Below are positions 1 through 64,000 of a DNA stretch of 64,000 nucleotides, one piece after another (the stretch's first letter is position 1; the number at the start of each line of letters is the position of its first letter). A program made the position numbers and the translations under genes. The notes beneath the pieces were generated by a model. The model was not told the DNA's origin. It saw only the letters and a program-made list of their open reading frames with translations, and made no database searches. This stretch comes from Camillea tinctor (taxonomy: Eukaryota > Ascomycota > Sordariomycetes > Xylariales > Xylariaceae). Location of the stretch: contig MU394055.1 of NCBI GenBank assembly GCA_022578605.1, positions 66,902 to 130,901 of the forward strand. The letters run 5' to 3'.

Positions 1-1
1 A

Positions 2-789
2 CCAAGGCGAGAAGAGTTTATGAATCAGATGGGAGAAGGTGTACATGGTAAGATTGAGACAAACTGCTTTCAACTGTACATCGATGGAGGAAAGAAAGGG
101 AGTAGCCATCTTGGCTGCTATCCCGAAATATCTCGCTTCAACCACGATTGCCGGCCGAAGTAAGCAAATACGTAACAAGATACCCCTTTCCCCCCTTTAT
201 CCCTCACAACAGTTCGTCTTGGTATTCGAAGGCACCAGAACTAACCTATATACTATCACCATCCAGTGTGCACTACCGCCTAAGCAACCTAACCCACACC
301 ACCGTCGCCGTGCGGGACATCGCCCCGGGCGAGGAACTCAGCATAAGCTACATCGACCTGCTGCTCTCGCACGCGGACCGCACCCAGCGGCTCAGCAAGT
401 GGGGGTTCCAGTGCAGCTGCGCGCAGTGCACGGCGGGGGCCAACGAGACAGCCGCCTCGGACGCGCGCCTGAAGCGCATCGCGCAGCTGAAGGCCGACCT
501 CGAGACCTTCAACCACACCGTGGTCACGGCCGAGACGGGCGCCGAGCTCGTGGCCCTGTACCACGCCGAGCGCCTCGACTCGTACCTCGGCCACGCCTAC
601 ACGCGCGCCGCGCTCAACTTCGCGCTCTTCGGCGACGAGGACCGCGCCCGCGAGTACGCGGCTGCGGCCGTGGATGCGCTCGAGCGGGAGATGGGCCCCG
701 GTGTTGCGGATGCGCGGGCGATGAAGGTGCTTGCGGAGAACCCGAGAGAGCATTGGACGTGGGGGAAGCGACGGAAGGAGAAGCCGTGA
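2..789 (+). CDS. SET-domain protein, C-terminal part (5' truncated by window edge)
   Basis: Partial gene with two exons visible: 2-159 and 267-789, separated by a GT-AG intron at 160-266. The first exon opens in frame at the window edge and encodes a SET signature ending in ISRFNHDCRPN, where the final Asn codon spans the splice. The second continues with VHYRL, then GEELSISYID, then a post-SET stretch WGFQCSCAQC with the Cys-x-Cys-x2-Cys spacing that normally binds zinc. NHDCRPN and the GEELxxxY segment form the S-adenosylmethionine/lysine pocket in SET methyltransferases. About 110 residues of helical tail follow. Many fungal SET proteins of this type are unassigned, so the substrate (histone or other protein) cannot be told. 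The second exon is markedly GC-rich compared with its surroundings. Start codon and N-terminus lie left of the window. Confidence 0.85.
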
Positions 790-1305
790 ATCTTTTTTTA
801 TCTCTTTTTACCTCACCTGTATATATTTTGCTAAAAGAGGAAGGGGGGTTTGTTAGGGAGTCGGGATGAGGAGCAAGTTTCCAAGAAAAAGGGGTTAGGT
901 ATCGTTAGATGCGAAATTTGAATCAGAGCCTCGGATTTAGATATCATAGAAAGATTCATGGATGTTGAAGTATATTTGGTGCCTACCTAAGACCTAAGTA
1001 GTGAAATCTTACTAAAAAGGGGGGTTTGGTTTGATATAATAGACTTTCACGATCTAGAACTACTGTAGGTAACTTAGTCGATACTGTATCAACATCGACT
1101 AAATAGAAAATACCCAGAATCCATGTTTCAATATGATATTTATATTAGATTCCAAAAAAGAACCCCTGCCAAAATTGCCCCTACCGATAATAGAGAGGCA
1201 CCCCTTTATACAAGCCGCCCTGCACGCAGCTTACATTATCTAGTTCGCTTCACTAAATATCACCCTCGTTATCATGGCCTCGGATGGTCTACAAGGAGCT
1301 TTACC
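790..1305. other. Convergent 3' intergenic stretch
   Basis: AT-rich spacer between two genes transcribed toward each other. I see no reading frame with family character and no RNA gene; it should contain both 3' UTRs. Confidence 0.5.
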
Positions 1306-3069
1306 TTATGTGTTGTTACTATTATCATCATTATTCGGCGACGCGGCAGGTGGTGCCGTGGCCGGCGCCCGGGGGCTTAGGATAAGGTCTTGAGGGTTGA
1401 CATATTGTCCTTGATCAGGCGTAGGACTCGGAGCCGGGGGAGGGGCTGTCGCCGGTGAACTAGCAATGGCAAAGGGCGTCATACCAAACGCTTGTAAGCT
1501 TTGGTATTCATTGTAGCCCCCTGGGGTGTGAACTGGAGTGGTCACCGCGGGGGCAGCGGAAGGCGTTCTTGGCAAAGACTGCGTGGGAGCGCGGACGCTG
1601 CGGCCTGGACCCATACTTCCGTGGGACTTGTAGGGAGACTGAAAAGGGGAGGCAGGCGCTGCTGATGTTGCTCTCGATAGGGCACGTGTAGTGCTATGAG
1701 AATTCTCACGACCTGTAGGGCTGTTGTAGTTATAAGGGGTAGGAGCCGATACAAGGGCTCTAGGAGCTGCAGAAGGTGATCTTGCCAGGGGAGCTGTAGT
1801 AGCCCAGTTTCTGCCTATATAACCAGGGCTCGTGAAGGCAACAGGGGGTCTAGGTGAGCTAGTTGCAGCTGAGGTCGATCTGCGGTGTTTGGTAGTGCTT
1901 TGAGTTCTACTCGATGCTTTACTCTTGGTTTTACTCGATACGTGGGCCCCGGGATTTTGACTAGGCCGTTGAGAAGTCGACGGTGTAGGGTCACTGCCAC
2001 CGGAATATTGACTTATATTAATAGAATCACTACCTGGTAAAAGATGCGGTGCGTATGCAGCAGCAGCGTTAGGATAGTCATTGATTGTTGCGTTCGTTCC
2101 ATAGAAATTATAGGGTGTTGGGTCGTTGCCACCGAACTGTTGACCCGTATTAGTAAGGCCACTACCCGACAGAAGATGTGGTGCGTATGCTGCAGCATCA
2201 GCATTGGGATAGTTGTTGATGGTTGTGTTCGTTCCAAGGAAACTATAGGGCGTTGGATCATGGGAAAGTACTGGGGCACTCCTAGGCGGCCAAGGTTCAG
2301 TCCTCGGGGGAGCTGATGACCAGTCGGGATCCAGAAACATACGCTTTCCTAGCCCTGGAACCGGAAGGTCTGGGAGATCTTTTGCAGATGTCATACCCGA
2401 GAGTATATCGCCACTCCACGTTTTCTTAAGCCTTGGGTCTTCTCGAGCCGTTCTCTGTTTTGCGAGAATCTTGTCTTTCGTTTTTTGTACTTCGCGAGCT
2501 ACATATTCTGGGCCCAGTGCCATCGGAGTCTGAAAATCATTAAACGGTAATAGTGACTTGTATTTACGTGAAAAATCATTCTCCATGCGCGCGCTCTCTT
2601 TTTTCTCTTCTTTATCAAGTTGAGCGTTTATTTCTTGTGAAGCAATTTCTTCAAATCGCTTATGAGACCCTTCTTTGAGTAGAGTTTTACTCGCTACAGA
2701 CATTGTGGGATACCTTCTTAGATATGCTGCCTGACGATTGCTCCATAACAAGGAATAGTTCTCTAACCCTTCAAGGTATAATCGACTCCTGCGCATTTTC
2801 TCGGACGCCTTGGGCTTAGGTGTGGCCCGCATCTGCCTAGTTCGTTCCTCTTCATCAAGCCCCGGTGCGACTACCTGATGCTACCGTCTTGACTGCTCCA
2901 TCTCGTGTTCTCGGAGATCTCTCTGCTCCCAACCTATGTAGCTATTATCAAGACTACATCTTGGGCATTGTGTGGGCGGGAGGTACTCTATTTGGTTGAA
3001 AGGTGTACCCTCAGGTGCAGGTCTTAATATATGACTGCATCTTCGACAAACCACGTGTTTCTGTGCCAT
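1306..3069 (-). CDS. Zinc-ribbon, low-complexity protein with an intron-masked stop
   Basis: Not recognised as a named family. Two open segments share one frame: 3069-2885 and 2836-1306. Between them lies a single in-frame TAG at 2883-2881. A GT-AG interval of exactly 48 nt (2884-2837) contains that stop and is a multiple of three, so splicing would give a continuous 571-aa protein. The N-terminus has CRRC and CPRC pairs 28 residues apart, a zinc ribbon. The next 150 residues are charged and probably helical, with a KEEKKESARMENDF-type stretch. The rest is rich in Pro, Ser, Thr, Asn and Ala, with two near-identical repeats of about 42 residues, each starting DPTPY, and ends in an Asn-rich tail. 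The composition suggests a nuclear or scaffold protein, but function is unknown. The 48-nt intron is at the short limit for fungi, so readthrough, retained intron or pseudogene remain alternatives. Confidence 0.6.
2837..2884 (-). other. Putative 48-nt stop-containing intron
   Basis: GT at the 5' end and AG at the 3' end, length divisible by three, containing the only stop codon that separates two same-frame open segments. Removal joins an Arg codon across the splice. The donor (GTAGCA) is weak and no strong CTAAC branch point is seen. Confidence 0.45.
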
Positions 3070-3814
3070 GATGTTTGCTAGTGTACGTTCGTATGAGACA
3101 TGCGGTTTTATATAGGGAATTTTCTTGTATAGGGATTGACGTATCTCGGTCGTTCCCCTGTTTATATCGAGTTTAAGGACATAATTATGTCTACTTTAGT
3201 AGGAAGGCAATTTATAGATCTAACAGCATTGTAGTCACATGGAAATGTATTGTATATAAAGGGGTAATGACTACTCCTATTGTCAGAGATAGGTCCCATA
3301 GTTGTTAGCAAATGGCTTACTATGATCGAATCATTGGTATAACAAAGACTTTGCGATATTATAGTTATGAATTCTATATTAGTTACCTAGGTATATATGT
3401 GTAGGTAGATATATAGTTATGAATGATTAAACATCATAGACTCGTATTAAGTATTCGCAAAGTATGTTCATATCCATAAATATTGTATGTAAATTCACAT
3501 TTCTGTATTTGCAACGTTGACCTTACTGTTATACGTTATATAACAAGTTGACATTATGACTACGTCGTCTACAGACGAGTAAGGCATTCTTGAAGGGCTC
3601 TTATGCTGTGACATCAATCGAGAAAGAGCAGACTGTTTATATTCCGATTGTGAAATATTGGGATCATCACCTAGTGTACGATCTTATACTATCTATTATG
3701 TACGTATATATCTGAGGTTACGCCAACCTACAGACTCTCTTCTGGACCAATGCGCCCCATTATATCCCCTCCATAACAACTCGTGCCAGCATCCAAGCCT
3801 TCGCTCTTCTTTTA
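3070..3814. other. AT-rich intergenic region
   Basis: No coding exon recognised. Holds one exact copy of the TACCTAGGTA palindrome (3384-3393). It contains the promoter of the zinc-ribbon gene and the 3' flank of the GST-like A gene. Confidence 0.5.
3384..3393. repeat. TACCTAGGTA palindrome, copy 1
   Basis: Exact 10-bp inverted repeat, one of seven exact intergenic copies in the window. Confidence 0.8.
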
Positions 3815-4923
3815 CTAGCTAGACTTCCCTCCCACCTCATCCAACACATATGGCTCACCATCAATCTTCTTCCAGATAGGGTCACTCTTCAGTCTCATAT
3901 ACCATTCACTGTAATAATGGGAGTCAGTAATTGACATATTCGGTAATTCATGGACTCGTGAAACCACTGTCTCGGGAGTCAGAAGTCCTACGAACTCATA
4001 CGCTTAACTATGATAGGAAATTTGACTCCCGGACCGGCCCGAGGCAGGCCAAAAGGGGGAATAAAAGACTCCAGAAATTACTCACTGAATAGCTGGATGA
4101 GCAGCTGCCCATTTTTTAGTAAAAACCTACGATGTGTGAATTAGCCACATCATGACCCAACATACTTTGCCACATCGTAGAGCTGTACTCACGAATTGGT
4201 AACCTCTGGTAATGGCGGCGACCACGAATAAATCAGCTAAGGTGAGCTGATCCCCCACAAGATATTGCTTGCCTGTCAGCGCTTTCTCCACCACGCTGAC
4301 CATGGCCTCACTACTCGTCTCTACCTTAGAGAGGATCTCTGGAGATGAAGGCGCTTTCCCAATAACCGGATTAATCCAAGCCATTATAGGTGGGAGTAGT
4401 TCGCTATTGGCAAATGATGCCCACCTGAATATTTGGTCAGAAATAGAACATTCGATATCGGAAGCGGAACCTGAAGCCTACTTCAATACAGTGGCCTCCT
4501 CCTCTAAATTCGTCCCCAGTAATGCCGTCTTCGGATTCTGTTTAGCGACTAGATAATCACGGCATCAGTCCGGACGTTCGGCGTATGCATGTGGGGAAGG
4601 AAGTATAAGGTATCTTCAGCCTACGGTATATGGCAACAGGGATGCATTCGAATAGAGTAAATCCATTCGGTCGTTCTAGCGCCGGGACCTTTCCGGTAGG
4701 GAACTTGGATAGATATTCGTCGCCGACACCGCCTTTGTTAGGGTTTACTTTGATAGGCCATGCTTCGGTGTATTCGATATCGAGTCTTAGGTCAATGTCA
4801 GGAATCGCGCCAAGAGATAAAAGAAGAACATCTTAGCGATACGCACTTGTTCAGTTCTGCGATGTAGAGGCACATCGTAGCCCGTGGGGCTTTAGGATAC
4901 CAGTAAAGCTTTCCAAAGCTCAT
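3815..4923 (-). CDS. Glutathione S-transferase-like protein A (EF1B-gamma type)
   Basis: Six exons: 4923-4847, 4785-4625, 4548-4482, 4424-4193, 4126-4086 and 3908-3815, giving 223 aa. Read without splicing it looks like a broken gene, but each apparent stop lies in a GT-AG intron and all phases close. The protein starts MSFGKLYWYPKAPRATM and has a thioredoxin-like GST N-domain with GGVGDEYLSKFPTGKVPALE, then an all-helical C-domain with LLPPIMAWINPVIG and KQYLVGDQLTLADLFV, the family's LTLAD signature. The size and order fit the translation elongation factor 1B-gamma-like GST class that recurs in fungal metabolic clusters; known or presumed roles are glutathione conjugation or isomerisation. 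It is paralogous to the gene at 15270-16080, with the same splice phases after coding nt 238 and 537. It is divergent from the dehydrogenase at 5335 and shares a 411-bp promoter with two GGAGCTCC sites. Confidence 0.85.
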
Positions 4924-5160
4924 ATTCACAGCATTCAACAAGACAAGTAGGTAAGGTGAATTAGTTAACAGAATTATCGCTAATTGCTAAGACTTTATTA
5001 TATTAAAACCATCTTAGATTACACGAAGTGTGAACATATTTAGGGGATATATATAAATATCTTAAATTTCATATGACAGCATTGTGGTTGATATCCTCGT
5101 TGATGTTCGTGGTGACTGTCATGGCAAATGAGGATCAGTTGCGTGATCGGAATGGTAAGC

Positions 5161-5168
5161 GGAGCTCC
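5161..5168. promoter_or_regulatory. GGAGCTCC candidate operator 1
   Basis: Exact 8-bp palindrome 167 bp upstream of the dehydrogenase start and 238 bp upstream of the GST-like A start. Role as a binding site is inferred from its recurrence in the cluster. Confidence 0.5.
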
Positions 5169-5189
5169 AGTATCGTGCCCACAGAAGGT

Positions 5190-5197
5190 GGAGCTCC
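5190..5197. promoter_or_regulatory. GGAGCTCC candidate operator 2
   Basis: Second exact copy in the same divergent promoter, 138 bp upstream of the dehydrogenase start. Confidence 0.5.
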
Positions 5198-5334
5198 TAG
5201 TAGTTTGACGATCGGCTTCAATTTTGAGACCCGTGATAAGTTTCATAATAAGTTATTAGTATGACCTCGTGCAGAGGCAAGATGGTCTTGTGCGGTATCG
5301 TTTTAGAGTTCACTGATTATACGTTACGTCGAAA

Positions 5335-6413
5335 ATGGCTGGACTTCAAGTGGGCTGGATTGGATTAGGATCTATGGGCATTGGCATGTCCAGGAACCTT
5401 CAAAAGTATCTGTCAACTTCTGCTGCGCCGCCTTTGATATTTACCAACCGGACTCTATCTCGAGGCGACTCGTTGAAGGAACTAGGGGCCATTCCAGTAT
5501 CAAGTGTTGCCGAGGTGGCAAAGAAATCTGACATTATTTTCTCATGTGTAAGAGACTTGGACTCAATATGACAGTAGCCTCAGCATTCTGACTGGCCCCC
5601 CTTTTCTAGGTTAGCAACGATGCAGTCCTCCAGCAAACCGCCAACGAGATTATAAAATCTGGCGATATAAATGGCAAGATTTATGTTGATTGTTCTACGG
5701 TCCATCCAGAGACGTCTGTGGCAGTTTCTAAGGTCATTGCGCAGGCCGGAGCTGAGTTTGTTGCAGGTCGGTGCATCGAGACCCCTTACCCCTTTTTTTG
5801 CAAATATACTAACAAGTTCTCAAAAGCCCCTGTATTTGGTGCGGCACCCATGGCAGAGGCCGGAAAGCTTATCTTCGTCACGGCAGGCCCCGAGGCGGCA
5901 ACTGAGAAGATATCTCCTTATTTGACTGGCGTCATGGGAAAATCAGTTATAGCTATGGGGACTGATCATTCTAAGTCAAGTCTCTTGAAGATCGCGGGCA
6001 ACATTTGTGTAGTGTCCTTCATGGAGGTTATCTCCGAGGCTCACGTTTTCGCTGAGAAAACAGGACTTGGCACGGAGATTCTTGAAACCATGTTGGGGAC
6101 TATGTTCGGCCCTGTGATTGAAAGCTACTCTAAGCGGTTAACTACAGGCATTTACGCTCCCGCCGTTGGAGATAAAGCTGGTTTTGATGTGTCGCTGGCG
6201 ATCAAGGACGCTAAACATGCACTGAACTGCGCCCAGTCGGTTGGGACTAAACTAGAGGTTAGCGAGGTTGCGCTCAAACATATGGAGACAGCTAAGTCTC
6301 TTGTGGATGAAGGAAGACAATTGGATAGTAGCTCAATGTACGGTGCTATCAGGACAGATGCTGGATTGGATTTTTACACAGATCTTTGCAAGAAAAGAGA
6401 CGGTAAAATATAA
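5335..6413 (+). CDS. NAD(P)-dependent beta-hydroxyacid dehydrogenase (HIBADH/6PGDH-like)
   Basis: Three exons: 5335-5547, 5610-5766 and 5827-6413, giving 318 aa, normal for the 3-hydroxyisobutyrate/tartronate-semialdehyde/glyoxylate reductase superfamily. The N-terminal Rossmann motif is GLGSMGIGM (residues 10-18). The substrate-binding DCSTVHPETS lies near residue 98, and the APVFGA segment forms only after the second intron is removed. The catalytic Lys is K178 in SSLLKIAGN, followed by the long all-helical C-domain with KDAKHAL. The family oxidises or reduces small 3-hydroxy acids; GLYR1-type members reduce glyoxylate and succinic semialdehyde. In this cluster a natural role is reducing an aldehyde released by the aldolase at 18114-19121 (inference). 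It is divergent from GST-like A under a promoter with two GGAGCTCC sites and convergent with the permease. Confidence 0.9.
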
Positions 6414-6819
6414 GCTGTATTCATATAACCAATATAAATAACTAAAATTCTACGGTCTCTAGTAAATCAGGTATAGACCTCCATGGAATTCTGTAACACG
6501 AAAGCTACATGAGCTACCTATATAATAGCTGTAGATTGAACATAACAGGTTTGTATCTACCTACCTAGGTAGGCTTATTATATGTATAGAAACCGGTTTC
6601 CAATCAAAACAGGAGTGGCATTTGCATCAATCAATCAAATCAACACAAGACAACTAGGTTAATGTTTTCCAGAAAAATATATGCCCAATTTCGACTAACA
6701 TAGTTCCACTGAGCTCTAAGTCCGTCTGGTATAGATGATCCTGCTTATAAGCTCTGTGACACTATCAGCCATACATCGATCAGTGTAACTACATAGAAAT
6801 ATTGATGTTGATTGTCCCC
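6414..6819. other. Convergent 3' intergenic region
   Basis: AT-rich spacer between the dehydrogenase and permease 3' ends. Its only notable content is a 14-bp perfect palindrome CCTACCTAGGTAGG at 6560-6573. Confidence 0.5.
6560..6573. repeat. CCTACCTAGGTAGG palindrome, copy 2
   Basis: Fourteen-bp perfect inverted repeat containing the TACCTAGGTA core at 6562-6571. Confidence 0.8.
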
Positions 6820-8565
6820 TTAAACTTTATTGTCCACATCCTTTAAGCCTCCTACGATACTTTCCCGGCCTATATCATCACTACTCATGTTATCTACCCC
6901 TTCAATGATTTGTGGATTCTTCTTTGCCTTGCGTCTCTCCATATACAGCATAACTGTCACCCAAATAGCCATACCCGTGCCTACACCTATCAGTGCATAC
7001 ATTCCAATCTATTTAGTTATTAGCCAACAGATACTGATGTATAAAAAATAGTCATCGTATGAGAAAACCAAGAGGATTCGGTAGAGCACTCACAGTAAAC
7101 TCGGGTGCGTCGTCAGCACGGTAAAAGATCAGGGGCCACCACGCCTGGAAGACATTTCCTCCAAAATTCATGCAAGCGATAATGACAGCTCGGAGCGTCC
7201 TGGGTTCGTTTCGCATGCAATCGTTTGCCCAGGCAAAGAATGTTCCTTGAATACAATAGATAGTGCCGGACCAATAATATGCGGCATATTGGCCTGCTAT
7301 CGTTGTCGTAGGAACAAGCAGGATTACAGCGGTACAGATCGCAGTCGTGGCCACATAATAGCCCGATACCCATCGCCCTCCGAAAATGTCCGTAGCTGTA
7401 GCCCATATTAAGGTACTGGCGATACCCACTGCTTGGAGGCCCGTGGGATAGTTGTTGAGCTGGTAAATCGTGTAATGTCTTTCAGGATGTCCTTGCATGT
7501 ATAGGTTCATGAGGGATTGGTTCCCCAGAGACTCCGAGCAGTTGCCCAATATCCATAAAAGACCAAAACCGTAGAAATACCAGGAGTTAAATACTTTGTA
7601 TACAAAAGAACGGCTCATAATGGGTACTTCCTCAATTATTGGACAACGTTCTTTGGCTAGACGCTTCTCTTCGTCGCTAAAGTAAGGCGCCGTCGTTGTG
7701 TGTGGCGTATCAGGGAAGAAGAAGTAGCCATAGGCAGCGACTGGGAGAGTAATTATACCGTCGATCTAGAGCTTGTATTAGATACGGCTGGAAAGCGACG
7801 GCTTGAAGCAACAAGTACTCAAATGCACTCACGATATAAAGCCATCTCCATCCCGGGAGGCCTGCTAGTCCATTCATAGAACTATATATACCCGTCTGTA
7901 AGAAACCCCCAAACATACCCCCGGCCAACCCACTCGCCGTGAATAGACCAGTTCGCTTACCCAACTCGCTTTTGGTATACCAGGAACCAAGAACAAATTG
8001 GGTTCCCGAGAATATACAGGACTCTGCGTAGCCCTGAAAGATGCGAATAGCCATCAGATGCTGGGGCTTAGTCGCCGCCGCATTGCACATAGTGAGCAAC
8101 GCCCAGACTACGATCATAAATGGAAAGAATCTTTTGGGTTTGAAGTATGTGAGTAGCATGTTGTTAGGAATTATACCACTAGTAGGCAAGACCACGTTAG
8201 CTGATTCTTACATATCCGTGTACCTAGAAGGGGAGAGCACAACATACATCAGATAACCGACTGAGTACATAGTCGTCACTTCAGTCAACTGGGCGCCTTG
8301 GAAATGTAGGTCTTCTTTCATGCCTGAGACGTATGCCTGGGTGACACTAGCTCGGTCAAGGTAGTTCCTGTACTCGACATGGTTAGGAAGAGAGACTTTG
8401 CATTTCCGCCGAACGTGTAGTTCTCAAGATAAACACGACTTACATGAAATACGCCAGGCAACAGAAGGTGAGAATAAAGAAGTCTAATTTGAAGATCAAC
8501 TTCTTCTCTGTAGGCGACGAGTGCTCGACGCGGAAGTAGTCTCGTATCTTTGATATGGTAGACAT
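6820..8565 (-). CDS. MFS permease, anion:cation symporter (Dal5/Fen2-like) family
   Basis: Five exons: 8565-8444, 8367-8248, 8178-7833, 7765-7094 and 7008-6820, giving 482 aa, close to the usual 480-520. The N-terminus MSTISKIRDYF leads to a first membrane span LDFFILTFCCLAYFM. The family-specific NYLDRASVTQAYVSGM follows, then TMYSVGYLIGIIPNNMLLTY, FVLGSWYTKSELGKRTGLF and GWRWLYIIDGIITLP, and the tail is charged and cytosolic. Dal5/Fen2/Liz1-type members import carboxylated small molecules such as allantoate, pantothenate, nicotinate and ureido acids at the plasma membrane. With the oxoprolinase/hydantoinase in the same block, uptake of a ureido, lactam or acidic substrate is plausible (inference). 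A 12-bp GAGGAGCTCCTC palindrome lies about 600 bp upstream of the start. Confidence 0.9.
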
Positions 8566-9834
8566 GATGGCAAACAATATTCAAGCCCGGCGCCTGGTTA
8601 TGCGAAGCCGGCTGTTCAAATCTGAGGAGGCCAAAGTGAGATAGTCCAGATGCTTCTCGGGTTCACAATTAATGGGAATCTACGTAGGTTTTGTATGTAC
8701 GACTGTCTATCAACCGAGGACATTCGTGTTGGAGACCTTGATTATACCCCCCAGTCCTGATATTCGCTTTGGGTTGGCAACTTTCGCGGCGCTCCAATAT
8801 CACACTACCCCACAAACTAGTTGATCCAGACTTTCTTTATCACCCACCCTAATAAGTCTGTGAGTTGACAAGGAAAGGGTTTCATGGAAATAGAACCGTG
8901 GCCAAAGTACCAACACCGGTCTGACAAGGCTGGTCACCCGGGCATAGGCCTTACAACGACGCAGAATATGCGTGTCCCCTGAGCCTAGATAGCGAATAAT
9001 ATCTTAGCTATTTCGTTATACTTACTACATCCAACATAGTTGGCACGCTAAGATAGACCTACATTGATACGTACCTAAGTTATAACTTAGTTAATAGTTG
9101 TCAATTGCGGGAAGTGGAGAAAATTGGCTCACACACGAAGCCCGGATGGTTATAGTTCCTTGGGAGGAGCTCCTCGCGATACCCCCTATCATAAAGCTAA
9201 CCATATCTGAGAGATAAAGCTTCCAATAAGCGTCAAGGCATGGAGCTGGTACAACAAGATAGATTGACTTGTATTACAACTTATGTTGCAACTTGGTTAA
9301 CTTGGTTGTTAGTGATTGTATAATGCTCTTGGGGTATACTACGGCTACTTCGGAATTTCTTGCCCTTTCCTTCTCATTGAAACTTAGAGACTAACGATAC
9401 ATCAAATGTGCATTGTATACCATTTTATTAAATTCTATAGATCCATTATGTATTGGTAGGTTTTTTCTTTCAGGAGTACTAAGTAGATTTGTGGTATATA
9501 GAATCATAAGGCACAACTGAAGACAATATACATTGAAAGGCGCAATTATAGAATTTCCGGGCAACGACCATGATATTACTTATGTTCATACTAGGAAATT
9601 CGTGACACAAGGCGAAGATATCCTGATGAGGGTTTATAAAAAAAAGGTCTTGTCAGTGGAGAAATAGAGTTCATAATGTGATTTGAGTAATATCAATTTA
9701 ATCATAAGCATTGATGAACCAGGGCGCTCCCATCTCTTCTCGTTAATTCCATGCTTTCAAAAAAGGATTGTAAAATGTACCACGGATTCTTTTGCTCAAT
9801 ACTATCACATTGACTTATAACCTGATCTTCTAGG
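8566..9834. other. Permease promoter and intergenic region
   Basis: About 1.3 kb without a supportable exon. It contains the palindrome at 9164-9175. The part nearest 9835 is the 3' flank of the oxygenase gene. Confidence 0.5.
9164..9175. promoter_or_regulatory. GAGGAGCTCCTC candidate operator 3
   Basis: Perfect 12-bp palindrome with the GGAGCTCC core at 9166-9173, identical to the one at 11441. It lies upstream of the permease, whose start is at 8565. Confidence 0.5.
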
Positions 9835-11106
9835 TTAAGCCTTCAGAGTTGGGACATAGACCTCTCTTGGAACGTTATCGAATTTCCCAAGGCTCTTGTG
9901 ACCATCCGGGTCTGGATACTCGCCAGCAAAGAAATCTGCATGTTTAGTTGGATCCGCAGGACGGTCAATATCATACTCATATCGCTTCCAGCCATGTTTC
10001 CGGGCATCCAAGTAATCAGCCATGCAGAAGACCCGATCGTCTATAGGCTTATCGGCACCCAAGCGCTTCAGCAGAGGGGAGTTCTCGATAGGGACTAGTT
10101 GCCGATCATCAGCTGGGCGTGCAAAGTAGATAACTCCAATGCGGCGCAAGTGACGCTGATCCTTAGGCGGAGTCACTACCCGGTGTATTGTGGCCTTGAA
10201 CAGTCCACCAGTCAAGCGCTCTGTGGCCTCGCCGAAGTTAATGACGAGACCCTTGGGCTGATGCTCAACCCAGCGATAACGGCCATCAGTGTGATCTAGG
10301 ACCTGAAGGGCAGAAATAGGTTGCGAGAAAAGGAAAGTCCAAGAGCCCCAGTCCGTGTGGCCGGAAAGGAAGATGTCCCGATACTTCTCAGCCTCTTCCT
10401 CAGGACGAGGTTCGCACATCATATAACGGATATACTCTGTCTTAGAACCCCCTGGAGCATGTGTGGCTAGTACTTGCTCTTCAGGCACCTCAAGGATCAT
10501 AGCCATCAAGATGAGGAGTTTCCTCAGGATATTGGTTCGGATGAAATGCATGACTTCCTGCGTCTCCTCGAGATAAGGACGCATGATCTCAGGGTGAGGT
10601 CGATTCTTTGGGTCGTGGACGAGGATGTTATAGTGATCGAGTTGCTTAGGAAAGCCACCTTTATGACCAAGGGGACCAGAAGGTTTGTATCCCACGTATA
10701 GACCGCGGGCGTCTTCCTCAGGAGTAACTGATCCCTGTGTAAGTCGTATATCAATAAGAAGGAGTGTTGGTTTATCATCTTACCTTCATAGGGCGACTTT
10801 TCGTCCGGTGGGAGAGTCATCATAGCATTGGCAATCTGCATTTGCCGAGCATAGACCTCGTCAGAGATACCGTGGTTGGTAAGTGTGAGAAATCCATATC
10901 CAGTTGCAGCTTCGTAGAGGTCTTTGGCAAGCTCTTTGCGTCCGACCGGGTCGTCAAACTTCGCAAGATCGATATTCACGAGTTTAACGTAGTCCACTGT
11001 GAGATAGAGTTTTAGTTTATTATTTATTTTTTGTTGATGGCTGTGAAAGAGTCAACTTACATGGTTCCTTGGACGGAGACGCTGGCGTGTATGGGGGAAG
11101 AGACAT
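9835..11106 (-). CDS. 2-oxoglutarate/Fe(II)-dependent oxygenase (isopenicillin-N-synthase-like)
   Basis: Three exons: 11106-11061, 10996-10784 and 10727-9835, giving 383 aa. The DIOX_N region starts VKLVNIDLAKFDDP and has GYGFLTLTNHGI. The C-terminal jelly-roll carries the iron-binding HxD in SGHTDWGS (H210, D212) and the distal His in ATIHRVV (H268). R282, about 14 residues later, is suitable for binding the 2-oxoglutarate carboxylate. All metal ligands are present, so an active enzyme is expected. The family hydroxylates, desaturates or cyclises small substrates using O2 and 2-oxoglutarate; the substrate cannot be read from sequence. It is divergent from the C2H2 factor at 12375 and has a GAGGAGCTCCTC site 335 bp upstream. 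It may hydroxylate the compound that the oxoprolinase, aminotransferase and aldolase then process (inference). Confidence 0.88.
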
Positions 11107-11440
11107 ATTGGATAAAGATAACTTGGCGACACAACTGGTTAGTCTTCCTATAAGCCCTATAAGCTTCCAAACAGAGGATGGTAGAGTAGTGATTGTTGAA
11201 TCGAAAATAGTTCTCTATCTTATCCGATTATCTGAAGACTAGATATATTAATGAATAGTTTTCAAAGCATAGTCAGTGCCACTCTCTGAAGCAAGCCAGT
11301 AATCGTACAAGATGGATCATCATCATTCCATGACACCACATTATTTCCATACAAGGCATGCATGCTGCATGTATGAGGACCTGAGCATGTTGCTCAAAAG
11401 TCAGTTGGTGCATTCGCTCTCCACCGTTGGAGACAAGTAG

Positions 11441-11452
11441 GAGGAGCTCCTC
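11441..11452. promoter_or_regulatory. GAGGAGCTCCTC candidate operator 4
   Basis: Perfect 12-bp palindrome identical to that at 9164. It lies 335 bp from the oxygenase start and about 920 bp from the C2H2 factor start, so it could also serve autoregulation. Confidence 0.5.
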
Positions 11453-11807
11453 TCTGGGGCACCGCCTGTGGGGCTCTCTCAAGATGATGCCCCTGTTCCC
11501 CCGCGTTAATGTTTGGATATCAGGAGTCGGTTGAGAATACTCCGTACACACAGATCTCCCAAGACATCAAGTAAAGAATGACTTGACCTAGCAATATCTC
11601 GTATGCTGAATTTCAGAGTAGACAGGTTGTTGAACCCCCACCCCACCTAAGGGGTTATGTCGGCATCCTAGGGGTTTTTTTTTTATTTGAATTCATTTAG
11701 GTCATTATGAATAGGTATGTATTCTCCATTACTACAATTTTATAGAGCTTACGTCGTCTATATGTATAATGTGATACCTGCACGAATATTGTTCAACGAA
11801 TCTGCCT

Positions 11808-11817
11808 TACCTAGGTA
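11808..11817. repeat. TACCTAGGTA palindrome, copy 3
   Basis: Exact 10-bp copy in the oxygenase/C2H2 intergenic region. Confidence 0.8.
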
Positions 11818-12374
11818 TTCAATGTTAACAACAATGTTATTATAGATTGCAACATACCATACCTAGACTGTATAGCGTCGGAAATAGCATCAAGACTAAT
11901 ACTAGACCAGGTAATTAACACTATACGTCACGTAGCAGTTGTCTAACCCAGTTCTTATAAGTGTCAAACTTGTTATCTGATAGGTAGGTCAACCATATGC
12001 ACCTAACTAGATCTATTACAACATTGAAGCTGCGCGTATCTCAAGTTTCCGGAACAAGATCTAGTTGCGAAGATCTCGGTATCTCCACGTTCTCCAATAG
12101 TCTTACCCCACGATATCTCAACCAACTAGATCATGATAACGCTCAAGGGACTGCTGCTTACCGAGCTTCCGTCATGCAGGAAAACAATTGGGGTTATTTC
12201 TTATAGTCGCTCTTTCAAGTTCATTTCTGTTGATTTTTCTGTGATCTTATGGTAATTTTGCGTATGTCAACCACGCACAACTATTGCGTGGCGTTATAAT
12301 CATTATAAGCCGTTGAGAGACTCTAGGGTGGGTTTGAGAGCGGATATGCAAACTGGTCGATCTCATAACTAAAA

Positions 12375-14895
12375 ATGGATGCATCGGTGGTTGACAATAA
12401 GCCGTTCTCTTGTCCAGCTTGCCCAAGTCGCTTCACCAGACAAGTATGAATCTTTTCATCTCCTCTACGCAAATACGTCCTCTCTAATATTTCAATTAAC
12501 AGGAAAATTTAAACCGTCACACTGCATCAGGTATGGACTTGCGTATCTATATAGTTTCTTACGTACCTACTACTTATGATACTTGATGGTCAGTCATCCA
12601 GTAGAGGCTATTCACTAATGAGGGGTGGTTTAAGTCCATAGGAAGTCCAATCGAAGACCGTATCCCTGCCCCTTATGTGAAGTGAGCTTCTCTAGAAGGT
12701 GCCTTTTCGCCCAACCTATAATTGATTCAAGTTCATTTGCTAACATCCTGGGAAGTGATTTAAGAAAGAGACATGTGAAGAAATGTCACCCCCAGGACGG
12801 CACTGGGGCAGTTGGACTGACCACTGTGCCGGGTACGAGCACTGGAGAGGTGTTGAACTCAGAGCCGGCGACGGCACAGACACTTCCCTTGTCTCGACCA
12901 CTCTCAACTGGTGCTCTCGAGCCACAATCCCAATCAAATTCGCGAGCTGATACGGTAAAGCCCATGTTGGTTTTTAGTCTTGTGGTGTCTCTAACTTAAT
13001 TCTTGGGTAGGAATCAGTTCAGGTCTCGAATTTATTCTCAGCGCAGAATATATCCTGGCTATTTAGACTGCCGCAGTTTATCGCAGAATACTTCGAAAGG
13101 TTCCATCCCTCTTTTCCAGCCTTGCATAAGCCGACATTTGATGTGACAGTCGCCAAAGAGCCTCTGCTACAGGCAATTGCCTGTATCGGGGCGATGTATC
13201 ATTCACCAGCGTGCAATAATAATAATATCAGTATGGCTCTCTTTGAAGCAGGACATAAATTCTTAGATTCATACGTTAGTTTGCGGTCAGATCTCCACAT
13301 ACTTCCACCCCTATCTAATAGCAGCTCGTAGATTCGAGAGGATCGATCAAGATTTCGAGAGACTTGGGTCATCCAAGCCTATGTTCTTTTTGAGTATTTT
13401 GCACTTTACAGCTGCCGGGACAACCTCTTCCCAATCGCTGTCAGGATCCATCGCAAAATCGTCGACGCAGCCAGACAGTTCCAGTTATTCCAGGATGGGA
13501 TTACGTTAGGCAGTTGTGCTTCTGTAGCATCGCCTAACCAAGCCCATACCCCTGGAAACAGGCCTGTGCAGCCTTCGTCTCCTTCTTGGTCCGTGGAACA
13601 TGACTGGCAGGTTTTCATCAAGAATGAGTCGAGAAAACGGTGAGTTAAAAGTGTCGACAATAACCAATTATATGAAGGCTGCTGACGAGATTTATAGCAT
13701 CATGTATTGTTTATATTATCTCGATGCCCAACTATCCATATGTTGCAATATGCGACCTTTATTAACTGCTCTTGAACTGAAGTACGAGCTGCCCTGCAGA
13801 GATGACGTTTGGTCTGCTCTTACAGCGAATTCTTGGCATTTACTCTTACAAGGACAAGACTTCTCTTTCAACGAGGAAGATGATTACGAGGGTAATGGAG
13901 AGCCTCGCCCTGCACAGGGTGACCTCTACGAAAGTTTGATGCATCTGATGAATCCGGATCCATCCGATCGCCCGCTTGGCCTACTCTGGTATTCATCTTT
14001 CGCATCACTTATGTTGATCATCCAGATTCAAATGATGACCAGAGAGTTGACGCTGGCGAGCATATTTCTATATAATAATGTTCGGGGCCAGGAGACCCGC
14101 CACAACCTGTCGATAATAACGGAAGGGAACCGAGCACCCATAATGCAAGCTTTGAACAATCTGGCCGATCTCATGCCTAGGCCAAGCTCTACGGCATGGT
14201 CTGCTGTCTTCAATAGTGACTCTTCAACTTCTGTCCACGCGGCTCTCTGGCACTCCGTCTGGATGGTATGGCATTACACGGCTATTTCATTGACACACCA
14301 AGATGCATTGCTTACTAGCGGCATTGTTGAATATAGCCTCCCCAATGCCATATCAACGGCGTGGGAACTTGGAAAGCCTCGAGCAAAAGAGCATCGTGAT
14401 GTATATGAGGACCGAGACGTGATGCGTGTTGTTGATAACCTGGAGCATATCATTCAGATGCTAGGAACACCTCCCACGGGAGCACTCCTCCGAGATCCCA
14501 CAGGGACGGTCGGTGATGGACCTTGTATTGAGGACCCGTTCGCGACTGTTATCGGTTTCAAGGCGTGCATGATGGGTTGGCGGGTCATACGGCTTATGGC
14601 ATTAGGATGTGAGCAGCACATAGGAACCGGTTCTGAGGTCTTCCAGATGCCAAGACCAAGCTTATGTTCTCTATCTTCACAGGTAATTCTAGCACGTGTA
14701 ATGGAGATGTTAGGCCCAGAAACCGGTGACCAGTCCCAGTATCAACAGGTTAATCAGAGCCATCTGGGAGTGGTCAGCAATGCCGAGGCTAGGTATCTAG
14801 AGTGGACTGAACGGACATTCGCCTTGAGAGATATTTGGCCACCGGGGGAATGGGTTGTAGCTGTCTTTAACGAAAATAGAGATGGCGCAGGATAA
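12375..14895 (+). CDS. C2H2 zinc-finger transcription factor with fungal middle domain (probable cluster regulator)
   Basis: Seven exons: 12375-12443, 12503-12530, 12635-12698, 12756-12954, 13011-13274, 13332-13639 and 13698-14895, giving 709 aa. Splicing three tiny exons restores two zinc fingers. Finger 1 is FSCPACPSRFTRQENLNRH with ligands C13, C16, H29 and H34. Finger 2 is YPCPLCEVSFSRSDLRKRH with C44, C47, H60 and C64. A Ser/Thr-rich linker follows, then a fungal-specific regulatory middle domain beginning LFRLPQFIAEYFERFHPSFP and continuing WVIQAYVLFEYFALYSCRDN. This domain order is typical of pathway-specific activators. It sits in the middle of the metabolic block, divergent from the oxygenase. 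The GGAGCTCC palindromes in the block's promoters are candidate targets; two-finger proteins usually read 4-6 bp, fitting a GGAG half-site (inference). Confidence 0.88.
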
Positions 14896-15269
14896 TGTCA
14901 TATATGATGCCACGAGAGCCTACTTATGATTCGTCTAAGTTTTAGGGTGGTTTAAAAAATGTCTATGTCTATATTGGTATACTGTGAGAATAGTTATTCG
15001 AGCCGGAGAAATGCCTAAGATATCTAATATGCCTAGGTATATGACTAAAACATGATAGATGAGTATTTTTTCAGGAGTTTCTATATGATGTCCATGATGC
15101 TCATCATAGGAGAGAGCTAAGATATTTAAAAAGGCAATAATATGTGCTCTGATACTTATAACTGAGTCGAGCTAGGTCATTATGGGTTTCTGTCCAGTAA
15201 ATCATACCCAATAGGACCATTGTCTTTGATGCAGTGGTTAGTAAACAGCCTCTCGTCTGTCACACGGCT
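14896..15269. other. Convergent 3' spacer
   Basis: A 374-bp AT-rich spacer between the C2H2 factor and GST-like B 3' ends. Nothing distinctive was seen. Confidence 0.5.
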
Positions 15270-16080
15270 TCATAGGCCATCATAATCCGGATACGTTCCT
15301 CCAGCCTCATCCCGAATCACTTGCTTTCCAAGTATGTGGTCAAAGATACCGTCGGGATCATTGCGAATACGCATATAATACTCATGCACAATAGAATGCT
15401 TTTCTGTCCAGCTCTTGGTGAAGACCTAAAGCTCATTGTTAGTATTACTGAGAGAAGCCTGCTTTGTCTTAAGAAACGCACATATTGGTAGCCTCTTGCC
15501 AATCCCGAAACAACAAATAAGTCTGCTAGTGTCAAGCAGTTGCCGACTAAGTATTGCTTCCCCTTAATCTCCTTCTCAATGGCCCTGATAGTGAGTTCGC
15601 ATCCCTCTTCTAACTTGGCTAGAATCTCTGGGCTTGAGGGCGCTCTGCCGATGATAGGATTGATCCATGCCATGATCGGTGGTAAGAGTTCATAATTAGT
15701 GAAAGACGCCCAGCGAAGGACCGTCGTTTCTTCCTTCAGATTGGAACCGATGAGTTTAGTATTGGGATCTTGCTTTGCCACTGCCGAAATAATGAGAAAG
15801 TGATATTTCGAGTGATAAACCACCAACTAGGGCTCTTCTTACAAAACCAAGACACTGCGATACTCTCATAGACACAGAACCCATCGGCGGTCTCTAGAGC
15901 AGGGACTTTTCCGGTATGGAACTTAGAGAGGTACTCATCGCCCACTCCACCCTTTTCTGTGTAGATCTTGATTGGAAAGGCATTGACTATCTCAACGTCA
16001 AGCTTGTTATATTCGGCGACGAAAAGCACCATCGTCGAGCGAGGTGCCTTCGGGTATGTGTAGATCTTGCCGAAAGACAT
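15270..16080 (-). CDS. Glutathione S-transferase-like protein B (EF1B-gamma type)
   Basis: Three exons: 16080-15843, 15780-15482 and 15425-15270, giving 230 aa. It starts MSFGKIYTYPKAPRSTM, with a GST N-domain containing GGVGDEYLSKFHTGKVPALE and a C-domain with NYELLPPIMAWINPIIG and KQYLVGNCLTLADLFV. The tail is charged and ends YPDYDGL. It is a close paralogue of the gene at 3815-4923; the two introns here coincide in coding position and phase with introns 2 and 4 of that gene, while its introns 1, 3 and 5 are absent here. Two related GSTs bracketing the same cluster suggest separate steps or a duplication with divergence. The class transfers or uses glutathione, and some members isomerise maleyl-type intermediates. 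It is divergent from the SDR at 16715, with a GGAGCTCC site between them. Confidence 0.9.
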
Positions 16081-16714
16081 GGTGGCAATGAGGTAAGATT
16101 GCGGTCTCTATTTCCGTTTCTCTGTCCTAAAATGGGTATTAACTCAATATGAGACGAATGTGACCAAGGGCGATGAGGAGAAGTAGTACGGAAGGGAAGG
16201 GATAGTGGTAAATGATCCCAATGTTAGGAAATATTGGTAAAGCTAAAAGGAGTTCGATCTCAACCGAAATCCCTACCGATGAATGCTGATCAATCTGTGA
16301 CGGGGAGATCAACGTTCAATATATTTCTTTACTAATTACCCAATACATGTCCCCTATAACGTAATTGAATTCTGTGAGCAAGCCAATTAGTGTGAGGTCG
16401 TGACAGTAATGGTGTGTATCTCGCGGACAACATCTGGAGTTGATCCGGAGGAGCTCCGCTCGGCGCTCGTGTACTGTATGCAAGCATTCAGCTTATCCCC
16501 ACTAATGCCCGGCATTGATAGAAAATTATCAGAGAGTATTCTGCCTTGGGATGTATCGGTCATTACATATACTCATACCCATATAGTTAGTTGCGATACA
16601 GGTCCAGTTGGTATATACTATATCTCTAAATCGTAGGCTATCAAGTGCGAAAAGCCCAACGGGGAATGATAACCACATCTTACCTCATCTACGTGATCAT
16701 TCATATTTCGTCTA
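16081..16714. promoter_or_regulatory. Divergent promoter, GST-like B / SDR
   Basis: A 634-bp interval with outward-facing genes on both sides and one GGAGCTCC site near its middle. No supported coding exon. Confidence 0.55.
16450..16457. promoter_or_regulatory. GGAGCTCC candidate operator 5
   Basis: Exact core; the flanks give GAGGAGCTCCGC, one base off the 12-bp palindrome. It is 370 bp from the GST-like B start and 258 bp from the SDR start. Confidence 0.5.
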
Positions 16715-17834
16715 ATGGATATCTCGTGAGTTATTCCCTGCTTTCAACCTTGGAATACGATAACTGATGCCTTTTATAGTCATGTGTTAGTTACAGGCGC
16801 GACGGGATTTGTTGGTGCCCATGTCGTCGATAGTCTATTGAGGAAGGGCATCAAAGTTAGAGCGGTCGCTCGCTCGAAAAAGAAGGCGGACCTAATGAAA
16901 GCCGCAAGACCTCAATACACGTCACTGTTGGACTTCTACTTCATCGACGATCTCAATACACCGGGTATCTTTGACGATGCAGTTAAAGACGTTGATGGAA
17001 TCATCCATGTTGCTAGTGTAAGTGTTGGAGCTCTGCTCTTTTTATCTGAGACTGACGCTGGTGCTCGTGCCTCAGCCCCTCAACTACAGTGTTCATGATT
17101 ACGAGAAGGAGTTAATTCTTCCAGCGATACAAGGTGTTCGCTCTATCATGGAAGCTAGTGTCGATACTAAAGTGAAAAGAGTAGTCATGACTTCGTCTTT
17201 TGGTGCCGTTCTTGATATGACCAAGGAAGAAAGTCTCCCTTGGACTTATTCATCGGAATCTTGGAATCCTATAAGCTATGGTGAGGCTTCAGCTCCTAAT
17301 GCGACTCCACAGGAAGCCTACCGGGGATCGAAAACCTTCGCAGAGAAAGAGGCATGGAAATTCATCTCAGAAAAGAAACCGCAGTTCGATCTTGTGACAC
17401 TATGTCCATCTATGGTTTTTGGGCCTCTAGTCGACAGTCCGTCATCAGTTCAAGAACTCAATGAGTCGAACAAGGTTCTATGGAGAGTGGTGTCTGGCGG
17501 GCAGTCTCAACCACTTCCCCCCTGTCGGTTCAATTTCTGGATAGATGTGAGGGACCTTGCCGAGATACATATTCAGGCGTTAGTCACTCAGTCAGTTGGT
17601 GGCAAGAGATATGTCCCAGTGGCACCAGAGCCATTTACTTATCAGATGGCTTCGGAAATCGTTAGTGAGGTGTTTCCATCACGGCGCGACAAGGTTTCAT
17701 CTGGGGTACAGGAAGTGAAGACACATATAAAGGTTGATCAAAGTCTCATGAATGAAAACTTTCCGACTATTAAATATAGGACATTCAGAGAGACTGTTGT
17801 TGACTTTGTAAGTCAAATAGATGTTCTGTCATAG
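16715..17834 (+). CDS. Extended SDR, NAD(P)-dependent reductase/epimerase (Gre2/DFR-like)
   Basis: Three exons: 16715-16725, 16780-17017 and 17076-17834, giving 335 aa. The first exon is only 11 nt (Met-Asp-Ile plus two bases of Ser), but it supplies the start and removes the need for an internal Met. The Rossmann motif is VTGATGFVGAHV, with the Gly-x2-Gly-x2-Gly at residues 10-16. The active site has MTSSFGAV (Ser near 123-124) and YRGSK (Y165, K169). The C-terminal region PLPPCRFNFWIDVRDLAEIH matches the aldehyde-reductase/dihydroflavonol-reductase branch of extended SDRs. Members reduce aldehydes and ketones with NADPH. It is divergent from GST-like B and probably supplies a reduction step in the same pathway (inference). 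Confidence 0.9.
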
Positions 17835-18113
17835 AATATACCTGAAATGAGATTTACATCATTGCACTCTCTTCAGACTCTTGATAATAGCCCTGATAAC
17901 CTATAAATCAAATGTTCAAGACTGACCAAATGTGCTATAAATTTTTCACACAATTAATTTTAAGGTACAGATTGTATGGACCTAATATAAATACTTTATG
18001 CGATTGTATACTATACGTTCTCGTTTGAGTCACTGAACTCTGCTTAGATGATTCAGGGTCTATTCATTTATGTCTTCCCAGAGTTTCCGGTATATCAGTG
18101 AATACTCGACTGA

Positions 18114-19121
18114 TCATAACGAATTCTCTAAGTCTACTATCTTCTGTAGTATCTCATCCCTTTCTCCAGTAAACGTGCTGCTCTGGATGGGTAACAACGG
18201 CCGCCTACTCCTGCCACCGCCATACTTATAGTACTTGTCCATAGCTGCCTTCAGCCCTGAAACTCCCATACGCACAAGTACCCAGTCCACTTCGCTCAGT
18301 TGAGTCTGAAGCTCTTGGGCAGAATTTAGATTCCCTTCATCATATAGCTTTAGCAATTTCACGTGTACCTTTGGTACTAGGTTCGCGGCAGCACCTATCA
18401 GCCCGTTTGACCCAGCCACCAGCCCATGGAGAAAGAAATCCGACTTCCCAGCAAATGCCGCGAAAGGCGTCTGAATTCGCTTGTCGTGGGCTACACGATG
18501 GAGCTTCCCCAAGTTCCCACAAGTTAGTTTACACCCAACAATCTTGTTGGGATTCGCAGCTGCAAGGCCCGCAATAAGATCAGAGTCAAGGTCAATTCCA
18601 GATGTTACCCCTGGAAAGTTATAAAGCAAAATTGGTATTGGCGAAACACTGGCGACATCAGAAAAAAACTTCTGAATGGTCGGTTGCTGCATTGCTCCAA
18701 CTGTGCGTACCCAAAAACCCCAGTATATTAGCTAGAGAAGCCATCACTAGGAATGCATGAGAGACTCACCCCAGTAGCTAGGACTAAGTACCAAGGCAAA
18801 ATGAGCACCGGACTCGCTAGCTTCCTGGCAGAGTTGGATTGTTTCTCTTGTACTCTGCGCACCACACCCTGCAATAATGACAGCTTCGCGTTTTCCATAT
18901 TGCTTCAATGTAGCAAGAGCTGTTGAGATGACTTGCTTGCGCTCGGAATGATCCAGATGTGGTGCTTCTCCATTAGAGCCTTGAATCACCAACCCAGACA
19001 CACCAGCCTGAGCAAGACGTATAACGTGCTTCTGCAGAGCCCCTAGATCCAGAGTTTCGTCCTCGTGGAAGAATGCCACAACCGGTGCATATACACCTCG
19101 GGGAGGACAAGTAGGCGCCAT
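18114..19121 (-). CDS. DapA-family class I aldolase (HOG/KDG-aldolase-like)
   Basis: Two exons: 19121-18770 and 18700-18114, giving 312 aa, normal for the DHDPS/N-acetylneuraminate lyase superfamily. It has the pyruvate-carboxylate-binding loop GSNGE (residues 48-52), the proton-relay Tyr in LLYNFPGVTSG (Y144) and the Schiff-base Lys in KIVGCKLTCGN (K175). These residues mark a TIM-barrel lyase that makes or cleaves a C-C bond next to pyruvate. Fungal members are mostly 4-hydroxy-2-oxoglutarate or 2-keto-3-deoxy-sugar-acid aldolases rather than lysine enzymes, since fungi make lysine by the aminoadipate route. It is divergent from an aspartate-type aminotransferase 325 bp away. That pairing matches the last steps of hydroxyproline catabolism in animals (GOT2 then HOGA1) and supports a catabolic role (inference). 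Confidence 0.9.
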
Positions 19122-19446
19122 AACTTCAATAAGTACACTTAGATCTAGTCAATGTTCTAGAAAAGAAGAATGATGATATTTTGGACAGAGCATTACTACC
19201 TAAGGGATGTATCAACATGCAGTCTATAAAGGACTCCCAAGAACCGGCCCCTTTAATAACAGGCCGGGTCCCTACCTCCGGGATCGGCAATGCCCCGATT
19301 CTATAGCTAAGTATATCTAGTCAAGTTGAATAGCGTTCGGGTGGACAAATGTGCTCCACTTGCTCGAGACACAAGGTAAAGTAGTACCACATACACTCAT
19401 TTTCCATTGCGGGAGGCCATTCTAAACACACACGCTTACTATCACG
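19122..19446. promoter_or_regulatory. Divergent promoter, aldolase / aminotransferase
   Basis: A 325-bp interval between outward-facing genes. Unlike the other divergent promoters of the block it lacks an exact GGAGCTCC. Confidence 0.5.
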
Positions 19447-20788
19447 ATGGATTTCCCGAAGCAAGTCTCAATTTTTGACAATGCTGTCCTTATCCCAACT
19501 GATTCTATTTTTGACGTAACGAGAAGATACCTTGCTGATGAGACCCCGGACAAGGTCAATCTTGGGCAAGGGACATACCGTGATGAAAATGGCAAGCCTT
19601 GGATCTTACCATCTGTCCGTATGGCCAAGGCCTCCATCGGAGAGTGCGGCCATGAGTATCTACCAATATCGGGGCTTAAAGCGTTCCGAGACGAGGCAGC
19701 GAAGCTAGCTTTCCGCGGGACAAGAGCGCTGGATGAAGATCGTGTAAGTGAAAAAAGGCAAAAAGAGCGGCAGTCTTATTATATTAACCTAGAGCTAGAT
19801 TGCGACATGCCAGTCTCTCTCAGGAACCGGAGCTCTTCTTCTAGCTGGGATGGCACTGAAGAAGGCGGATTCTGGGATCACGACTATATACATTACGGAC
19901 CCGACGTGGTCAAACCACTCGCTGATGTTCAGCTCGCTGGGTTACGAAGTCAAGACAATACCCTATTACAAACAAGGGAGATTTGACTTTGATAACTACA
20001 TGAGCGTTCTACGAACTGCCGACGCGAATTCAGCAGTGGTACTTCACGCGTGCGCGCACAACCCAACAGGCTGTGATCCGTCGCGCGAGCAATGGAAAGA
20101 GATCGCCTCCGTCATACAAGAGAGGCGCATATTTCCCATTTTCGACTCAGCTTACCTAGGGTTCAACTCGGGTTCCGTAAACGAAGATGCGTGGGCGATT
20201 CGGTACTTCGTAGAGGACTTGGGGCTGGAGGCATCCGTGTGCCTGTCGTTCGCCAAGAGCATGGGCCTCTATGGCGAGCGGATCGGCCTAGTCACTTTCG
20301 TTACTGCGTCTGTGAAAATAGCGTGTACTATGGGCTCGATTCTTGAGAACATGCAACGGGCGACGGTGTCGAACCCTCCAGCATATGGGGCACGAATCGC
20401 CGCCGCAGTCTTGGGCACACCCGCGATCGCGGAGCAGTGGGCTAAGGACCTGATTACTATGTCCAGTCGCATTAAATCAATGCGCCAGAAGCTATACAGC
20501 GAGCTTACAAGTCTGCAAACTCCAGGAGATTGGTCACATCTCATCAAGCAGACTGGCATGTTTGGCTACACCGGTATAAGTCCTGCTCAGGTTGCATATC
20601 TTGAAGGTGAGTATCTGCATGTGTCTCGTTACGAACACTTCGTGCATGGTGCTAATTATGTAACAGATAAACATCATGTCTACATGGCAGAAACATCGAG
20701 GATTTCCATTGCCGGCCTCAATGAAGGAAACGTAACTTACTTTGCTAGGGCTCTGGATGATGCTGTGAGGAATGTGACGTCGGCATAG
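19447..20788 (+). CDS. Aspartate/aromatic-type aminotransferase (PLP fold type I)
   Basis: Three exons: 19447-19743, 19814-20606 and 20667-20788, giving 403 aa, the usual size. The PLP motifs are in order: VNLGQGTYRDENG near the N-terminus, SLSGTGALLLAG (phosphate-binding SGTGA, restored by removing intron 1), HNPTGCDP (Asn182), FDSAYLGF (Asp210, Tyr213), SFAKSMGLYGERIGL with the PLP Lys at K247, and SRISIAGL for the substrate-carboxylate Arg. It belongs to the aspartate aminotransferase subgroup, which moves amino groups between aspartate or glutamate analogues and 2-oxoglutarate or oxaloacetate. There is no clear mitochondrial presequence. Next to the aldolase and oxoprolinase, a 4-substituted glutamate is a reasonable substrate (inference). 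Confidence 0.92.
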
Positions 20789-21367
20789 GTGGATATGGGC
20801 CGGCTTCTGATCGGCAAGATCGGCTGTCACTGCATATAGGAAGTAAGTCTAGCTAAGACAATAACAGGTGGACTATTAGTATAGACTAGGTTAGATTACT
20901 CTTAGTTCCTATCCTCTTTGTCCTCCTACTCCTCCGGGTGGAGGACAGGTGGAGCTCCAACAACTATCCTCTATGTTACTTGCAGGTGTCTTATCCTCCT
21001 TCCTCCTCCTCTTGGCTGTTGTCCCTCTCCAGCTGCAGCAATGTCAGTGAATGCTTAGCGACAACTGGGGCAGGTTGAGCCGCGGCCACGATAACGTTGT
21101 CCCGATCGTAGAGCCCTCTGCGAGGAGCATAGCTAGTATCATAGGTTCTATGGGACTCAACGCCGGTCGGCTACGGACCGGATAGGAATGCGATGAAGAT
21201 CAAAAGCTCAAGGAGCGCGCCGACTATACGTAGTGGATTGTATACTCTAGTAAATGTAAAGACGTACAATTAAAATTTACTATATCACTATTTTTTATAA
21301 GCAAACTCTCTTTCAATTGGGATGTAACCGTCGAGGCCGTGGATATCCTAGACCTAGTAGTAGCACA
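20789..21367. promoter_or_regulatory. Promoter region of the oxoprolinase/hydantoinase
   Basis: A 579-bp interval with a pyrimidine-rich stretch near 20900-21030 and one GGAGCTCC site. Confidence 0.5.
20951..20958. promoter_or_regulatory. GGAGCTCC candidate operator 6
   Basis: Exact palindrome 410 bp upstream of the oxoprolinase start. Confidence 0.5.
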
Positions 21368-24300
21368 ATGGGCTTGAAACAGAATGAAGTTCGTGGGATT
21401 TGTATTGCAATCGACAGAGGCGGTACCTTTACCGATGTGAGTCGGTCTTAAAGAATGGGGAAAATGTAATAAGTCACTAACACGAGCTCCAAAGTGCGTT
21501 GCGACGGTCCCAGGACAAGATGATATCTTGGTCAAGCTCCTGTCGGTAGACCCTAGTAATTATCCAGATGCTCCGGTCGAGGCAATTCGTCGGGTGCTGG
21601 AGAAAGCTATGGGAAAGCCGTACCCAAAAGGGGAGAAGATTTCTCTGCGAGGAGTAGGTTCGTAACGGTCTACACAGACATAAACGTTGAACGATGGCTA
21701 ACGCCTCTCAGAGTCAATTAAGATGGGAACGACAGTGGCAACCAACGCTTTACTCGAGCGAAAAGGAGAAAGAACCGTATTTGTTGTTACAGAGGGCTTA
21801 AAAGTAAGTGCTATTTTGCCTAGCTGCTTGAGCAGTAAAGGAGCATCAGCCAATTAACACTGAACAAGGATTTACTACACATTGGGAACCAATCCAGGCC
21901 AAGGCTTTTTGATCTGGCGATAAACAAGCCCGATGTTCTATACTCGAAAGTCATCGAAGTCCCGGAGCGGGTGACACTAGAGGCTTGGACTGAGAGGAAG
22001 AACCCGGTAGCCATTGATTGCCAGTCAGATGCCGCACTCATCAAGGGCATAACAGGCGAAGCTGTGAGAGTCCTAAAGCCAATAGGTAAGCGACCAATCA
22101 GAGTTAGAGTCCATCATGCCCATTAAGAGTAAACTAACACGATGAAAGACCTGGGAAAGACAAGAAAAGCTCTTCAAGAAGTTTACGATGAGGGCTACCG
22201 CTCTATCGCTATCTGTCTCATGCACAGTTACACATTCCGCAACCACGAGCTGGCCGTAGGAAAGCTGGCGGAAGAAATTGGCTTCACGCATATCTCGCTG
22301 AGTGCTGAACTATCTCCCACCATCAAAATCGTGCCTCGGGGTAATTCATCCACTGCGGACGCGTATCTGACCCCCGAGATTAAGCGCTATATCGATGGTT
22401 TCGAAAGCGGGTTTTCGGACCTGAGAACCAGTGGGTGTCGCTGTGAGTTCATGCAGAGTGACGGGGGTCTCGTGGAGTTTTCCGGCCTTTCAGGGCTGAG
22501 GGCGATTCTCTCTGGCCCTGCAGGAGGTTGTGTTGGATACGCCAAAACAGCATACGACATTCAAGATAAGACTCCAGTAATCGGGTTCGACATGGGCGGA
22601 ACTAGCACAGATGTTTCCCGGTTAGTAGCCCCTACTTCTCGATCTCCCATATTAGCCATGGTTATTAACGATTATGCTATAGGTATGCGGGTAAACTAGA
22701 ACAAGTCTTTGAGACTACGACGGCAGGAGTCACTGTGCAGAGTCCTCAGCTAGATATTAACACGGTAGCAGCAGGAGGTGGGAGCATACTTGCCTGGGAG
22801 GCGGGAATGTTTAGGGTCGGGCCGGACAGTGCGTCTGCTCATCCCGGGCCGGCCTGCTACCGAAAGGGGGGTCCGCTCACGGTGACGGACGCCAATCTCG
22901 TACTCGGACGTCTGAGACCAGAGTTCTTCCCAAAAATATTTGGGCCAAATGAAGATTTACCCCTTGACATCGATGCGAGTAGGCAGCTGTTTGAAACTCT
23001 AACGGCCCAAATAAACCAGGAGAGTGCTGTGAAATTTACACTTGAGCAAGTCGCTGCTGGGTGAGTTGATCCAGTGCTAGCAGGGTGTCTATCTAGGTCT
23101 GATAATGTGCTAACGATGGTTAACAGGTTTCTCGACGTGGCTAATGAATCTATGTGCCGTCCTATTCGTACTCTTACGGAGGCTAAAGGATATGATGCTG
23201 GACTTCACAATCTTGCTTCCTTTGGAGGAGCCGGAGGCCAACATGCCTGCGACATTGCGAGGAAGCTCGGCATCTCGCGTGTACTGATTCACAAGTATTC
23301 CTCAGTTCTCTCAGCATATGGCATGGCTCTGGCCGATGTCGTCCACGAGGAACGCAGCCCGTGTGCTCTCATATACTCCGAAGACAACCTAGAGACCTTT
23401 GCCACAGAACTCGACAGGCTACAAGTGAAATCTATTGGTGCTCTTCTGAAGCAAGGCATTGCCGAGTCGAGGATCGTTTCGGAGCGGTATCTCAATATGC
23501 GATTCCACGGTAGTGACACGCCCCTGATGATCCAAGAAATACCTAGGTCAAGCGAGGACTTCCTGGCTTCATTTAAGAATGCTCACAAACAGCAATTTGG
23601 TTTCCTGCCAGTTGGAAGAGAAGTTATAATAGATGATTACCGCGTGCGATCTATTGGCGCAAGTGGGATCGAGGGTCCGACCCCTTGGACGACAGACCTA
23701 GCCACACTTAAGGAGAACTGGGTGAACGATGCCAAGACAACGAAAGAGGTCTACTTTAAGGAATTAGGATGGCATCAAACACCATTATACAGTCTGGATA
23801 CATTGGCACCGGGCAGCAAAATACAAGGTCCCGCACTGCTAATGGACAATAAACAGACTGTAGTTGTCACCGTTGGGGCCACTGCGACGATTCTTTCTAG
23901 CAACATCGTGATCGATATTCAGAACGGAAAGAAGGAGGCCCTTTCTTCCAGCACCGTCGACCCCATTCAGTTGTCTATATTTGGACATAGATTCATGGGG
24001 GTCGCAGAGCAGATGGGACGGGCGCTCCAGAAGACTAGCGTCAGCACCAATATCAAGGAACGCCTTGACTTTTCCTGTACTGTATTCTCGCCTGATGGCG
24101 GGCTGGTAGCTAATGCACCACACGTGCCCGCAATGGTAAGTTTACTTTTCATTGCAGCTATCTGTTTGTATGTACTGCATCTGACGTTATATGTAACCTA
24201 GATTGGTAGCATGGCGTTTGCTGTAAAATGGCAGATTGACCATTGGGGGAATGACCTCCGCCCTGGGGATGTCATATTGTCAAATTCTCCTGGTAAGGCT

Positions 24301-26093
24301 TGCTCTTCTCTGCTTGACTGCTATTGACGTGTATTCTAACTCTTTCACCATATTAGTTTGCGGTGGTACCCATTTGCCTGACTTGACTGTCATCACACCG
24401 GTTTTCGATACCGAAGGTAAAGATATTATCTTCTGGACCGCTTCGCGCGGACATCACGCAGATGTAGGCATTCTAAACCAAACTACGAATTATTCATTGT
24501 TCACTGCTAAAATTCAATCTACCCAGATTGGCGGAATCCTTCCTGGTTCAAGTGAGTAGTTTACAAATTTGCATTATTGCTTTATATAACCCACCCTTAC
24601 CCTAGAGATGAGTTCTCAAATATGGGAACGCTGTAAGAGAATCCTGAACTAACTCATGTATCCAGTGCCCCCGAACTCGAGGGAGCTTTGGGAAGAGGGT
24701 GCTGTGATCAAGGCATTCAAGGTGGTTGAAGGGGGAGAGTTCAAAGAAAAGGAGCTGACAGACCTCTTGATGGCACCCGCACAATGGCCGGGGTGCCAAG
24801 GAACCCGTTGCCTGCGGGATAACATATCTGACATCAAGGCACAGGCTGCGGCTAATCATCGCGGAAGCCAGCTTATACACTCCCTCATCGCCGACTATGG
24901 ACTTGAAGTTGTACAATTCTACAGTAGGTTTCCCTTACGATGATTTCTGAAGATGGTCTTTAGAAGCTGAATCCCTTTTTTTAGTGGAGGAAATACAAGG
25001 AGCTGCTGAACTTGCAGTTCGCGATATGCTGAAGAGGATATACAAAATGACGGATGGCAAGCCTCTCAAGGCCGTCGACTATATGGACGATGGGACGCCG
25101 ATACAGCTTAAGGTAGAGATTGATTACAAGACAGGCGGTGCAATCTTCGACTTCGAAGGGACTGGTCCAGAAGCCTACGGTACATTATCCCCCTTTTCTT
25201 CAATCCTATTAGATCCTAGATTAGTGAAACACTAACACAAAGACACAGGGAACTGGAATGCACCAATAGCTATTTGTAACTCGGCAATTATCTTTGCTCT
25301 ACGGTGTATGGTCAACATGGACATTCCACTGAACCAAGGAGCCATCAGGCCAATTCAAGTGCGAATTCCAGAGGACTCGCTACTGCGGCCATCCGAGGAC
25401 GCGGCTGTCTGCGCAGGAAACGTACTCACATCGCAGCGTATCGTGGATGTGATATTCAAAGCTTTCAACGCGGTGGCCGCTAGCCAAGGATGCATGAATA
25501 ACCTCACATTCGGCACGGATGACGCGGAGGAGGGGTTCGGATACTATGAGACAATCTGCGGCGGGTCGGGGGGAGGACCAAGCTGGGATGGGACTAGCGG
25601 GGTGCACACTAACATGACAAATACGAGGATCACAGACCCGGAGATCCTCGAGCGGCGGTACCCTGTGATACTCCGGCGATTTTGTCTACGGTCTGGTAGC
25701 GGTGGAAGGGGTGCTCATCCCGGAGGCGACGGCATCATTCGCGATATTGAGTTCAGCTTGCCCATCAAAGTATCGATCCTTAGCGAGAGACGATCATTTA
25801 GCCCGTACGGGCTCGAGGGTGGTGAGGACGGGAAGAGAGGACAGAACATCTGGGTGAAGAAAGGCGGCCGGACCATTAACCTCGGCGGCAAGAATACGGC
25901 CATGATGGAAGCTGGTGACAGGATCGTCATACAGTCGCCCGGCGGCGGAGGTTGGGGCACACCGCGCCAAGTTAATGGGAAAGGAATAAATGGAGCGAAC
26001 GGGCTGGCGAGTAGTAAACCTACTCTGAGCCCGTTCTTGAGCGTTGCTAATGGCACTGTTGATATGATACAATCCATGGGAGAATCAGCCTAG
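21368..26093 (+). CDS. 5-oxoprolinase / hydantoinase (HyuA-HyuB fusion), ATP-dependent
   Basis: Twelve exons: 21368-21436, 21495-21657, 21712-21803, 21869-22085, 22149-22620, 22683-23060, 23127-24135, 24202-24292, 24357-24551, 24666-24923, 24985-25179 and 25249-26093. The product is 1327 aa, the length of eukaryotic 5-oxoprolinases. The HyuA half opens [11 protein letters not shown] (ATPase phosphate loop), followed by [43 protein letters not shown] and [19 protein letters not shown]. The HyuB half follows from about residue 750, with [39 protein letters not shown] and the Gly-rich [10 protein letters not shown] tail. The reaction is ATP-driven opening of 5-oxo-L-proline or related lactam and hydantoin rings in the cytosol. 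Nothing is missing, so it should be active. As the largest enzyme of the block it probably defines the substrate class; whether it acts on 5-oxoproline, a substituted form or a hydantoin cannot be decided here. Confidence 0.93.
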
Positions 26094-28329
26094 TCGATAG
26101 AGGAAGGATCAGCAGGTGTCTGAAACAACTTTTATATGGAACCAGCACCACACCACCTTTTTGGTGTGTATGTATAAAGCTCATAAACTACACCATCACG
26201 CGCAAGTGGGTTGAAACCATGGAAGTGAGACCTGTGGTGTAGCGACAACCTTGTCGTGCGATGGAATCGTAGGAAGATCCAGAGAGATGACCACGGCCAA
26301 GCATCTCTCCGTTGTGGATTATCTTGAAGCAAGCGCCCGACCAGCAAAGCTAACAGACAAGTGTATGGTGATGGTTATGGTGATGTAAAAATAATAATAA
26401 AGAACTTCCTGGCACTAAGTGGGTGGCAAAGGAATTATAGGTGATTGGTTTAGAGAGAGGTTTTGTCAACTACGACTTAGCTCAAGTAGGTAAAATATCA
26501 GGAGTGGTCGGTCACCCCATTAGTGTGGAAAGTAGTTGCGAACTAATAATTTAAAGATTGGTCTTGCCATCCTGGATATCTTACAGTAGTCATGAGATGT
26601 ACTACATGGAGTCAGAAGCTTAAAAAAAAAGAAGTTACCAGCCAGTTATGGGCTGTTTAGACTGTGGCGATGCAAGCAAGTGCTTACCATAAAAAGGAAA
26701 TACGAGCCGCAAAGGCGGAACAATAAATACATTGGATAGGCGCAAGAGCCCGTGCCCCTGAGTTAGTTATGTAACTTATGTATGTCCATTAGAGGTAGTG
26801 CACATAAATTAAATTTATAGGTTCACTACGCTGCAAGTTGTAAACAGACTACCTCCTAGACATGTAATACTCTACCAAAACTTGCAGGAAAGGAAGAAAG
26901 GGCGAGATAAATTAATAAAAGTAAAATTATCTTCCAACTTCTACTTTGACGGATACCAAAATAGTAGTACCTACCTCAAGGATATTCTTCCAAGAAACTT
27001 TTTACCAGTTTTATATTAATTACTAGGTAGGTATGTTTTCGATAACAACTGCAGCCTTCTTTTAGTACTTTTAGGTGAGAGTAACAACCACAAGCTAAAC
27101 ACCTCAAGTTATGGAACATGCATACACTATACCTGCAGCTTTTACTTGTCTACTGCCTACCTAGGTAATATAAATTATTACAAACAGCTGATTATTTGTC
27201 AATGGCCTGCGTCCTTCTACTGGTTGCACGACGAACCATACTTAAAATCACAGACAATCTGTATTCCGGCCTCCCGGTGCCAAGTGGCACTCCTCAGGTG
27301 CTCTGCTAGTACACTTACTATAGAAGGCATCAGCGCGCGCGTGTGTGTTATATGGTTGTGGATTAACCATAGGTAAGTAGCCATCCACAAATGACGAGTG
27401 CCAGGGTTCTGCCAAGGAGCTGCCAAGGAGAAGATTTGCAACTACCGTCTACCCGCACCCCCGCCAGATCTAAGTACTTAGACAGTTTAAAATAGAATAG
27501 CGCCCGGGGCAAGAAGGTGTTCCGGCACTGTACGCTTGCTGGTGCTTTCTTGGCCTTATTCAATGACGTAGCGATACATCATCAACACTGTACTAGCACA
27601 CATCTTGGTTTACATCTTACACCCCCCCCTCCCCCCACAGCCCCCCCGGTTTCCGACCCTCCATCAAGATCTTCTCATGCCAGACTGGGAATGCCCGGTT
27701 TTGTATCACCAAGATCAGTTCGTGTTTAAGGTGTAGATGCAAAAACAAGGTAGGTACATTGGTATGTAATGGATACTGCAGACACACCCTCCTGCTCTCT
27801 CCTTACTGGTACCTGACGTTCATTCGTCATGCACTCCCCCAATCCTCCAATCCCCTTTTTTTATTCTTTCTTTTTTCCTAACTTAGACGTTGTTGGGTCC
27901 CATTGGTAGGTAAATCAGGAGATCAATAACTAATTCTTTTTTTTCTTCTCCTTCCTTTCTTCTCCCTCTCTACCTTTTCTTCCTCTTTTCTAAATAAAAA
28001 ACCTTTTGCAACATTCGTTGTTCCCCTCGCTTTGGATCTTCTTCTTGATCTTTCTCCTTCAAGTCCGGATCGTCTCTAAAAGGGCAATTCACTCGCTCCT
28101 GTTGCCTCATCTAATTACATCGTCTACTCTCGTTTTCCGTCTAGTAATTCGGCTTCGATCACGAGCAAGTCTTCTGTGTTGACTTTCTCCTCTCCCACGT
28201 TCTTTTTGGGATCGTAAACTGTCGTGTGCTTCTCCCAACCAGTTCCAATTACTATTTGTTTCTAGAGTCCACATTGAACCAAACTGGTCTTGTTCATATA
28301 ATATCATACCACACACACATACCTACACC
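26094..28329. other. Long intergenic region between cluster and GH72 gene
   Basis: About 2.2 kb with no supportable gene. It contains a TACCTAGGTA palindrome at 27158-27167, a C-rich tract near 27620-27650 and a strongly CT-rich tract at about 27840-28000. The CT tract precedes the GH72 gene and resembles pyrimidine-rich leaders of highly expressed fungal genes. Confidence 0.5.
27158..27167. repeat. TACCTAGGTA palindrome, copy 4
   Basis: Exact 10-bp intergenic copy. Confidence 0.8.
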
Positions 28330-29865
28330 ATGCGTTCGATCATCATAGCAGTCGCTTTCGCGGCTGCGAACGTTGCCCACGCCAACCCAACTGCTACCAA
28401 GAAGGAACCGGCTAAGCGAGCCGATTCCCTCCCTGCCGTCTCGGCATCTGGCAATGGTATTTGGAATAATCATTAGTCAACTCCATGCATCGTCTTGCTA
28501 ACCCAACCATAGCTTTCTTTGCCAATGGCCAGAGATTCTACCTCCGTGGTATCGACTACCAGCCCGGTGGTTCTTCGGACAACGCGGATCCCCTCTCTGA
28601 CACCACGATCTGCAAGCGAGATATCGAGCGTTTCAAGACTCTGGGAGTCAACACTGTCCGTGTCTACTCGGTTGACAACTCGGCCAACCACGACGAGTGT
28701 ATGCAGGCTCTGAACGACGCCGGCATCTACCTGGTCCTCGATGTCAACAATCCTCTATACTCAATCAACCGAGACTCACCCGCAGAGTCGTACAACGACG
28801 TATACCTCCAGAGCGTCTTTGCTACTATTGATGCATTCGCCAAGTACGACAACACCCTTGCCTTCTTCTCTGGCAATGAGGTTATCAACGACAAGCCTGA
28901 ATCAGTCAAGTCTGCCCCCTATGTCAAGGCAACCACGCGTGACATGAGACAGTACATTGGCTCTCGGGGCTACCGCAAAATCCCTGTTGGCTACTCTGCC
29001 GCTGATGTTAGCCAGAACCGTATGCAAACGGCTGACTACTTCAACTGCGGTACCGACGACGAGCGCAGTGACTTTTTCGCATTTGTAAGTATTCGCTGTG
29101 GCTCTAAACCGTGTTTATTAGCTAGCTGACTGTAACCCTGCTAGAACGACTATTCTTGGTGCTCACCTTCGTCATTTACGGAATCGGGTTGGGACCAGAA
29201 GGTTAAGAACTTCACTGGTTACGGCCTGCCCATCTTCCTGTCTGAGTGGGGCTGCATCACCAACACTCGTGACTTCTCCGAGCTGGGCGCGTTGATGAGT
29301 GACCAGATGACTGGTGTTTACTCAGGTGGTCTCGTATACGAGTATAGTCGCGAAGGGAACAACTACGGTATTGTCGAGGTGTCCGGCGACTCTACGGATG
29401 TTACTGAAGAACCAGACTTCGCTAAGCTCGAGTCTGCTCTTTCCAAGTATCCGGCGCCTACTGGCGACGGAGGTTTCACATCCACGACAGCTTCTGTGGC
29501 TTGCCCCACCGTCGATGACGTCTGGGACATCCAGGAATGGGGCGCGAGTGCTCTCCCTGCTATCCCCGAGGGCGCTGTTAAGGTATTTAATCCTATATAT
29601 ACTCCTGCATTCTTGACATATATACTGACAAGGCATATAGTATATGACTGATGGTGCTGGTGACGGTCCAGGTCTCAAGGGTGATGGTTCTCAGAACGCG
29701 GGAGGCACCTCGACTGGAACTGCTTCCCCTGGATCCGGATCGGTAACTGCCACTGCATCGGGTGAGGGTGCGGCCGGACGACCGGCTCCTCCCATGGACG
29801 CGAGTGTCTTGGTCTTGTCCGGCGTGGTTGGCCTCTTCACCCTTGTCGGGACCCTGCTTTTGTAA
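28330..29865 (+). CDS. GPI-anchored 1,3-beta-glucanosyltransferase, GH72 (Gel/Gas type)
   Basis: Four exons: 28330-28456, 28513-29084, 29145-29582 and 29641-29865, giving 453 aa. The N-terminal signal peptide is MRSIIIAVAFAAANVAHA. The GH72 barrel includes FFANGQRFYLRGIDYQPGG and the acid/base Glu in FFSGNEVIND (E165). The nucleophile Glu is in FLSEWGC (E267). A Gly/Ser/Thr-rich linker leads to a hydrophobic C-terminal segment ending LFTLVGTLLL, the GPI signal. There is no X8/CBM43 module, so it is the short Gel1 class. The enzyme cuts and rejoins beta-1,3-glucan chains at the outer plasma membrane and cell wall. A long CT-rich leader upstream suggests strong constitutive expression (inference). 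Confidence 0.93.
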
Positions 29866-30529
29866 ATGGTTTAATTCTGCCAGGTTTTTTTTTGACGTTT
29901 TCTTGAAAATAATTAATGAATCTATCACAAACCCGAAGTTGAGACGAAATGGCGGTACGGGTGACATAGATCAGGACGGACCACCCTTGTTAGAATACTC
30001 ATGTCTCCGCAACAATAGGGGCTTTGCAACATGGTGGGTATGTACTCCTCACAGCAGGATTGGCGAAACGGTATAAGGTAGAAAAGGGGTTTTATAAGGT
30101 TTAATTACAGCAGGTTGTATTTCACGCACACATGTCTGTAGCTAGGTCCTGCTGGCTACGTCATTAATCAATCTATCAACGTATATACATATATAAAATA
30201 GATACATTCTATATGCCCAATCAAGTGTTATAGACATATCTAGCCTATAAAATCTATAATGAACCTCCGAGGATGCTCTTTGAGGTGTAGTAGAGTCTAG
30301 GGGTTCTGTTTTACCACTAGTCGACGTTTATTACAACAAAGACTGGTATTATCGAGTTTCGTCTCGATTGCTATCCCATTTCGGCTGCTAAACTATGCAA
30401 GAGATGCAATATATCCAATTTCGTTTATGCTCCGTTCTCGCTAAACGATACAATTCCGCAAAAAAACATGAGAATACGAGATAGTTCCTAGACGTATCCA
30501 TCGCTAGCATCCGCCGTCCCTCTTTTCAA
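29866..30529. other. Convergent intergenic region
   Basis: A 664-bp spacer between the 3' ends of the GH72 and methyltransferase genes. No gene-like frame was seen. Confidence 0.5.
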
Positions 30530-32583
30530 CTACCGCGCATTCTCCGGTTTGCGCCCATATAAAACCTGGACGACAAAGTACGGCTGGATCTTCCTATTAC
30601 GCAGCTCCCTCCGCGCCTTCGCGACGTAAACTTGCACTTCCTGCGGCGACCATCCCAGTATAGTGGTGAAGAGGTAGAGCACGAAGCCTAGATAAGGGGG
30701 GATATATTAGCTTGAGGGTTCATCGGCAGTAGTCGAACACCATGCAATGAATCAATATCATATAATTCTCTTTCTTCTCGTATAATAAGAAGAAGAAAAG
30801 GAGGAAGAGTGGGGAAAGGGGAAAAAGAGAAATAAAGAGAATATCGCGCACCCTCAAAGCCCTGCTCAGTAGCCAACCGCGCATACAACCCAACCTGCCT
30901 AAGCCGCTCATCGGCCGGCCACGGCGTCAGCGGGACCTTGAAGCGGCGCTCCACCACGTCGACGAAGCCGGCGGCGCGGAACGCGCGGCCCACGACGCCG
31001 TCCTCGACGACGCTGGTGCTGCGCCGGGTCTTGCGGCCCGCCTCGTGGAACAAGGGCCCGAAGTCGTGCAGCGCCATGCCCGGCACCACCGACCCGTCGT
31101 CGCTGTCCACCCGCGTCGCCGCCTCCACCGCCTCCACCCAGCCCCCCGGCCGCACCGCCCGGAAGGCCTCCGCGTACAGCGCCTCCCAGTCCACGACCGA
31201 CCCGAACAGGTACCGCACGTGCACGAAGTCGAAGCTCGACCGCGCGAACGTCCACGACTGCGTGCAGTCGTCCATCTCGAAGCGCAGGTTCGCGGGGACC
31301 CACGACGGCTGCGCCGGCGAGATGTCCGTCCCGATTACCTCGGAGGAGGGGAAGGCGTCGGCGAAGTCACTGGTTTAGGGGGTAAGATTAGCAGGGTGGT
31401 TGCGATATGAGGTTTTTAAAAGGGGCGTTGGATTATTGGGAGAAATGAGATGATAAAATAAAATAAGAAGCTCTTCCTCAATCTTCTCGAGTTTCTTTTT
31501 TTTCGTTTCTTTCTCGTTGTTCTCATTCTCGAATATATGTGTGTGTGCGTGTTTTTGGGATAGGAAAGGGGGGTGGGAAAAGGGGTAAATCAACGTACAT
31601 AGCCCAGACGCCTTACGCTCGGGTTAAAAAAGGGCACGCGTCAGACGAGCAGCCGAAAAATGAGAAAGGTTGATAACCCAATAGTTATGCACTACTAGGT
31701 GCGTTTGGGATATAGGTTACGCTACTCACCAGTGCCACATCCTATATCGAGTACCTTCCCAGGATCATCACCAATGGGCGCCAGGAAGAGCTTGTCCCCC
31801 AGGAGGATCGTGAGCATGTGGTGACTAGAGAGTTCGTAGTTTAGCCACAATGATCACCCTTTTCCCTTGTCTGGTTTCTTATTGTACTTCTCTCGTCTGT
31901 AGTCTAATGCGACTCTATAGAGACAAGATCTCAGAGTATAAAGAAATGAATCGGGGCACACAAACTTACGTCAAGTCCATTGATTCACCAGCCAGGTCAT
32001 CATTCGGTCCCCTTAGATCAGACGTCTTGTTAGCATTTTACTTTTTACAGTATAAGGCCTCCTCGGGAGAAGGACTGGTAGATTGGGTGGAATGTCTCAT
32101 GGGGCGGTGTCACCTTACCAGTACTCGGCATTTCCTCGTAAGCTGTGATACGTTCTCCCGTGCAACGTGCGGTATTCCAGAATGCTGGCTGAAAGCGAGG
32201 CAGTCGAACTGGCACTAATCATTACACAAAGAGTGAGTACATAGGCCGGGTAGATGCAGAAACGCAGGGGTAGGGTAGGAAGAAGTAAAACTAGAAGCGA
32301 GATTTGGGGGGAGGTTTTACTTGTCGTCGCCCAGTGCTGAGTCCGCATCGTCCTCTTCATCTTCGTCGTCTCTTGGCACATTGCCTCCTTCAATCTAAAA
32401 CATACACACAGTATCAGTCCTCCATTTTCGCTTTGTTATGAAAACTTTGAAGGCATAATCATGAAAATAATAGGGCATGATCAAGCGGCTTACCGGTTGT
32501 GGATCTGGTGGTGGCGGCGACGTTTCTTCTTCCCGCGGGCTGCTACTAGCTGCAGCTGCAACTCGAGCCGGAGAGTCTCCCAT
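30530..32583 (-). CDS. LaeA-like SAM-dependent methyltransferase
   Basis: Eight exons: 32583-32494, 32394-32321, 32214-32119, 32011-31970, 31824-31730, 31611-31599, 31369-30852 and 30687-30530, giving 361 aa. The 13-nt sixth exon codes the end of SAM motif I, and without it the frame does not close. The order is a Ser/Pro/acidic N-terminus, then [16 protein letters not shown], then a short helix [12 protein letters not shown]. Next come motif [21 protein letters not shown] and motif [22 protein letters not shown], then [13 protein letters not shown] and [11 protein letters not shown]. This is the LaeA/UMTA-like arrangement. LaeA itself works with velvet proteins in the nucleus, but fungi have many paralogues, so this may be a small-molecule enzyme or a regulator. 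The long seventh exon is strongly GC-rich. Its distance and the intervening GH72 gene make membership of the 4-26 kb cluster uncertain. Confidence 0.88.
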
Positions 32584-34574
32584 GTCTTAAAGTATCACTT
32601 AATATATCGTAAACTAGTAAACCCCCAATCTTTGATGATGTAAGATAATGAGGTTTCCCAGAATCCACGTGCTGAACCACGTGGGATAGAGTCGTCGTAA
32701 GAGAACCCGTAAATTTCGAAAAGGGGATGTATAGGCTATGTGCTATGTATATTGACGGAAGCCGAAGAACGTGGCAATACCCGCCGAGATTTGTGCAAGG
32801 GAATTACGAGATAGCAAATATATGCTTCAACGGAGATAGAAAGAAGAAACCCTAGTTAGTATACCGCCTTCCGGGCCTCGCTATTGGGGATGTTCACGTC
32901 GTATGACCATCTCCCGAATCATACCTAAGGTTAAGTGGTTTATTAAATTTGGGATAATATCGTTAGTATCATGCTACCATTCAGGGGCTAATAACCCAAT
33001 CGTGGAAACTCGTGGGGTCAAGATTGCCGCAATACTGAGCGAAACTATCAGAAAAGGATGAGACGCAAAAGAAAAAAAAGAAAAAAAATAGAATTGGGGG
33101 GCCGAGGGAACGTAATTAGTTAAGACTTGTCAGCGGTGAGCAGTAGCTCGTTGATAAATGGTCTGATGAAGCCCCGTGTATCGGTAAGTAAGGTGGTCTA
33201 CATACATAAAATACATACATATAGCATGCATACATAAAGGATGACTTGCATTCTGCATATCTGACACCGCGGCAAACAACCACGGGAGCAGCGCAAGGAT
33301 TATCGTGGGTTAATTAGCATCCCTCATCCCTAGCCATGTCTTGTCCAACTCGAGGCCGGCTATCAACTCACAAATAACATGGTTCTTCTTTTGGCAATGG
33401 GTTTGATAGCATACATACCGCTTCTTGTTAACGACCCAATTTTTCTATCACTGACTTCGAAAGAACCCTGTGTAGACGTAATTGCGTAGTTGGCGAAAGT
33501 GCCCTACATCGGATAGAGTCTTCACGCGAGACTCCGGCCCGGGTAGTCGGTCTATACCGAACATGCTGGCATACCAAGAATGTCTTCCTTGTTTTCACTT
33601 CGCCGGATTGGCTCCTTCGGGTAGGTGATGTGCTGAGAACAGTCTCCCCTCTGGACGTTCGATTGGGACCACGTACACGTATCTTGTTGCAATGGAAACA
33701 AGGGTCGTTAGAGGGGTATGTAGCTGGTCCGAATATCTACCTATGTACCTGCTCAATTGCATTTTCTCCAAGACGTGCCTTGATCAGTATACTATCCCCC
33801 ATGTCAATCCCCCGCATGCTACTTAAAATTGATGATGCCGAGTATAGTGTCCGTTGTTATTGCATAACCGACACCAATAAAAAGCCAATATATTATAGAC
33901 GTTGAAAGGAGCCTCAAGTTGACAGGTCCGATACGTTTCTGCCGTCAGCAATGATTAACGACATGCATGATATGAGGGGAGACTTTGCATGTTACCAAAT
34001 GTAAAAAGGACATTGAGGTCAACGCTGAGCTAACGTAGGGTTTCACTTTATTGCAGCTTGCGTGACAACCGGTCCAGCTTTCTTCGAACAGGATATGTAG
34101 ACGAAGCGAATGAAGATAGGTAATGAGGCCCGGTCCCAGCGAATTCACGGTCTCGCACTGTTGGCGTAGGTATGAGGGTGTACCTTGACCCTCTCAAGGC
34201 CGGTGGAGGATGCAGAAATGGGTGCGGTCCACCAGAGAAGAGAGTACTTGAATATATACCGAAAGGGCATATGTATTAAGAACAAGACAGCGAGCCTCCT
34301 CCCAATTGATATAGGCTCGAGGATGTAATTATTTACACGACCAACACGCAATTCTATTACTACTCCTCAGTCATCCACCATTACATCATTACCATTACTG
34401 GGTTTTTGTCTTCTTCTAGAAAGAATACGCCATGTTTGATCACACTCGATCCTCCAAAATCATGAGCAGTGTTTTTTTTTTTAATCTTCCATTCCGATTC
34501 CTCTCGTTATGCCAAGAAACTGGTTTCAAGATCCGTCATCGCAAATCTTGATACAGCAAAGGTAGGTAGGCAGG
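32584..34574. other. Intergenic region, no gene recognised
   Basis: About 2 kb. Short frames have no family character. It includes the promoter of the methyltransferase gene and the 3' flank of the But2-type gene. Confidence 0.45.
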
Positions 34575-35828
34575 TCATGAGCAAGGGACGATCCAAGCAC
34601 CGATTCCATCCGTGAATTGGGGGTTATCGCCCACACCAGCATGGAGAAACTCGAGATTGAAGTCCCTCACGCTACTAACGAGCCATTGCATTTTGCGGCC
34701 ACCAAAGCCATCGCTTCTGTCACTTCCACACTCGAATGTGCCGAGAATAGTGTTTTCGCCTGGGAAGACTTGATGCAAAGCCGCACCATCCCATGTGGAG
34801 TCATCATTGTCCAGAGTGAGATTGAAAGTCATGCCGGAATTCGAAAGCATCTCCTGCTCTAGACCACTAAACAGATAGCATGGATATCCCTCTTGAAGCG
34901 AGGTGCATACGGGCATTCGAAACTGAAGAGCACATTGCGAGGCCCCAACATCCCGCTTTCTCGGTCGGAGAAATTCATTTGGTATGACGTATTGCATTAT
35001 AGTGCTGTTGGTTGACGAGATAGAGACCTCTCCCATGGTGTCCTTAATGCCATCTGGAGAAGAGGGATCGGCATAACCTACCCTAAAAGGAGCAATCGAC
35101 GGCGCAGATGCCGGTACCGAACATACTGGAGACGATATAGTGGGTTCGGCAGCGGGCGACTGGGGTTTTTTGACAGCCGGAGAGGCAGTGCTGGAGGTGC
35201 CACCTATCTGAGAGCTCTGGGTGTCGACAGGCAAGACAACGGTCCGTGTTGAGGTCGGCAATGGCTGAACTGAGACAGGCTGAGAAGTGCGTCGTGATAC
35301 GGAGGTTGGCTGGGACACCGCCACGCTGCTGCTGCCGCCAGCTGCAGAGCATTCTGGGGTCTCATTCGAGAGTGCCAATGATATCGGAAGACATCCAGCT
35401 TTGTCTGCCTTCCCTTCCGAATAGATATCATAATATGTATCACTGCCAGAGCCCACTGGACAGGCATAGAAGACGCCAGGTCCACCGTCATAGGCTAGGT
35501 AACGTTTGCCATCTTCCTTTGGAGGCGTGACTTCGAAAGCGGTAGGGCCAACTATACCGGCATAACATTCAAACTGGTAACCCGGGGCTCTCATGAAGCA
35601 ATTGTGCTTGAGGCCATCCTTGATGGTTTTGGTGGTTGTGTCAAGGCAGAAGCCACCCTGCTGAAAGGCTCCGCCGAGAAGGAGGTCGCCAACATGGTCC
35701 TCGGTTACAGTCTTGTTTACCACACCAACCGATGCTAATTTGAAACAGCAGCCAGCGTTGCTCTGGCGCAGTCGAAGCGAGGCAGCCGAGGCAGAAGAAA
35801 GTAGCAATGCTATAGCGAATGGCTTCAT
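34575..35828 (-). CDS. Secreted But2-type cell-surface protein
   Basis: A single exon of 417 aa starting MKPFAIALLLSSASAASLR, a clear signal peptide. The frame extends 41 codons upstream, but only this Met gives a normal signal sequence. Residues 25-170 form a Cys-rich domain opening CCFKLASVGVV, with GGFCLDTTTKTI and FECYAGIVG. A Ser/Thr/Pro-rich linker of about 90 residues, probably O-glycosylated, follows. The C-terminal domain of about 150 residues contains CALQFRMPVC, YPCYLFSGLEQE and LGTFECGSD, resembling the But2 C-terminal domain of fungal surface proteins. The role is unknown; location in the wall or medium is expected. No GPI signal is present at the C-terminus. Confidence 0.75.
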   Translation of the reverse strand: MKPFAIALLLSSASAASLRLRQSNAGCCFKLASVGVVNKTVTEDHVGDLLLGGAFQQGGFCLDTTTKTIKDGLKHNCFMRAPGYQFECYAGIVGPTAFEVTPPKEDGKRYLAYDGGPGVFYACPVGSGSDTYYDIYSEGKADKAGCLPISLALSNETPECSAAGGSSSVAVSQPTSVSRRTSQPVSVQPLPTSTRTVVLPVDTQSSQIGGTSSTASPAVKKPQSPAAEPTISSPVCSVPASAPSIAPFRVGYADPSSPDGIKDTMGEVSISSTNSTIMQYVIPNEFLRPRKRDVGASQCALQFRMPVCTSLQEGYPCYLFSGLEQEMLSNSGMTFNLTLDNDDSTWDGAALHQVFPGENTILGTFECGSDRSDGFGGRKMQWLVSSVRDFNLEFLHAGVGDNPQFTDGIGAWIVPCS

Positions 35829-36145
35829 GTTGATGAGGTCTCGAATAAAACGGATGTTGAAAGAGAGAAGAGAAATTAGACAATACAGCTGCCTGAGCCT
35901 GAAAAGAAAAAAAAATAAAGGGCAATGCGATGATAACACCCAAGCAGCCAAACTAGTTAAACGACGATCGATTCCGAAAGTGAGTCGTTATGACGTTTCT
36001 GAAGGAAGGGCGAAGATAGAAAATTGGGTAACTTAAGTCAGATCCCCAGATCTATCGAGGGCACCAAAATAAAATATTTACCTCTAGACTGGAAAGGAGG
36101 CGGAAGGCAAGAGATGAGGAGAGATGGTTGTTTTTAATAAGAACG

Positions 36146-36205
36146 GAGGAGGAGAAGAAGTAGTAGTAGTAGTAGTAGCAGTAGTAGAAGGAGGAGGAGG
36201 AGAAG
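36146..36205. repeat. GGA/GTA trinucleotide microsatellite
   Basis: Runs of GAG/GGA units around an uninterrupted AGT/GTA tract. Confidence 0.85.
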
Positions 36206-36235
36206 ACTATAAAGAGTTATGAAGCGAGGATTGCT

Positions 36236-36308
36236 CAGGTAGAGAGGTAGAGAGGTAGGTAGAGGTAGGTTAAGATAGATAGAGGTAAGGTGAAGAGGTA
36301 GAGAGGTT
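36236..36308. repeat. GAGGTA-type minisatellite
   Basis: Imperfect repeats of AGAGGTAG and AGGTAGGT units. Confidence 0.75.
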
Positions 36309-37525
36309 GTCGTTCCGAGTTGTGGAATGTTGTAGGTTAAGTTAGTTAGGTTACCCTCTTATTAGAATAGATAGAGAGGGTTGGGGGAGAGAAGAGAGAG
36401 GAAAGGAGAGAGTAGCGGGAAGGCTAGTGCAACCCGTGCTAAAAGAAAAATAGGAAACGGAAAGTAGATGGCGGGAAGCGGCAGCAGCAAAAGAGTATGT
36501 ACTACCTAGCAGCAACATAATTACTACTTTAGGTAATTTTAGGCAAATATTTGCTAGTCACCTAGGTGCCTGTAAGGAACGATCGCCCGACATTTCCTTC
36601 CAATGACTGACATATTAACCTTATTCTTTGATCCTCTTATTCATGATAGGTGCAAGCTGGAGGGACTTTTAAGTCCGATTTCCATAGTTCACTTATACCT
36701 GGGAAGACCCCACATGCTTCACCTAAAGTTCTGTTTTGACGTAACTCATTGTTATAAGTCAATCAGCTAGCCTAGCCACCCCCTGAATTGACCTGAATTA
36801 CATCACCAAATCTCACTTGTGCTTACACTTGCTGAGGTCCATTCCTCGTCTCTCTTCAGGTGGTCCCCGCCTGCCATGTTCTTATTGATCTGTCAAACCT
36901 TCTACTGCTATTTACCTTTCTCATGAAACATCTGCGCCTGACAGATAGATTATTAAAAGGTTCTAGTTATGGATACCTATCCATCGAATGTTCAGACAAT
37001 GCCTATATTTGCCACTCCCAACCCCCGTACCACATTTCAAAAACCACCATAGCGGTCAGATACCCTAGGCAGTGTTAAGTACATACGTTGGCATTAGGTA
37101 GGCCTATGATTTCCGAATAATCACAAGAGCACATGGGCATATGTCTCACGACGATTAATCATTTATTTATTTATTGCTTCTGCGTCCTATTTTTCAAGTA
37201 TCCGTTTCATCTACCTCATCAAATTGCCAATGGGAAAATGGAATGCGGATTGTTTTTAGTGTTTCGCATGAGCTGCAACACTCTGAGCGCAAATCGCCTA
37301 ACCTACGCCATATACCGACGAGAACTAAGACACATGCCAATTATTCAGTAGATCTCTATAGGGATTTGCATGGTCGTCAAGTGACGAAAAACACGAAAGC
37401 AAAACTTGTTTAGGACCCCTGAATCAAATTAAGTATTTCTCCGTGTCTTGTTTGATAATCCATCTCCTGCCTCCCTTACACACGTGAAGGCCATCGTTGA
37501 TAGCACTTTATATAGGTTGAAATAC

Positions 37526-38322
37526 CTAGTCTACTAAAATATGCTGGAGTTTCCAGAGCGTATTGACCTTCAGAGGACGTGAATCCAGTGCGACATGTTC
37601 ATTGCTATCATAATGTATGGAGAAGATTGCCTGTGATGTTGCAGGTATCGTGTCTCGTTGCTCGCTGTCACCAATGTATATCATATCCGATGCGCGGACA
37701 TCTAGGTGCTCCAGTACTTTTGCAAACAGGCCCTCGGTTTTAGCTACCCCGAAACGATTCGTCGTAGCAAGAAAGTCGATATATCCCGAAATCCTCAGCC
37801 TTTCCACCGTTATCTCCTGTGCATCCTGTGGTCCTTCGGTGATGACTGCGATCTTCTTCCCCAGGTCCCGGAGTCTGCGAAGAAGTTGAACGGCCCCACT
37901 CACTAACTGGAGAGAAGCCATGATAGTCCGTTCATAGGTAGAAATCACCTCATCCATGAACGCGTGGTCTTGGTGAAGAGAAAAATGGGATAGCACACTC
38001 GCAAACCTATCTCTACGGTATTCGTGCGAAGTCTTTCCGTCTGTAAACGCCTGAGAGGTTTTCATCTTGAGGGTCTCGACATACTGAGACTTCAACTCGT
38101 TCAGGGGTACCCCGTATCTCTGATATATGGCATCAAGTGCTGAATTAACAGCAGAGTCAGACGCCTTTCGGAACTCGTGCAGTGTGTCATCCAGATCAAA
38201 TGCGAACTAAGTCTTCTCCATGAGAACTGTACGGAGCTTGGCAACGCTGTCCCACCATAGCCTGCACCTTTCCAATTACCGAAAAGGATAATGGGATCTT
38301 GAGTTACTAATATTTGCTTCAT
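37526..38322 (-). CDS. HAD-superfamily hydrolase
   Basis: Proposed exons are 38322-38308 (15 nt, MKQIL) and 38206-37526, giving 231 aa, joined across a 101-nt GT-AG intron. Spliced, the protein starts MKQILFAFDLDDTLHEF, which places HAD motif I (DLDDT, nucleophile plus acid Asp) at the usual N-terminal position. Motif II is the Thr in IAVITEGPQD, the motif III Lys is in GVAKTEG, and motif IV is MIYIGDSEQRDTIPA. All catalytic groups are present, so a phosphatase or dehalogenase-like function is likely; the substrate is unknown. Without the intron a TAG sits directly before FAFDLDD, so a pseudogene reading is possible but less economical. It is isolated, with no operon-like partner. Confidence 0.7.
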
Positions 38323-38794
38323 TTCTTGGTAATGAGAATTATTGAGGACGTATCCTCTATTTAGATTCCTGGTATACAGCAAGTTGTGGACTCGATTCTG
38401 AATATCGCCCATAATCGAGGTTTCCATAAGGCATGATGGCAGAGGAATCATGTCGGCTAAGATCCGAACCCACTTTCTCGCCTTCCCTAGAGGGTAGCTG
38501 TTTATCGAATATTGGCTCGCTGATTGGTTCACTGGAGCAGTCTATGCGCTGGTTTCAGGGTTGGCTCCTCCTACTCATTGCAAGTTGCGGCAGCAAGGCA
38601 GTTAGTCCCGAGCGGAGACGTGCACAATAATGGAATATGGTTACAATATGGTACCATGCTTTAGAACGGGGATGAGTTTCCCCTCTCCAGGTATTTGTCG
38701 CAAGTGCTGGAGGGGCACATATGTCATCAATATCGAAACAATGCGGTACACAAGTCCTCGGTGGAAAATGGAAATAACTGACGGTATCGCTATC

Positions 38795-38992
38795 TCAAAG
38801 CTCTGAAGACAGAAGGTAGGCCTTAACCGACACGTGGGCTAGGGTGACGTGCCCGTCCGTGACTTGAACTAGGCCGTCAACTAAGTTTAGTATTTTATAC
38901 TTGCTACGCAATAAGCCCTCTTCATCCAAATAGTCTAAACCCAGTTCTATCACGATTCCAGTGTGGATTTCCTTTGGAGCCAGTGATGTCAC
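38795..38992 (-). pseudogene. Relic of a NACHT/ankyrin (NLR-like) protein
   Basis: About 65 codons ending VTDGHVTLAHVSVKAYLLS. This matches the winged-helix segment that follows the NACHT domain in fungal NLR-like proteins, whose hallmark is LAHFSVKEYL. The open stretch stops shortly after, and no NACHT P-loop or ankyrin repeats are seen within several hundred bases on either side. I read it as a decayed fragment, possibly left by ectopic duplication; a fragment of a split gene is less likely. Confidence 0.6.
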
Positions 38993-39735
38993 TGCGAATG
39001 AAATTCAAAGAAGAATTCGTCTTGCCGGTAATAGCGATTATTAAGCGCAGTTTTGTTGGTATAATGCCTAATTAGGGGTTGTGTTCAATATCTATTGGAC
39101 CATAGATCTTAATCAACTGTCCAATGAATAATCGCTAACTTGATGCATGAAGATTGTCTAGTACATCAGATATGTAGGTTATATCATATTGATTTCTAGT
39201 TCCTTGACTTGAAACATTGCATACCTATATTTCTATATTTTAAGTATATAAAATCCAGTTCCATTACTATAGTCGTTAAATATCAACAATGTTACGATAT
39301 TGTTCGGATTCATTTTGCATGAAGGAATATGTGCGTATTTGAGAAAGTGTACATAGATAACACTGAACCCGGTCAAAATGCCACCTACGTATTGTGGACT
39401 CAGTTTAGGAGAACTAGACACCAACCCCAGGGTTAAAAATATTCATCCGGGTTGTGAGTATCGAGCTTTATGGAAAACCATGACCTCTATAATTTACGAC
39501 TCGTTATTTCAGAGGCACCTACCTAACTATACCTAGACTATTAAGAATACATAGTATTACTGGTAGTAGTGGCCTGATGCTAGAAAAGGATCCAGTTCGG
39601 GACCCACCGGAGAAGAAAAAAAGGAAAAAAGCGCTTGACATAATGTCAAGAACGCCCTTTTCAGTACATGACTTGCATGGCTTTAGATAGGTACTAAATA
39701 TAGTATCAGTGGTTTCTCTCAAACACATAAAGGTA

Positions 39736-39763
39736 TAGGTTATATACCTAGGTATATAACCTA
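39736..39763. repeat. 28-bp perfect palindrome centred on TACCTAGGTA (copy 5)
   Basis: Both arms are exact reverse complements over 14 bp; the TACCTAGGTA core lies at 39745-39754. Confidence 0.85.
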
Positions 39764-39909
39764 CATATTCTGCTCGACCTTCGAGTAGATATTTACCTAC
39801 CTTAAGTGCTTTACTCTTGTCGACATATTAAATCTCTGACTCTACCCATTAACAATAATACGCCAAGATCACACCACCTAGCGGATTTCAGTTGCCCCAT
39901 CGGTTCAAA

Positions 39910-40470
39910 ATGCACCTTCAATTCCGTACTGCAACACCAGATGATGCGAGCCAGCTACAGGCGCTAGTAAAATCTGCGTATCGCGGCGAGACAAGCAGAC
40001 AGGGATGGACAACAGAAGCAGATCTCGTGGCGGACGATCGCATCGATGTTAAGGGAATAACGGCCAAGATCACGGCCCCAGACGGCGTGGTCCTGATGGC
40101 TACGGATGACGACGGTGCGCTCGTGGCATGCTGCGAAGTCGTCAAGCGCAGCGCCGACCTCGCTTACTTCGGCTTGTTTGCGGTAGACCCCCGTCGCCAA
40201 GGCGGCGGTCTCGGACGCCAGGTGCTCAACTATACCGAAGACTATTGTCGGCGAATCTGGAGCGTTACGAAATTGGAGATGAACGTGATTTGGACGCGCG
40301 ATGAGCTGATATCATGGTATATACGCCGTGGCTTCCGCAAGACGGGCAAGTCGAAGCCGTTCCCGTATGAAGAACTGGTCAACGGCGCGGCTTTACGGGA
40401 TGATTTGTATTTCGATGTGTTAGAGAAAGATTTGAACACTAGGACCGCTGCATCTGCTGATGCAGCATAA
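39910..40470 (+). CDS. GNAT-family N-acetyltransferase
   Basis: A single exon of 186 aa. The ATG at 39910 (MHLQFRTATPDDA) is used because the open frame upstream has no other ATG. GNAT features: RTATPDDASQLQALVKSAY for the N-terminal strand and helix, YFGLFAVDPRRQGGGLGRQV for motif A with the Q/RxxGxG acetyl-CoA loop, and WYIRRGFRKTGKSKPFPY for the C-terminal motif B. It transfers acetyl from acetyl-CoA to an amine; the substrate is unknown. The short length suggests a small-molecule acetyltransferase. Confidence 0.85.
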   Translation: MHLQFRTATPDDASQLQALVKSAYRGETSRQGWTTEADLVADDRIDVKGITAKITAPDGVVLMATDDDGALVACCEVVKRSADLAYFGLFAVDPRRQGGGLGRQVLNYTEDYCRRIWSVTKLEMNVIWTRDELISWYIRRGFRKTGKSKPFPYEELVNGAALRDDLYFDVLEKDLNTRTAASADAA

Positions 40471-41197
40471 ATTCGGGAGAGTGGTATTCATATGCATACG
40501 GGTTCGTTATAGATTATAGAAGTTTAGAGTCTATAGAGACTCGGAAATGACTATTAAAGAGCATAGAAATATATATACATATATATCTACATTAACCTTA
40601 GTAGCTATAGATATATATATTTAAGATTAGGTGCTAAGCTTCAGACTGTTTGTTAGAATTACGAAGAAATACACTGGAATCCGAGGGCGGGGTATGTGGT
40701 TCCGACCCCCACATCCCTAGGAACCCTTACTATGTACCTATAGAGGACTTGCAGATGCTTTTTAGCTTAACCAAACCTACATAAGTTACCTAAGTAGGTA
40801 ATCTAGGTGTGTTGTAAGACAGGCAGGAAGTATCATACTATCAGCAGGAATACTCCGTATCCGCTAAGTCATATTATAGTGAAAACTACCTAGGTACTAG
40901 TTAGGTAATACGCGGTCTATGGATGTAATTGAACTACAAGGGCACGTGCTTTCGCTTTCTTTTGGCGCTAGGTTAGCCACAACTGTACTTGCCACCCTTA
41001 TCGTACCTTACGTGAATCTTCTCTCTCTATTCTCTTTCTCCACTAACTCCACTAAAATCACGATGTTTTAATGCAAGGTACCGCACGCGTCTCCCTTATA
41101 AAGGAAAAGCTCTCTTGCTGGCTACACTACCTCATTTGCTGCTCTTTGCTCGACATGCTTCCAAGAGCTTTTACCATGAGACAACACAGTGATCAAA
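40471..41197. other. Intergenic region upstream of SNF2 gene
   Basis: AT-rich, with (AT)n-like stretches near 40568-40622 and a TACCTAGGTA palindrome at 40887-40896. No gene recognised. Confidence 0.5.
40887..40896. repeat. TACCTAGGTA palindrome, copy 6
   Basis: Exact 10-bp intergenic copy about 300 bp upstream of the SNF2 gene. Confidence 0.8.
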
Positions 41198-44100
41198 ATG
41201 GCAGATGTCGTTTCAGACGACGACTTCACCACCGCGTCCGAGATGTCCGATAAGCCGGACTTAACAAAACCCGACAAGCACAAACTGGATACCATCACCT
41301 CCTCTACCGTGGGAAATATCGAGTGGAGCGATCATGAGGATGGCCCTGTCGATAGATCATCCAAGAGACGGAAGGCACCCAGCAACAAAGGTTCACATTC
41401 CCGGAGCAAAAGAAAATCTACTGCAAGAGACCGCTCGTCGAAAGCCGTCAAGAAAAGGAAGAAAAGGCGCCGAAGCACAGATGATAGCGATATATCGCTG
41501 TCGCATTCAGGCTCGGACTCAGATTCAGGCTCGGAATCCCCTGAGAAGTTGCTACCTGAGTACTTTCGGACTCGGCGCGAACAATTTGATGAAAATCATA
41601 GGATCCTACGGGAGGCCGGCCTCCGGTTACCTCCAGATTACTCAGACCTCTACTTTTCGGACGATGAGAGGCTCGGAGAACTAGAAGAGAAGCCTCAGTT
41701 TGGTGGAACTGGTATCAGGCCATGCCAGCCATATAAAGATGTAGTTTTGAAAAGTTCGGGCGGCGTAATTCCAGCTTCTATCGCCCAATACCTTCGTGAC
41801 TATCAGATCCAAGGTGTTCAGTTCCTCCACGAACTCTTCGTTTACCAAAAGGGTGGCATTCTAGGTGATGATATGGGCTTAGGAAAGACAGTCCAGGTCG
41901 CTGCCTTTCTGACTGCGGCATTTGGTAAGACCGGCGACCGCCGAGATGCAAAAAGAATGAGGAAATTTCGACGTGCCAAAAACGATTGGTATCCCCGTGT
42001 TTTGATTATCTGCCCAGGTTCTTTGCTCCAAAACTGGAAATCCGAGTTGGAGAGATGGGGGTGGTGGGAAATCGACCTGTATCATGGCACAAGTAGAGAT
42101 GACGTTCTCGGAACAGCTCGATCTGGGAGACTCGAGATAATGATTACAACCTACAGCACATATCGGAATAGCTGCGAAGAAGTCAATAGGGTGCCGTGGG
42201 ATGTTGTCATCGCTGATGAATGCCACTCCATCAAGGATATCACAGCTGGTATAACCAAGACGATGAACCAGGTGAATGCCCTCTGTAGAATTGGTCTTAC
42301 CGGGACAGCCATCCAGAACAGATACGAAGAACTTTGGGCACTCCTCAATTGGACGAACCCAGGTCGTTTTGGAACCATGGCGGACTGGGTTACCCAAATC
42401 TGCAAGCCCTTAACAATCGGACAGTCCCACGATGCTACACTATACCAGCTAAGTGAGGCACGCAAAACCGCCAAGAAGTTACGTTTCAATCTTTTACCTC
42501 AGTTCTTCCTGAGGCGCATGAAAAGCCTCATTGCGGACCAACTACCTAAGAAGAACGACAGGGTCGTTTTTTGCCCATTATCCAGTATCCAGAGAGAAGC
42601 CTACGAGAATTTGCTTGCGAGTCCACTGGTTCAGTTCGTGCTCGAAGCTTTCGATACCTGTGCTTGTGGTTCCGATAACAAGAAGGGATGGTGCTGCCAA
42701 AAAGTAAACTCTGAAGGAGAGTCCTGGAAACCTATGGTATTCCCTATTGTTATGTCGCTCCAGAAGCTATCTAATCATTTCAACCTTCTCATCCCACGAA
42801 CTGCTGATACCATCGCCAAACACCAAAGGCAGCTTAAATTCCTCCAAGCCGCCATGCCACGCAACTGGGAAGAACACTATAGCAGCAGAGAATCAATGTT
42901 GACTCTTGCAAATCAAGAATACTGCGGGAAATGGAAGGTTCTCAAGCAGCTGTTGAAATTTTGGCACGATAATGGCGACAAAGTCCTCATCTTTTCACAC
43001 AGCGTGAGGTTGCTGCGGATATTACAGCAACTCTTTAATAACACGTCTTACAGTGTCAGCTATTTGGACGGATCCTTGAAGAACGAGGAACGGCAAGAAA
43101 TTGTCGATGACTTCAACTCGGATCCAAGCAAGTTTGTTTTCCTTATCTCTACTAAAGCTGGCGGTGTCGGACTCAATATCACATCAGCCAACAAAGTGGT
43201 CATCATGGATCCCCATTGGAACCCGGCCTACGATCTGCAAGCACAAGATCGGGCTTATCGGATCGGTCAAGTTCGCGATGTGGACGTGTATCGCCTGGTA
43301 TCCACTGGGACGATAGAGGAAATCACGTACGCCAGGCAAATATACAAACAACAGCAAGCAAATATTGGCTATAGCGCTTCCAATGAACGTCGTTACTTTA
43401 AAGGCGTACAGCAAGATAAGGATAGGAAAGGGGAGATATTCGGCATCCACAACTTGCTAACCTACAACGGCGACCAAGGTGTCCTTCGAGATATCGTTAA
43501 TAAAACGAATGTCGCGGAAGCTCGTGTTGGTGTCAAGTTAATGGACATCAACATGGAAAAGGTCATAGAGGATGCCGAAGACAGTCAATTAATCAAGAAA
43601 GAAGAAGGGTCCCATGATGAAACAGGCGGTCTCAAGCACTTGTCGGCACTACTGACCCGAGAGGATAACAAAAACGGGATCTTAGATGGTAAAAATGCCA
43701 AGACTAAGCCTAAAAGCGATCCCATACAGGCAATCCTCACCTCCGTGGGCGTAGAATACACACACGAGAACTCGGAGGTCATCGGATCATCCAAGGTCGA
43801 GGACGAGCTATCCCGCCAGGCGGAAATGGCCACCAGCCCGACAGGTGATATGGCCGAGCTCCGTGCGCTTTTCTTCAATAGCCAAGATCCATCGTCGGCC
43901 GCTGCTCTGGGTCTACACGATGAGTATAACCCTCCGGAAGACGTGATGCAACGCCAATTCTGCACCATGGCGCAAACCTTTGGCTTCTCCACCGCGACGG
44001 ACTTCGCACTCGCCGTCGAGAGCATGACGCAAGAGCAGCGGCGAAACTGCCTGGACTTGTTCTACAAAAAGCGCTTGGAGAAGCTCAAGAACCTCGCCGC

Positions 44101-44380
44101 TGGTGTCAAGTCGGAGTCCGAGACGAATAAAGAGGACGATGGTGGTGCGAGACCTCTCGATTCGGCTGTCCCAGGGATAAAGAAACACGTAAAAGAAGAA
44201 GAGGGGGTAGGGATAGAACAGGTGAAACCTTGCTCGCCGGTCATTGAGAAGGACCCCAAAACTTGGCTTCTGAGGGGTGATCCGAGTGCCGCTAAGGATG
44301 CAGCAGCAATTCCAATGAAGCGGGACAGGCAGTCTATTTCCATATGGATGTCTGACGATGATGAGACAGATGAACTATGA
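41198..44380 (+). CDS. SNF2-family ATPase, ERCC6L2/Rad26-like
   Basis: An intronless gene of 1060 aa; the start is taken at the first ATG of the frame. The N-terminal 120 residues are acidic and Lys/Arg/Ser-rich, with likely nuclear-localisation stretches. The helicase core follows: motif I GGILGDDMGLGKTVQVAAF (about residues 220-238), motif Ia LIICPGSLLQNW, motif II DECHSIKD, motif III GLTGTAIQN, motif V STKAGGVGLNIT and motif VI QAQDRAYRIGQ. A Cys-rich insertion (DTCACGSDNKKGWCCQ) between the two RecA lobes is typical of the ERCC6L2 branch rather than of Swi2 or Chd. These enzymes translocate on DNA and act in DNA repair and chromatin maintenance. The C-terminal 250 residues are low-complexity, with a conserved-looking helical stretch MQRQFCTMAQTFGFSTA. 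It converges on IMP3. Confidence 0.88.
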   Translation: MADVVSDDDFTTASEMSDKPDLTKPDKHKLDTITSSTVGNIEWSDHEDGPVDRSSKRRKAPSNKGSHSRSKRKSTARDRSSKAVKKRKKRRRSTDDSDISLSHSGSDSDSGSESPEKLLPEYFRTRREQFDENHRILREAGLRLPPDYSDLYFSDDERLGELEEKPQFGGTGIRPCQPYKDVVLKSSGGVIPASIAQYLRDYQIQGVQFLHELFVYQKGGILGDDMGLGKTVQVAAFLTAAFGKTGDRRDAKRMRKFRRAKNDWYPRVLIICPGSLLQNWKSELERWGWWEIDLYHGTSRDDVLGTARSGRLEIMITTYSTYRNSCEEVNRVPWDVVIADECHSIKDITAGITKTMNQVNALCRIGLTGTAIQNRYEELWALLNWTNPGRFGTMADWVTQICKPLTIGQSHDATLYQLSEARKTAKKLRFNLLPQFFLRRMKSLIADQLPKKNDRVVFCPLSSIQREAYENLLASPLVQFVLEAFDTCACGSDNKKGWCCQKVNSEGESWKPMVFPIVMSLQKLSNHFNLLIPRTADTIAKHQRQLKFLQAAMPRNWEEHYSSRESMLTLANQEYCGKWKVLKQLLKFWHDNGDKVLIFSHSVRLLRILQQLFNNTSYSVSYLDGSLKNEERQEIVDDFNSDPSKFVFLISTKAGGVGLNITSANKVVIMDPHWNPAYDLQAQDRAYRIGQVRDVDVYRLVSTGTIEEITYARQIYKQQQANIGYSASNERRYFKGVQQDKDRKGEIFGIHNLLTYNGDQGVLRDIVNKTNVAEARVGVKLMDINMEKVIEDAEDSQLIKKEEGSHDETGGLKHLSALLTREDNKNGILDGKNAKTKPKSDPIQAILTSVGVEYTHENSEVIGSSKVEDELSRQAEMATSPTGDMAELRALFFNSQDPSSAAALGLHDEYNPPEDVMQRQFCTMAQTFGFSTATDFALAVESMTQEQRRNCLDLFYKKRLEKLKNLAAGVKSESETNKEDDGGARPLDSAVPGIKKHVKEEEGVGIEQVKPCSPVIEKDPKTWLLRGDPSAAKDAAAIPMKRDRQSISIWMSDDDETDEL

Positions 44381-44744
44381 TTTTTGAAGTAATTTGATGA
44401 TACCCTTTTTTCGTTTCTTTTTTTCTTTGGTTTAATTGGTTCTGTTTGTATATTGCCGCCTTAGAGTGTACATAGGGAGAAGAGTGATTCAAAAGCGTGG
44501 AATTTCACTATTTGGGGAACTTTATGTTTATATATGCCTTCTGATAGGTCACGGCATCAATTTTAGAAATAATTAATATAGGCGTCCTAGAAGTTGACCC
44601 TAAAGTGTGTTGTGGAGGGCCTTGAGGACAATACCAATTAGGTTACCACTAACTATCATTCATCGAAACGCCGGAAAACGCCTTCCTATGCTACGATTTT
44701 CAAAACTCGCAGAAGATTCTGACCTCCTATATCCCAAAACGTGC
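44381..44744. other. Convergent 3' spacer
   Basis: A 364-bp spacer with T-rich stretches near 44405-44440, consistent with 3'-end processing signals of the SNF2 gene. Confidence 0.45.
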
Positions 44745-45924
44745 TCAAAGTAGCTCGAAGTCGTCGAGCTTGTCACGGTACTTCATGATATTCCGCTTGA
44801 TCTTGCTGCCCACGCTCCATGTCACGAAATCTTCCAGGTTCCTATTCAATGTAAAGTCAGTAGCAGCTCTTAATGAACAGAAATCTTGATAGCTCCGATC
44901 CAAAGTTCGCGTGAGGATAGGGATAGGGATAGGTGGATTGTTCCTTTTTCTCATTTACTAACCTTGTAACGAAGAAAGAAGGATCGGTGATGGTTTCCAC
45001 ACCCACTCGAACTGGGAGACCGTTAGTATCTCTGTCTGGACAAGGACAAACCGATGGTGTTTTCTTTTTGGTTAACTGACCGTGTCCTTGTTCTATCATC
45101 TAAACCTCACAATTAGCACCTCATCCTACTAACCCTCATGACGAGCGACGGGGGATCAGAAACTCACCTTCGTAGCAGCCTGCACAGTCTCAGCCACTAA
45201 ATAACAACACCCTCGTCAGTAAAAGCGCCCGTAGATCCTTCCTCCTCTAGAAAGCGAGCAACCTCTAAGACTTACTGCGCAGACGCGTCATGACGACGGG
45301 CAGCCGGCGCCGGGCCATGGCGGAGACAGTCACGCCGTTCTCGACGTTGCTCAGCTTGGAGGAGGACGACAGGATGCCCATGTCGTGTAGCTTGTTGAGC
45401 AGGAGTTCCTCGTGCTTCCTCCGGACCGGGTTGTCGGGAGGGAGCAGGCTGAGGCGGTGGGCGAGCTGGCGGAGAGACTGGTTTTGGGGAGGGTTAGATA
45501 TGTTAGCGTATGCTGAGCATGAGCATACAGTTTTATTTGTTGGAAGCACTCACGCCACATAGTCGGTTACTGCGATGCGATTGTTAGTGGAGATGCCAGC
45601 TTATGCCTAGGAACCTTGGTATGTATGGGTTTCCACTCACTATTTATGGTAGTCTTCAGGCTTCTGGATCACTGCTGGGTGTTAGAGGATTCATCTCATC
45701 TCAATAATGAAGACTGTGACGTACTATATCTACGAGCCACGGCAGCCTATTTGATATCATGGGTTAGCCAGATCATCCATGGAATATATAAACCGCCTTC
45801 ATTGTCTAAAGATACGGCATCAATTCATCTCACTCACATCTCTATGATCGTTATCGGATTTCCATGTTATGAAATCTGTCTTTCGGAGCAGTTTCTGCTC
45901 GTGATGCTTGAGTTTCCTGACCAT
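44745..45924 (-). CDS. IMP3: U3 small nucleolar ribonucleoprotein Imp3
   Basis: Nine exons: 45924-45838, 45746-45725, 45671-45641, 45569-45554, 45477-45276, 45196-45168, 45099-45081, 45011-44963 and 44841-44745. The product is 183 aa, the same length as yeast Imp3. It starts [18 protein letters not shown] and contains [38 protein letters not shown] and the S4 RNA-binding motif [20 protein letters not shown]. It ends [20 protein letters not shown] plus KLDDFELL. Imp3 joins the U3 snoRNP of the small-subunit processome and helps pair U3 with pre-rRNA in the nucleolus. Four exons are only 16-29 nt, and nothing of the gene is recognisable in a simple frame scan except the 202-nt exon. It is divergent from the mitochondrial S18 gene. 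Confidence 0.95.
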
Positions 45925-46345
45925 GATGGTTGGTTTATCCGCTTTATTCGGTTATAAACCAACTCGTGTTTCTGGAGGTCGAAGCTATGGGTTTTTTCTT
46001 ATCGATGAGATTGAAATCAAGTCTTTGGACTTGTTCACTTTTCTTAAGATCCAGAACTTTTTTTAACGGTATCCACATTTACTATTAAAAAAATAAGAAG
46101 CATGGACCCCCCTGCAGAAGCTCCGTCATACAACGCTATCCCAAGCCAGGGCTAGTCCACTCGCTGACTCGCAACTTTAAGTATAATTTTCTGACGGAGC
46201 TCTAGTTTTGCCGATATTCCACCTCTAGTACATGTACACTAAAATTCAATTGAAGCTCTCCGAGACCTGACTTTGGGAATAGCGACTCTTGTAAACCGAG
46301 CAGACCTTTCAATTGGAGTGATAATAACAACATACTCAACCCACC
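45925..46345. promoter_or_regulatory. Divergent promoter IMP3 / mitochondrial S18
   Basis: A 421-bp interval with two ribosome-related genes transcribed outward, a candidate co-regulated bidirectional promoter. Confidence 0.55.
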
Positions 46346-47247
46346 ATGCTGCCGAGAGTGCCTCTCCTAGCCGCTATACGGCGACCTGCCGCCCTCCTCA
46401 TGGCCCCGAGCGCCTCTCTCTCCACAACTCCATCATCACAAGCCGGTACAAACCCCACCATCACCATCACCACCACCAACCACTACACCACCCATCCTCA
46501 CCCCAACCCCCCAATTCCCAACTAACCTCCTCCCCTTCCCCTCTAGTACGCAACGACTCCGCCACCGCCACCTCCTCGATCCTCAACATCGACGGCGATA
46601 CTTCCTCCCCGCCGCGCGACCCCACCGACTCGACCGAGAGAGCCTACCGCGTTTTCGAGCGCATCAGCACAGGCGCGCGGTACGAGCGGGGGTCTGCCGA
46701 CCAGCGCAGCCGCATGGAGGACAGCCTGCGGGAGCGCAGCCGCGACGACGAGTACGCGCGGCAGATGCTGCGGCGCTGGCGCTTCGGCGACGTCTACACG
46801 CCGCGCGACCTGGGCCCCGGCGAGATGAGCAAGTGGCGCCGCGCCTCGCCCCGCAAGGTCGACCTCGTCGACATGCTGGGCTTGCGCCCCCTGGATATGT
46901 ATAAGGTAAGTTTATACATATATATATATACATTCATAATTTACATAGGAGAGCGGGAACTTTCAGAAAGAGAGCGCGCTAATCTTGAGGATCTCTTTCT
47001 TTCCTCTTTTGTATAGAACTTTAGCGTCATCTCCGAATTCATGACCCCGCACGGCCGTATAAGAAAGTCCATCGACACCGGACTGCGGCCGCCGAACCAG
47101 AGGAAAATGGCCAAGGCCATCCGGAGGGCTATCGGATTGGGTATCCACCCTAGTGTACACCAACACCCCGAGTTACTAGAAAGGACGGCTGAGAGGAGAC
47201 ACGAGCAGAACCAGGCAACCTTGAACAAGGGGCTCAACTGGATCTAA
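46346..47247 (+). CDS. RSM18: Mitochondrial small-subunit ribosomal protein bS18m
   Basis: Three exons: 46346-46445, 46547-46905 and 47017-47247, giving 229 aa. The N-terminus MLPRVPLLAAIRRPAALLMA is Arg-rich and lacks acids, as in mitochondrial presequences. The conserved S18 core is YTPRDLGPGEMSKWRR, then the rRNA-binding segment NFSVISEFMTPHGRIRKS and LRPPNQRKMAKAIRRAIGLG. The long N-terminal extension is typical of fungal mitochondrial S18. The second exon is GC-rich, unlike its flanks. Confidence 0.9.
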
Positions 47248-47289
47248 GAGAGAAATCAGGGAATGATGAGATTGTACAATAGCACATGC

Positions 47290-47332
47290 AATGCTATTCT
47301 TCCTTTTTCTTTTTCTTTTTCTTTTTTTTTTC
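47290..47332 (+). repeat. Polypyrimidine (CTTTTT)n tract
   Basis: Repeated CTTTTT units and a T run just downstream of the S18 stop codon, within the 164-bp convergent spacer. Confidence 0.7.
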
Positions 47333-47411
47333 AAGTTCCCCTACCGTGAAATATATACAACTCTCAATGATCATGTACATATGTATAAAAAAAAGTCATT
47401 GTACAGATCAT

Positions 47412-49924
47412 TCACGCTCTCCACGGTCGAGTGATCCTATATCGCGGCGCACCTATATCGGCTGTTCTCCTGCGGTACTTCTGACGCATCGTTGCCCACG
47501 CCTCACCATAATCCTGCTTTGCCCATTCTTCGAATTCATCTCTCAAGTGCCGAAGACGGAACGCGTTAATTGTGTATGCAAGGCTAGATACTTGATTAGT
47601 TTTATGTGGCGACGCCGTGACCAAACGGGCCGGATAACTTACGTCTCTGCATCAGGCCGTATCCCCACTTCATCCTGCATGTTGTCCAAAAGGTATTTGA
47701 CATCCTCTATATGGCTATGTGCTGCCAGGGATGTCACGTAGGCCACGTATACGTTCACGGGCACTTCGATATCCAGATTTTTGATCTTCTGCCAGAGTTC
47801 CCTCGAGGGTCCGTCGCCTCTGGATGTGGCTTGGTACGCTCGGAAGACAAGCTCGAGCGTTGCATACGATGGTCCCTCGGGAGATCTTGTGATCTCCTGC
47901 CAGAACTCCAATGCCTTATACGGCGCACCGCATGCGATGTATGCTATCATCAACCCGTTATACAGCATAGTGTTAGGCTGGATGGTAGGGTCCATCTTCA
48001 ACATGTTATGGATCGTTCTTAGACTTTCCGGGTCTGCGGCGCGCCCGATGCCCTGCAGAGCACGGGTGTATACCCGCTCGTCCGGACGGAATGCGCGGTT
48101 CTTGTGTGCGCGCATGTGGCCGAAAACATGGCAGGCCATGTCCGAACGCCGTCGGTCAAAAAAGGTGTCCATGATCCGAAGTCGATCTTCAACTTCTAGC
48201 TCAGGGAAGAATTGGCGGAGCAATGCATATGCATCCCAGATTCGCGCCGTGCTGTTCTTCTCGTCCAAGCAATAACCTACCAATGTCTTATAAACCGTCT
48301 GGCGTTCGTGTATACTGTATTGAAGCGTGTGCAGAGATAGGGTATCTATTACTTCGAGCGATTCGTCATTCTTTAGGAAGGTTAAGCAGATAGCTGCCAC
48401 TGTTTCGGGCTCCACGGTAACACGGCGCTGCTCCAAATAGCTAGTGACCTCCAGGACGCGCTCGTAGATGGGTTTTGGCGCTTGGCATAAGGCCCTAATG
48501 AAGCGGTTCAATGTAGCCATCTCCCTGTCCTTGTATGTTTCTTCTAAGCCTTGAAGTGCTTGAAATGCTCGATAAGCACCGTCTAGATCACCCGCGAGTA
48601 TGCGGTATTCCATCCGCAGAATATGTGTCTTGAAATTTGGTGTAAATCCCAGCTTTTCCGACAAGGACATGAATCGCTCAGCCATATATGGATCATTCTT
48701 GTCAATAGAAACTCTGAGAAGTCCGTTTATACTGCCGATATTGGGCTGAGAAGTCGGCGCATCTTTAGTCTGTTCGTATGCAACCTGGAACATATGCTCG
48801 AGATGCTCATTCCCTTTTCCATGGAGAAGCACAGCCCACTGGAAAGCTGTATCCCAGCAAGACTTATGCCCCCGCAGAGGGCCGGTTTCCAGCCTCGAGA
48901 GGAGATTTTTGAAGATACCTCCGGCCCATTCTTCTTGCTTGTTTCGCAAGGCGAACTTGAGAATTTCATAATACGTTGCAGGTGACGGAGGCAGCTCGTG
49001 ACTGATAGACTTTTGAAACCAGCGTTTAGTCTGGGTCACATCATCTCTCCGGGCAAAGAATGTAGACACAACTCCATGCATAGCCGGGTCAAAGTCCAAG
49101 CCGGCTTTCTGCGCTTGGGAGACAGTGTCCAACAACTCCTCTTGGCGATCTTCTTTGGCAAGACCCCTTATAACAGGCATCCACATATGCAGGGAACGAT
49201 TGGAATCAAGTTTAGATTCCTTTAATTTCGACCAATATTCCAGCAATAGGTCTCGCGCTTCAAGAGCCTCGCCGTACTGAGCCAGCGCCGATAGCAGTGG
49301 ATAAAGATCCTTCGCATACCCAGGTGCTTCTAGATTCTTCAGCTTGACCTTCATTCTTATATTATCAAAGGGGCGAGCCCGAAACCCTAGTGCTTTCCTC
49401 CTAATTTCGCTATAAAGTGCCCGGCTAAGTTTAAGATGCTCGGTAAAATTGTCCCTCGGTGGCTTCGTGAGACAATCTCTAGCTAACCGGAGATCGTCAG
49501 CCGAGAGTTGGGCATTGTCGGCCTCGTCAGAATTCTCAGTTCGGAAGAGATATCGTAATACTCGGAGAGCACAAGTGGCTTGGGTGGAGTTCACCACCCT
49601 GCCGTTCTTGGCCTTATATTCGAAGAATTCGCGCCAGGCGGTTACGAGCTCGGACGCGGTGGGAGGTCGGGTGCTATTGTTCGCGGCAGCACCATATCGA
49701 AGGAGAGTGTCGTAGCCGGGCTCGGCCTCAAGCTCTTTTAGCACACGAGGGGGCTTCTGGAAGAGCTTGAAGAAAGTTCTCCTTTGATGGACTCCGGCAA
49801 CCCGACAGACTACGGGATGTGCGCGAAGGGTAGGGCGGGCAAGGCCGGGGCGGGTAGAGAGGACGGCCGATGCCCTGTTGGCAAGCAGTCGTCGCAAGAC
49901 ATGGCGAGTCAATTGCGCCCGCAT
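47412..49924 (-). CDS. Mitochondrial pentatricopeptide-repeat protein (CIA84-like)
   Basis: Two exons, 49924-47643 and 47583-47412, giving 817 aa. The first 60 residues are Arg/Ala/Leu-rich and nearly free of acids (MRAQLTRHVLRRLLANRASA), a mitochondrial presequence. HQRRTFFKLFQKPPRVLKEL follows. The body is all-helical with PPR-like pairs, for example SINGLLRVSIDKNDPYMAER, MLYNGLMIAYIACGAPYKAL and NVYVAYVTSLAAHSHIEDVK. The architecture resembles fungal complex I intermediate-associated protein 84, but an RNA-processing PPR factor is also possible. The C-terminus is basic (MRQKYRRRTADIG). It converges on the S18 gene. Confidence 0.8.
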
Positions 49925-50126
49925 AATTGGTAGTAAGAACTATGTGTCGGAAGTACTACATAGTTATTAGCTTTCAATTGATATATATATTTTTCCGAGA
50001 CAAATTGACTCGCCTGTGCATGGCTAAAGCTGCCGAGAGGGGGGCTTTAAGGTGGGAAGATGAAGTGAGTAAAGTTGAAGCTCTCATCTATTAAGGTGGT
50101 GCAGTGTAATGAACTTCTATGGAGAC

Positions 50127-50136
50127 TACCTAGGTA
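50127..50136. repeat. TACCTAGGTA palindrome, copy 7
   Basis: Exact 10-bp intergenic copy about 200 bp upstream of the PPR gene. Confidence 0.8.
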
Positions 50137-51180
50137 CTTAATTACTTATTACTAGTGTTGCTGGTTATCTAAGATAAGTGAAGAGTGAGGCACATTACAC
50201 AAGAGAAAAAAAATGTATGGAAAGCTTCGGCGGCGCGTCATTCTTGGCTCTGCAAACCCCACCATTACTTACTTTTGGGTACATAAGATGTGAGCCAATT
50301 CTCTGCCTGTCTGTATGTACTGTACTAATCTACAGACTTTGGTTAACTCTCTTATCGACAGGTGGCTGGCACTTGTCATCATCCTCACTGGAACCCCCTT
50401 TGCCCCTTTTAGACATTAATCAATTTCTATACAGAGTAAGTTTTATTAGTTATAATTGATTGATTCATATCAATGTGTATCACCTCCTATAACGTCAACC
50501 ACCTACCTATACAGGGACAATTAGACAGAACGTCAGCGGGAAAATCCGTGTCTTGTTTCAGCAACAAATGTTAAGACCATCAACCTCACCAACCCCCTTA
50601 CCTAAATGATCCTCGTCCTCAACCACAAACGCCTCAGGTATAGTCGTAAAGTATCCCAGACAAGAAGTCTATACAAGTTGACTAATCTTCTATAGAGGCG
50701 ACTCGGGCGACTTTAATTGTATGAAGGAATCATTAATATAATAATATACTGTAGGTCCTGCAAAATTGTTGCTTACCTCTTAAACTATAACAATTCCCTA
50801 ATATCAATGTTGACTGAGATTTGTTCCATCCTTTCCATTATACTTAGGTAGACACAATAACATCTCTTAACTTTCTACAATACATAGGAATGCACATTTA
50901 ACGGTGATCCAGTCGCGTTGAGTGATATGAAGTATGCAGATTTATAGGGGGCGCTCTTAACAAACTATGCTATACAAGTCTTGTCCCACGTTGTTTTTGA
51001 ATAGTGGTTCATATTAAATCACTGAATCAACTTACGCAGTAATACATGGGGAAATTGCTTAGACCTACTTCTGTCCATTTATTGTCCAAATGTTTCTGGA
51101 ATAATTAACTAGAAATAAACAGAAATACATAGTATCCGTGATTCTGGAAAAAAAGGTCTTGCTAATCTAAACCATTCTGC

Positions 51181-51199
51181 AAAAAAAAAAAAAAAAAAA
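51181..51199. repeat. Poly-A tract (about 19 A)
   Basis: The longest homopolymer in the window. It could mark the tail of an old retroposed copy, but no target-site duplication was established. Confidence 0.7.
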
Positions 51200-52085
51200 C
51201 CCTTATGTATATTCAACTTCACCACATCTTTACTGCTACGTCTTTTGGAGAAAACTAACTTATTACTTTTGCTAGTAAATAATAAGAGCACTGGTGGAGC
51301 AACTTCTATAACAGCTTTATTTAGACCATCACTCGCCCCTTTCTTTCTATCTTGGTTAGCTGCCCAATACAATAGTAGAGTTGGTTTCAACAAAGATCTG
51401 TCCAACCCTCAACGACAGTCATAGTTCCAGTTGGCCTCCATAAGGAGCCAAGCCCAGGCCAGAAAACAGAGCAAAAAGCTCTTTGTACATATACGGACTG
51501 TGCTACGTCGCGTGGCCCCTGGGTAGGTAGCATATTTTCTCGCGCGATAAAAAACAACAAATATGTTTCCTTCATTCAGGGCTTGCATCGTGATATCCTC
51601 ATTGCATATGCATACAACACCAACTTTGAATGTTGAGTAGATTTTTATAAATGCCTCACTGGGTGAACATAATATGTATTCCGTTCATTCATCTCATAAG
51701 TATAGATTTCCAGGCTCAGGGCCAGAGAGATCTATGCGTGATAATAATTACCTTTTTGAGTCATACGCGAGGAGAATATAATTCCACTATCTTTCATTGT
51801 ATCAGTTGGCCTACTGATTTGCCTAGGCACGCTGCTTACCCCGACGATCAAGCTGAAGTGTGCTCGCGATAGCATCCAGGCTCGAAAAACCTCTAGGAAG
51901 TAGGATTTACTATGTACATGAGGAATTAAACAACATTTGTAGAATATAGCGGCACGGGTACTCTGAGATATGGGGTCTGAGACAATGATTTAGGTGATAA
52001 TGAAAACGCCATTTCCCTCCCAGGAACTGCATTTTTCAAAGAGCCCTACATGCATACCTTATGGGCATGGCTGATCCTTCCTATA

Positions 52086-52255
52086 CTAGTAGATGTAGTC
52101 ATAGCCGCCTCCCTGCTTGTGATGTTTGTGATCACCACCTGCGATCAACCCCTTTCCAAGCAATAACTCATAGCACTTCTCCTGAATCGGTTTGATGTTG
52201 GTGCTAATAACGAGCTGGAGGTATAGGGTATCCAGGCTCGAGAGAAACGTTCCCA
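52086..52255 (-). CDS. Possible terminal exon of an unrecognised gene
   Basis: A 170-nt stretch preceded by an acceptor-like CTAAG. It reads with a leading two-base phase into a helical segment (LDTLYLQLVISTNIKPIQEK) and ends in a His/Gly/Tyr-rich tail, GGDHKHHKQGGGYDYIY, then TAG. The composition looks protein-like, but I could not connect it to upstream exons with confidence. It may be the 3' end of a multi-exon gene, a relic or chance. Confidence 0.2.
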
Positions 52256-54310
52256 CTTAGTAGAGTCTATGCCAGCTAAACTAGAAGTAAACGAACGAAG
52301 CCATGTAACGTTTTTCGGGGGAAGGTATGGGCTGAAGACGCGGACTCCGCTACGATTCTTTACCAGGGACGTGTCCTTGGGCCCTGGTGGCCCCAACTTT
52401 ATCGTCAAAGCACGGCAACTTGCTTATTACCATCAAATAGTACTCCCATTGAGGTTAGACTTCAGCTATTATTCAAACCATATTGGGATGAAGGCCTTCC
52501 CACGCGACAAACGTCATATAACAACCCCAGTACTGATACTACCCAGTGATGCCATTACTATTACGTAGCCCTGTTCGATTCTGCGTTTACTCTTCATAAC
52601 AAAATTTTCCCGATTACTGATACCCATTCAAGTGCAAAGAGCTACAGAATTAATCTTTTGCACGCTAATCAATAGAGTAATTACCCGGTCATGTGCTTCT
52701 CGGTTTTCTCGGGGACCTCCACAAGGAGGCATCCCTACATTCAAAAACACCCTGTTTTCGTAGCTTCACACAAGATAGTAGTAGTAGTTTTGAACAGGAT
52801 GTGTGTGAACTTGATAGCAAACATATTCAGACGTACACTAAATAGAGGGGGAGGGGGAGGTGGCTGGCCGTGTAACGCTTAAAAGGCTGTGATATCTGTC
52901 GTTAGACTCTCTTGGTGGCTTATAGAATCCTGCCAGGGCCTCCGATCTGCGTTTACACAACGACTATCTAAGCCCTTAACTCGGCGCCGTCCCTCGGGGT
53001 AGAAAGGCTGAAGGTAAGGAATACGCATAAATGTTAGACATGTCATAATATTGCAGATATCACAATGGGGTACTGGAACAATGCCAATCGTAAAGCCGGT
53101 TCTTCGCCGAGACAACACGATGGCTTGTGATTTCAAAACGCCTAGGCGCTTGGGGCCGGGTTGAGGGCAGTAAGAGCCAGCTCGGATTGTGAAGAATGCC
53201 ACCTCTACACGGTGCTCGTGGAGGGCAAGTAAATGAAGCTAGGGAGTAGTGGCGTCAAAACAATCCCTAGTCCACTCGGGTAGATCATAGTCCGTGCTGC
53301 TAGACACGAATCCAGGCTAGCTACTTGGGTTCATTTCTTATGCTCTATTTCACAAATCATAGATAATTTCAAATATGAACATGGGCAGGGCCGTTGTCCT
53401 GTGTTAAATTAAGAAAGACTTAGCATATCAGTCTAGATATGCAGTCATAGATTATGAAAAGGGTCTATGTAACATCGTCTTGTGTACGTAATGCAAAACA
53501 TACCGAGCATTTGGTATAATGCCGATCTACAGATCTATGTTAGAACTAACCATCAGGACCAAATGACAATTGGTCACTATCGAATATTTGAAAGCTTGGT
53601 ACCTGCGCCGGCAACCAAACCAAACCGACTAGGCCATTTTTAGTTTCGGCAGTCCCAGGCCCCAGGGATTCTGACACTCAGACCCAGGAACTTGAATAGG
53701 TTGTGGGTGTGGTTGTGGGTTTCGGTTACGATTACCGTACGCCAGATCTCGAGATCCCTAGAATGTGACTTCAAAAACTGGAACAGAGACCATAGGTTAT
53801 ATTGTTGTTTAGGGAGGCATATTACTACACATGGAGAGGGGTTCACTGTTCTGACTTGGACGCGAGCCCTGCCATGCTTTCTAGCGGCAGGGGCCGAGTC
53901 TCAGCTGAAATCTGAATGCACACAGACTACAAGATGCCAGATGCTTGTGATATATAGCTAGCCGTTTTTCTTAATACGGGGTAGCTAGATGAGGCCAGCC
54001 AGCCCAGGAACACACGCTAGACAGGTGAATAGACTCACACTATCGAAAACTTCTTCGGGCCTTTGCCATATTTTTTCTCCTCTGCGCTTGGCGAACGACG
54101 TGGGGTTAGCATTCCACTTAATGCTTCACGTGGGAAATTTTCTTAGATCGGAGATCGTGTGTGTATAGTGCATACCTGTCAGGTCGACTATAATATAAGA
54201 GGATCGCCTAGTTGCCTGTGGAGGTTGTTCCAAGTCCTCGGGCGTATAATCGTTTTTTTCCAACAACCCGACCTCTCACCTATACACTCCTTGCCTATAG
54301 TCCTCACACG

Positions 54311-56314
54311 ATGCCGAGTGTTACAACAAGCCCTCTGGGCTGGACTTACATAGGTCTGACCGTGGGATGGACGATTATTCTGGTGGGAGGAATGGTGTTC
54401 CTCCACCACCATCGCCAGTTGCCATTCCTTCAGATCCGCAAACTTCCTCTGGTTTATATTTCCATCATTCTTCTTCACTGTAAGTGATACTTCCGCCCAT
54501 AGGCCACAGTAAGAGATACCAGAAATCACTAACTTGAGCCGGTAATAGTATATGGAATTGCTTGTATGATCGGCCCTACGCTCTCGCAGCTTATCCCATG
54601 TGATGCCCAGTTTTGGATTATGAGTATCTATCTACCGTTTGGTATGGCCATGCTCCAAGCTGCCAACAGTCATTTTCTACACATCGCCAGTCAACAACGA
54701 AAATTCGCAAAGTTCAGCAACCTCGAAGACTTCAAGCTCTCTGAGAAAACGATTCAAATTGACCCTTCTTTGAGTTGGTGGAAAAGGACTGTGCAGAGAG
54801 TGCGGAAGATGGATCAAACTACGAGAATAGTAGTCTACATCAGCATAGGAATGGCCGTTCAGGTAAGCTTATACGATCTACATCCCTAACTACCCAGTTA
54901 TCATTTTACCTTCCATGCCTCAGAGACTAAACTTATACCCCTATAGTTGGCACTCACATTCTTCGTTTACTTCGGCTCTGAAATGTTTCATCCCAGCTAT
55001 GGCTTTTTCCACTTGAAGGTTCCTGGCACTGAACAGCGTAAAGTTGCATGCTTGACTGGTTGGGAGTGGTGGTTGTCGATCGTCTGGCAATTTTTCTGGG
55101 CATGGGTCTATGCTCCGTACATGCTATGGAAGACAAGAAACATTCGGGATACTCATGGTTGGCGTATCCAAACGATCTGCTGCTGCATCGCTGGGTAAGT
55201 TCTGATGTGCATTTTCCAAGTTAGACGAACAAATACTAACAAATGATAGACTTCCTGCATCTCCTTTATGGCTCGCCGCGCTATACATCCCTGAGATGGC
55301 AACGGTCAACGCTGTTGTCATTCCGCCTATGTGGTAAGTTTTTGTTGGTCCTGTACCAAGAGGAAGTCATCTAACCATCTCTACAGGTTCGCATTCTCTA
55401 TATTTTTCATCGAGATTTTCATGATCTTCTTTCCGTGCTGGCAGGTTATCAAGACCCACCAGCTTCAACAAGAGACGCTCGATGCTATTGCTTCTTGGGA
55501 GCAGAGACATAAGCTTTCTAGCGATGACGATCGGTCTTTCTCGACTACACAATATGGAGGTTCGACCATTAGAGGGTCTATCATCGCCAAGAGTGTCAGG
55601 ACCAAAAATACCACTTACTCTCGCGACTCTCGCAAGAGCGACACGTTGACGATGGTCGCGCTAGAGAGTGCTCTTTCCACCAACCCCCTTCCGCTCCTCG
55701 AGTTTGCTGCTCTGAAAGATTTTTCGGGCGAGAATATCAGCTTTTTGTCCCATGTCTCTGACTGGAAACGAGCTTGCAACTCTTTGAGCGCGGATCCCGA
55801 CAAGGACCGAACTCAATTCATCCGCGCAGTCCGTATCTACTCGAACTTCGTCAGTCTCGAATACTCCGACTTTCCTGTCAACATATCATCCCGAGTGGCT
55901 AAGGAGCTCCACAAGGTTTTCGATCACGCTGCCCGCAAGCTAAACAGACCTCTAAGCGGATGCTCGGATTCATCGGATGGAGCTACCCCTTTCGACGACA
56001 TTCACAACAACCTTTCCACAACTGCCCTCAAGCCCGGTGTCGATTTGGAAGAGACCCTTGGTCAGGCCAATCTCCAGTCGGTTACAAGGATGGTAGATTT
56101 AACTGGTGAGGGAAGCGTCGACATGCCTATCCCCGGATCCTTCAACCCCCAGGTGTTTGATGCTGCCGAGAGCGAAATCAAATACCTCGTCCTGACAAAC
56201 ACATGGCCTAAATTCGTCCAGGCCGGCTTTGAGGCCGCCAGTCAGGCATCACAAAAAGAGGAAGCTGAGGCTAAGGGGTCAAAGAGCTTCTGGCGCGGAT
56301 TGAAGTTCGTTTAA
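54311..56314 (+). CDS. Multi-pass membrane RGS-domain protein
   Basis: Five exons: 54311-54479, 54549-54862, 54947-55194, 55250-55333 and 55387-56314, giving 580 aa. The N-terminal 300 residues carry about seven hydrophobic spans, among them YIGLTVGWTIILVGGMVFL, LVYISIILLHLYGIACM, IVVYISIGMAVQLALTFFV and FAFSIFFIEIFMIFFPCW. The C-terminal half has an RGS-like domain from about LPLLEFAALKDFSGENISFL through FIRAVRIYSNFVSLEYSDFP to YLVLTNTWPKFVQAGFEAAS. A disordered Ser/Asp-rich insert separates the halves. A receptor-like membrane part plus RGS resembles the fungal RgsC/D and plant AtRGS1 layout. Such proteins speed GTP hydrolysis on G-alpha and damp nutrient or pheromone signalling at the plasma membrane. 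Confidence 0.88.
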
Positions 56315-57227
56315 TTGATATGAGCAGTGAAGGATATATCCATTTTTTAACCTAGATACCTACCTAGTATATGCTAAATAGTAATGATAATGATATTAAC
56401 AAATCTCCTTAACATTTCTATTATAATAAACTAGGCACATGGCAAATTATAAGTCTAAAGAAGAGTATAGTGAACATTTTCCATGCTGTTTTAATGATAT
56501 TGGTTTTATGAGTTGACTCGATGAGAGATATTTTCATCCGCTTTTTTTCTGCGAAGTTCTTAATGTTTTATCTTATTGCTTGAGTTATATCACACTATTA
56601 TGTTTACTATCAAAGTAGCTCTATTTTATACATTCTATAAACATGATTAAGTATTTTTTTCAACACTTACTTGGCTACATGTATTAATTGGGGAATGTAT
56701 TAACGGTATATATTTGAAGACAATGTGTGTATATGTAAGTTATGGCCCCAATATTAAGTGAATTATCCCATCATTCCGAGTAGGGTTGAAAAGAAGCATG
56801 AGAGCTAATAGATCAGCTGTCGGTTCACCAGAAGCCAACCATTTTCCTGGGAAATATAATTAGCGACGATGTAACTACATACCCCAGACCTCCCTCTACC
56901 CATACCCAGGGATCTAATTACACCTCTTCTATAGTTCTTGGATTTCCCCTCATCGATGACCTTGCGATGCGGGGATCTAGCATATATGCACACTTACCAC
57001 CAGTTCTCGGGAGAGCATTCCCACGAAGGATGGATAATTCAAACACGTATCCGAGGTCTTTGGCTACTTGGCGCAGGTCAAAATGGAAATAAATTCGTTG
57101 CATTGAATGTGTTTGCCAGAACCTCCATACAGGGTGGCCTTTGAAGATCTAATCAACGGAATAGGAGCAGCATATCAAGTCATACTGCAATGATATTGAT
57201 GCCTCCTTGGTTAGTTAGAAAAATCTC
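56315..57227. other. Intergenic region
   Basis: A 913-bp AT-rich interval with no recognised gene. It contains the GH78 promoter. Confidence 0.5.
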
Positions 57228-59177
57228 ATGATGCTTGTTTCCACAGTTTTCACGCTCGCGACATGGTTCACAACTTCACAGGCTAAAAATAGGCCATGGG
57301 GAAAATATGTCTTTAGCCCCTCGAGTCGAAACCCGAGGCCGGCTTCTGTTTTTTCAGCCCCAGAGTCCACCACCATCAGCGTCGGTGACGATGGGCATGT
57401 GCTCGCTATGAAGAATGGAGACGTCGTATCTATGGACTTTGGTGTTGAGGTGGGAGGCTTCGTATCGTTCAACGTCCAGAGCCAATCCACAGTCCCCATC
57501 TCTATAGCTTTCTCAGAGTCATCAACCTTTGCAGGAAGTATCAGCGATGATACGGGTTCAGTTTATACATCCGACTGGGACAAGGCCCTCGAAGTTTCAG
57601 TCAACCCGGACTCTTCTGGCCATGCATTTTATCAGACGACTGGGGAGCAATTTAGAGGCGGCTTCCGTTATCTGACCTTTAATGCTCTCTCAGATGTAAT
57701 TGTCTCCAATATCAGCTGTCAAATTGGGTTTGCGCCGAATATGCCTGATCTACGTGGTAGCACCAGTTATTTTTATACCGCAGATTCGGATAACGAGCTC
57801 TTGAATCGTATATATTACGCGAGCTCGTACACGGTTCAGACAAATATGGCACCGGATCACACCGGGCGGTGGTTGCCACAGGTCAACCCAGGCTGGGCTT
57901 ACAACGCTACCATAGGGCCTTACACACCCGCTCTAGTCGATGGTGCCAAGCGTGATCGAGCAGTTTGGCCTGGAGACCTTGGGATAGCAGGAGAGGCAGC
58001 AGTGTTGGCCTACGGCTCGCCTGGTCGCGAAGTGCTCAAGAACTCACTAGAGACGTTACTATATTACCAAAATACTACTGGAAACACTCCCGGGATATTC
58101 CCATATGCCGGGCCGTCCACGAGAAACTTCAATAGAGGAGCACTTAGCGACACTTATCATGCCTGGACCCTAATTGCCATACATCGTTACACCATGAACT
58201 CCGGTGACACCTCGTGGTTGAGTAGGTATTGGCCCAAAATCTCGGCAGCAGTCCAGTTCATAATTAATAATCTCGATACGACCACCGGGCTCGAAATACA
58301 AGCTCGGTCAAATGACTGGGGTCGTCTTACTTCGGGAGAATACAGTGCATCTCTGAACGCTCTCAACTACCACGCCCTTTTATGTATGGCATCTCTTTCT
58401 AATAACTTGTCCCAGGCGGAAGTCTGGCGGGACGCCGCAGAAAAATTGAAGACCCAGTTCAACGTACTCTTATGGGATGAGAACAAGGGACTATACAAAG
58501 ACAATAGCTCTTCAACTCTATATCCTCAAGATGGCAACTCTCTTGCTCTATTATATAATCTAACAACTACTGCTAACCAAGCAGTAACTGTGAGCAAAGG
58601 TCTGGAAGAGAACTGGAATTCCATTGGCCCTGTCTCACCAGAGCTTCCTGATAATATCTCTCCTTTCATCTCAGGAGTCGAGCTTCTGGCACATTTCAAA
58701 GCTGGTGAGACGGATCGGGCTTTCGAGTTGATGCGCCGGCTATGGGGTTACTTGCTCACGGATAGCAAGTTCACGGGTTCAACTTTCGCAGAAGGCCTCA
58801 CGTCTAATGGGAGTTTGTATTACCGATCAGCAGCCGGGTACAACTACGACCCTGCTTATACAAGCTTAGCGCACAGCTGGAGCTCGGCTCCCACTACAGC
58901 ACTGGTAACCGGTGTCATAGGAATAGATATCACCGAAATTGGTGGAGCGTCCTGGGAGTTACGGCCGCAGCTAGGTAGCTTAGCCCATGCCAGTGCTGGA
59001 TTTGACACTGGTCTCGGGACATTTGAGGTCAGCATCGAGGTCGCTGATGATGTGTATACAATCGACATCATAGCACCGGCTAATTCGACGGGAAAGCTCT
59101 TTCTTCCAGCTAGCTACAGAGGGTTGAGATTAACAAAAGGCTATGAGGGTCCTGATATCATAGTTGAAACCTCATAG
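57228..59177 (+). CDS. Secreted alpha-L-rhamnosidase-like glycoside hydrolase (GH78)
   Basis: A single exon of 649 aa with signal peptide MMLVSTVFTLATWFTTSQA. An N-terminal beta domain of about 190 residues precedes the (alpha/alpha)6 barrel, which opens LNRIYYASSYTVQTNMAP. The GH78-type active-site stretch is DGAKRDRAVWPGDLGIAGEA. RSNDWGRLTSGEYSASLNAL, GFSPF-like PDNISPFISGVELL and YDPAYTSLAHSWSSAPTTAL follow, then a C-terminal beta-sandwich. Numerous N-glycosylation sequons fit secretion. It is shorter than many GH78 enzymes (often 800 or more) because the accessory N-terminal modules are absent. The likely role is trimming rhamnose or related sugars from plant glycosides or pectin side chains. 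Confidence 0.85.
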   Translation: MMLVSTVFTLATWFTTSQAKNRPWGKYVFSPSSRNPRPASVFSAPESTTISVGDDGHVLAMKNGDVVSMDFGVEVGGFVSFNVQSQSTVPISIAFSESSTFAGSISDDTGSVYTSDWDKALEVSVNPDSSGHAFYQTTGEQFRGGFRYLTFNALSDVIVSNISCQIGFAPNMPDLRGSTSYFYTADSDNELLNRIYYASSYTVQTNMAPDHTGRWLPQVNPGWAYNATIGPYTPALVDGAKRDRAVWPGDLGIAGEAAVLAYGSPGREVLKNSLETLLYYQNTTGNTPGIFPYAGPSTRNFNRGALSDTYHAWTLIAIHRYTMNSGDTSWLSRYWPKISAAVQFIINNLDTTTGLEIQARSNDWGRLTSGEYSASLNALNYHALLCMASLSNNLSQAEVWRDAAEKLKTQFNVLLWDENKGLYKDNSSSTLYPQDGNSLALLYNLTTTANQAVTVSKGLEENWNSIGPVSPELPDNISPFISGVELLAHFKAGETDRAFELMRRLWGYLLTDSKFTGSTFAEGLTSNGSLYYRSAAGYNYDPAYTSLAHSWSSAPTTALVTGVIGIDITEIGGASWELRPQLGSLAHASAGFDTGLGTFEVSIEVADDVYTIDIIAPANSTGKLFLPASYRGLRLTKGYEGPDIIVETS

Positions 59178-61289
59178 ATACAACAGTTACAATTTGTCGG
59201 TATCAGATGAAAAGGGTGTTTTATTTGGCACTCAGTAAATTTATATTAGACTGGTAAGAGACATCTTACTAACCCAATATAAGTCCCTATATAAGTACTG
59301 ATATGATGAAGCCTACCTACCTACGTAAGGATCATATGAATCCAGGTAATACAAGGCTCTAAACTTCTAATAATATGTATTGGTGTCGTATCAGTATTAC
59401 GTTTGTCTCGCGGCTTTCTCGTCACTTTACTTTGTAAAGACTTTTCCGTCTTCATGGTCCCCGGCCACAGAACTTGTGGAACGTAGCAATTGCAACTACG
59501 TATGTAGCATCCTATCTCGTCTATAGGTTGGCACATACATGCAATTGTAATATTGCTAGCACATGTTTTATAGTCCCAGGGAGCATGGTATTTATGCATG
59601 ATTATTGGGGGTTGGGGTTCTATAAACGTTCTCAAGATCTCTCATGGAAGTCCAGAAGTAAGTTAGTCCATCTCTCAAGCCACTTACTCTTATGGAATCA
59701 GTTGCGATTTGCTATTAGTGTAATACGCAAATCACGCTTTATGAATCTAATAAATTGCATAGTAGTAATACTACGGACGAAATCGAAAGATACAGGGGAT
59801 TTATAGTATATACCGTGCCATCAATAGCACATTTCAATTTCAATATGTAACCTAAACATTTAGTAGCTTTCTGTATAAACCAATCACTAGATTGGATAGG
59901 CTCATGAGCGTGATTGTAGTTTTCATTGTTTATGACACCTCAAACAGGAAAAAGAGAGGCGACGTCCCAAACGAGTCATTATACGTGAACTAGAGCCAAG
60001 CTCCCTACGAGCACAAAACATACGTTAACAGCGGTAGCCTGCAGAAAGCCACGTAGATGCGTCACCCCAATATCTTCATTGGGTGCCCCCTCATCATGTT
60101 CTGCTTATCAAGACAAGGCTCGGCTGGATGGTTCATCGAAATGCATACTAGCGGGATATAACAGTACCGTGATAGTGAAATCTACATTGAGATGGTAAAT
60201 ACACTGTTCTATCGTGTCAATGTGACGGTAGATGTGGCAACCCCACTTGCGAATCCGGAGACTCATCGACGATAAATCATTGGATCAATGAAAGCCTACA
60301 GCTTAACCAGCGGCATGGCTTGATAGCTGTAAACGCTAAGAACAAATATGTTCCTTGAATACCACTGTTAACGAAGATCTCCAAATCGATGAAGCTCCAT
60401 GCCATAATTTCGGTGAGTATAAGTAACCAATCTGCTCTGTTAAGTTGGTCACGTCCAGAACAATGAGCCCAGGAATGTCTCAGCGTGACGTACTTAACCC
60501 ATCTACTTACCTGCGTATCAACCTATATCCATATTTGAACCTTGAGCTTTCTTGGCGCTCTTTCAAAAGGAAATATTGAGGTTACAGTGTATGTAAGTGT
60601 GGGGTGCTTATAGTCCATATGTAGGTACCTGTTGACGGTTGGTGCATATGTATGTAGAAATTCGCCAAGGGTGTATTTTCCCTTGCATTAGTATGGAATG
60701 TTCATATAACACGATACTTATAAATATCATAAATGACAAAATGGTAGAAAATGCAGCCTTGTCAAAAACTACCCGAATACCTCAAAGCTAAGAGCCTAAG
60801 ATCGTGTTAATGTGATATCGCTGAGCCGAGAAAATAATGGGTGTCCAGCTATATCACGGTGTGGCAGACACAGGATCACAAGTGGATCAAGAAGGCGGCT
60901 GAAACATTGGCAGTCTTTTGTCTATAGAATATAGCGCAATAAAACTAAGAGGGCGACTAATGTTGTTAACTCGTGCCCCTCCATCGCGAAGTCTAGCTTC
61001 TTTTTGGTGGGTGACACGAGGGCTTCTATGGATCAGGTGAGCTGGGCCACCGCTCCCCCTTTATTGAGGTCTTACCACTCACAAGTAAGCCCACGGCAGG
61101 CAAAGCCAACGGTGCGCCCCTGTCTCAAGAGATAGATCAACCTTCGAAAGGCTGCAATATATAATGTTCAGAATAATAATCTATAAAACAGTCCTCTCCC
61201 CTGTAACTTTTTGACATGATTTGTCTTGGTTCGAGAAGTCTATAATCATCAATACAACTTCGCTTATTTCGGGATACCTGGTGTTGAAC
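59178..61289. other. Intergenic region
   Basis: About 2.1 kb with no supported gene and no obvious repeat. It should contain the promoter of the Ppo gene. Confidence 0.5.
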
Positions 61290-64000
61290 ATGTCTCTAAA
61301 TTTATCTCAGGCCATTAGCATAGCTACCAACCCTAAGACTTCCACCTCCAAAGATCGGTTCACACCAGGCAACGATGACACCCATGGACATACTGGGATC
61401 CTTGAGGATCTCGAGAGTTTGGACATTGAAGACTACAAGACTTTGGTTACAACATTAAAAACGGCAGCAGCTGGCGAGGTAGATGATGACGAGCTTCTCC
61501 TCGAGCGTATGGTCACTCTTTTGGCCAAACTTCCTGCGAACTCTACCCAAGGAAAGAATCTCACAGATGGCTTTATCAATACTCTCTGGAACACACTTGA
61601 GCATCCCCCTGCCCAAGTGCAAATGGGAAGTAGTCGCTACCGAGAGCCAGACGGTTCAAATAATAACCCTGCAGAGCCTATGATGGGAGCAGCTAATACC
61701 CCATATGCAAGAACTACACCTGCTAAGGTTTTCCAAGGACCAAACCTTCCAGAGCCAGGACTTATCTTCGATAGCATCATGACCCGGGGGGATGGAAGTT
61801 CTTTTAGAGAACATCCGAATAAAATCTCTAGCATGCTTTTCTATCTAGCTATCATTATCACACATGATATATTCCAGACTGTAAGTAAATAGCAGTACAT
61901 AGGTTCTTCATATTATAAATCCTCTTCGAACACAATACTTACGAAAGCTAGGATTCACGTGATATAACGATCAACTTGACTTCATCGTACCTTGACTTGT
62001 CACCCTTGTACGGCCGGAATAAAGAGGAGCAGGTGGCCGTAAGAAAATTTGAGGATGGATTACTCAAACCGGATTGCTTCTCATCTAGGTCCTTGCTAGG
62101 ATTTCCACCGGGCGTCGGAGTTTTCTTGATTGTATGTATCATGCAGCATTCTCCTAGTCGAACACATGTACTTGATCGAAACAAGGGGTCGTCAGATTTG
62201 GGGCGAACAGCTAACTCCATTATTCCCAGATGTTTAATCGTTTTCATAACCATGTTGTGACCGAACTCGCAAAGTGGGTTGTCTACGTTTTATAACACAC
62301 AGCCAGGCATTTTTATGTTGACAATATCGCAGGATCAACGAAGGGGGGCGTTTCAGTAAGCCGAGTGGCAATCAAGACGAGGGCAGTCTAAAGGATGCCT
62401 GGGTCGAATACGATAATAAGCTCTTTCAAACCGGACGGCTGATTACTTGCGGACTTTATGTCAACATTATCCTAAAGGACTACGTCCGAACTATTTTGAA
62501 CATCAACCGTACAGGCTCAACTTGGGTCCTAGACCCACGGACACAAGAAAAGAGAAGTGCGTTCAATTCTTCGCCAGCCCCTATGGCTACAGGAAACCGA
62601 GTTTCGGTTGAGTTCAATCTCATATATCGATGGCACAGTGCTATGTCCAAGCGAGACGAAGATTGGACAGATGATCTACTGAAGAAAGCGCTTGATGGAA
62701 AAGATCCTTCAACGGCTAGCCTCGGTGACCTAAGACAAGCTCTGTGGCAATTTGACAAGAACATCCCTACTGCCCCTGATGAACGCGAGTTAGCTGGCCT
62801 AAAGAGGGGACTAGACAAGACTTATTCCGATGACGATCTTGCCAAGGTTCTGACAGCTTCCATCGAGGACATTGCTGGTGCCTTCGGTGCTAATCAAGTC
62901 CCGGAAGCGTTGAGGGCGGTCGAAATCCTTGGAATCAACCAGGCAAGAGAGTGGCACGTTGCTACTCTGAACGAGCTCCGCCAGTACTTTGGACTGAAGA
63001 AACACGCCACCTTTGAAGACATAAACCCGGACCCTGTTGTTGCTGGGAAGCTAAGAGCACTCTACGATTCGCCCGACAGTGTAGAGCTCTATCCGGGCCT
63101 AGTAGCCGAAAAGCCTAAACCACCCAGGCTCGGAAGCGGACTCTGCGTCAATTTCACAACCAGCCAAGCCATTCTCTCGGATGCCGTGGCGCTAGTTCGC
63201 GGAGATCGTTTCTATACTACGGACTATACTCCAACAAATCTGACTAATTGGGGGTGTGTATGCCTCGTTCTGTTGTGGTTTTTATTACCGCCCTGAAGGC
63301 CCAAGAAGCTAACATGTATAACCAGGTATCGTGAATCTAGCTTTGATCTAGAAGTAAACCAAGGCCAGGTGATGCACAAGCTCATACTACGTGCTTTCCC
63401 GAACAACTTTGCGAGTAACAGCATCTATGTACATTTTCCGTTCGTAGTGCCCACAGAAAACAAGATCATCTTAGATGCACTCAAAACAGCTAGCAGGTAT
63501 TCGTGGGAAACTCCAGCTAGGAAGGCAGATGTCGTTGTTGTCAAATCATACAGCGCAATGACCAAGATATTAACAAACGATCAAGACTTCTATGTACCTT
63601 GGGAAGACACGATATCTTCTTTATTACCTAGTCTACCCAGCAAGGTCTCTAGCAAAGGTTCGCCCTGGGGTGCTTTTTACATTCCCCGAGGCCGACAGAC
63701 TGCCGCAAAATGCCTTTGTCGACCTGAACAATGGAGAAGGGACGTAAAATCCTTCTTCAGTTCAACTACGCAGTTGTTATTGAAGAAGGCAGGTCAAAGG
63801 ATGCCTCTCGTGTTTCCCCAGAACACGAAGCCGGCTGAAACGTGGGAAGTCGACATCATTCGAGGTATCATCAGTCCACTCGTTACGCGATTCGTCGCTG
63901 AGTTCTTTGGGTTGCCCCTCAAAAGCACTGAGAATGCCGATGATGGTATTTATACGGAATATGAATTATACGATCGTCTAGTAGCGACTTTTACTCTTGT
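61290..64000 (+). CDS. Psi-producing oxygenase / linoleate diol synthase (Ppo), 3' truncated by window edge
   Basis: Exons 61290-61880, 61952-62131, 62230-62273, 62333-63253 and 63326 to beyond the window. The ATG at 61290 is the first of the frame. The animal-heme-peroxidase (dioxygenase) domain has the distal heme His in ITHDIFQT (H192), YLDLSPLYG, MFNRFHNHVV (restored by the 44-nt exon), GRLITCGLYVNI and the catalytic Tyr plus proximal heme His in LIYRWHS (Y370, H373). The Tyr-x2-His spacing is the one used by linoleate diol synthases. From exon 5 the P450-like domain begins (VYVHFPFVV-like IYVHFPFVVPTENK, then GIYTEYELYDR), but its heme-thiolate Cys lies outside the window. Such enzymes oxygenate C18 fatty acids and the P450 half isomerises the hydroperoxide to diols; the oxylipins steer sporulation and host interaction. 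Confidence 0.9.

What the first reader, a model, noticed from the sequence alone, without database searches (positions are those of the whole stretch)
3815..26093. Ten-gene metabolic cluster built around a 5-oxoprolinase/hydantoinase, without any backbone synthase
Ten consecutive genes: two GST-like proteins, a hydroxyacid dehydrogenase, an SDR, a 2OG/Fe(II) oxygenase, a DapA-type aldolase, an aminotransferase, an oxoprolinase, a Dal5/Fen2-type permease and a C2H2 regulator. No unrelated gene interrupts them, and four divergent pairs share promoters. Standard cluster finders that look for PKS, NRPS or terpene synthases would miss it. I know of no described fungal cluster with this set, but I could not search.
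Basis: partly seen in the sequence, partly recalled or inferred. Interest (0 to 1): 0.88.

Follow-up and report, generated by a model that had tools for sequence, protein, structure and literature searches.

The report
Fungal gene cluster for lactam breakdown
Ten neighbouring genes in a fungus appear to form one co-regulated pathway that imports a small ring-shaped acid (a lactam) and takes it apart into everyday metabolites; part of its enzyme core is kept together in many other fungi, and we found no description of it.

Summary
In detail: ten intact, intron-containing genes fill 3815-26093 of a fungal window close to Biscogniauxia mediterranea, with four divergent pairs. Three new results favour a unit. 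(1) The palindrome GGAGCTCC lies in five of six upstream regions of the cluster (no other 8-mer reaches five) and once elsewhere in the 64 kb; the cluster's C2H2 regulator has finger helices that predict GNGGAG, and 9 of 12 half-sites fit. (2) In relatives, aldolase and oxoprolinase are on one contig in 13 of 19 species named in both hit lists, and the C2H2 gene with either in 9 of 17. A sister pair is linked in 14 of 25. (3) The oxoprolinase falls in a paralogous clade that travels with the aldolase, and the aldolase keeps six of seven active-site residues of human 4-hydroxy-2-oxoglutarate aldolase. Most likely: import of a 5-oxoproline-type lactam, ATP-driven ring opening, transamination, cleavage to pyruvate plus an aldehyde or oxo acid, and its reduction. 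The substrate (perhaps 4-hydroxy-5-oxoproline) is inferred. Linkage of the other six genes in relatives, and expression, were not tested.

The parts
3815..4923 (-). GST-A, EF1B-gamma-like glutathione S-transferase, 6 exons, 223 aa
   Evidence: gene model; GST_N/GST_C Pfam; 62% identical to GST-B
5161..5168 (.). GGAGCTCC palindrome, promoter of GST-A/dehydrogenase pair
5190..5197 (.). GGAGCTCC palindrome, second copy in the same promoter
5335..6413 (+). beta-hydroxyacid dehydrogenase (HIBDH / tartronate semialdehyde / glyoxylate reductase superfamily), 318 aa
   Evidence: gene model; NCBIfam (below cut-offs); PDB
6820..8565 (-). Dal5-like anion:cation symporter (MFS), 482 aa
   Evidence: gene model; NCBIfam TIGR00893 112.7 bits, below its cut-off
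9166..9173 (.). GGAGCTCC palindrome 601 bp upstream of the transporter start
9835..11106 (-). 2OG-Fe(II) oxygenase (isopenicillin-N-synthase-like superfamily), 383 aa
   Evidence: gene model; Pfam; PDB
11443..11450 (.). GGAGCTCC palindrome in the oxygenase/C2H2 promoter
12375..14895 (+). C2H2 (two fingers) + Fungal_trans transcription factor, 709 aa; finger helices RQENLNR and RSDLRKR
   Evidence: gene model; Pfam; contact residues kept in 18 of 18 close homologues in which both fingers could be read
15270..16080 (-). GST-B, EF1B-gamma-like, 230 aa
   Evidence: gene model; PDB; Pfam
16450..16457 (.). GGAGCTCC palindrome in the GST-B/SDR promoter
16715..17834 (+). SDR of the GRE2 / aldehyde-ketone reductase type, 335 aa
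   Evidence: gene model; PDB
18114..19121 (-). DapA-superfamily class I aldolase, HOGA-like, 312 aa
   Evidence: gene model; PDB; tree; structure of a 93% identical orthologue
19447..20788 (+). aspartate-aminotransferase type PLP enzyme, 408 aa
   Evidence: gene model; PDB
20951..20958 (.). GGAGCTCC palindrome upstream of the oxoprolinase
21368..26093 (+). HyuA-HyuB fused oxoprolinase/hydantoinase, 12 exons, 1327 aa
   Evidence: gene model; Pfam; tree

Best explanation
A pathway-specific catabolic gene cluster, switched by its own C2H2 factor acting on GNGGAG half-sites arranged around the palindrome GGAGCTCC. Proposed working: the Dal5-type symporter imports a carboxylated lactam, or a precursor that the 2OG-Fe(II) oxygenase (helped by GST and SDR steps) turns into one. 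The oxoprolinase opens the gamma-lactam with ATP to a glutamate-type amino acid. The dedicated aspartate aminotransferase makes the 2-oxo acid. The HOGA-like DapA aldolase cleaves it into pyruvate and an aldehyde or oxo acid. The beta-hydroxyacid dehydrogenase, and perhaps the SDR, reduce that product, while the GSTs handle reactive intermediates. If the lactam is 4-hydroxy-5-oxoproline, the steps give 4-hydroxyglutamate, 4-hydroxy-2-oxoglutarate, pyruvate plus glyoxylate, and glycolate. Shown here: the genes, grouping of three of them across fungi, the palindrome and its fit to the regulator's fingers, and conserved catalytic residues. Inferred: every substrate, the order of steps, that the factor binds the palindrome, and that the genes are co-expressed.
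For: Linkage: aldolase and oxoprolinase on one contig in 13 of 19 species named in both lists, with tags such as SLS62_009079/009081, G7Z17_g9080/g9082, B7463_g3959/g3957 and IFR05_002141/002142; C2H2 with either in 9 of 17, e.g. B7463_g3964 and G7046_g1240/g1243. Aminotransferase beside oxoprolinase: gene models that merge the two in Seiridium cardinale, S. cupressi and Pseudogymnoascus (P0141, P0151, P0157). The oxoprolinase falls in a 38-row clade, support 100, apart from the other oxoprolinase on this contig. In the aldolase tree the 13 linked type-1 rows and 13 linked type-2 rows fall in two clades, none in a third. The aldolase's best characterised PDB relative is human HOGA (140 bits; next YagE 114); equivalents of S77, N78, Y140, Y168, K196 and G222 are identical and S198 is Thr (positions counted by hand on the alignment; roles from passages of PMC3188589, where S198T kept kcat with 7-fold higher KM). 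The aminotransferase keeps both substrate-carboxylate arginines (alignments; residue roles recalled). Palindrome: the only 8-mer in five of six upstream regions, equalled in 1 of 300 shuffles; 6 sites where 0.12 are expected from genome density; 3 of the genome's 41 full GNGGAGCTCCNC sites; 9 of 12 half-sites carry the extra G that the fingers predict, P 4e-4.
Confidence: 0.47

Rival explanations
1. Sugar-acid catabolism: the DapA enzyme is a 2-keto-3-deoxy-acid aldolase of the fungal L-galactonate kind, fed by a galactonate-type transporter and reductases, with the oxoprolinase and aminotransferase as passengers.
For: The transporter's best NCBIfam model is D-galactonate transporter (112.7 bits, below cut-off); some relatives are auto-named L-threo-3-deoxy-hexylosonate aldolase; YagE, called a probable keto-deoxy-galactonate aldolase, is the next named PDB relative after HOGA.
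Against: Oxoprolinase and aldolase share contigs in species of several fungal classes (classes recalled), and linked rows form matching groups, so the oxoprolinase is hardly a passenger; sugar acids need no lactam opening or transamination.
Confidence: 0.17
2. Detoxification of a plant or microbial heterocycle (lactam or thiazolidine): GSTs, oxygenase and SDR modify the toxin, the oxoprolinase opens its ring, and the aminotransferase and aldolase dispose of the amino-acid part.
For: Two GSTs, an oxygenase and a GRE2-type reductase are typical of xenobiotic handling (typical is recalled). Fusarium FDB clusters are a precedent for lactam detoxification (abstract starts of PMC4726666 and PMC10512309).
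Against: Term searches of those two papers find no oxoprolinase, dihydrodipicolinate or aminotransferase; one 'aldolase' stands in a PKS-containing Fusarium cluster. This rival differs from the best explanation mainly in purpose and substrate and cannot be separated from it by sequence.
Confidence: 0.2
3. Biosynthetic cluster for a small non-PKS, non-NRPS metabolite, with the aldolase run in the synthetic direction.
For: GST, 2OG oxygenase and SDR tailoring enzymes occur in fungal biosynthetic clusters (recalled); after an EF1B-gamma, GST-B's best PDB match is 5f8b, a putative GST (recalled to be PsoE of the pseurotin cluster).
Against: An importer-type transporter family, an ATP-consuming lactam hydrolase and an aspartate-type aminotransferase point to breakdown; presence of the linked pair in many genera is unusual for a product cluster.
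Confidence: 0.1
4. Ordinary gamma-glutamyl-cycle salvage of 5-oxoproline and glutathione.
For: GSTs and an oxoprolinase-family enzyme together; Pfam oxoprolinase domains complete; a yeast (Lachancea) oxoprolinase is nearer to the cluster gene than to the other candidate.
Against: Another oxoprolinase 142 kb away groups with Morchella, Lipomyces, Basidiobolus and Calcarisporiella enzymes (72% to Morchella against 60% for the cluster gene; tree); the aldolase and dehydrogenase have no role in that cycle.
Confidence: 0.05

Closest known systems
Aspergillus nidulans nicotinate (hxn) cluster
   Same: Fungal catabolic cluster with its own C2H2 + Fungal_trans regulator HxnR (abstract start and section 15 of PMC5746545), a 2OG-Fe(II) oxygenase HxnY (passages of PMC9304392) and transporters (hxnP, hxnZ, recalled to be Dal5-like).
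   Different: hxn uses a molybdenum-cofactor nicotinate hydroxylase (abstract start) and, as recalled, monooxygenases, a cyclic imide hydrolase and an amidase. A term search of PMC9304392 finds no oxoprolinase, aldolase or aminotransferase, and one of PMC5746545 finds no 'palindrom'.
Mammalian hydroxyproline breakdown (aspartate aminotransferase, HOGA1, glyoxylate reductase)
   Same: Same enzyme classes for the last three steps; HOGA1 is the aldolase's best characterised PDB relative. That aspartate aminotransferase does the middle step is recalled.
   Different: The amino acid would come from a lactam opened by an oxoprolinase; the reductase here is a beta-hydroxyacid dehydrogenase (second PDB match 3doj, recalled to be plant GLYR1).
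Standard ATP-dependent 5-oxoprolinase (OPLAH/OXP1)
   Same: Same fused HyuA-HyuB architecture.
   Different: Falls in a separate clade from the oxoprolinase that groups with Morchella, Lipomyces and early-branching fungi; no enzyme with measured activity was in the tree, and one yeast row sits on the cluster's side.
Fusarium FDB1/FDB2 lactam detoxification clusters
   Same: Clustered fungal genes for handling a lactam-like compound (abstract starts).
   Different: No oxoprolin-, hydantoin-, dihydrodipicolinate, aminotransferase, aldolase or glutathione term found in PMC4726666.
A. nidulans lam genes for 2-pyrrolidinone (recalled)
   Same: Fungal lactam utilisation.
   Different: Recalled as a different, PxpA-like enzyme type; the search meant for them listed 8 of 201 papers, none of them on these genes by title.

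Membership tests
Fungal catabolic gene cluster with a pathway-specific regulator | Contiguous genes for transport, enzymes and a regulator | tested here: met
   Ten intact genes, no intervening frame of 120 aa or more
Fungal catabolic gene cluster with a pathway-specific regulator | Linkage conserved in other species | tested here: met
   Tested for three of ten genes: aldolase with oxoprolinase in 13 of 19 species, C2H2 with either in 9 of 17; aminotransferase beside oxoprolinase in three merged models; six genes not tested
Fungal catabolic gene cluster with a pathway-specific regulator | Shared cis element matching the cluster's regulator | tested here: met
   GGAGCTCC in 5 of 6 upstream regions; 9 of 12 half-sites fit the finger prediction; binding itself not tested
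Fungal catabolic gene cluster with a pathway-specific regulator | Co-induction by the substrate | not testable with these tools
   No expression data
4-hydroxy-2-oxoglutarate aldolase (HOGA) | Class I Schiff-base lysine and tyrosine/serine relay | tested here: met
   K196, Y168, Y140, S77 equivalents present (against PMC3188589 passages)
4-hydroxy-2-oxoglutarate aldolase (HOGA) | HOGA-specific substrate residues Asn78 and Ser198 | tested here: inconclusive
   Asn78 kept; Ser198 is Thr, which in human HOGA keeps kcat with 7-fold higher KM; the same residues occur in paralogues
4-hydroxy-2-oxoglutarate aldolase (HOGA) | Fold closer to HOGA than to DHDPS | tested here: inconclusive
Standard 5-oxoprolinase (OPLAH) | HyuA N, HyuA and HyuB domains in one chain | tested here: met
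   All present
Standard 5-oxoprolinase (OPLAH) | Orthology to enzymes with proven 5-oxoprolinase activity | tested here: inconclusive
   Separate 38-row clade, support 100, from the group with Morchella and Basidiobolus (quick tree); no row of proven activity included; Lachancea falls on the cluster's side
Aspartate aminotransferase fold-type I | PLP lysine and both carboxylate-binding arginines | tested here: met
   Aligned to cytosolic aspartate aminotransferases; residue roles recalled
hxn nicotinate cluster | Molybdenum-cofactor nicotinate hydroxylase hxnS | tested here: not met
   No such gene among the ten

The most novel reading that the evidence does not exclude
An ancient, undescribed Pezizomycotina pathway in which a second clade of ATP-dependent oxoprolinase opens 4-hydroxy-5-oxoproline (or another 4-substituted 5-oxoproline) and feeds the tail of the animal hydroxyproline route, so that 4-substituted glutamates from plants or cell-wall proteins become nitrogen and carbon sources; in this lineage it is governed by a dedicated C2H2 factor on the palindrome GNGGAGCTCCNC.
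Probability: 0.21. Interest if true: 0.78.

Novelty: new variant of a known kind. Interest (0 to 1): 0.57.

Why it matters
It gives a testable function for a clade of fungal 'oxoprolinases' that databases name after 5-oxoprolinase, and offers another candidate for a pathway-specific C2H2 regulator, a class called unusual for this role (PMC5746545, section 15). It also shows a way to find catabolic clusters without a backbone enzyme: a promoter palindrome that agrees with the finger code of a neighbouring regulator, plus locus-tag synteny.

Tried and rejected
Chance neighbourhood: rejected by linkage in other species and the palindrome statistics. Ordinary gamma-glutamyl cycle: made unlikely, not excluded, by the oxoprolinase tree. 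Nicotinate (hxn) cluster: rejected by gene content. FDB clusters: term searches of two papers gave no match to the core genes, except one 'aldolase' in a PKS-containing Fusarium cluster. Indole-lactam breakdown of the anaerobic indoleacetate kind (recalled): set aside because, as recalled, it uses no aspartate aminotransferase or DapA step; not searched. Structure comparison of the aldolase did not tell HOGA from DHDPS. The GSNGE/KLTC signature does not separate the aldolase from its paralogues. A second locus with three full palindromes (C72) was looked at and left: no homologue of the ten proteins in its first 30 kb. Literature: ten searches of an open-licence PMC library; I saw titles and abstract starts of the listed papers only, and some lists were capped (15 of 3,382; 8 of 583; 8 of 201; 12 of 54; 10 of 46). 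Passages were read in PMC3188589, PMC9304392, PMC10512309, PMC5746545 (and its section 15) and PMC5737690; PMC4726666 was term-searched without a match.

Species tallies were typed from the tables by eye and rest on hit lists capped at 120 of 1532 and 120 of 7996, so a missing species proves nothing. Type-2 pairs: 14 of 22, or 14 of 25 with Talaromyces marneffei, Aspergillus niger and Aureobasidium pullulans, which I had left out as many-strain species and which show no shared contig. Penicillium coprophilum counts among the 14, although its two tags are thousands apart. Unnamed metagenome rows were left out. The C2H2 rows of Exophiala and C. gloeosporioides may come from other strains than the aldolase rows. 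The aldolase tree used 47 of the 120 listed relatives and the oxoprolinase tree 45 of 120, chosen by hand.
Full report
What is there. The window lies at C5:66902-130901 of a 44.7 Mb genome. Its aldolase, oxoprolinase and C2H2 protein are 93, 93 and 91% identical to proteins of Biscogniauxia mediterranea, a Sordariomycete of the order Xylariales. I built models for all ten genes; each final model reads through without a stop. The layout is GST-A (-), dehydrogenase (+), transporter (-), oxygenase (-), C2H2 (+), GST-B (-), SDR (+), aldolase (-), aminotransferase (+), oxoprolinase (+). To the right come a GH72 glucanosyltransferase, a methyltransferase and other unrelated genes; to the left two open frames without a Pfam match.

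A shared promoter element. The palindrome GGAGCTCC occurs seven times in 64 kb, with 1.07 expected and none of 100 shuffles reaching seven. Six copies lie between 5161 and 20958, all between genes. Over the six upstream regions of the cluster (4486 bp) it is the only 8-mer present in five; 1 of 300 shuffles had any 8-mer in five or more, and none had one with at least four G or C. It is missing from the aldolase/aminotransferase promoter, which has a single GNGGAG half-site. Genome-wide, GNGGAGCTCC occurs 292 times counting strands, so 0.12 would be expected in the 18.4 kb where six sites lie. The full form GNGGAGCTCCNC occurs at 41 places in the genome, three of them here. The motif and the stretch were chosen after reading the sequence, so these are not pre-planned tests. 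Another contig, C72, also has three full sites in 17.5 kb, at least one inside an open frame, with no homologue of the ten proteins in its first 30 kb. The 180 kb around other oxoprolinase genes and left of the window (18 stretches) hold two copies of GGAGCTCC.

The regulator fits the element. The C2H2 protein has two fingers with helices RQENLNR and RSDLRKR followed by a Fungal_trans domain. By the usual recognition rules (recalled: arginine at -1 and 6 reads G, asparagine at 3 reads A, the first finger takes the 3' triplet) this predicts GNGGAG. Nine of the twelve half-sites have the extra G (P 4e-4 if it were 1 in 4). In the 18 of 48 close hits whose two fingers could be read, the contact residues are unchanged; two distant hits keep them too, so the code is not special to this cluster. 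This predicts binding and does not show it. Section 15 of PMC5746545 says that fungal pathway regulators are generally Zn2Cys6, with HxnR unusual.

The core is conserved, in part. Fungal genomes other than this one could not be searched, so I used contig lengths and locus tags printed with the homologues. Aldolase and oxoprolinase sit on the same contig in 13 of 19 species named in both lists; the contigs range from 32 kb to 2.4 Mb. Where tags of both are shown they are one or two apart: SLS62_009079/009081, G7Z17_g9080/g9082, B7463_g3959/g3957, IFR05_002141/002142. The other six show different contigs: Hypoxylon sp. NC1633, Stylonectria, Colletotrichum tofieldiae, Exophiala, Tolypocladium paradoxum, Fusarium nematophilum. 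The C2H2 gene shares a contig with one of the two in 9 of 17 species. The eight others are B. mediterranea, Hypoxylon sp. NC1633, Exophiala, three Colletotrichum species, Geosmithia morbida and Diplodia corticola; for some the two rows may be of different strains. In Seiridium (two species) and Pseudogymnoascus the gene models fuse an aminotransferase domain to the oxoprolinase, which points to adjacency. A more distant aldolase (50-55% identical) is on the same contig as a more distant oxoprolinase in 14 of 25 further species, many of them Aspergillus and Penicillium, e.g. N7454_007265/007268; in one of the 14, P. coprophilum, the genes are far apart.

The two trees. On the same contig, 142 kb from the cluster, lies another oxoprolinase that is 72% identical to Morchella's and groups with Lipomyces, Myxozyma, Basidiobolus and Calcarisporiella; the cluster gene falls in a separate 38-row clade with support 100 (quick method, long branches flagged). 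I take the former as the likely standard 5-oxoprolinase, but no enzyme of proven activity was in the tree, and the one yeast row, Lachancea dasiensis, is nearer to the cluster gene (62 against 54%). In the aldolase tree the 13 linked type-1 rows and the 13 linked type-2 rows (P. coprophilum not counted) fall in two clades and a third, 7-row clade has no linked row. The 13 linked type-2 species also form one oxoprolinase clade; of the 13 type-1 species five were in the oxoprolinase tree, four in the cluster's clade and Cadophora in the other. Xylona and Pestalotiopsis fici carry a cluster-type oxoprolinase but an aldolase of another clade on another contig.

Mechanism. Lactam hydrolase, aminotransferase and pyruvate-releasing aldolase make chemical sense in one order: open a 5-oxoproline-type ring to a glutamate analogue, transaminate, cleave. 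An aldolase of this type needs a hydroxyl at carbon 4 of the oxo acid, so a 4-hydroxylated or 4-hydroxy-4-substituted 5-oxoproline is the simplest entry; the products would be pyruvate and glyoxylate or a similar oxo compound, which the dehydrogenase would reduce. The oxygenase, SDR and GSTs would prepare the substrate or deal with reactive by-products. Everything about substrates is inference. A parallel arrangement on contig C49 of the same genome (oxoprolinase, aspartate aminotransferase, D-2-hydroxyacid dehydrogenase and transporter matches, but no DapA match) makes the coupling of ring opening and transamination more plausible.

Verdict. A real cluster whose core linkage recurs in other fungi. 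Its kind (regulated nutrient or detoxification cluster) is known; its gene set and probable chemistry did not appear in the listings of ten literature searches. The function needs the bench.

Noticed in passing
G000:C49:51480-65008 (L013, L014): Possible parallel cluster: D-2-hydroxyacid dehydrogenase, weak Fungal_trans match, MFS matches, an oxoprolinase paralogue and an aspartate-aminotransferase paralogue side by side; no DapA match within 41-81 kb.
   Followed up: partly
G000:C68:66086-70385 and 89457-93583: Two further oxoprolinase paralogues about 20 kb apart on one contig; at least six oxoprolinase-family genes in this genome.
   Followed up: no
G000:C72:942-18445: Three full GNGGAGCTCCNC palindromes in 17.5 kb, at least one inside an open frame; no homologue of the ten cluster proteins in the first 30 kb.
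   Followed up: partly
window 3815-4923 and 15270-16080: The two GSTs are 62% identical paralogues placed about 10 kb apart, suggesting duplication within the cluster.
   Followed up: no
P0168 (Lachancea dasiensis): A yeast oxoprolinase falls with the cluster's clade and is nearer to the cluster gene; long branch, place unsure.
   Followed up: no
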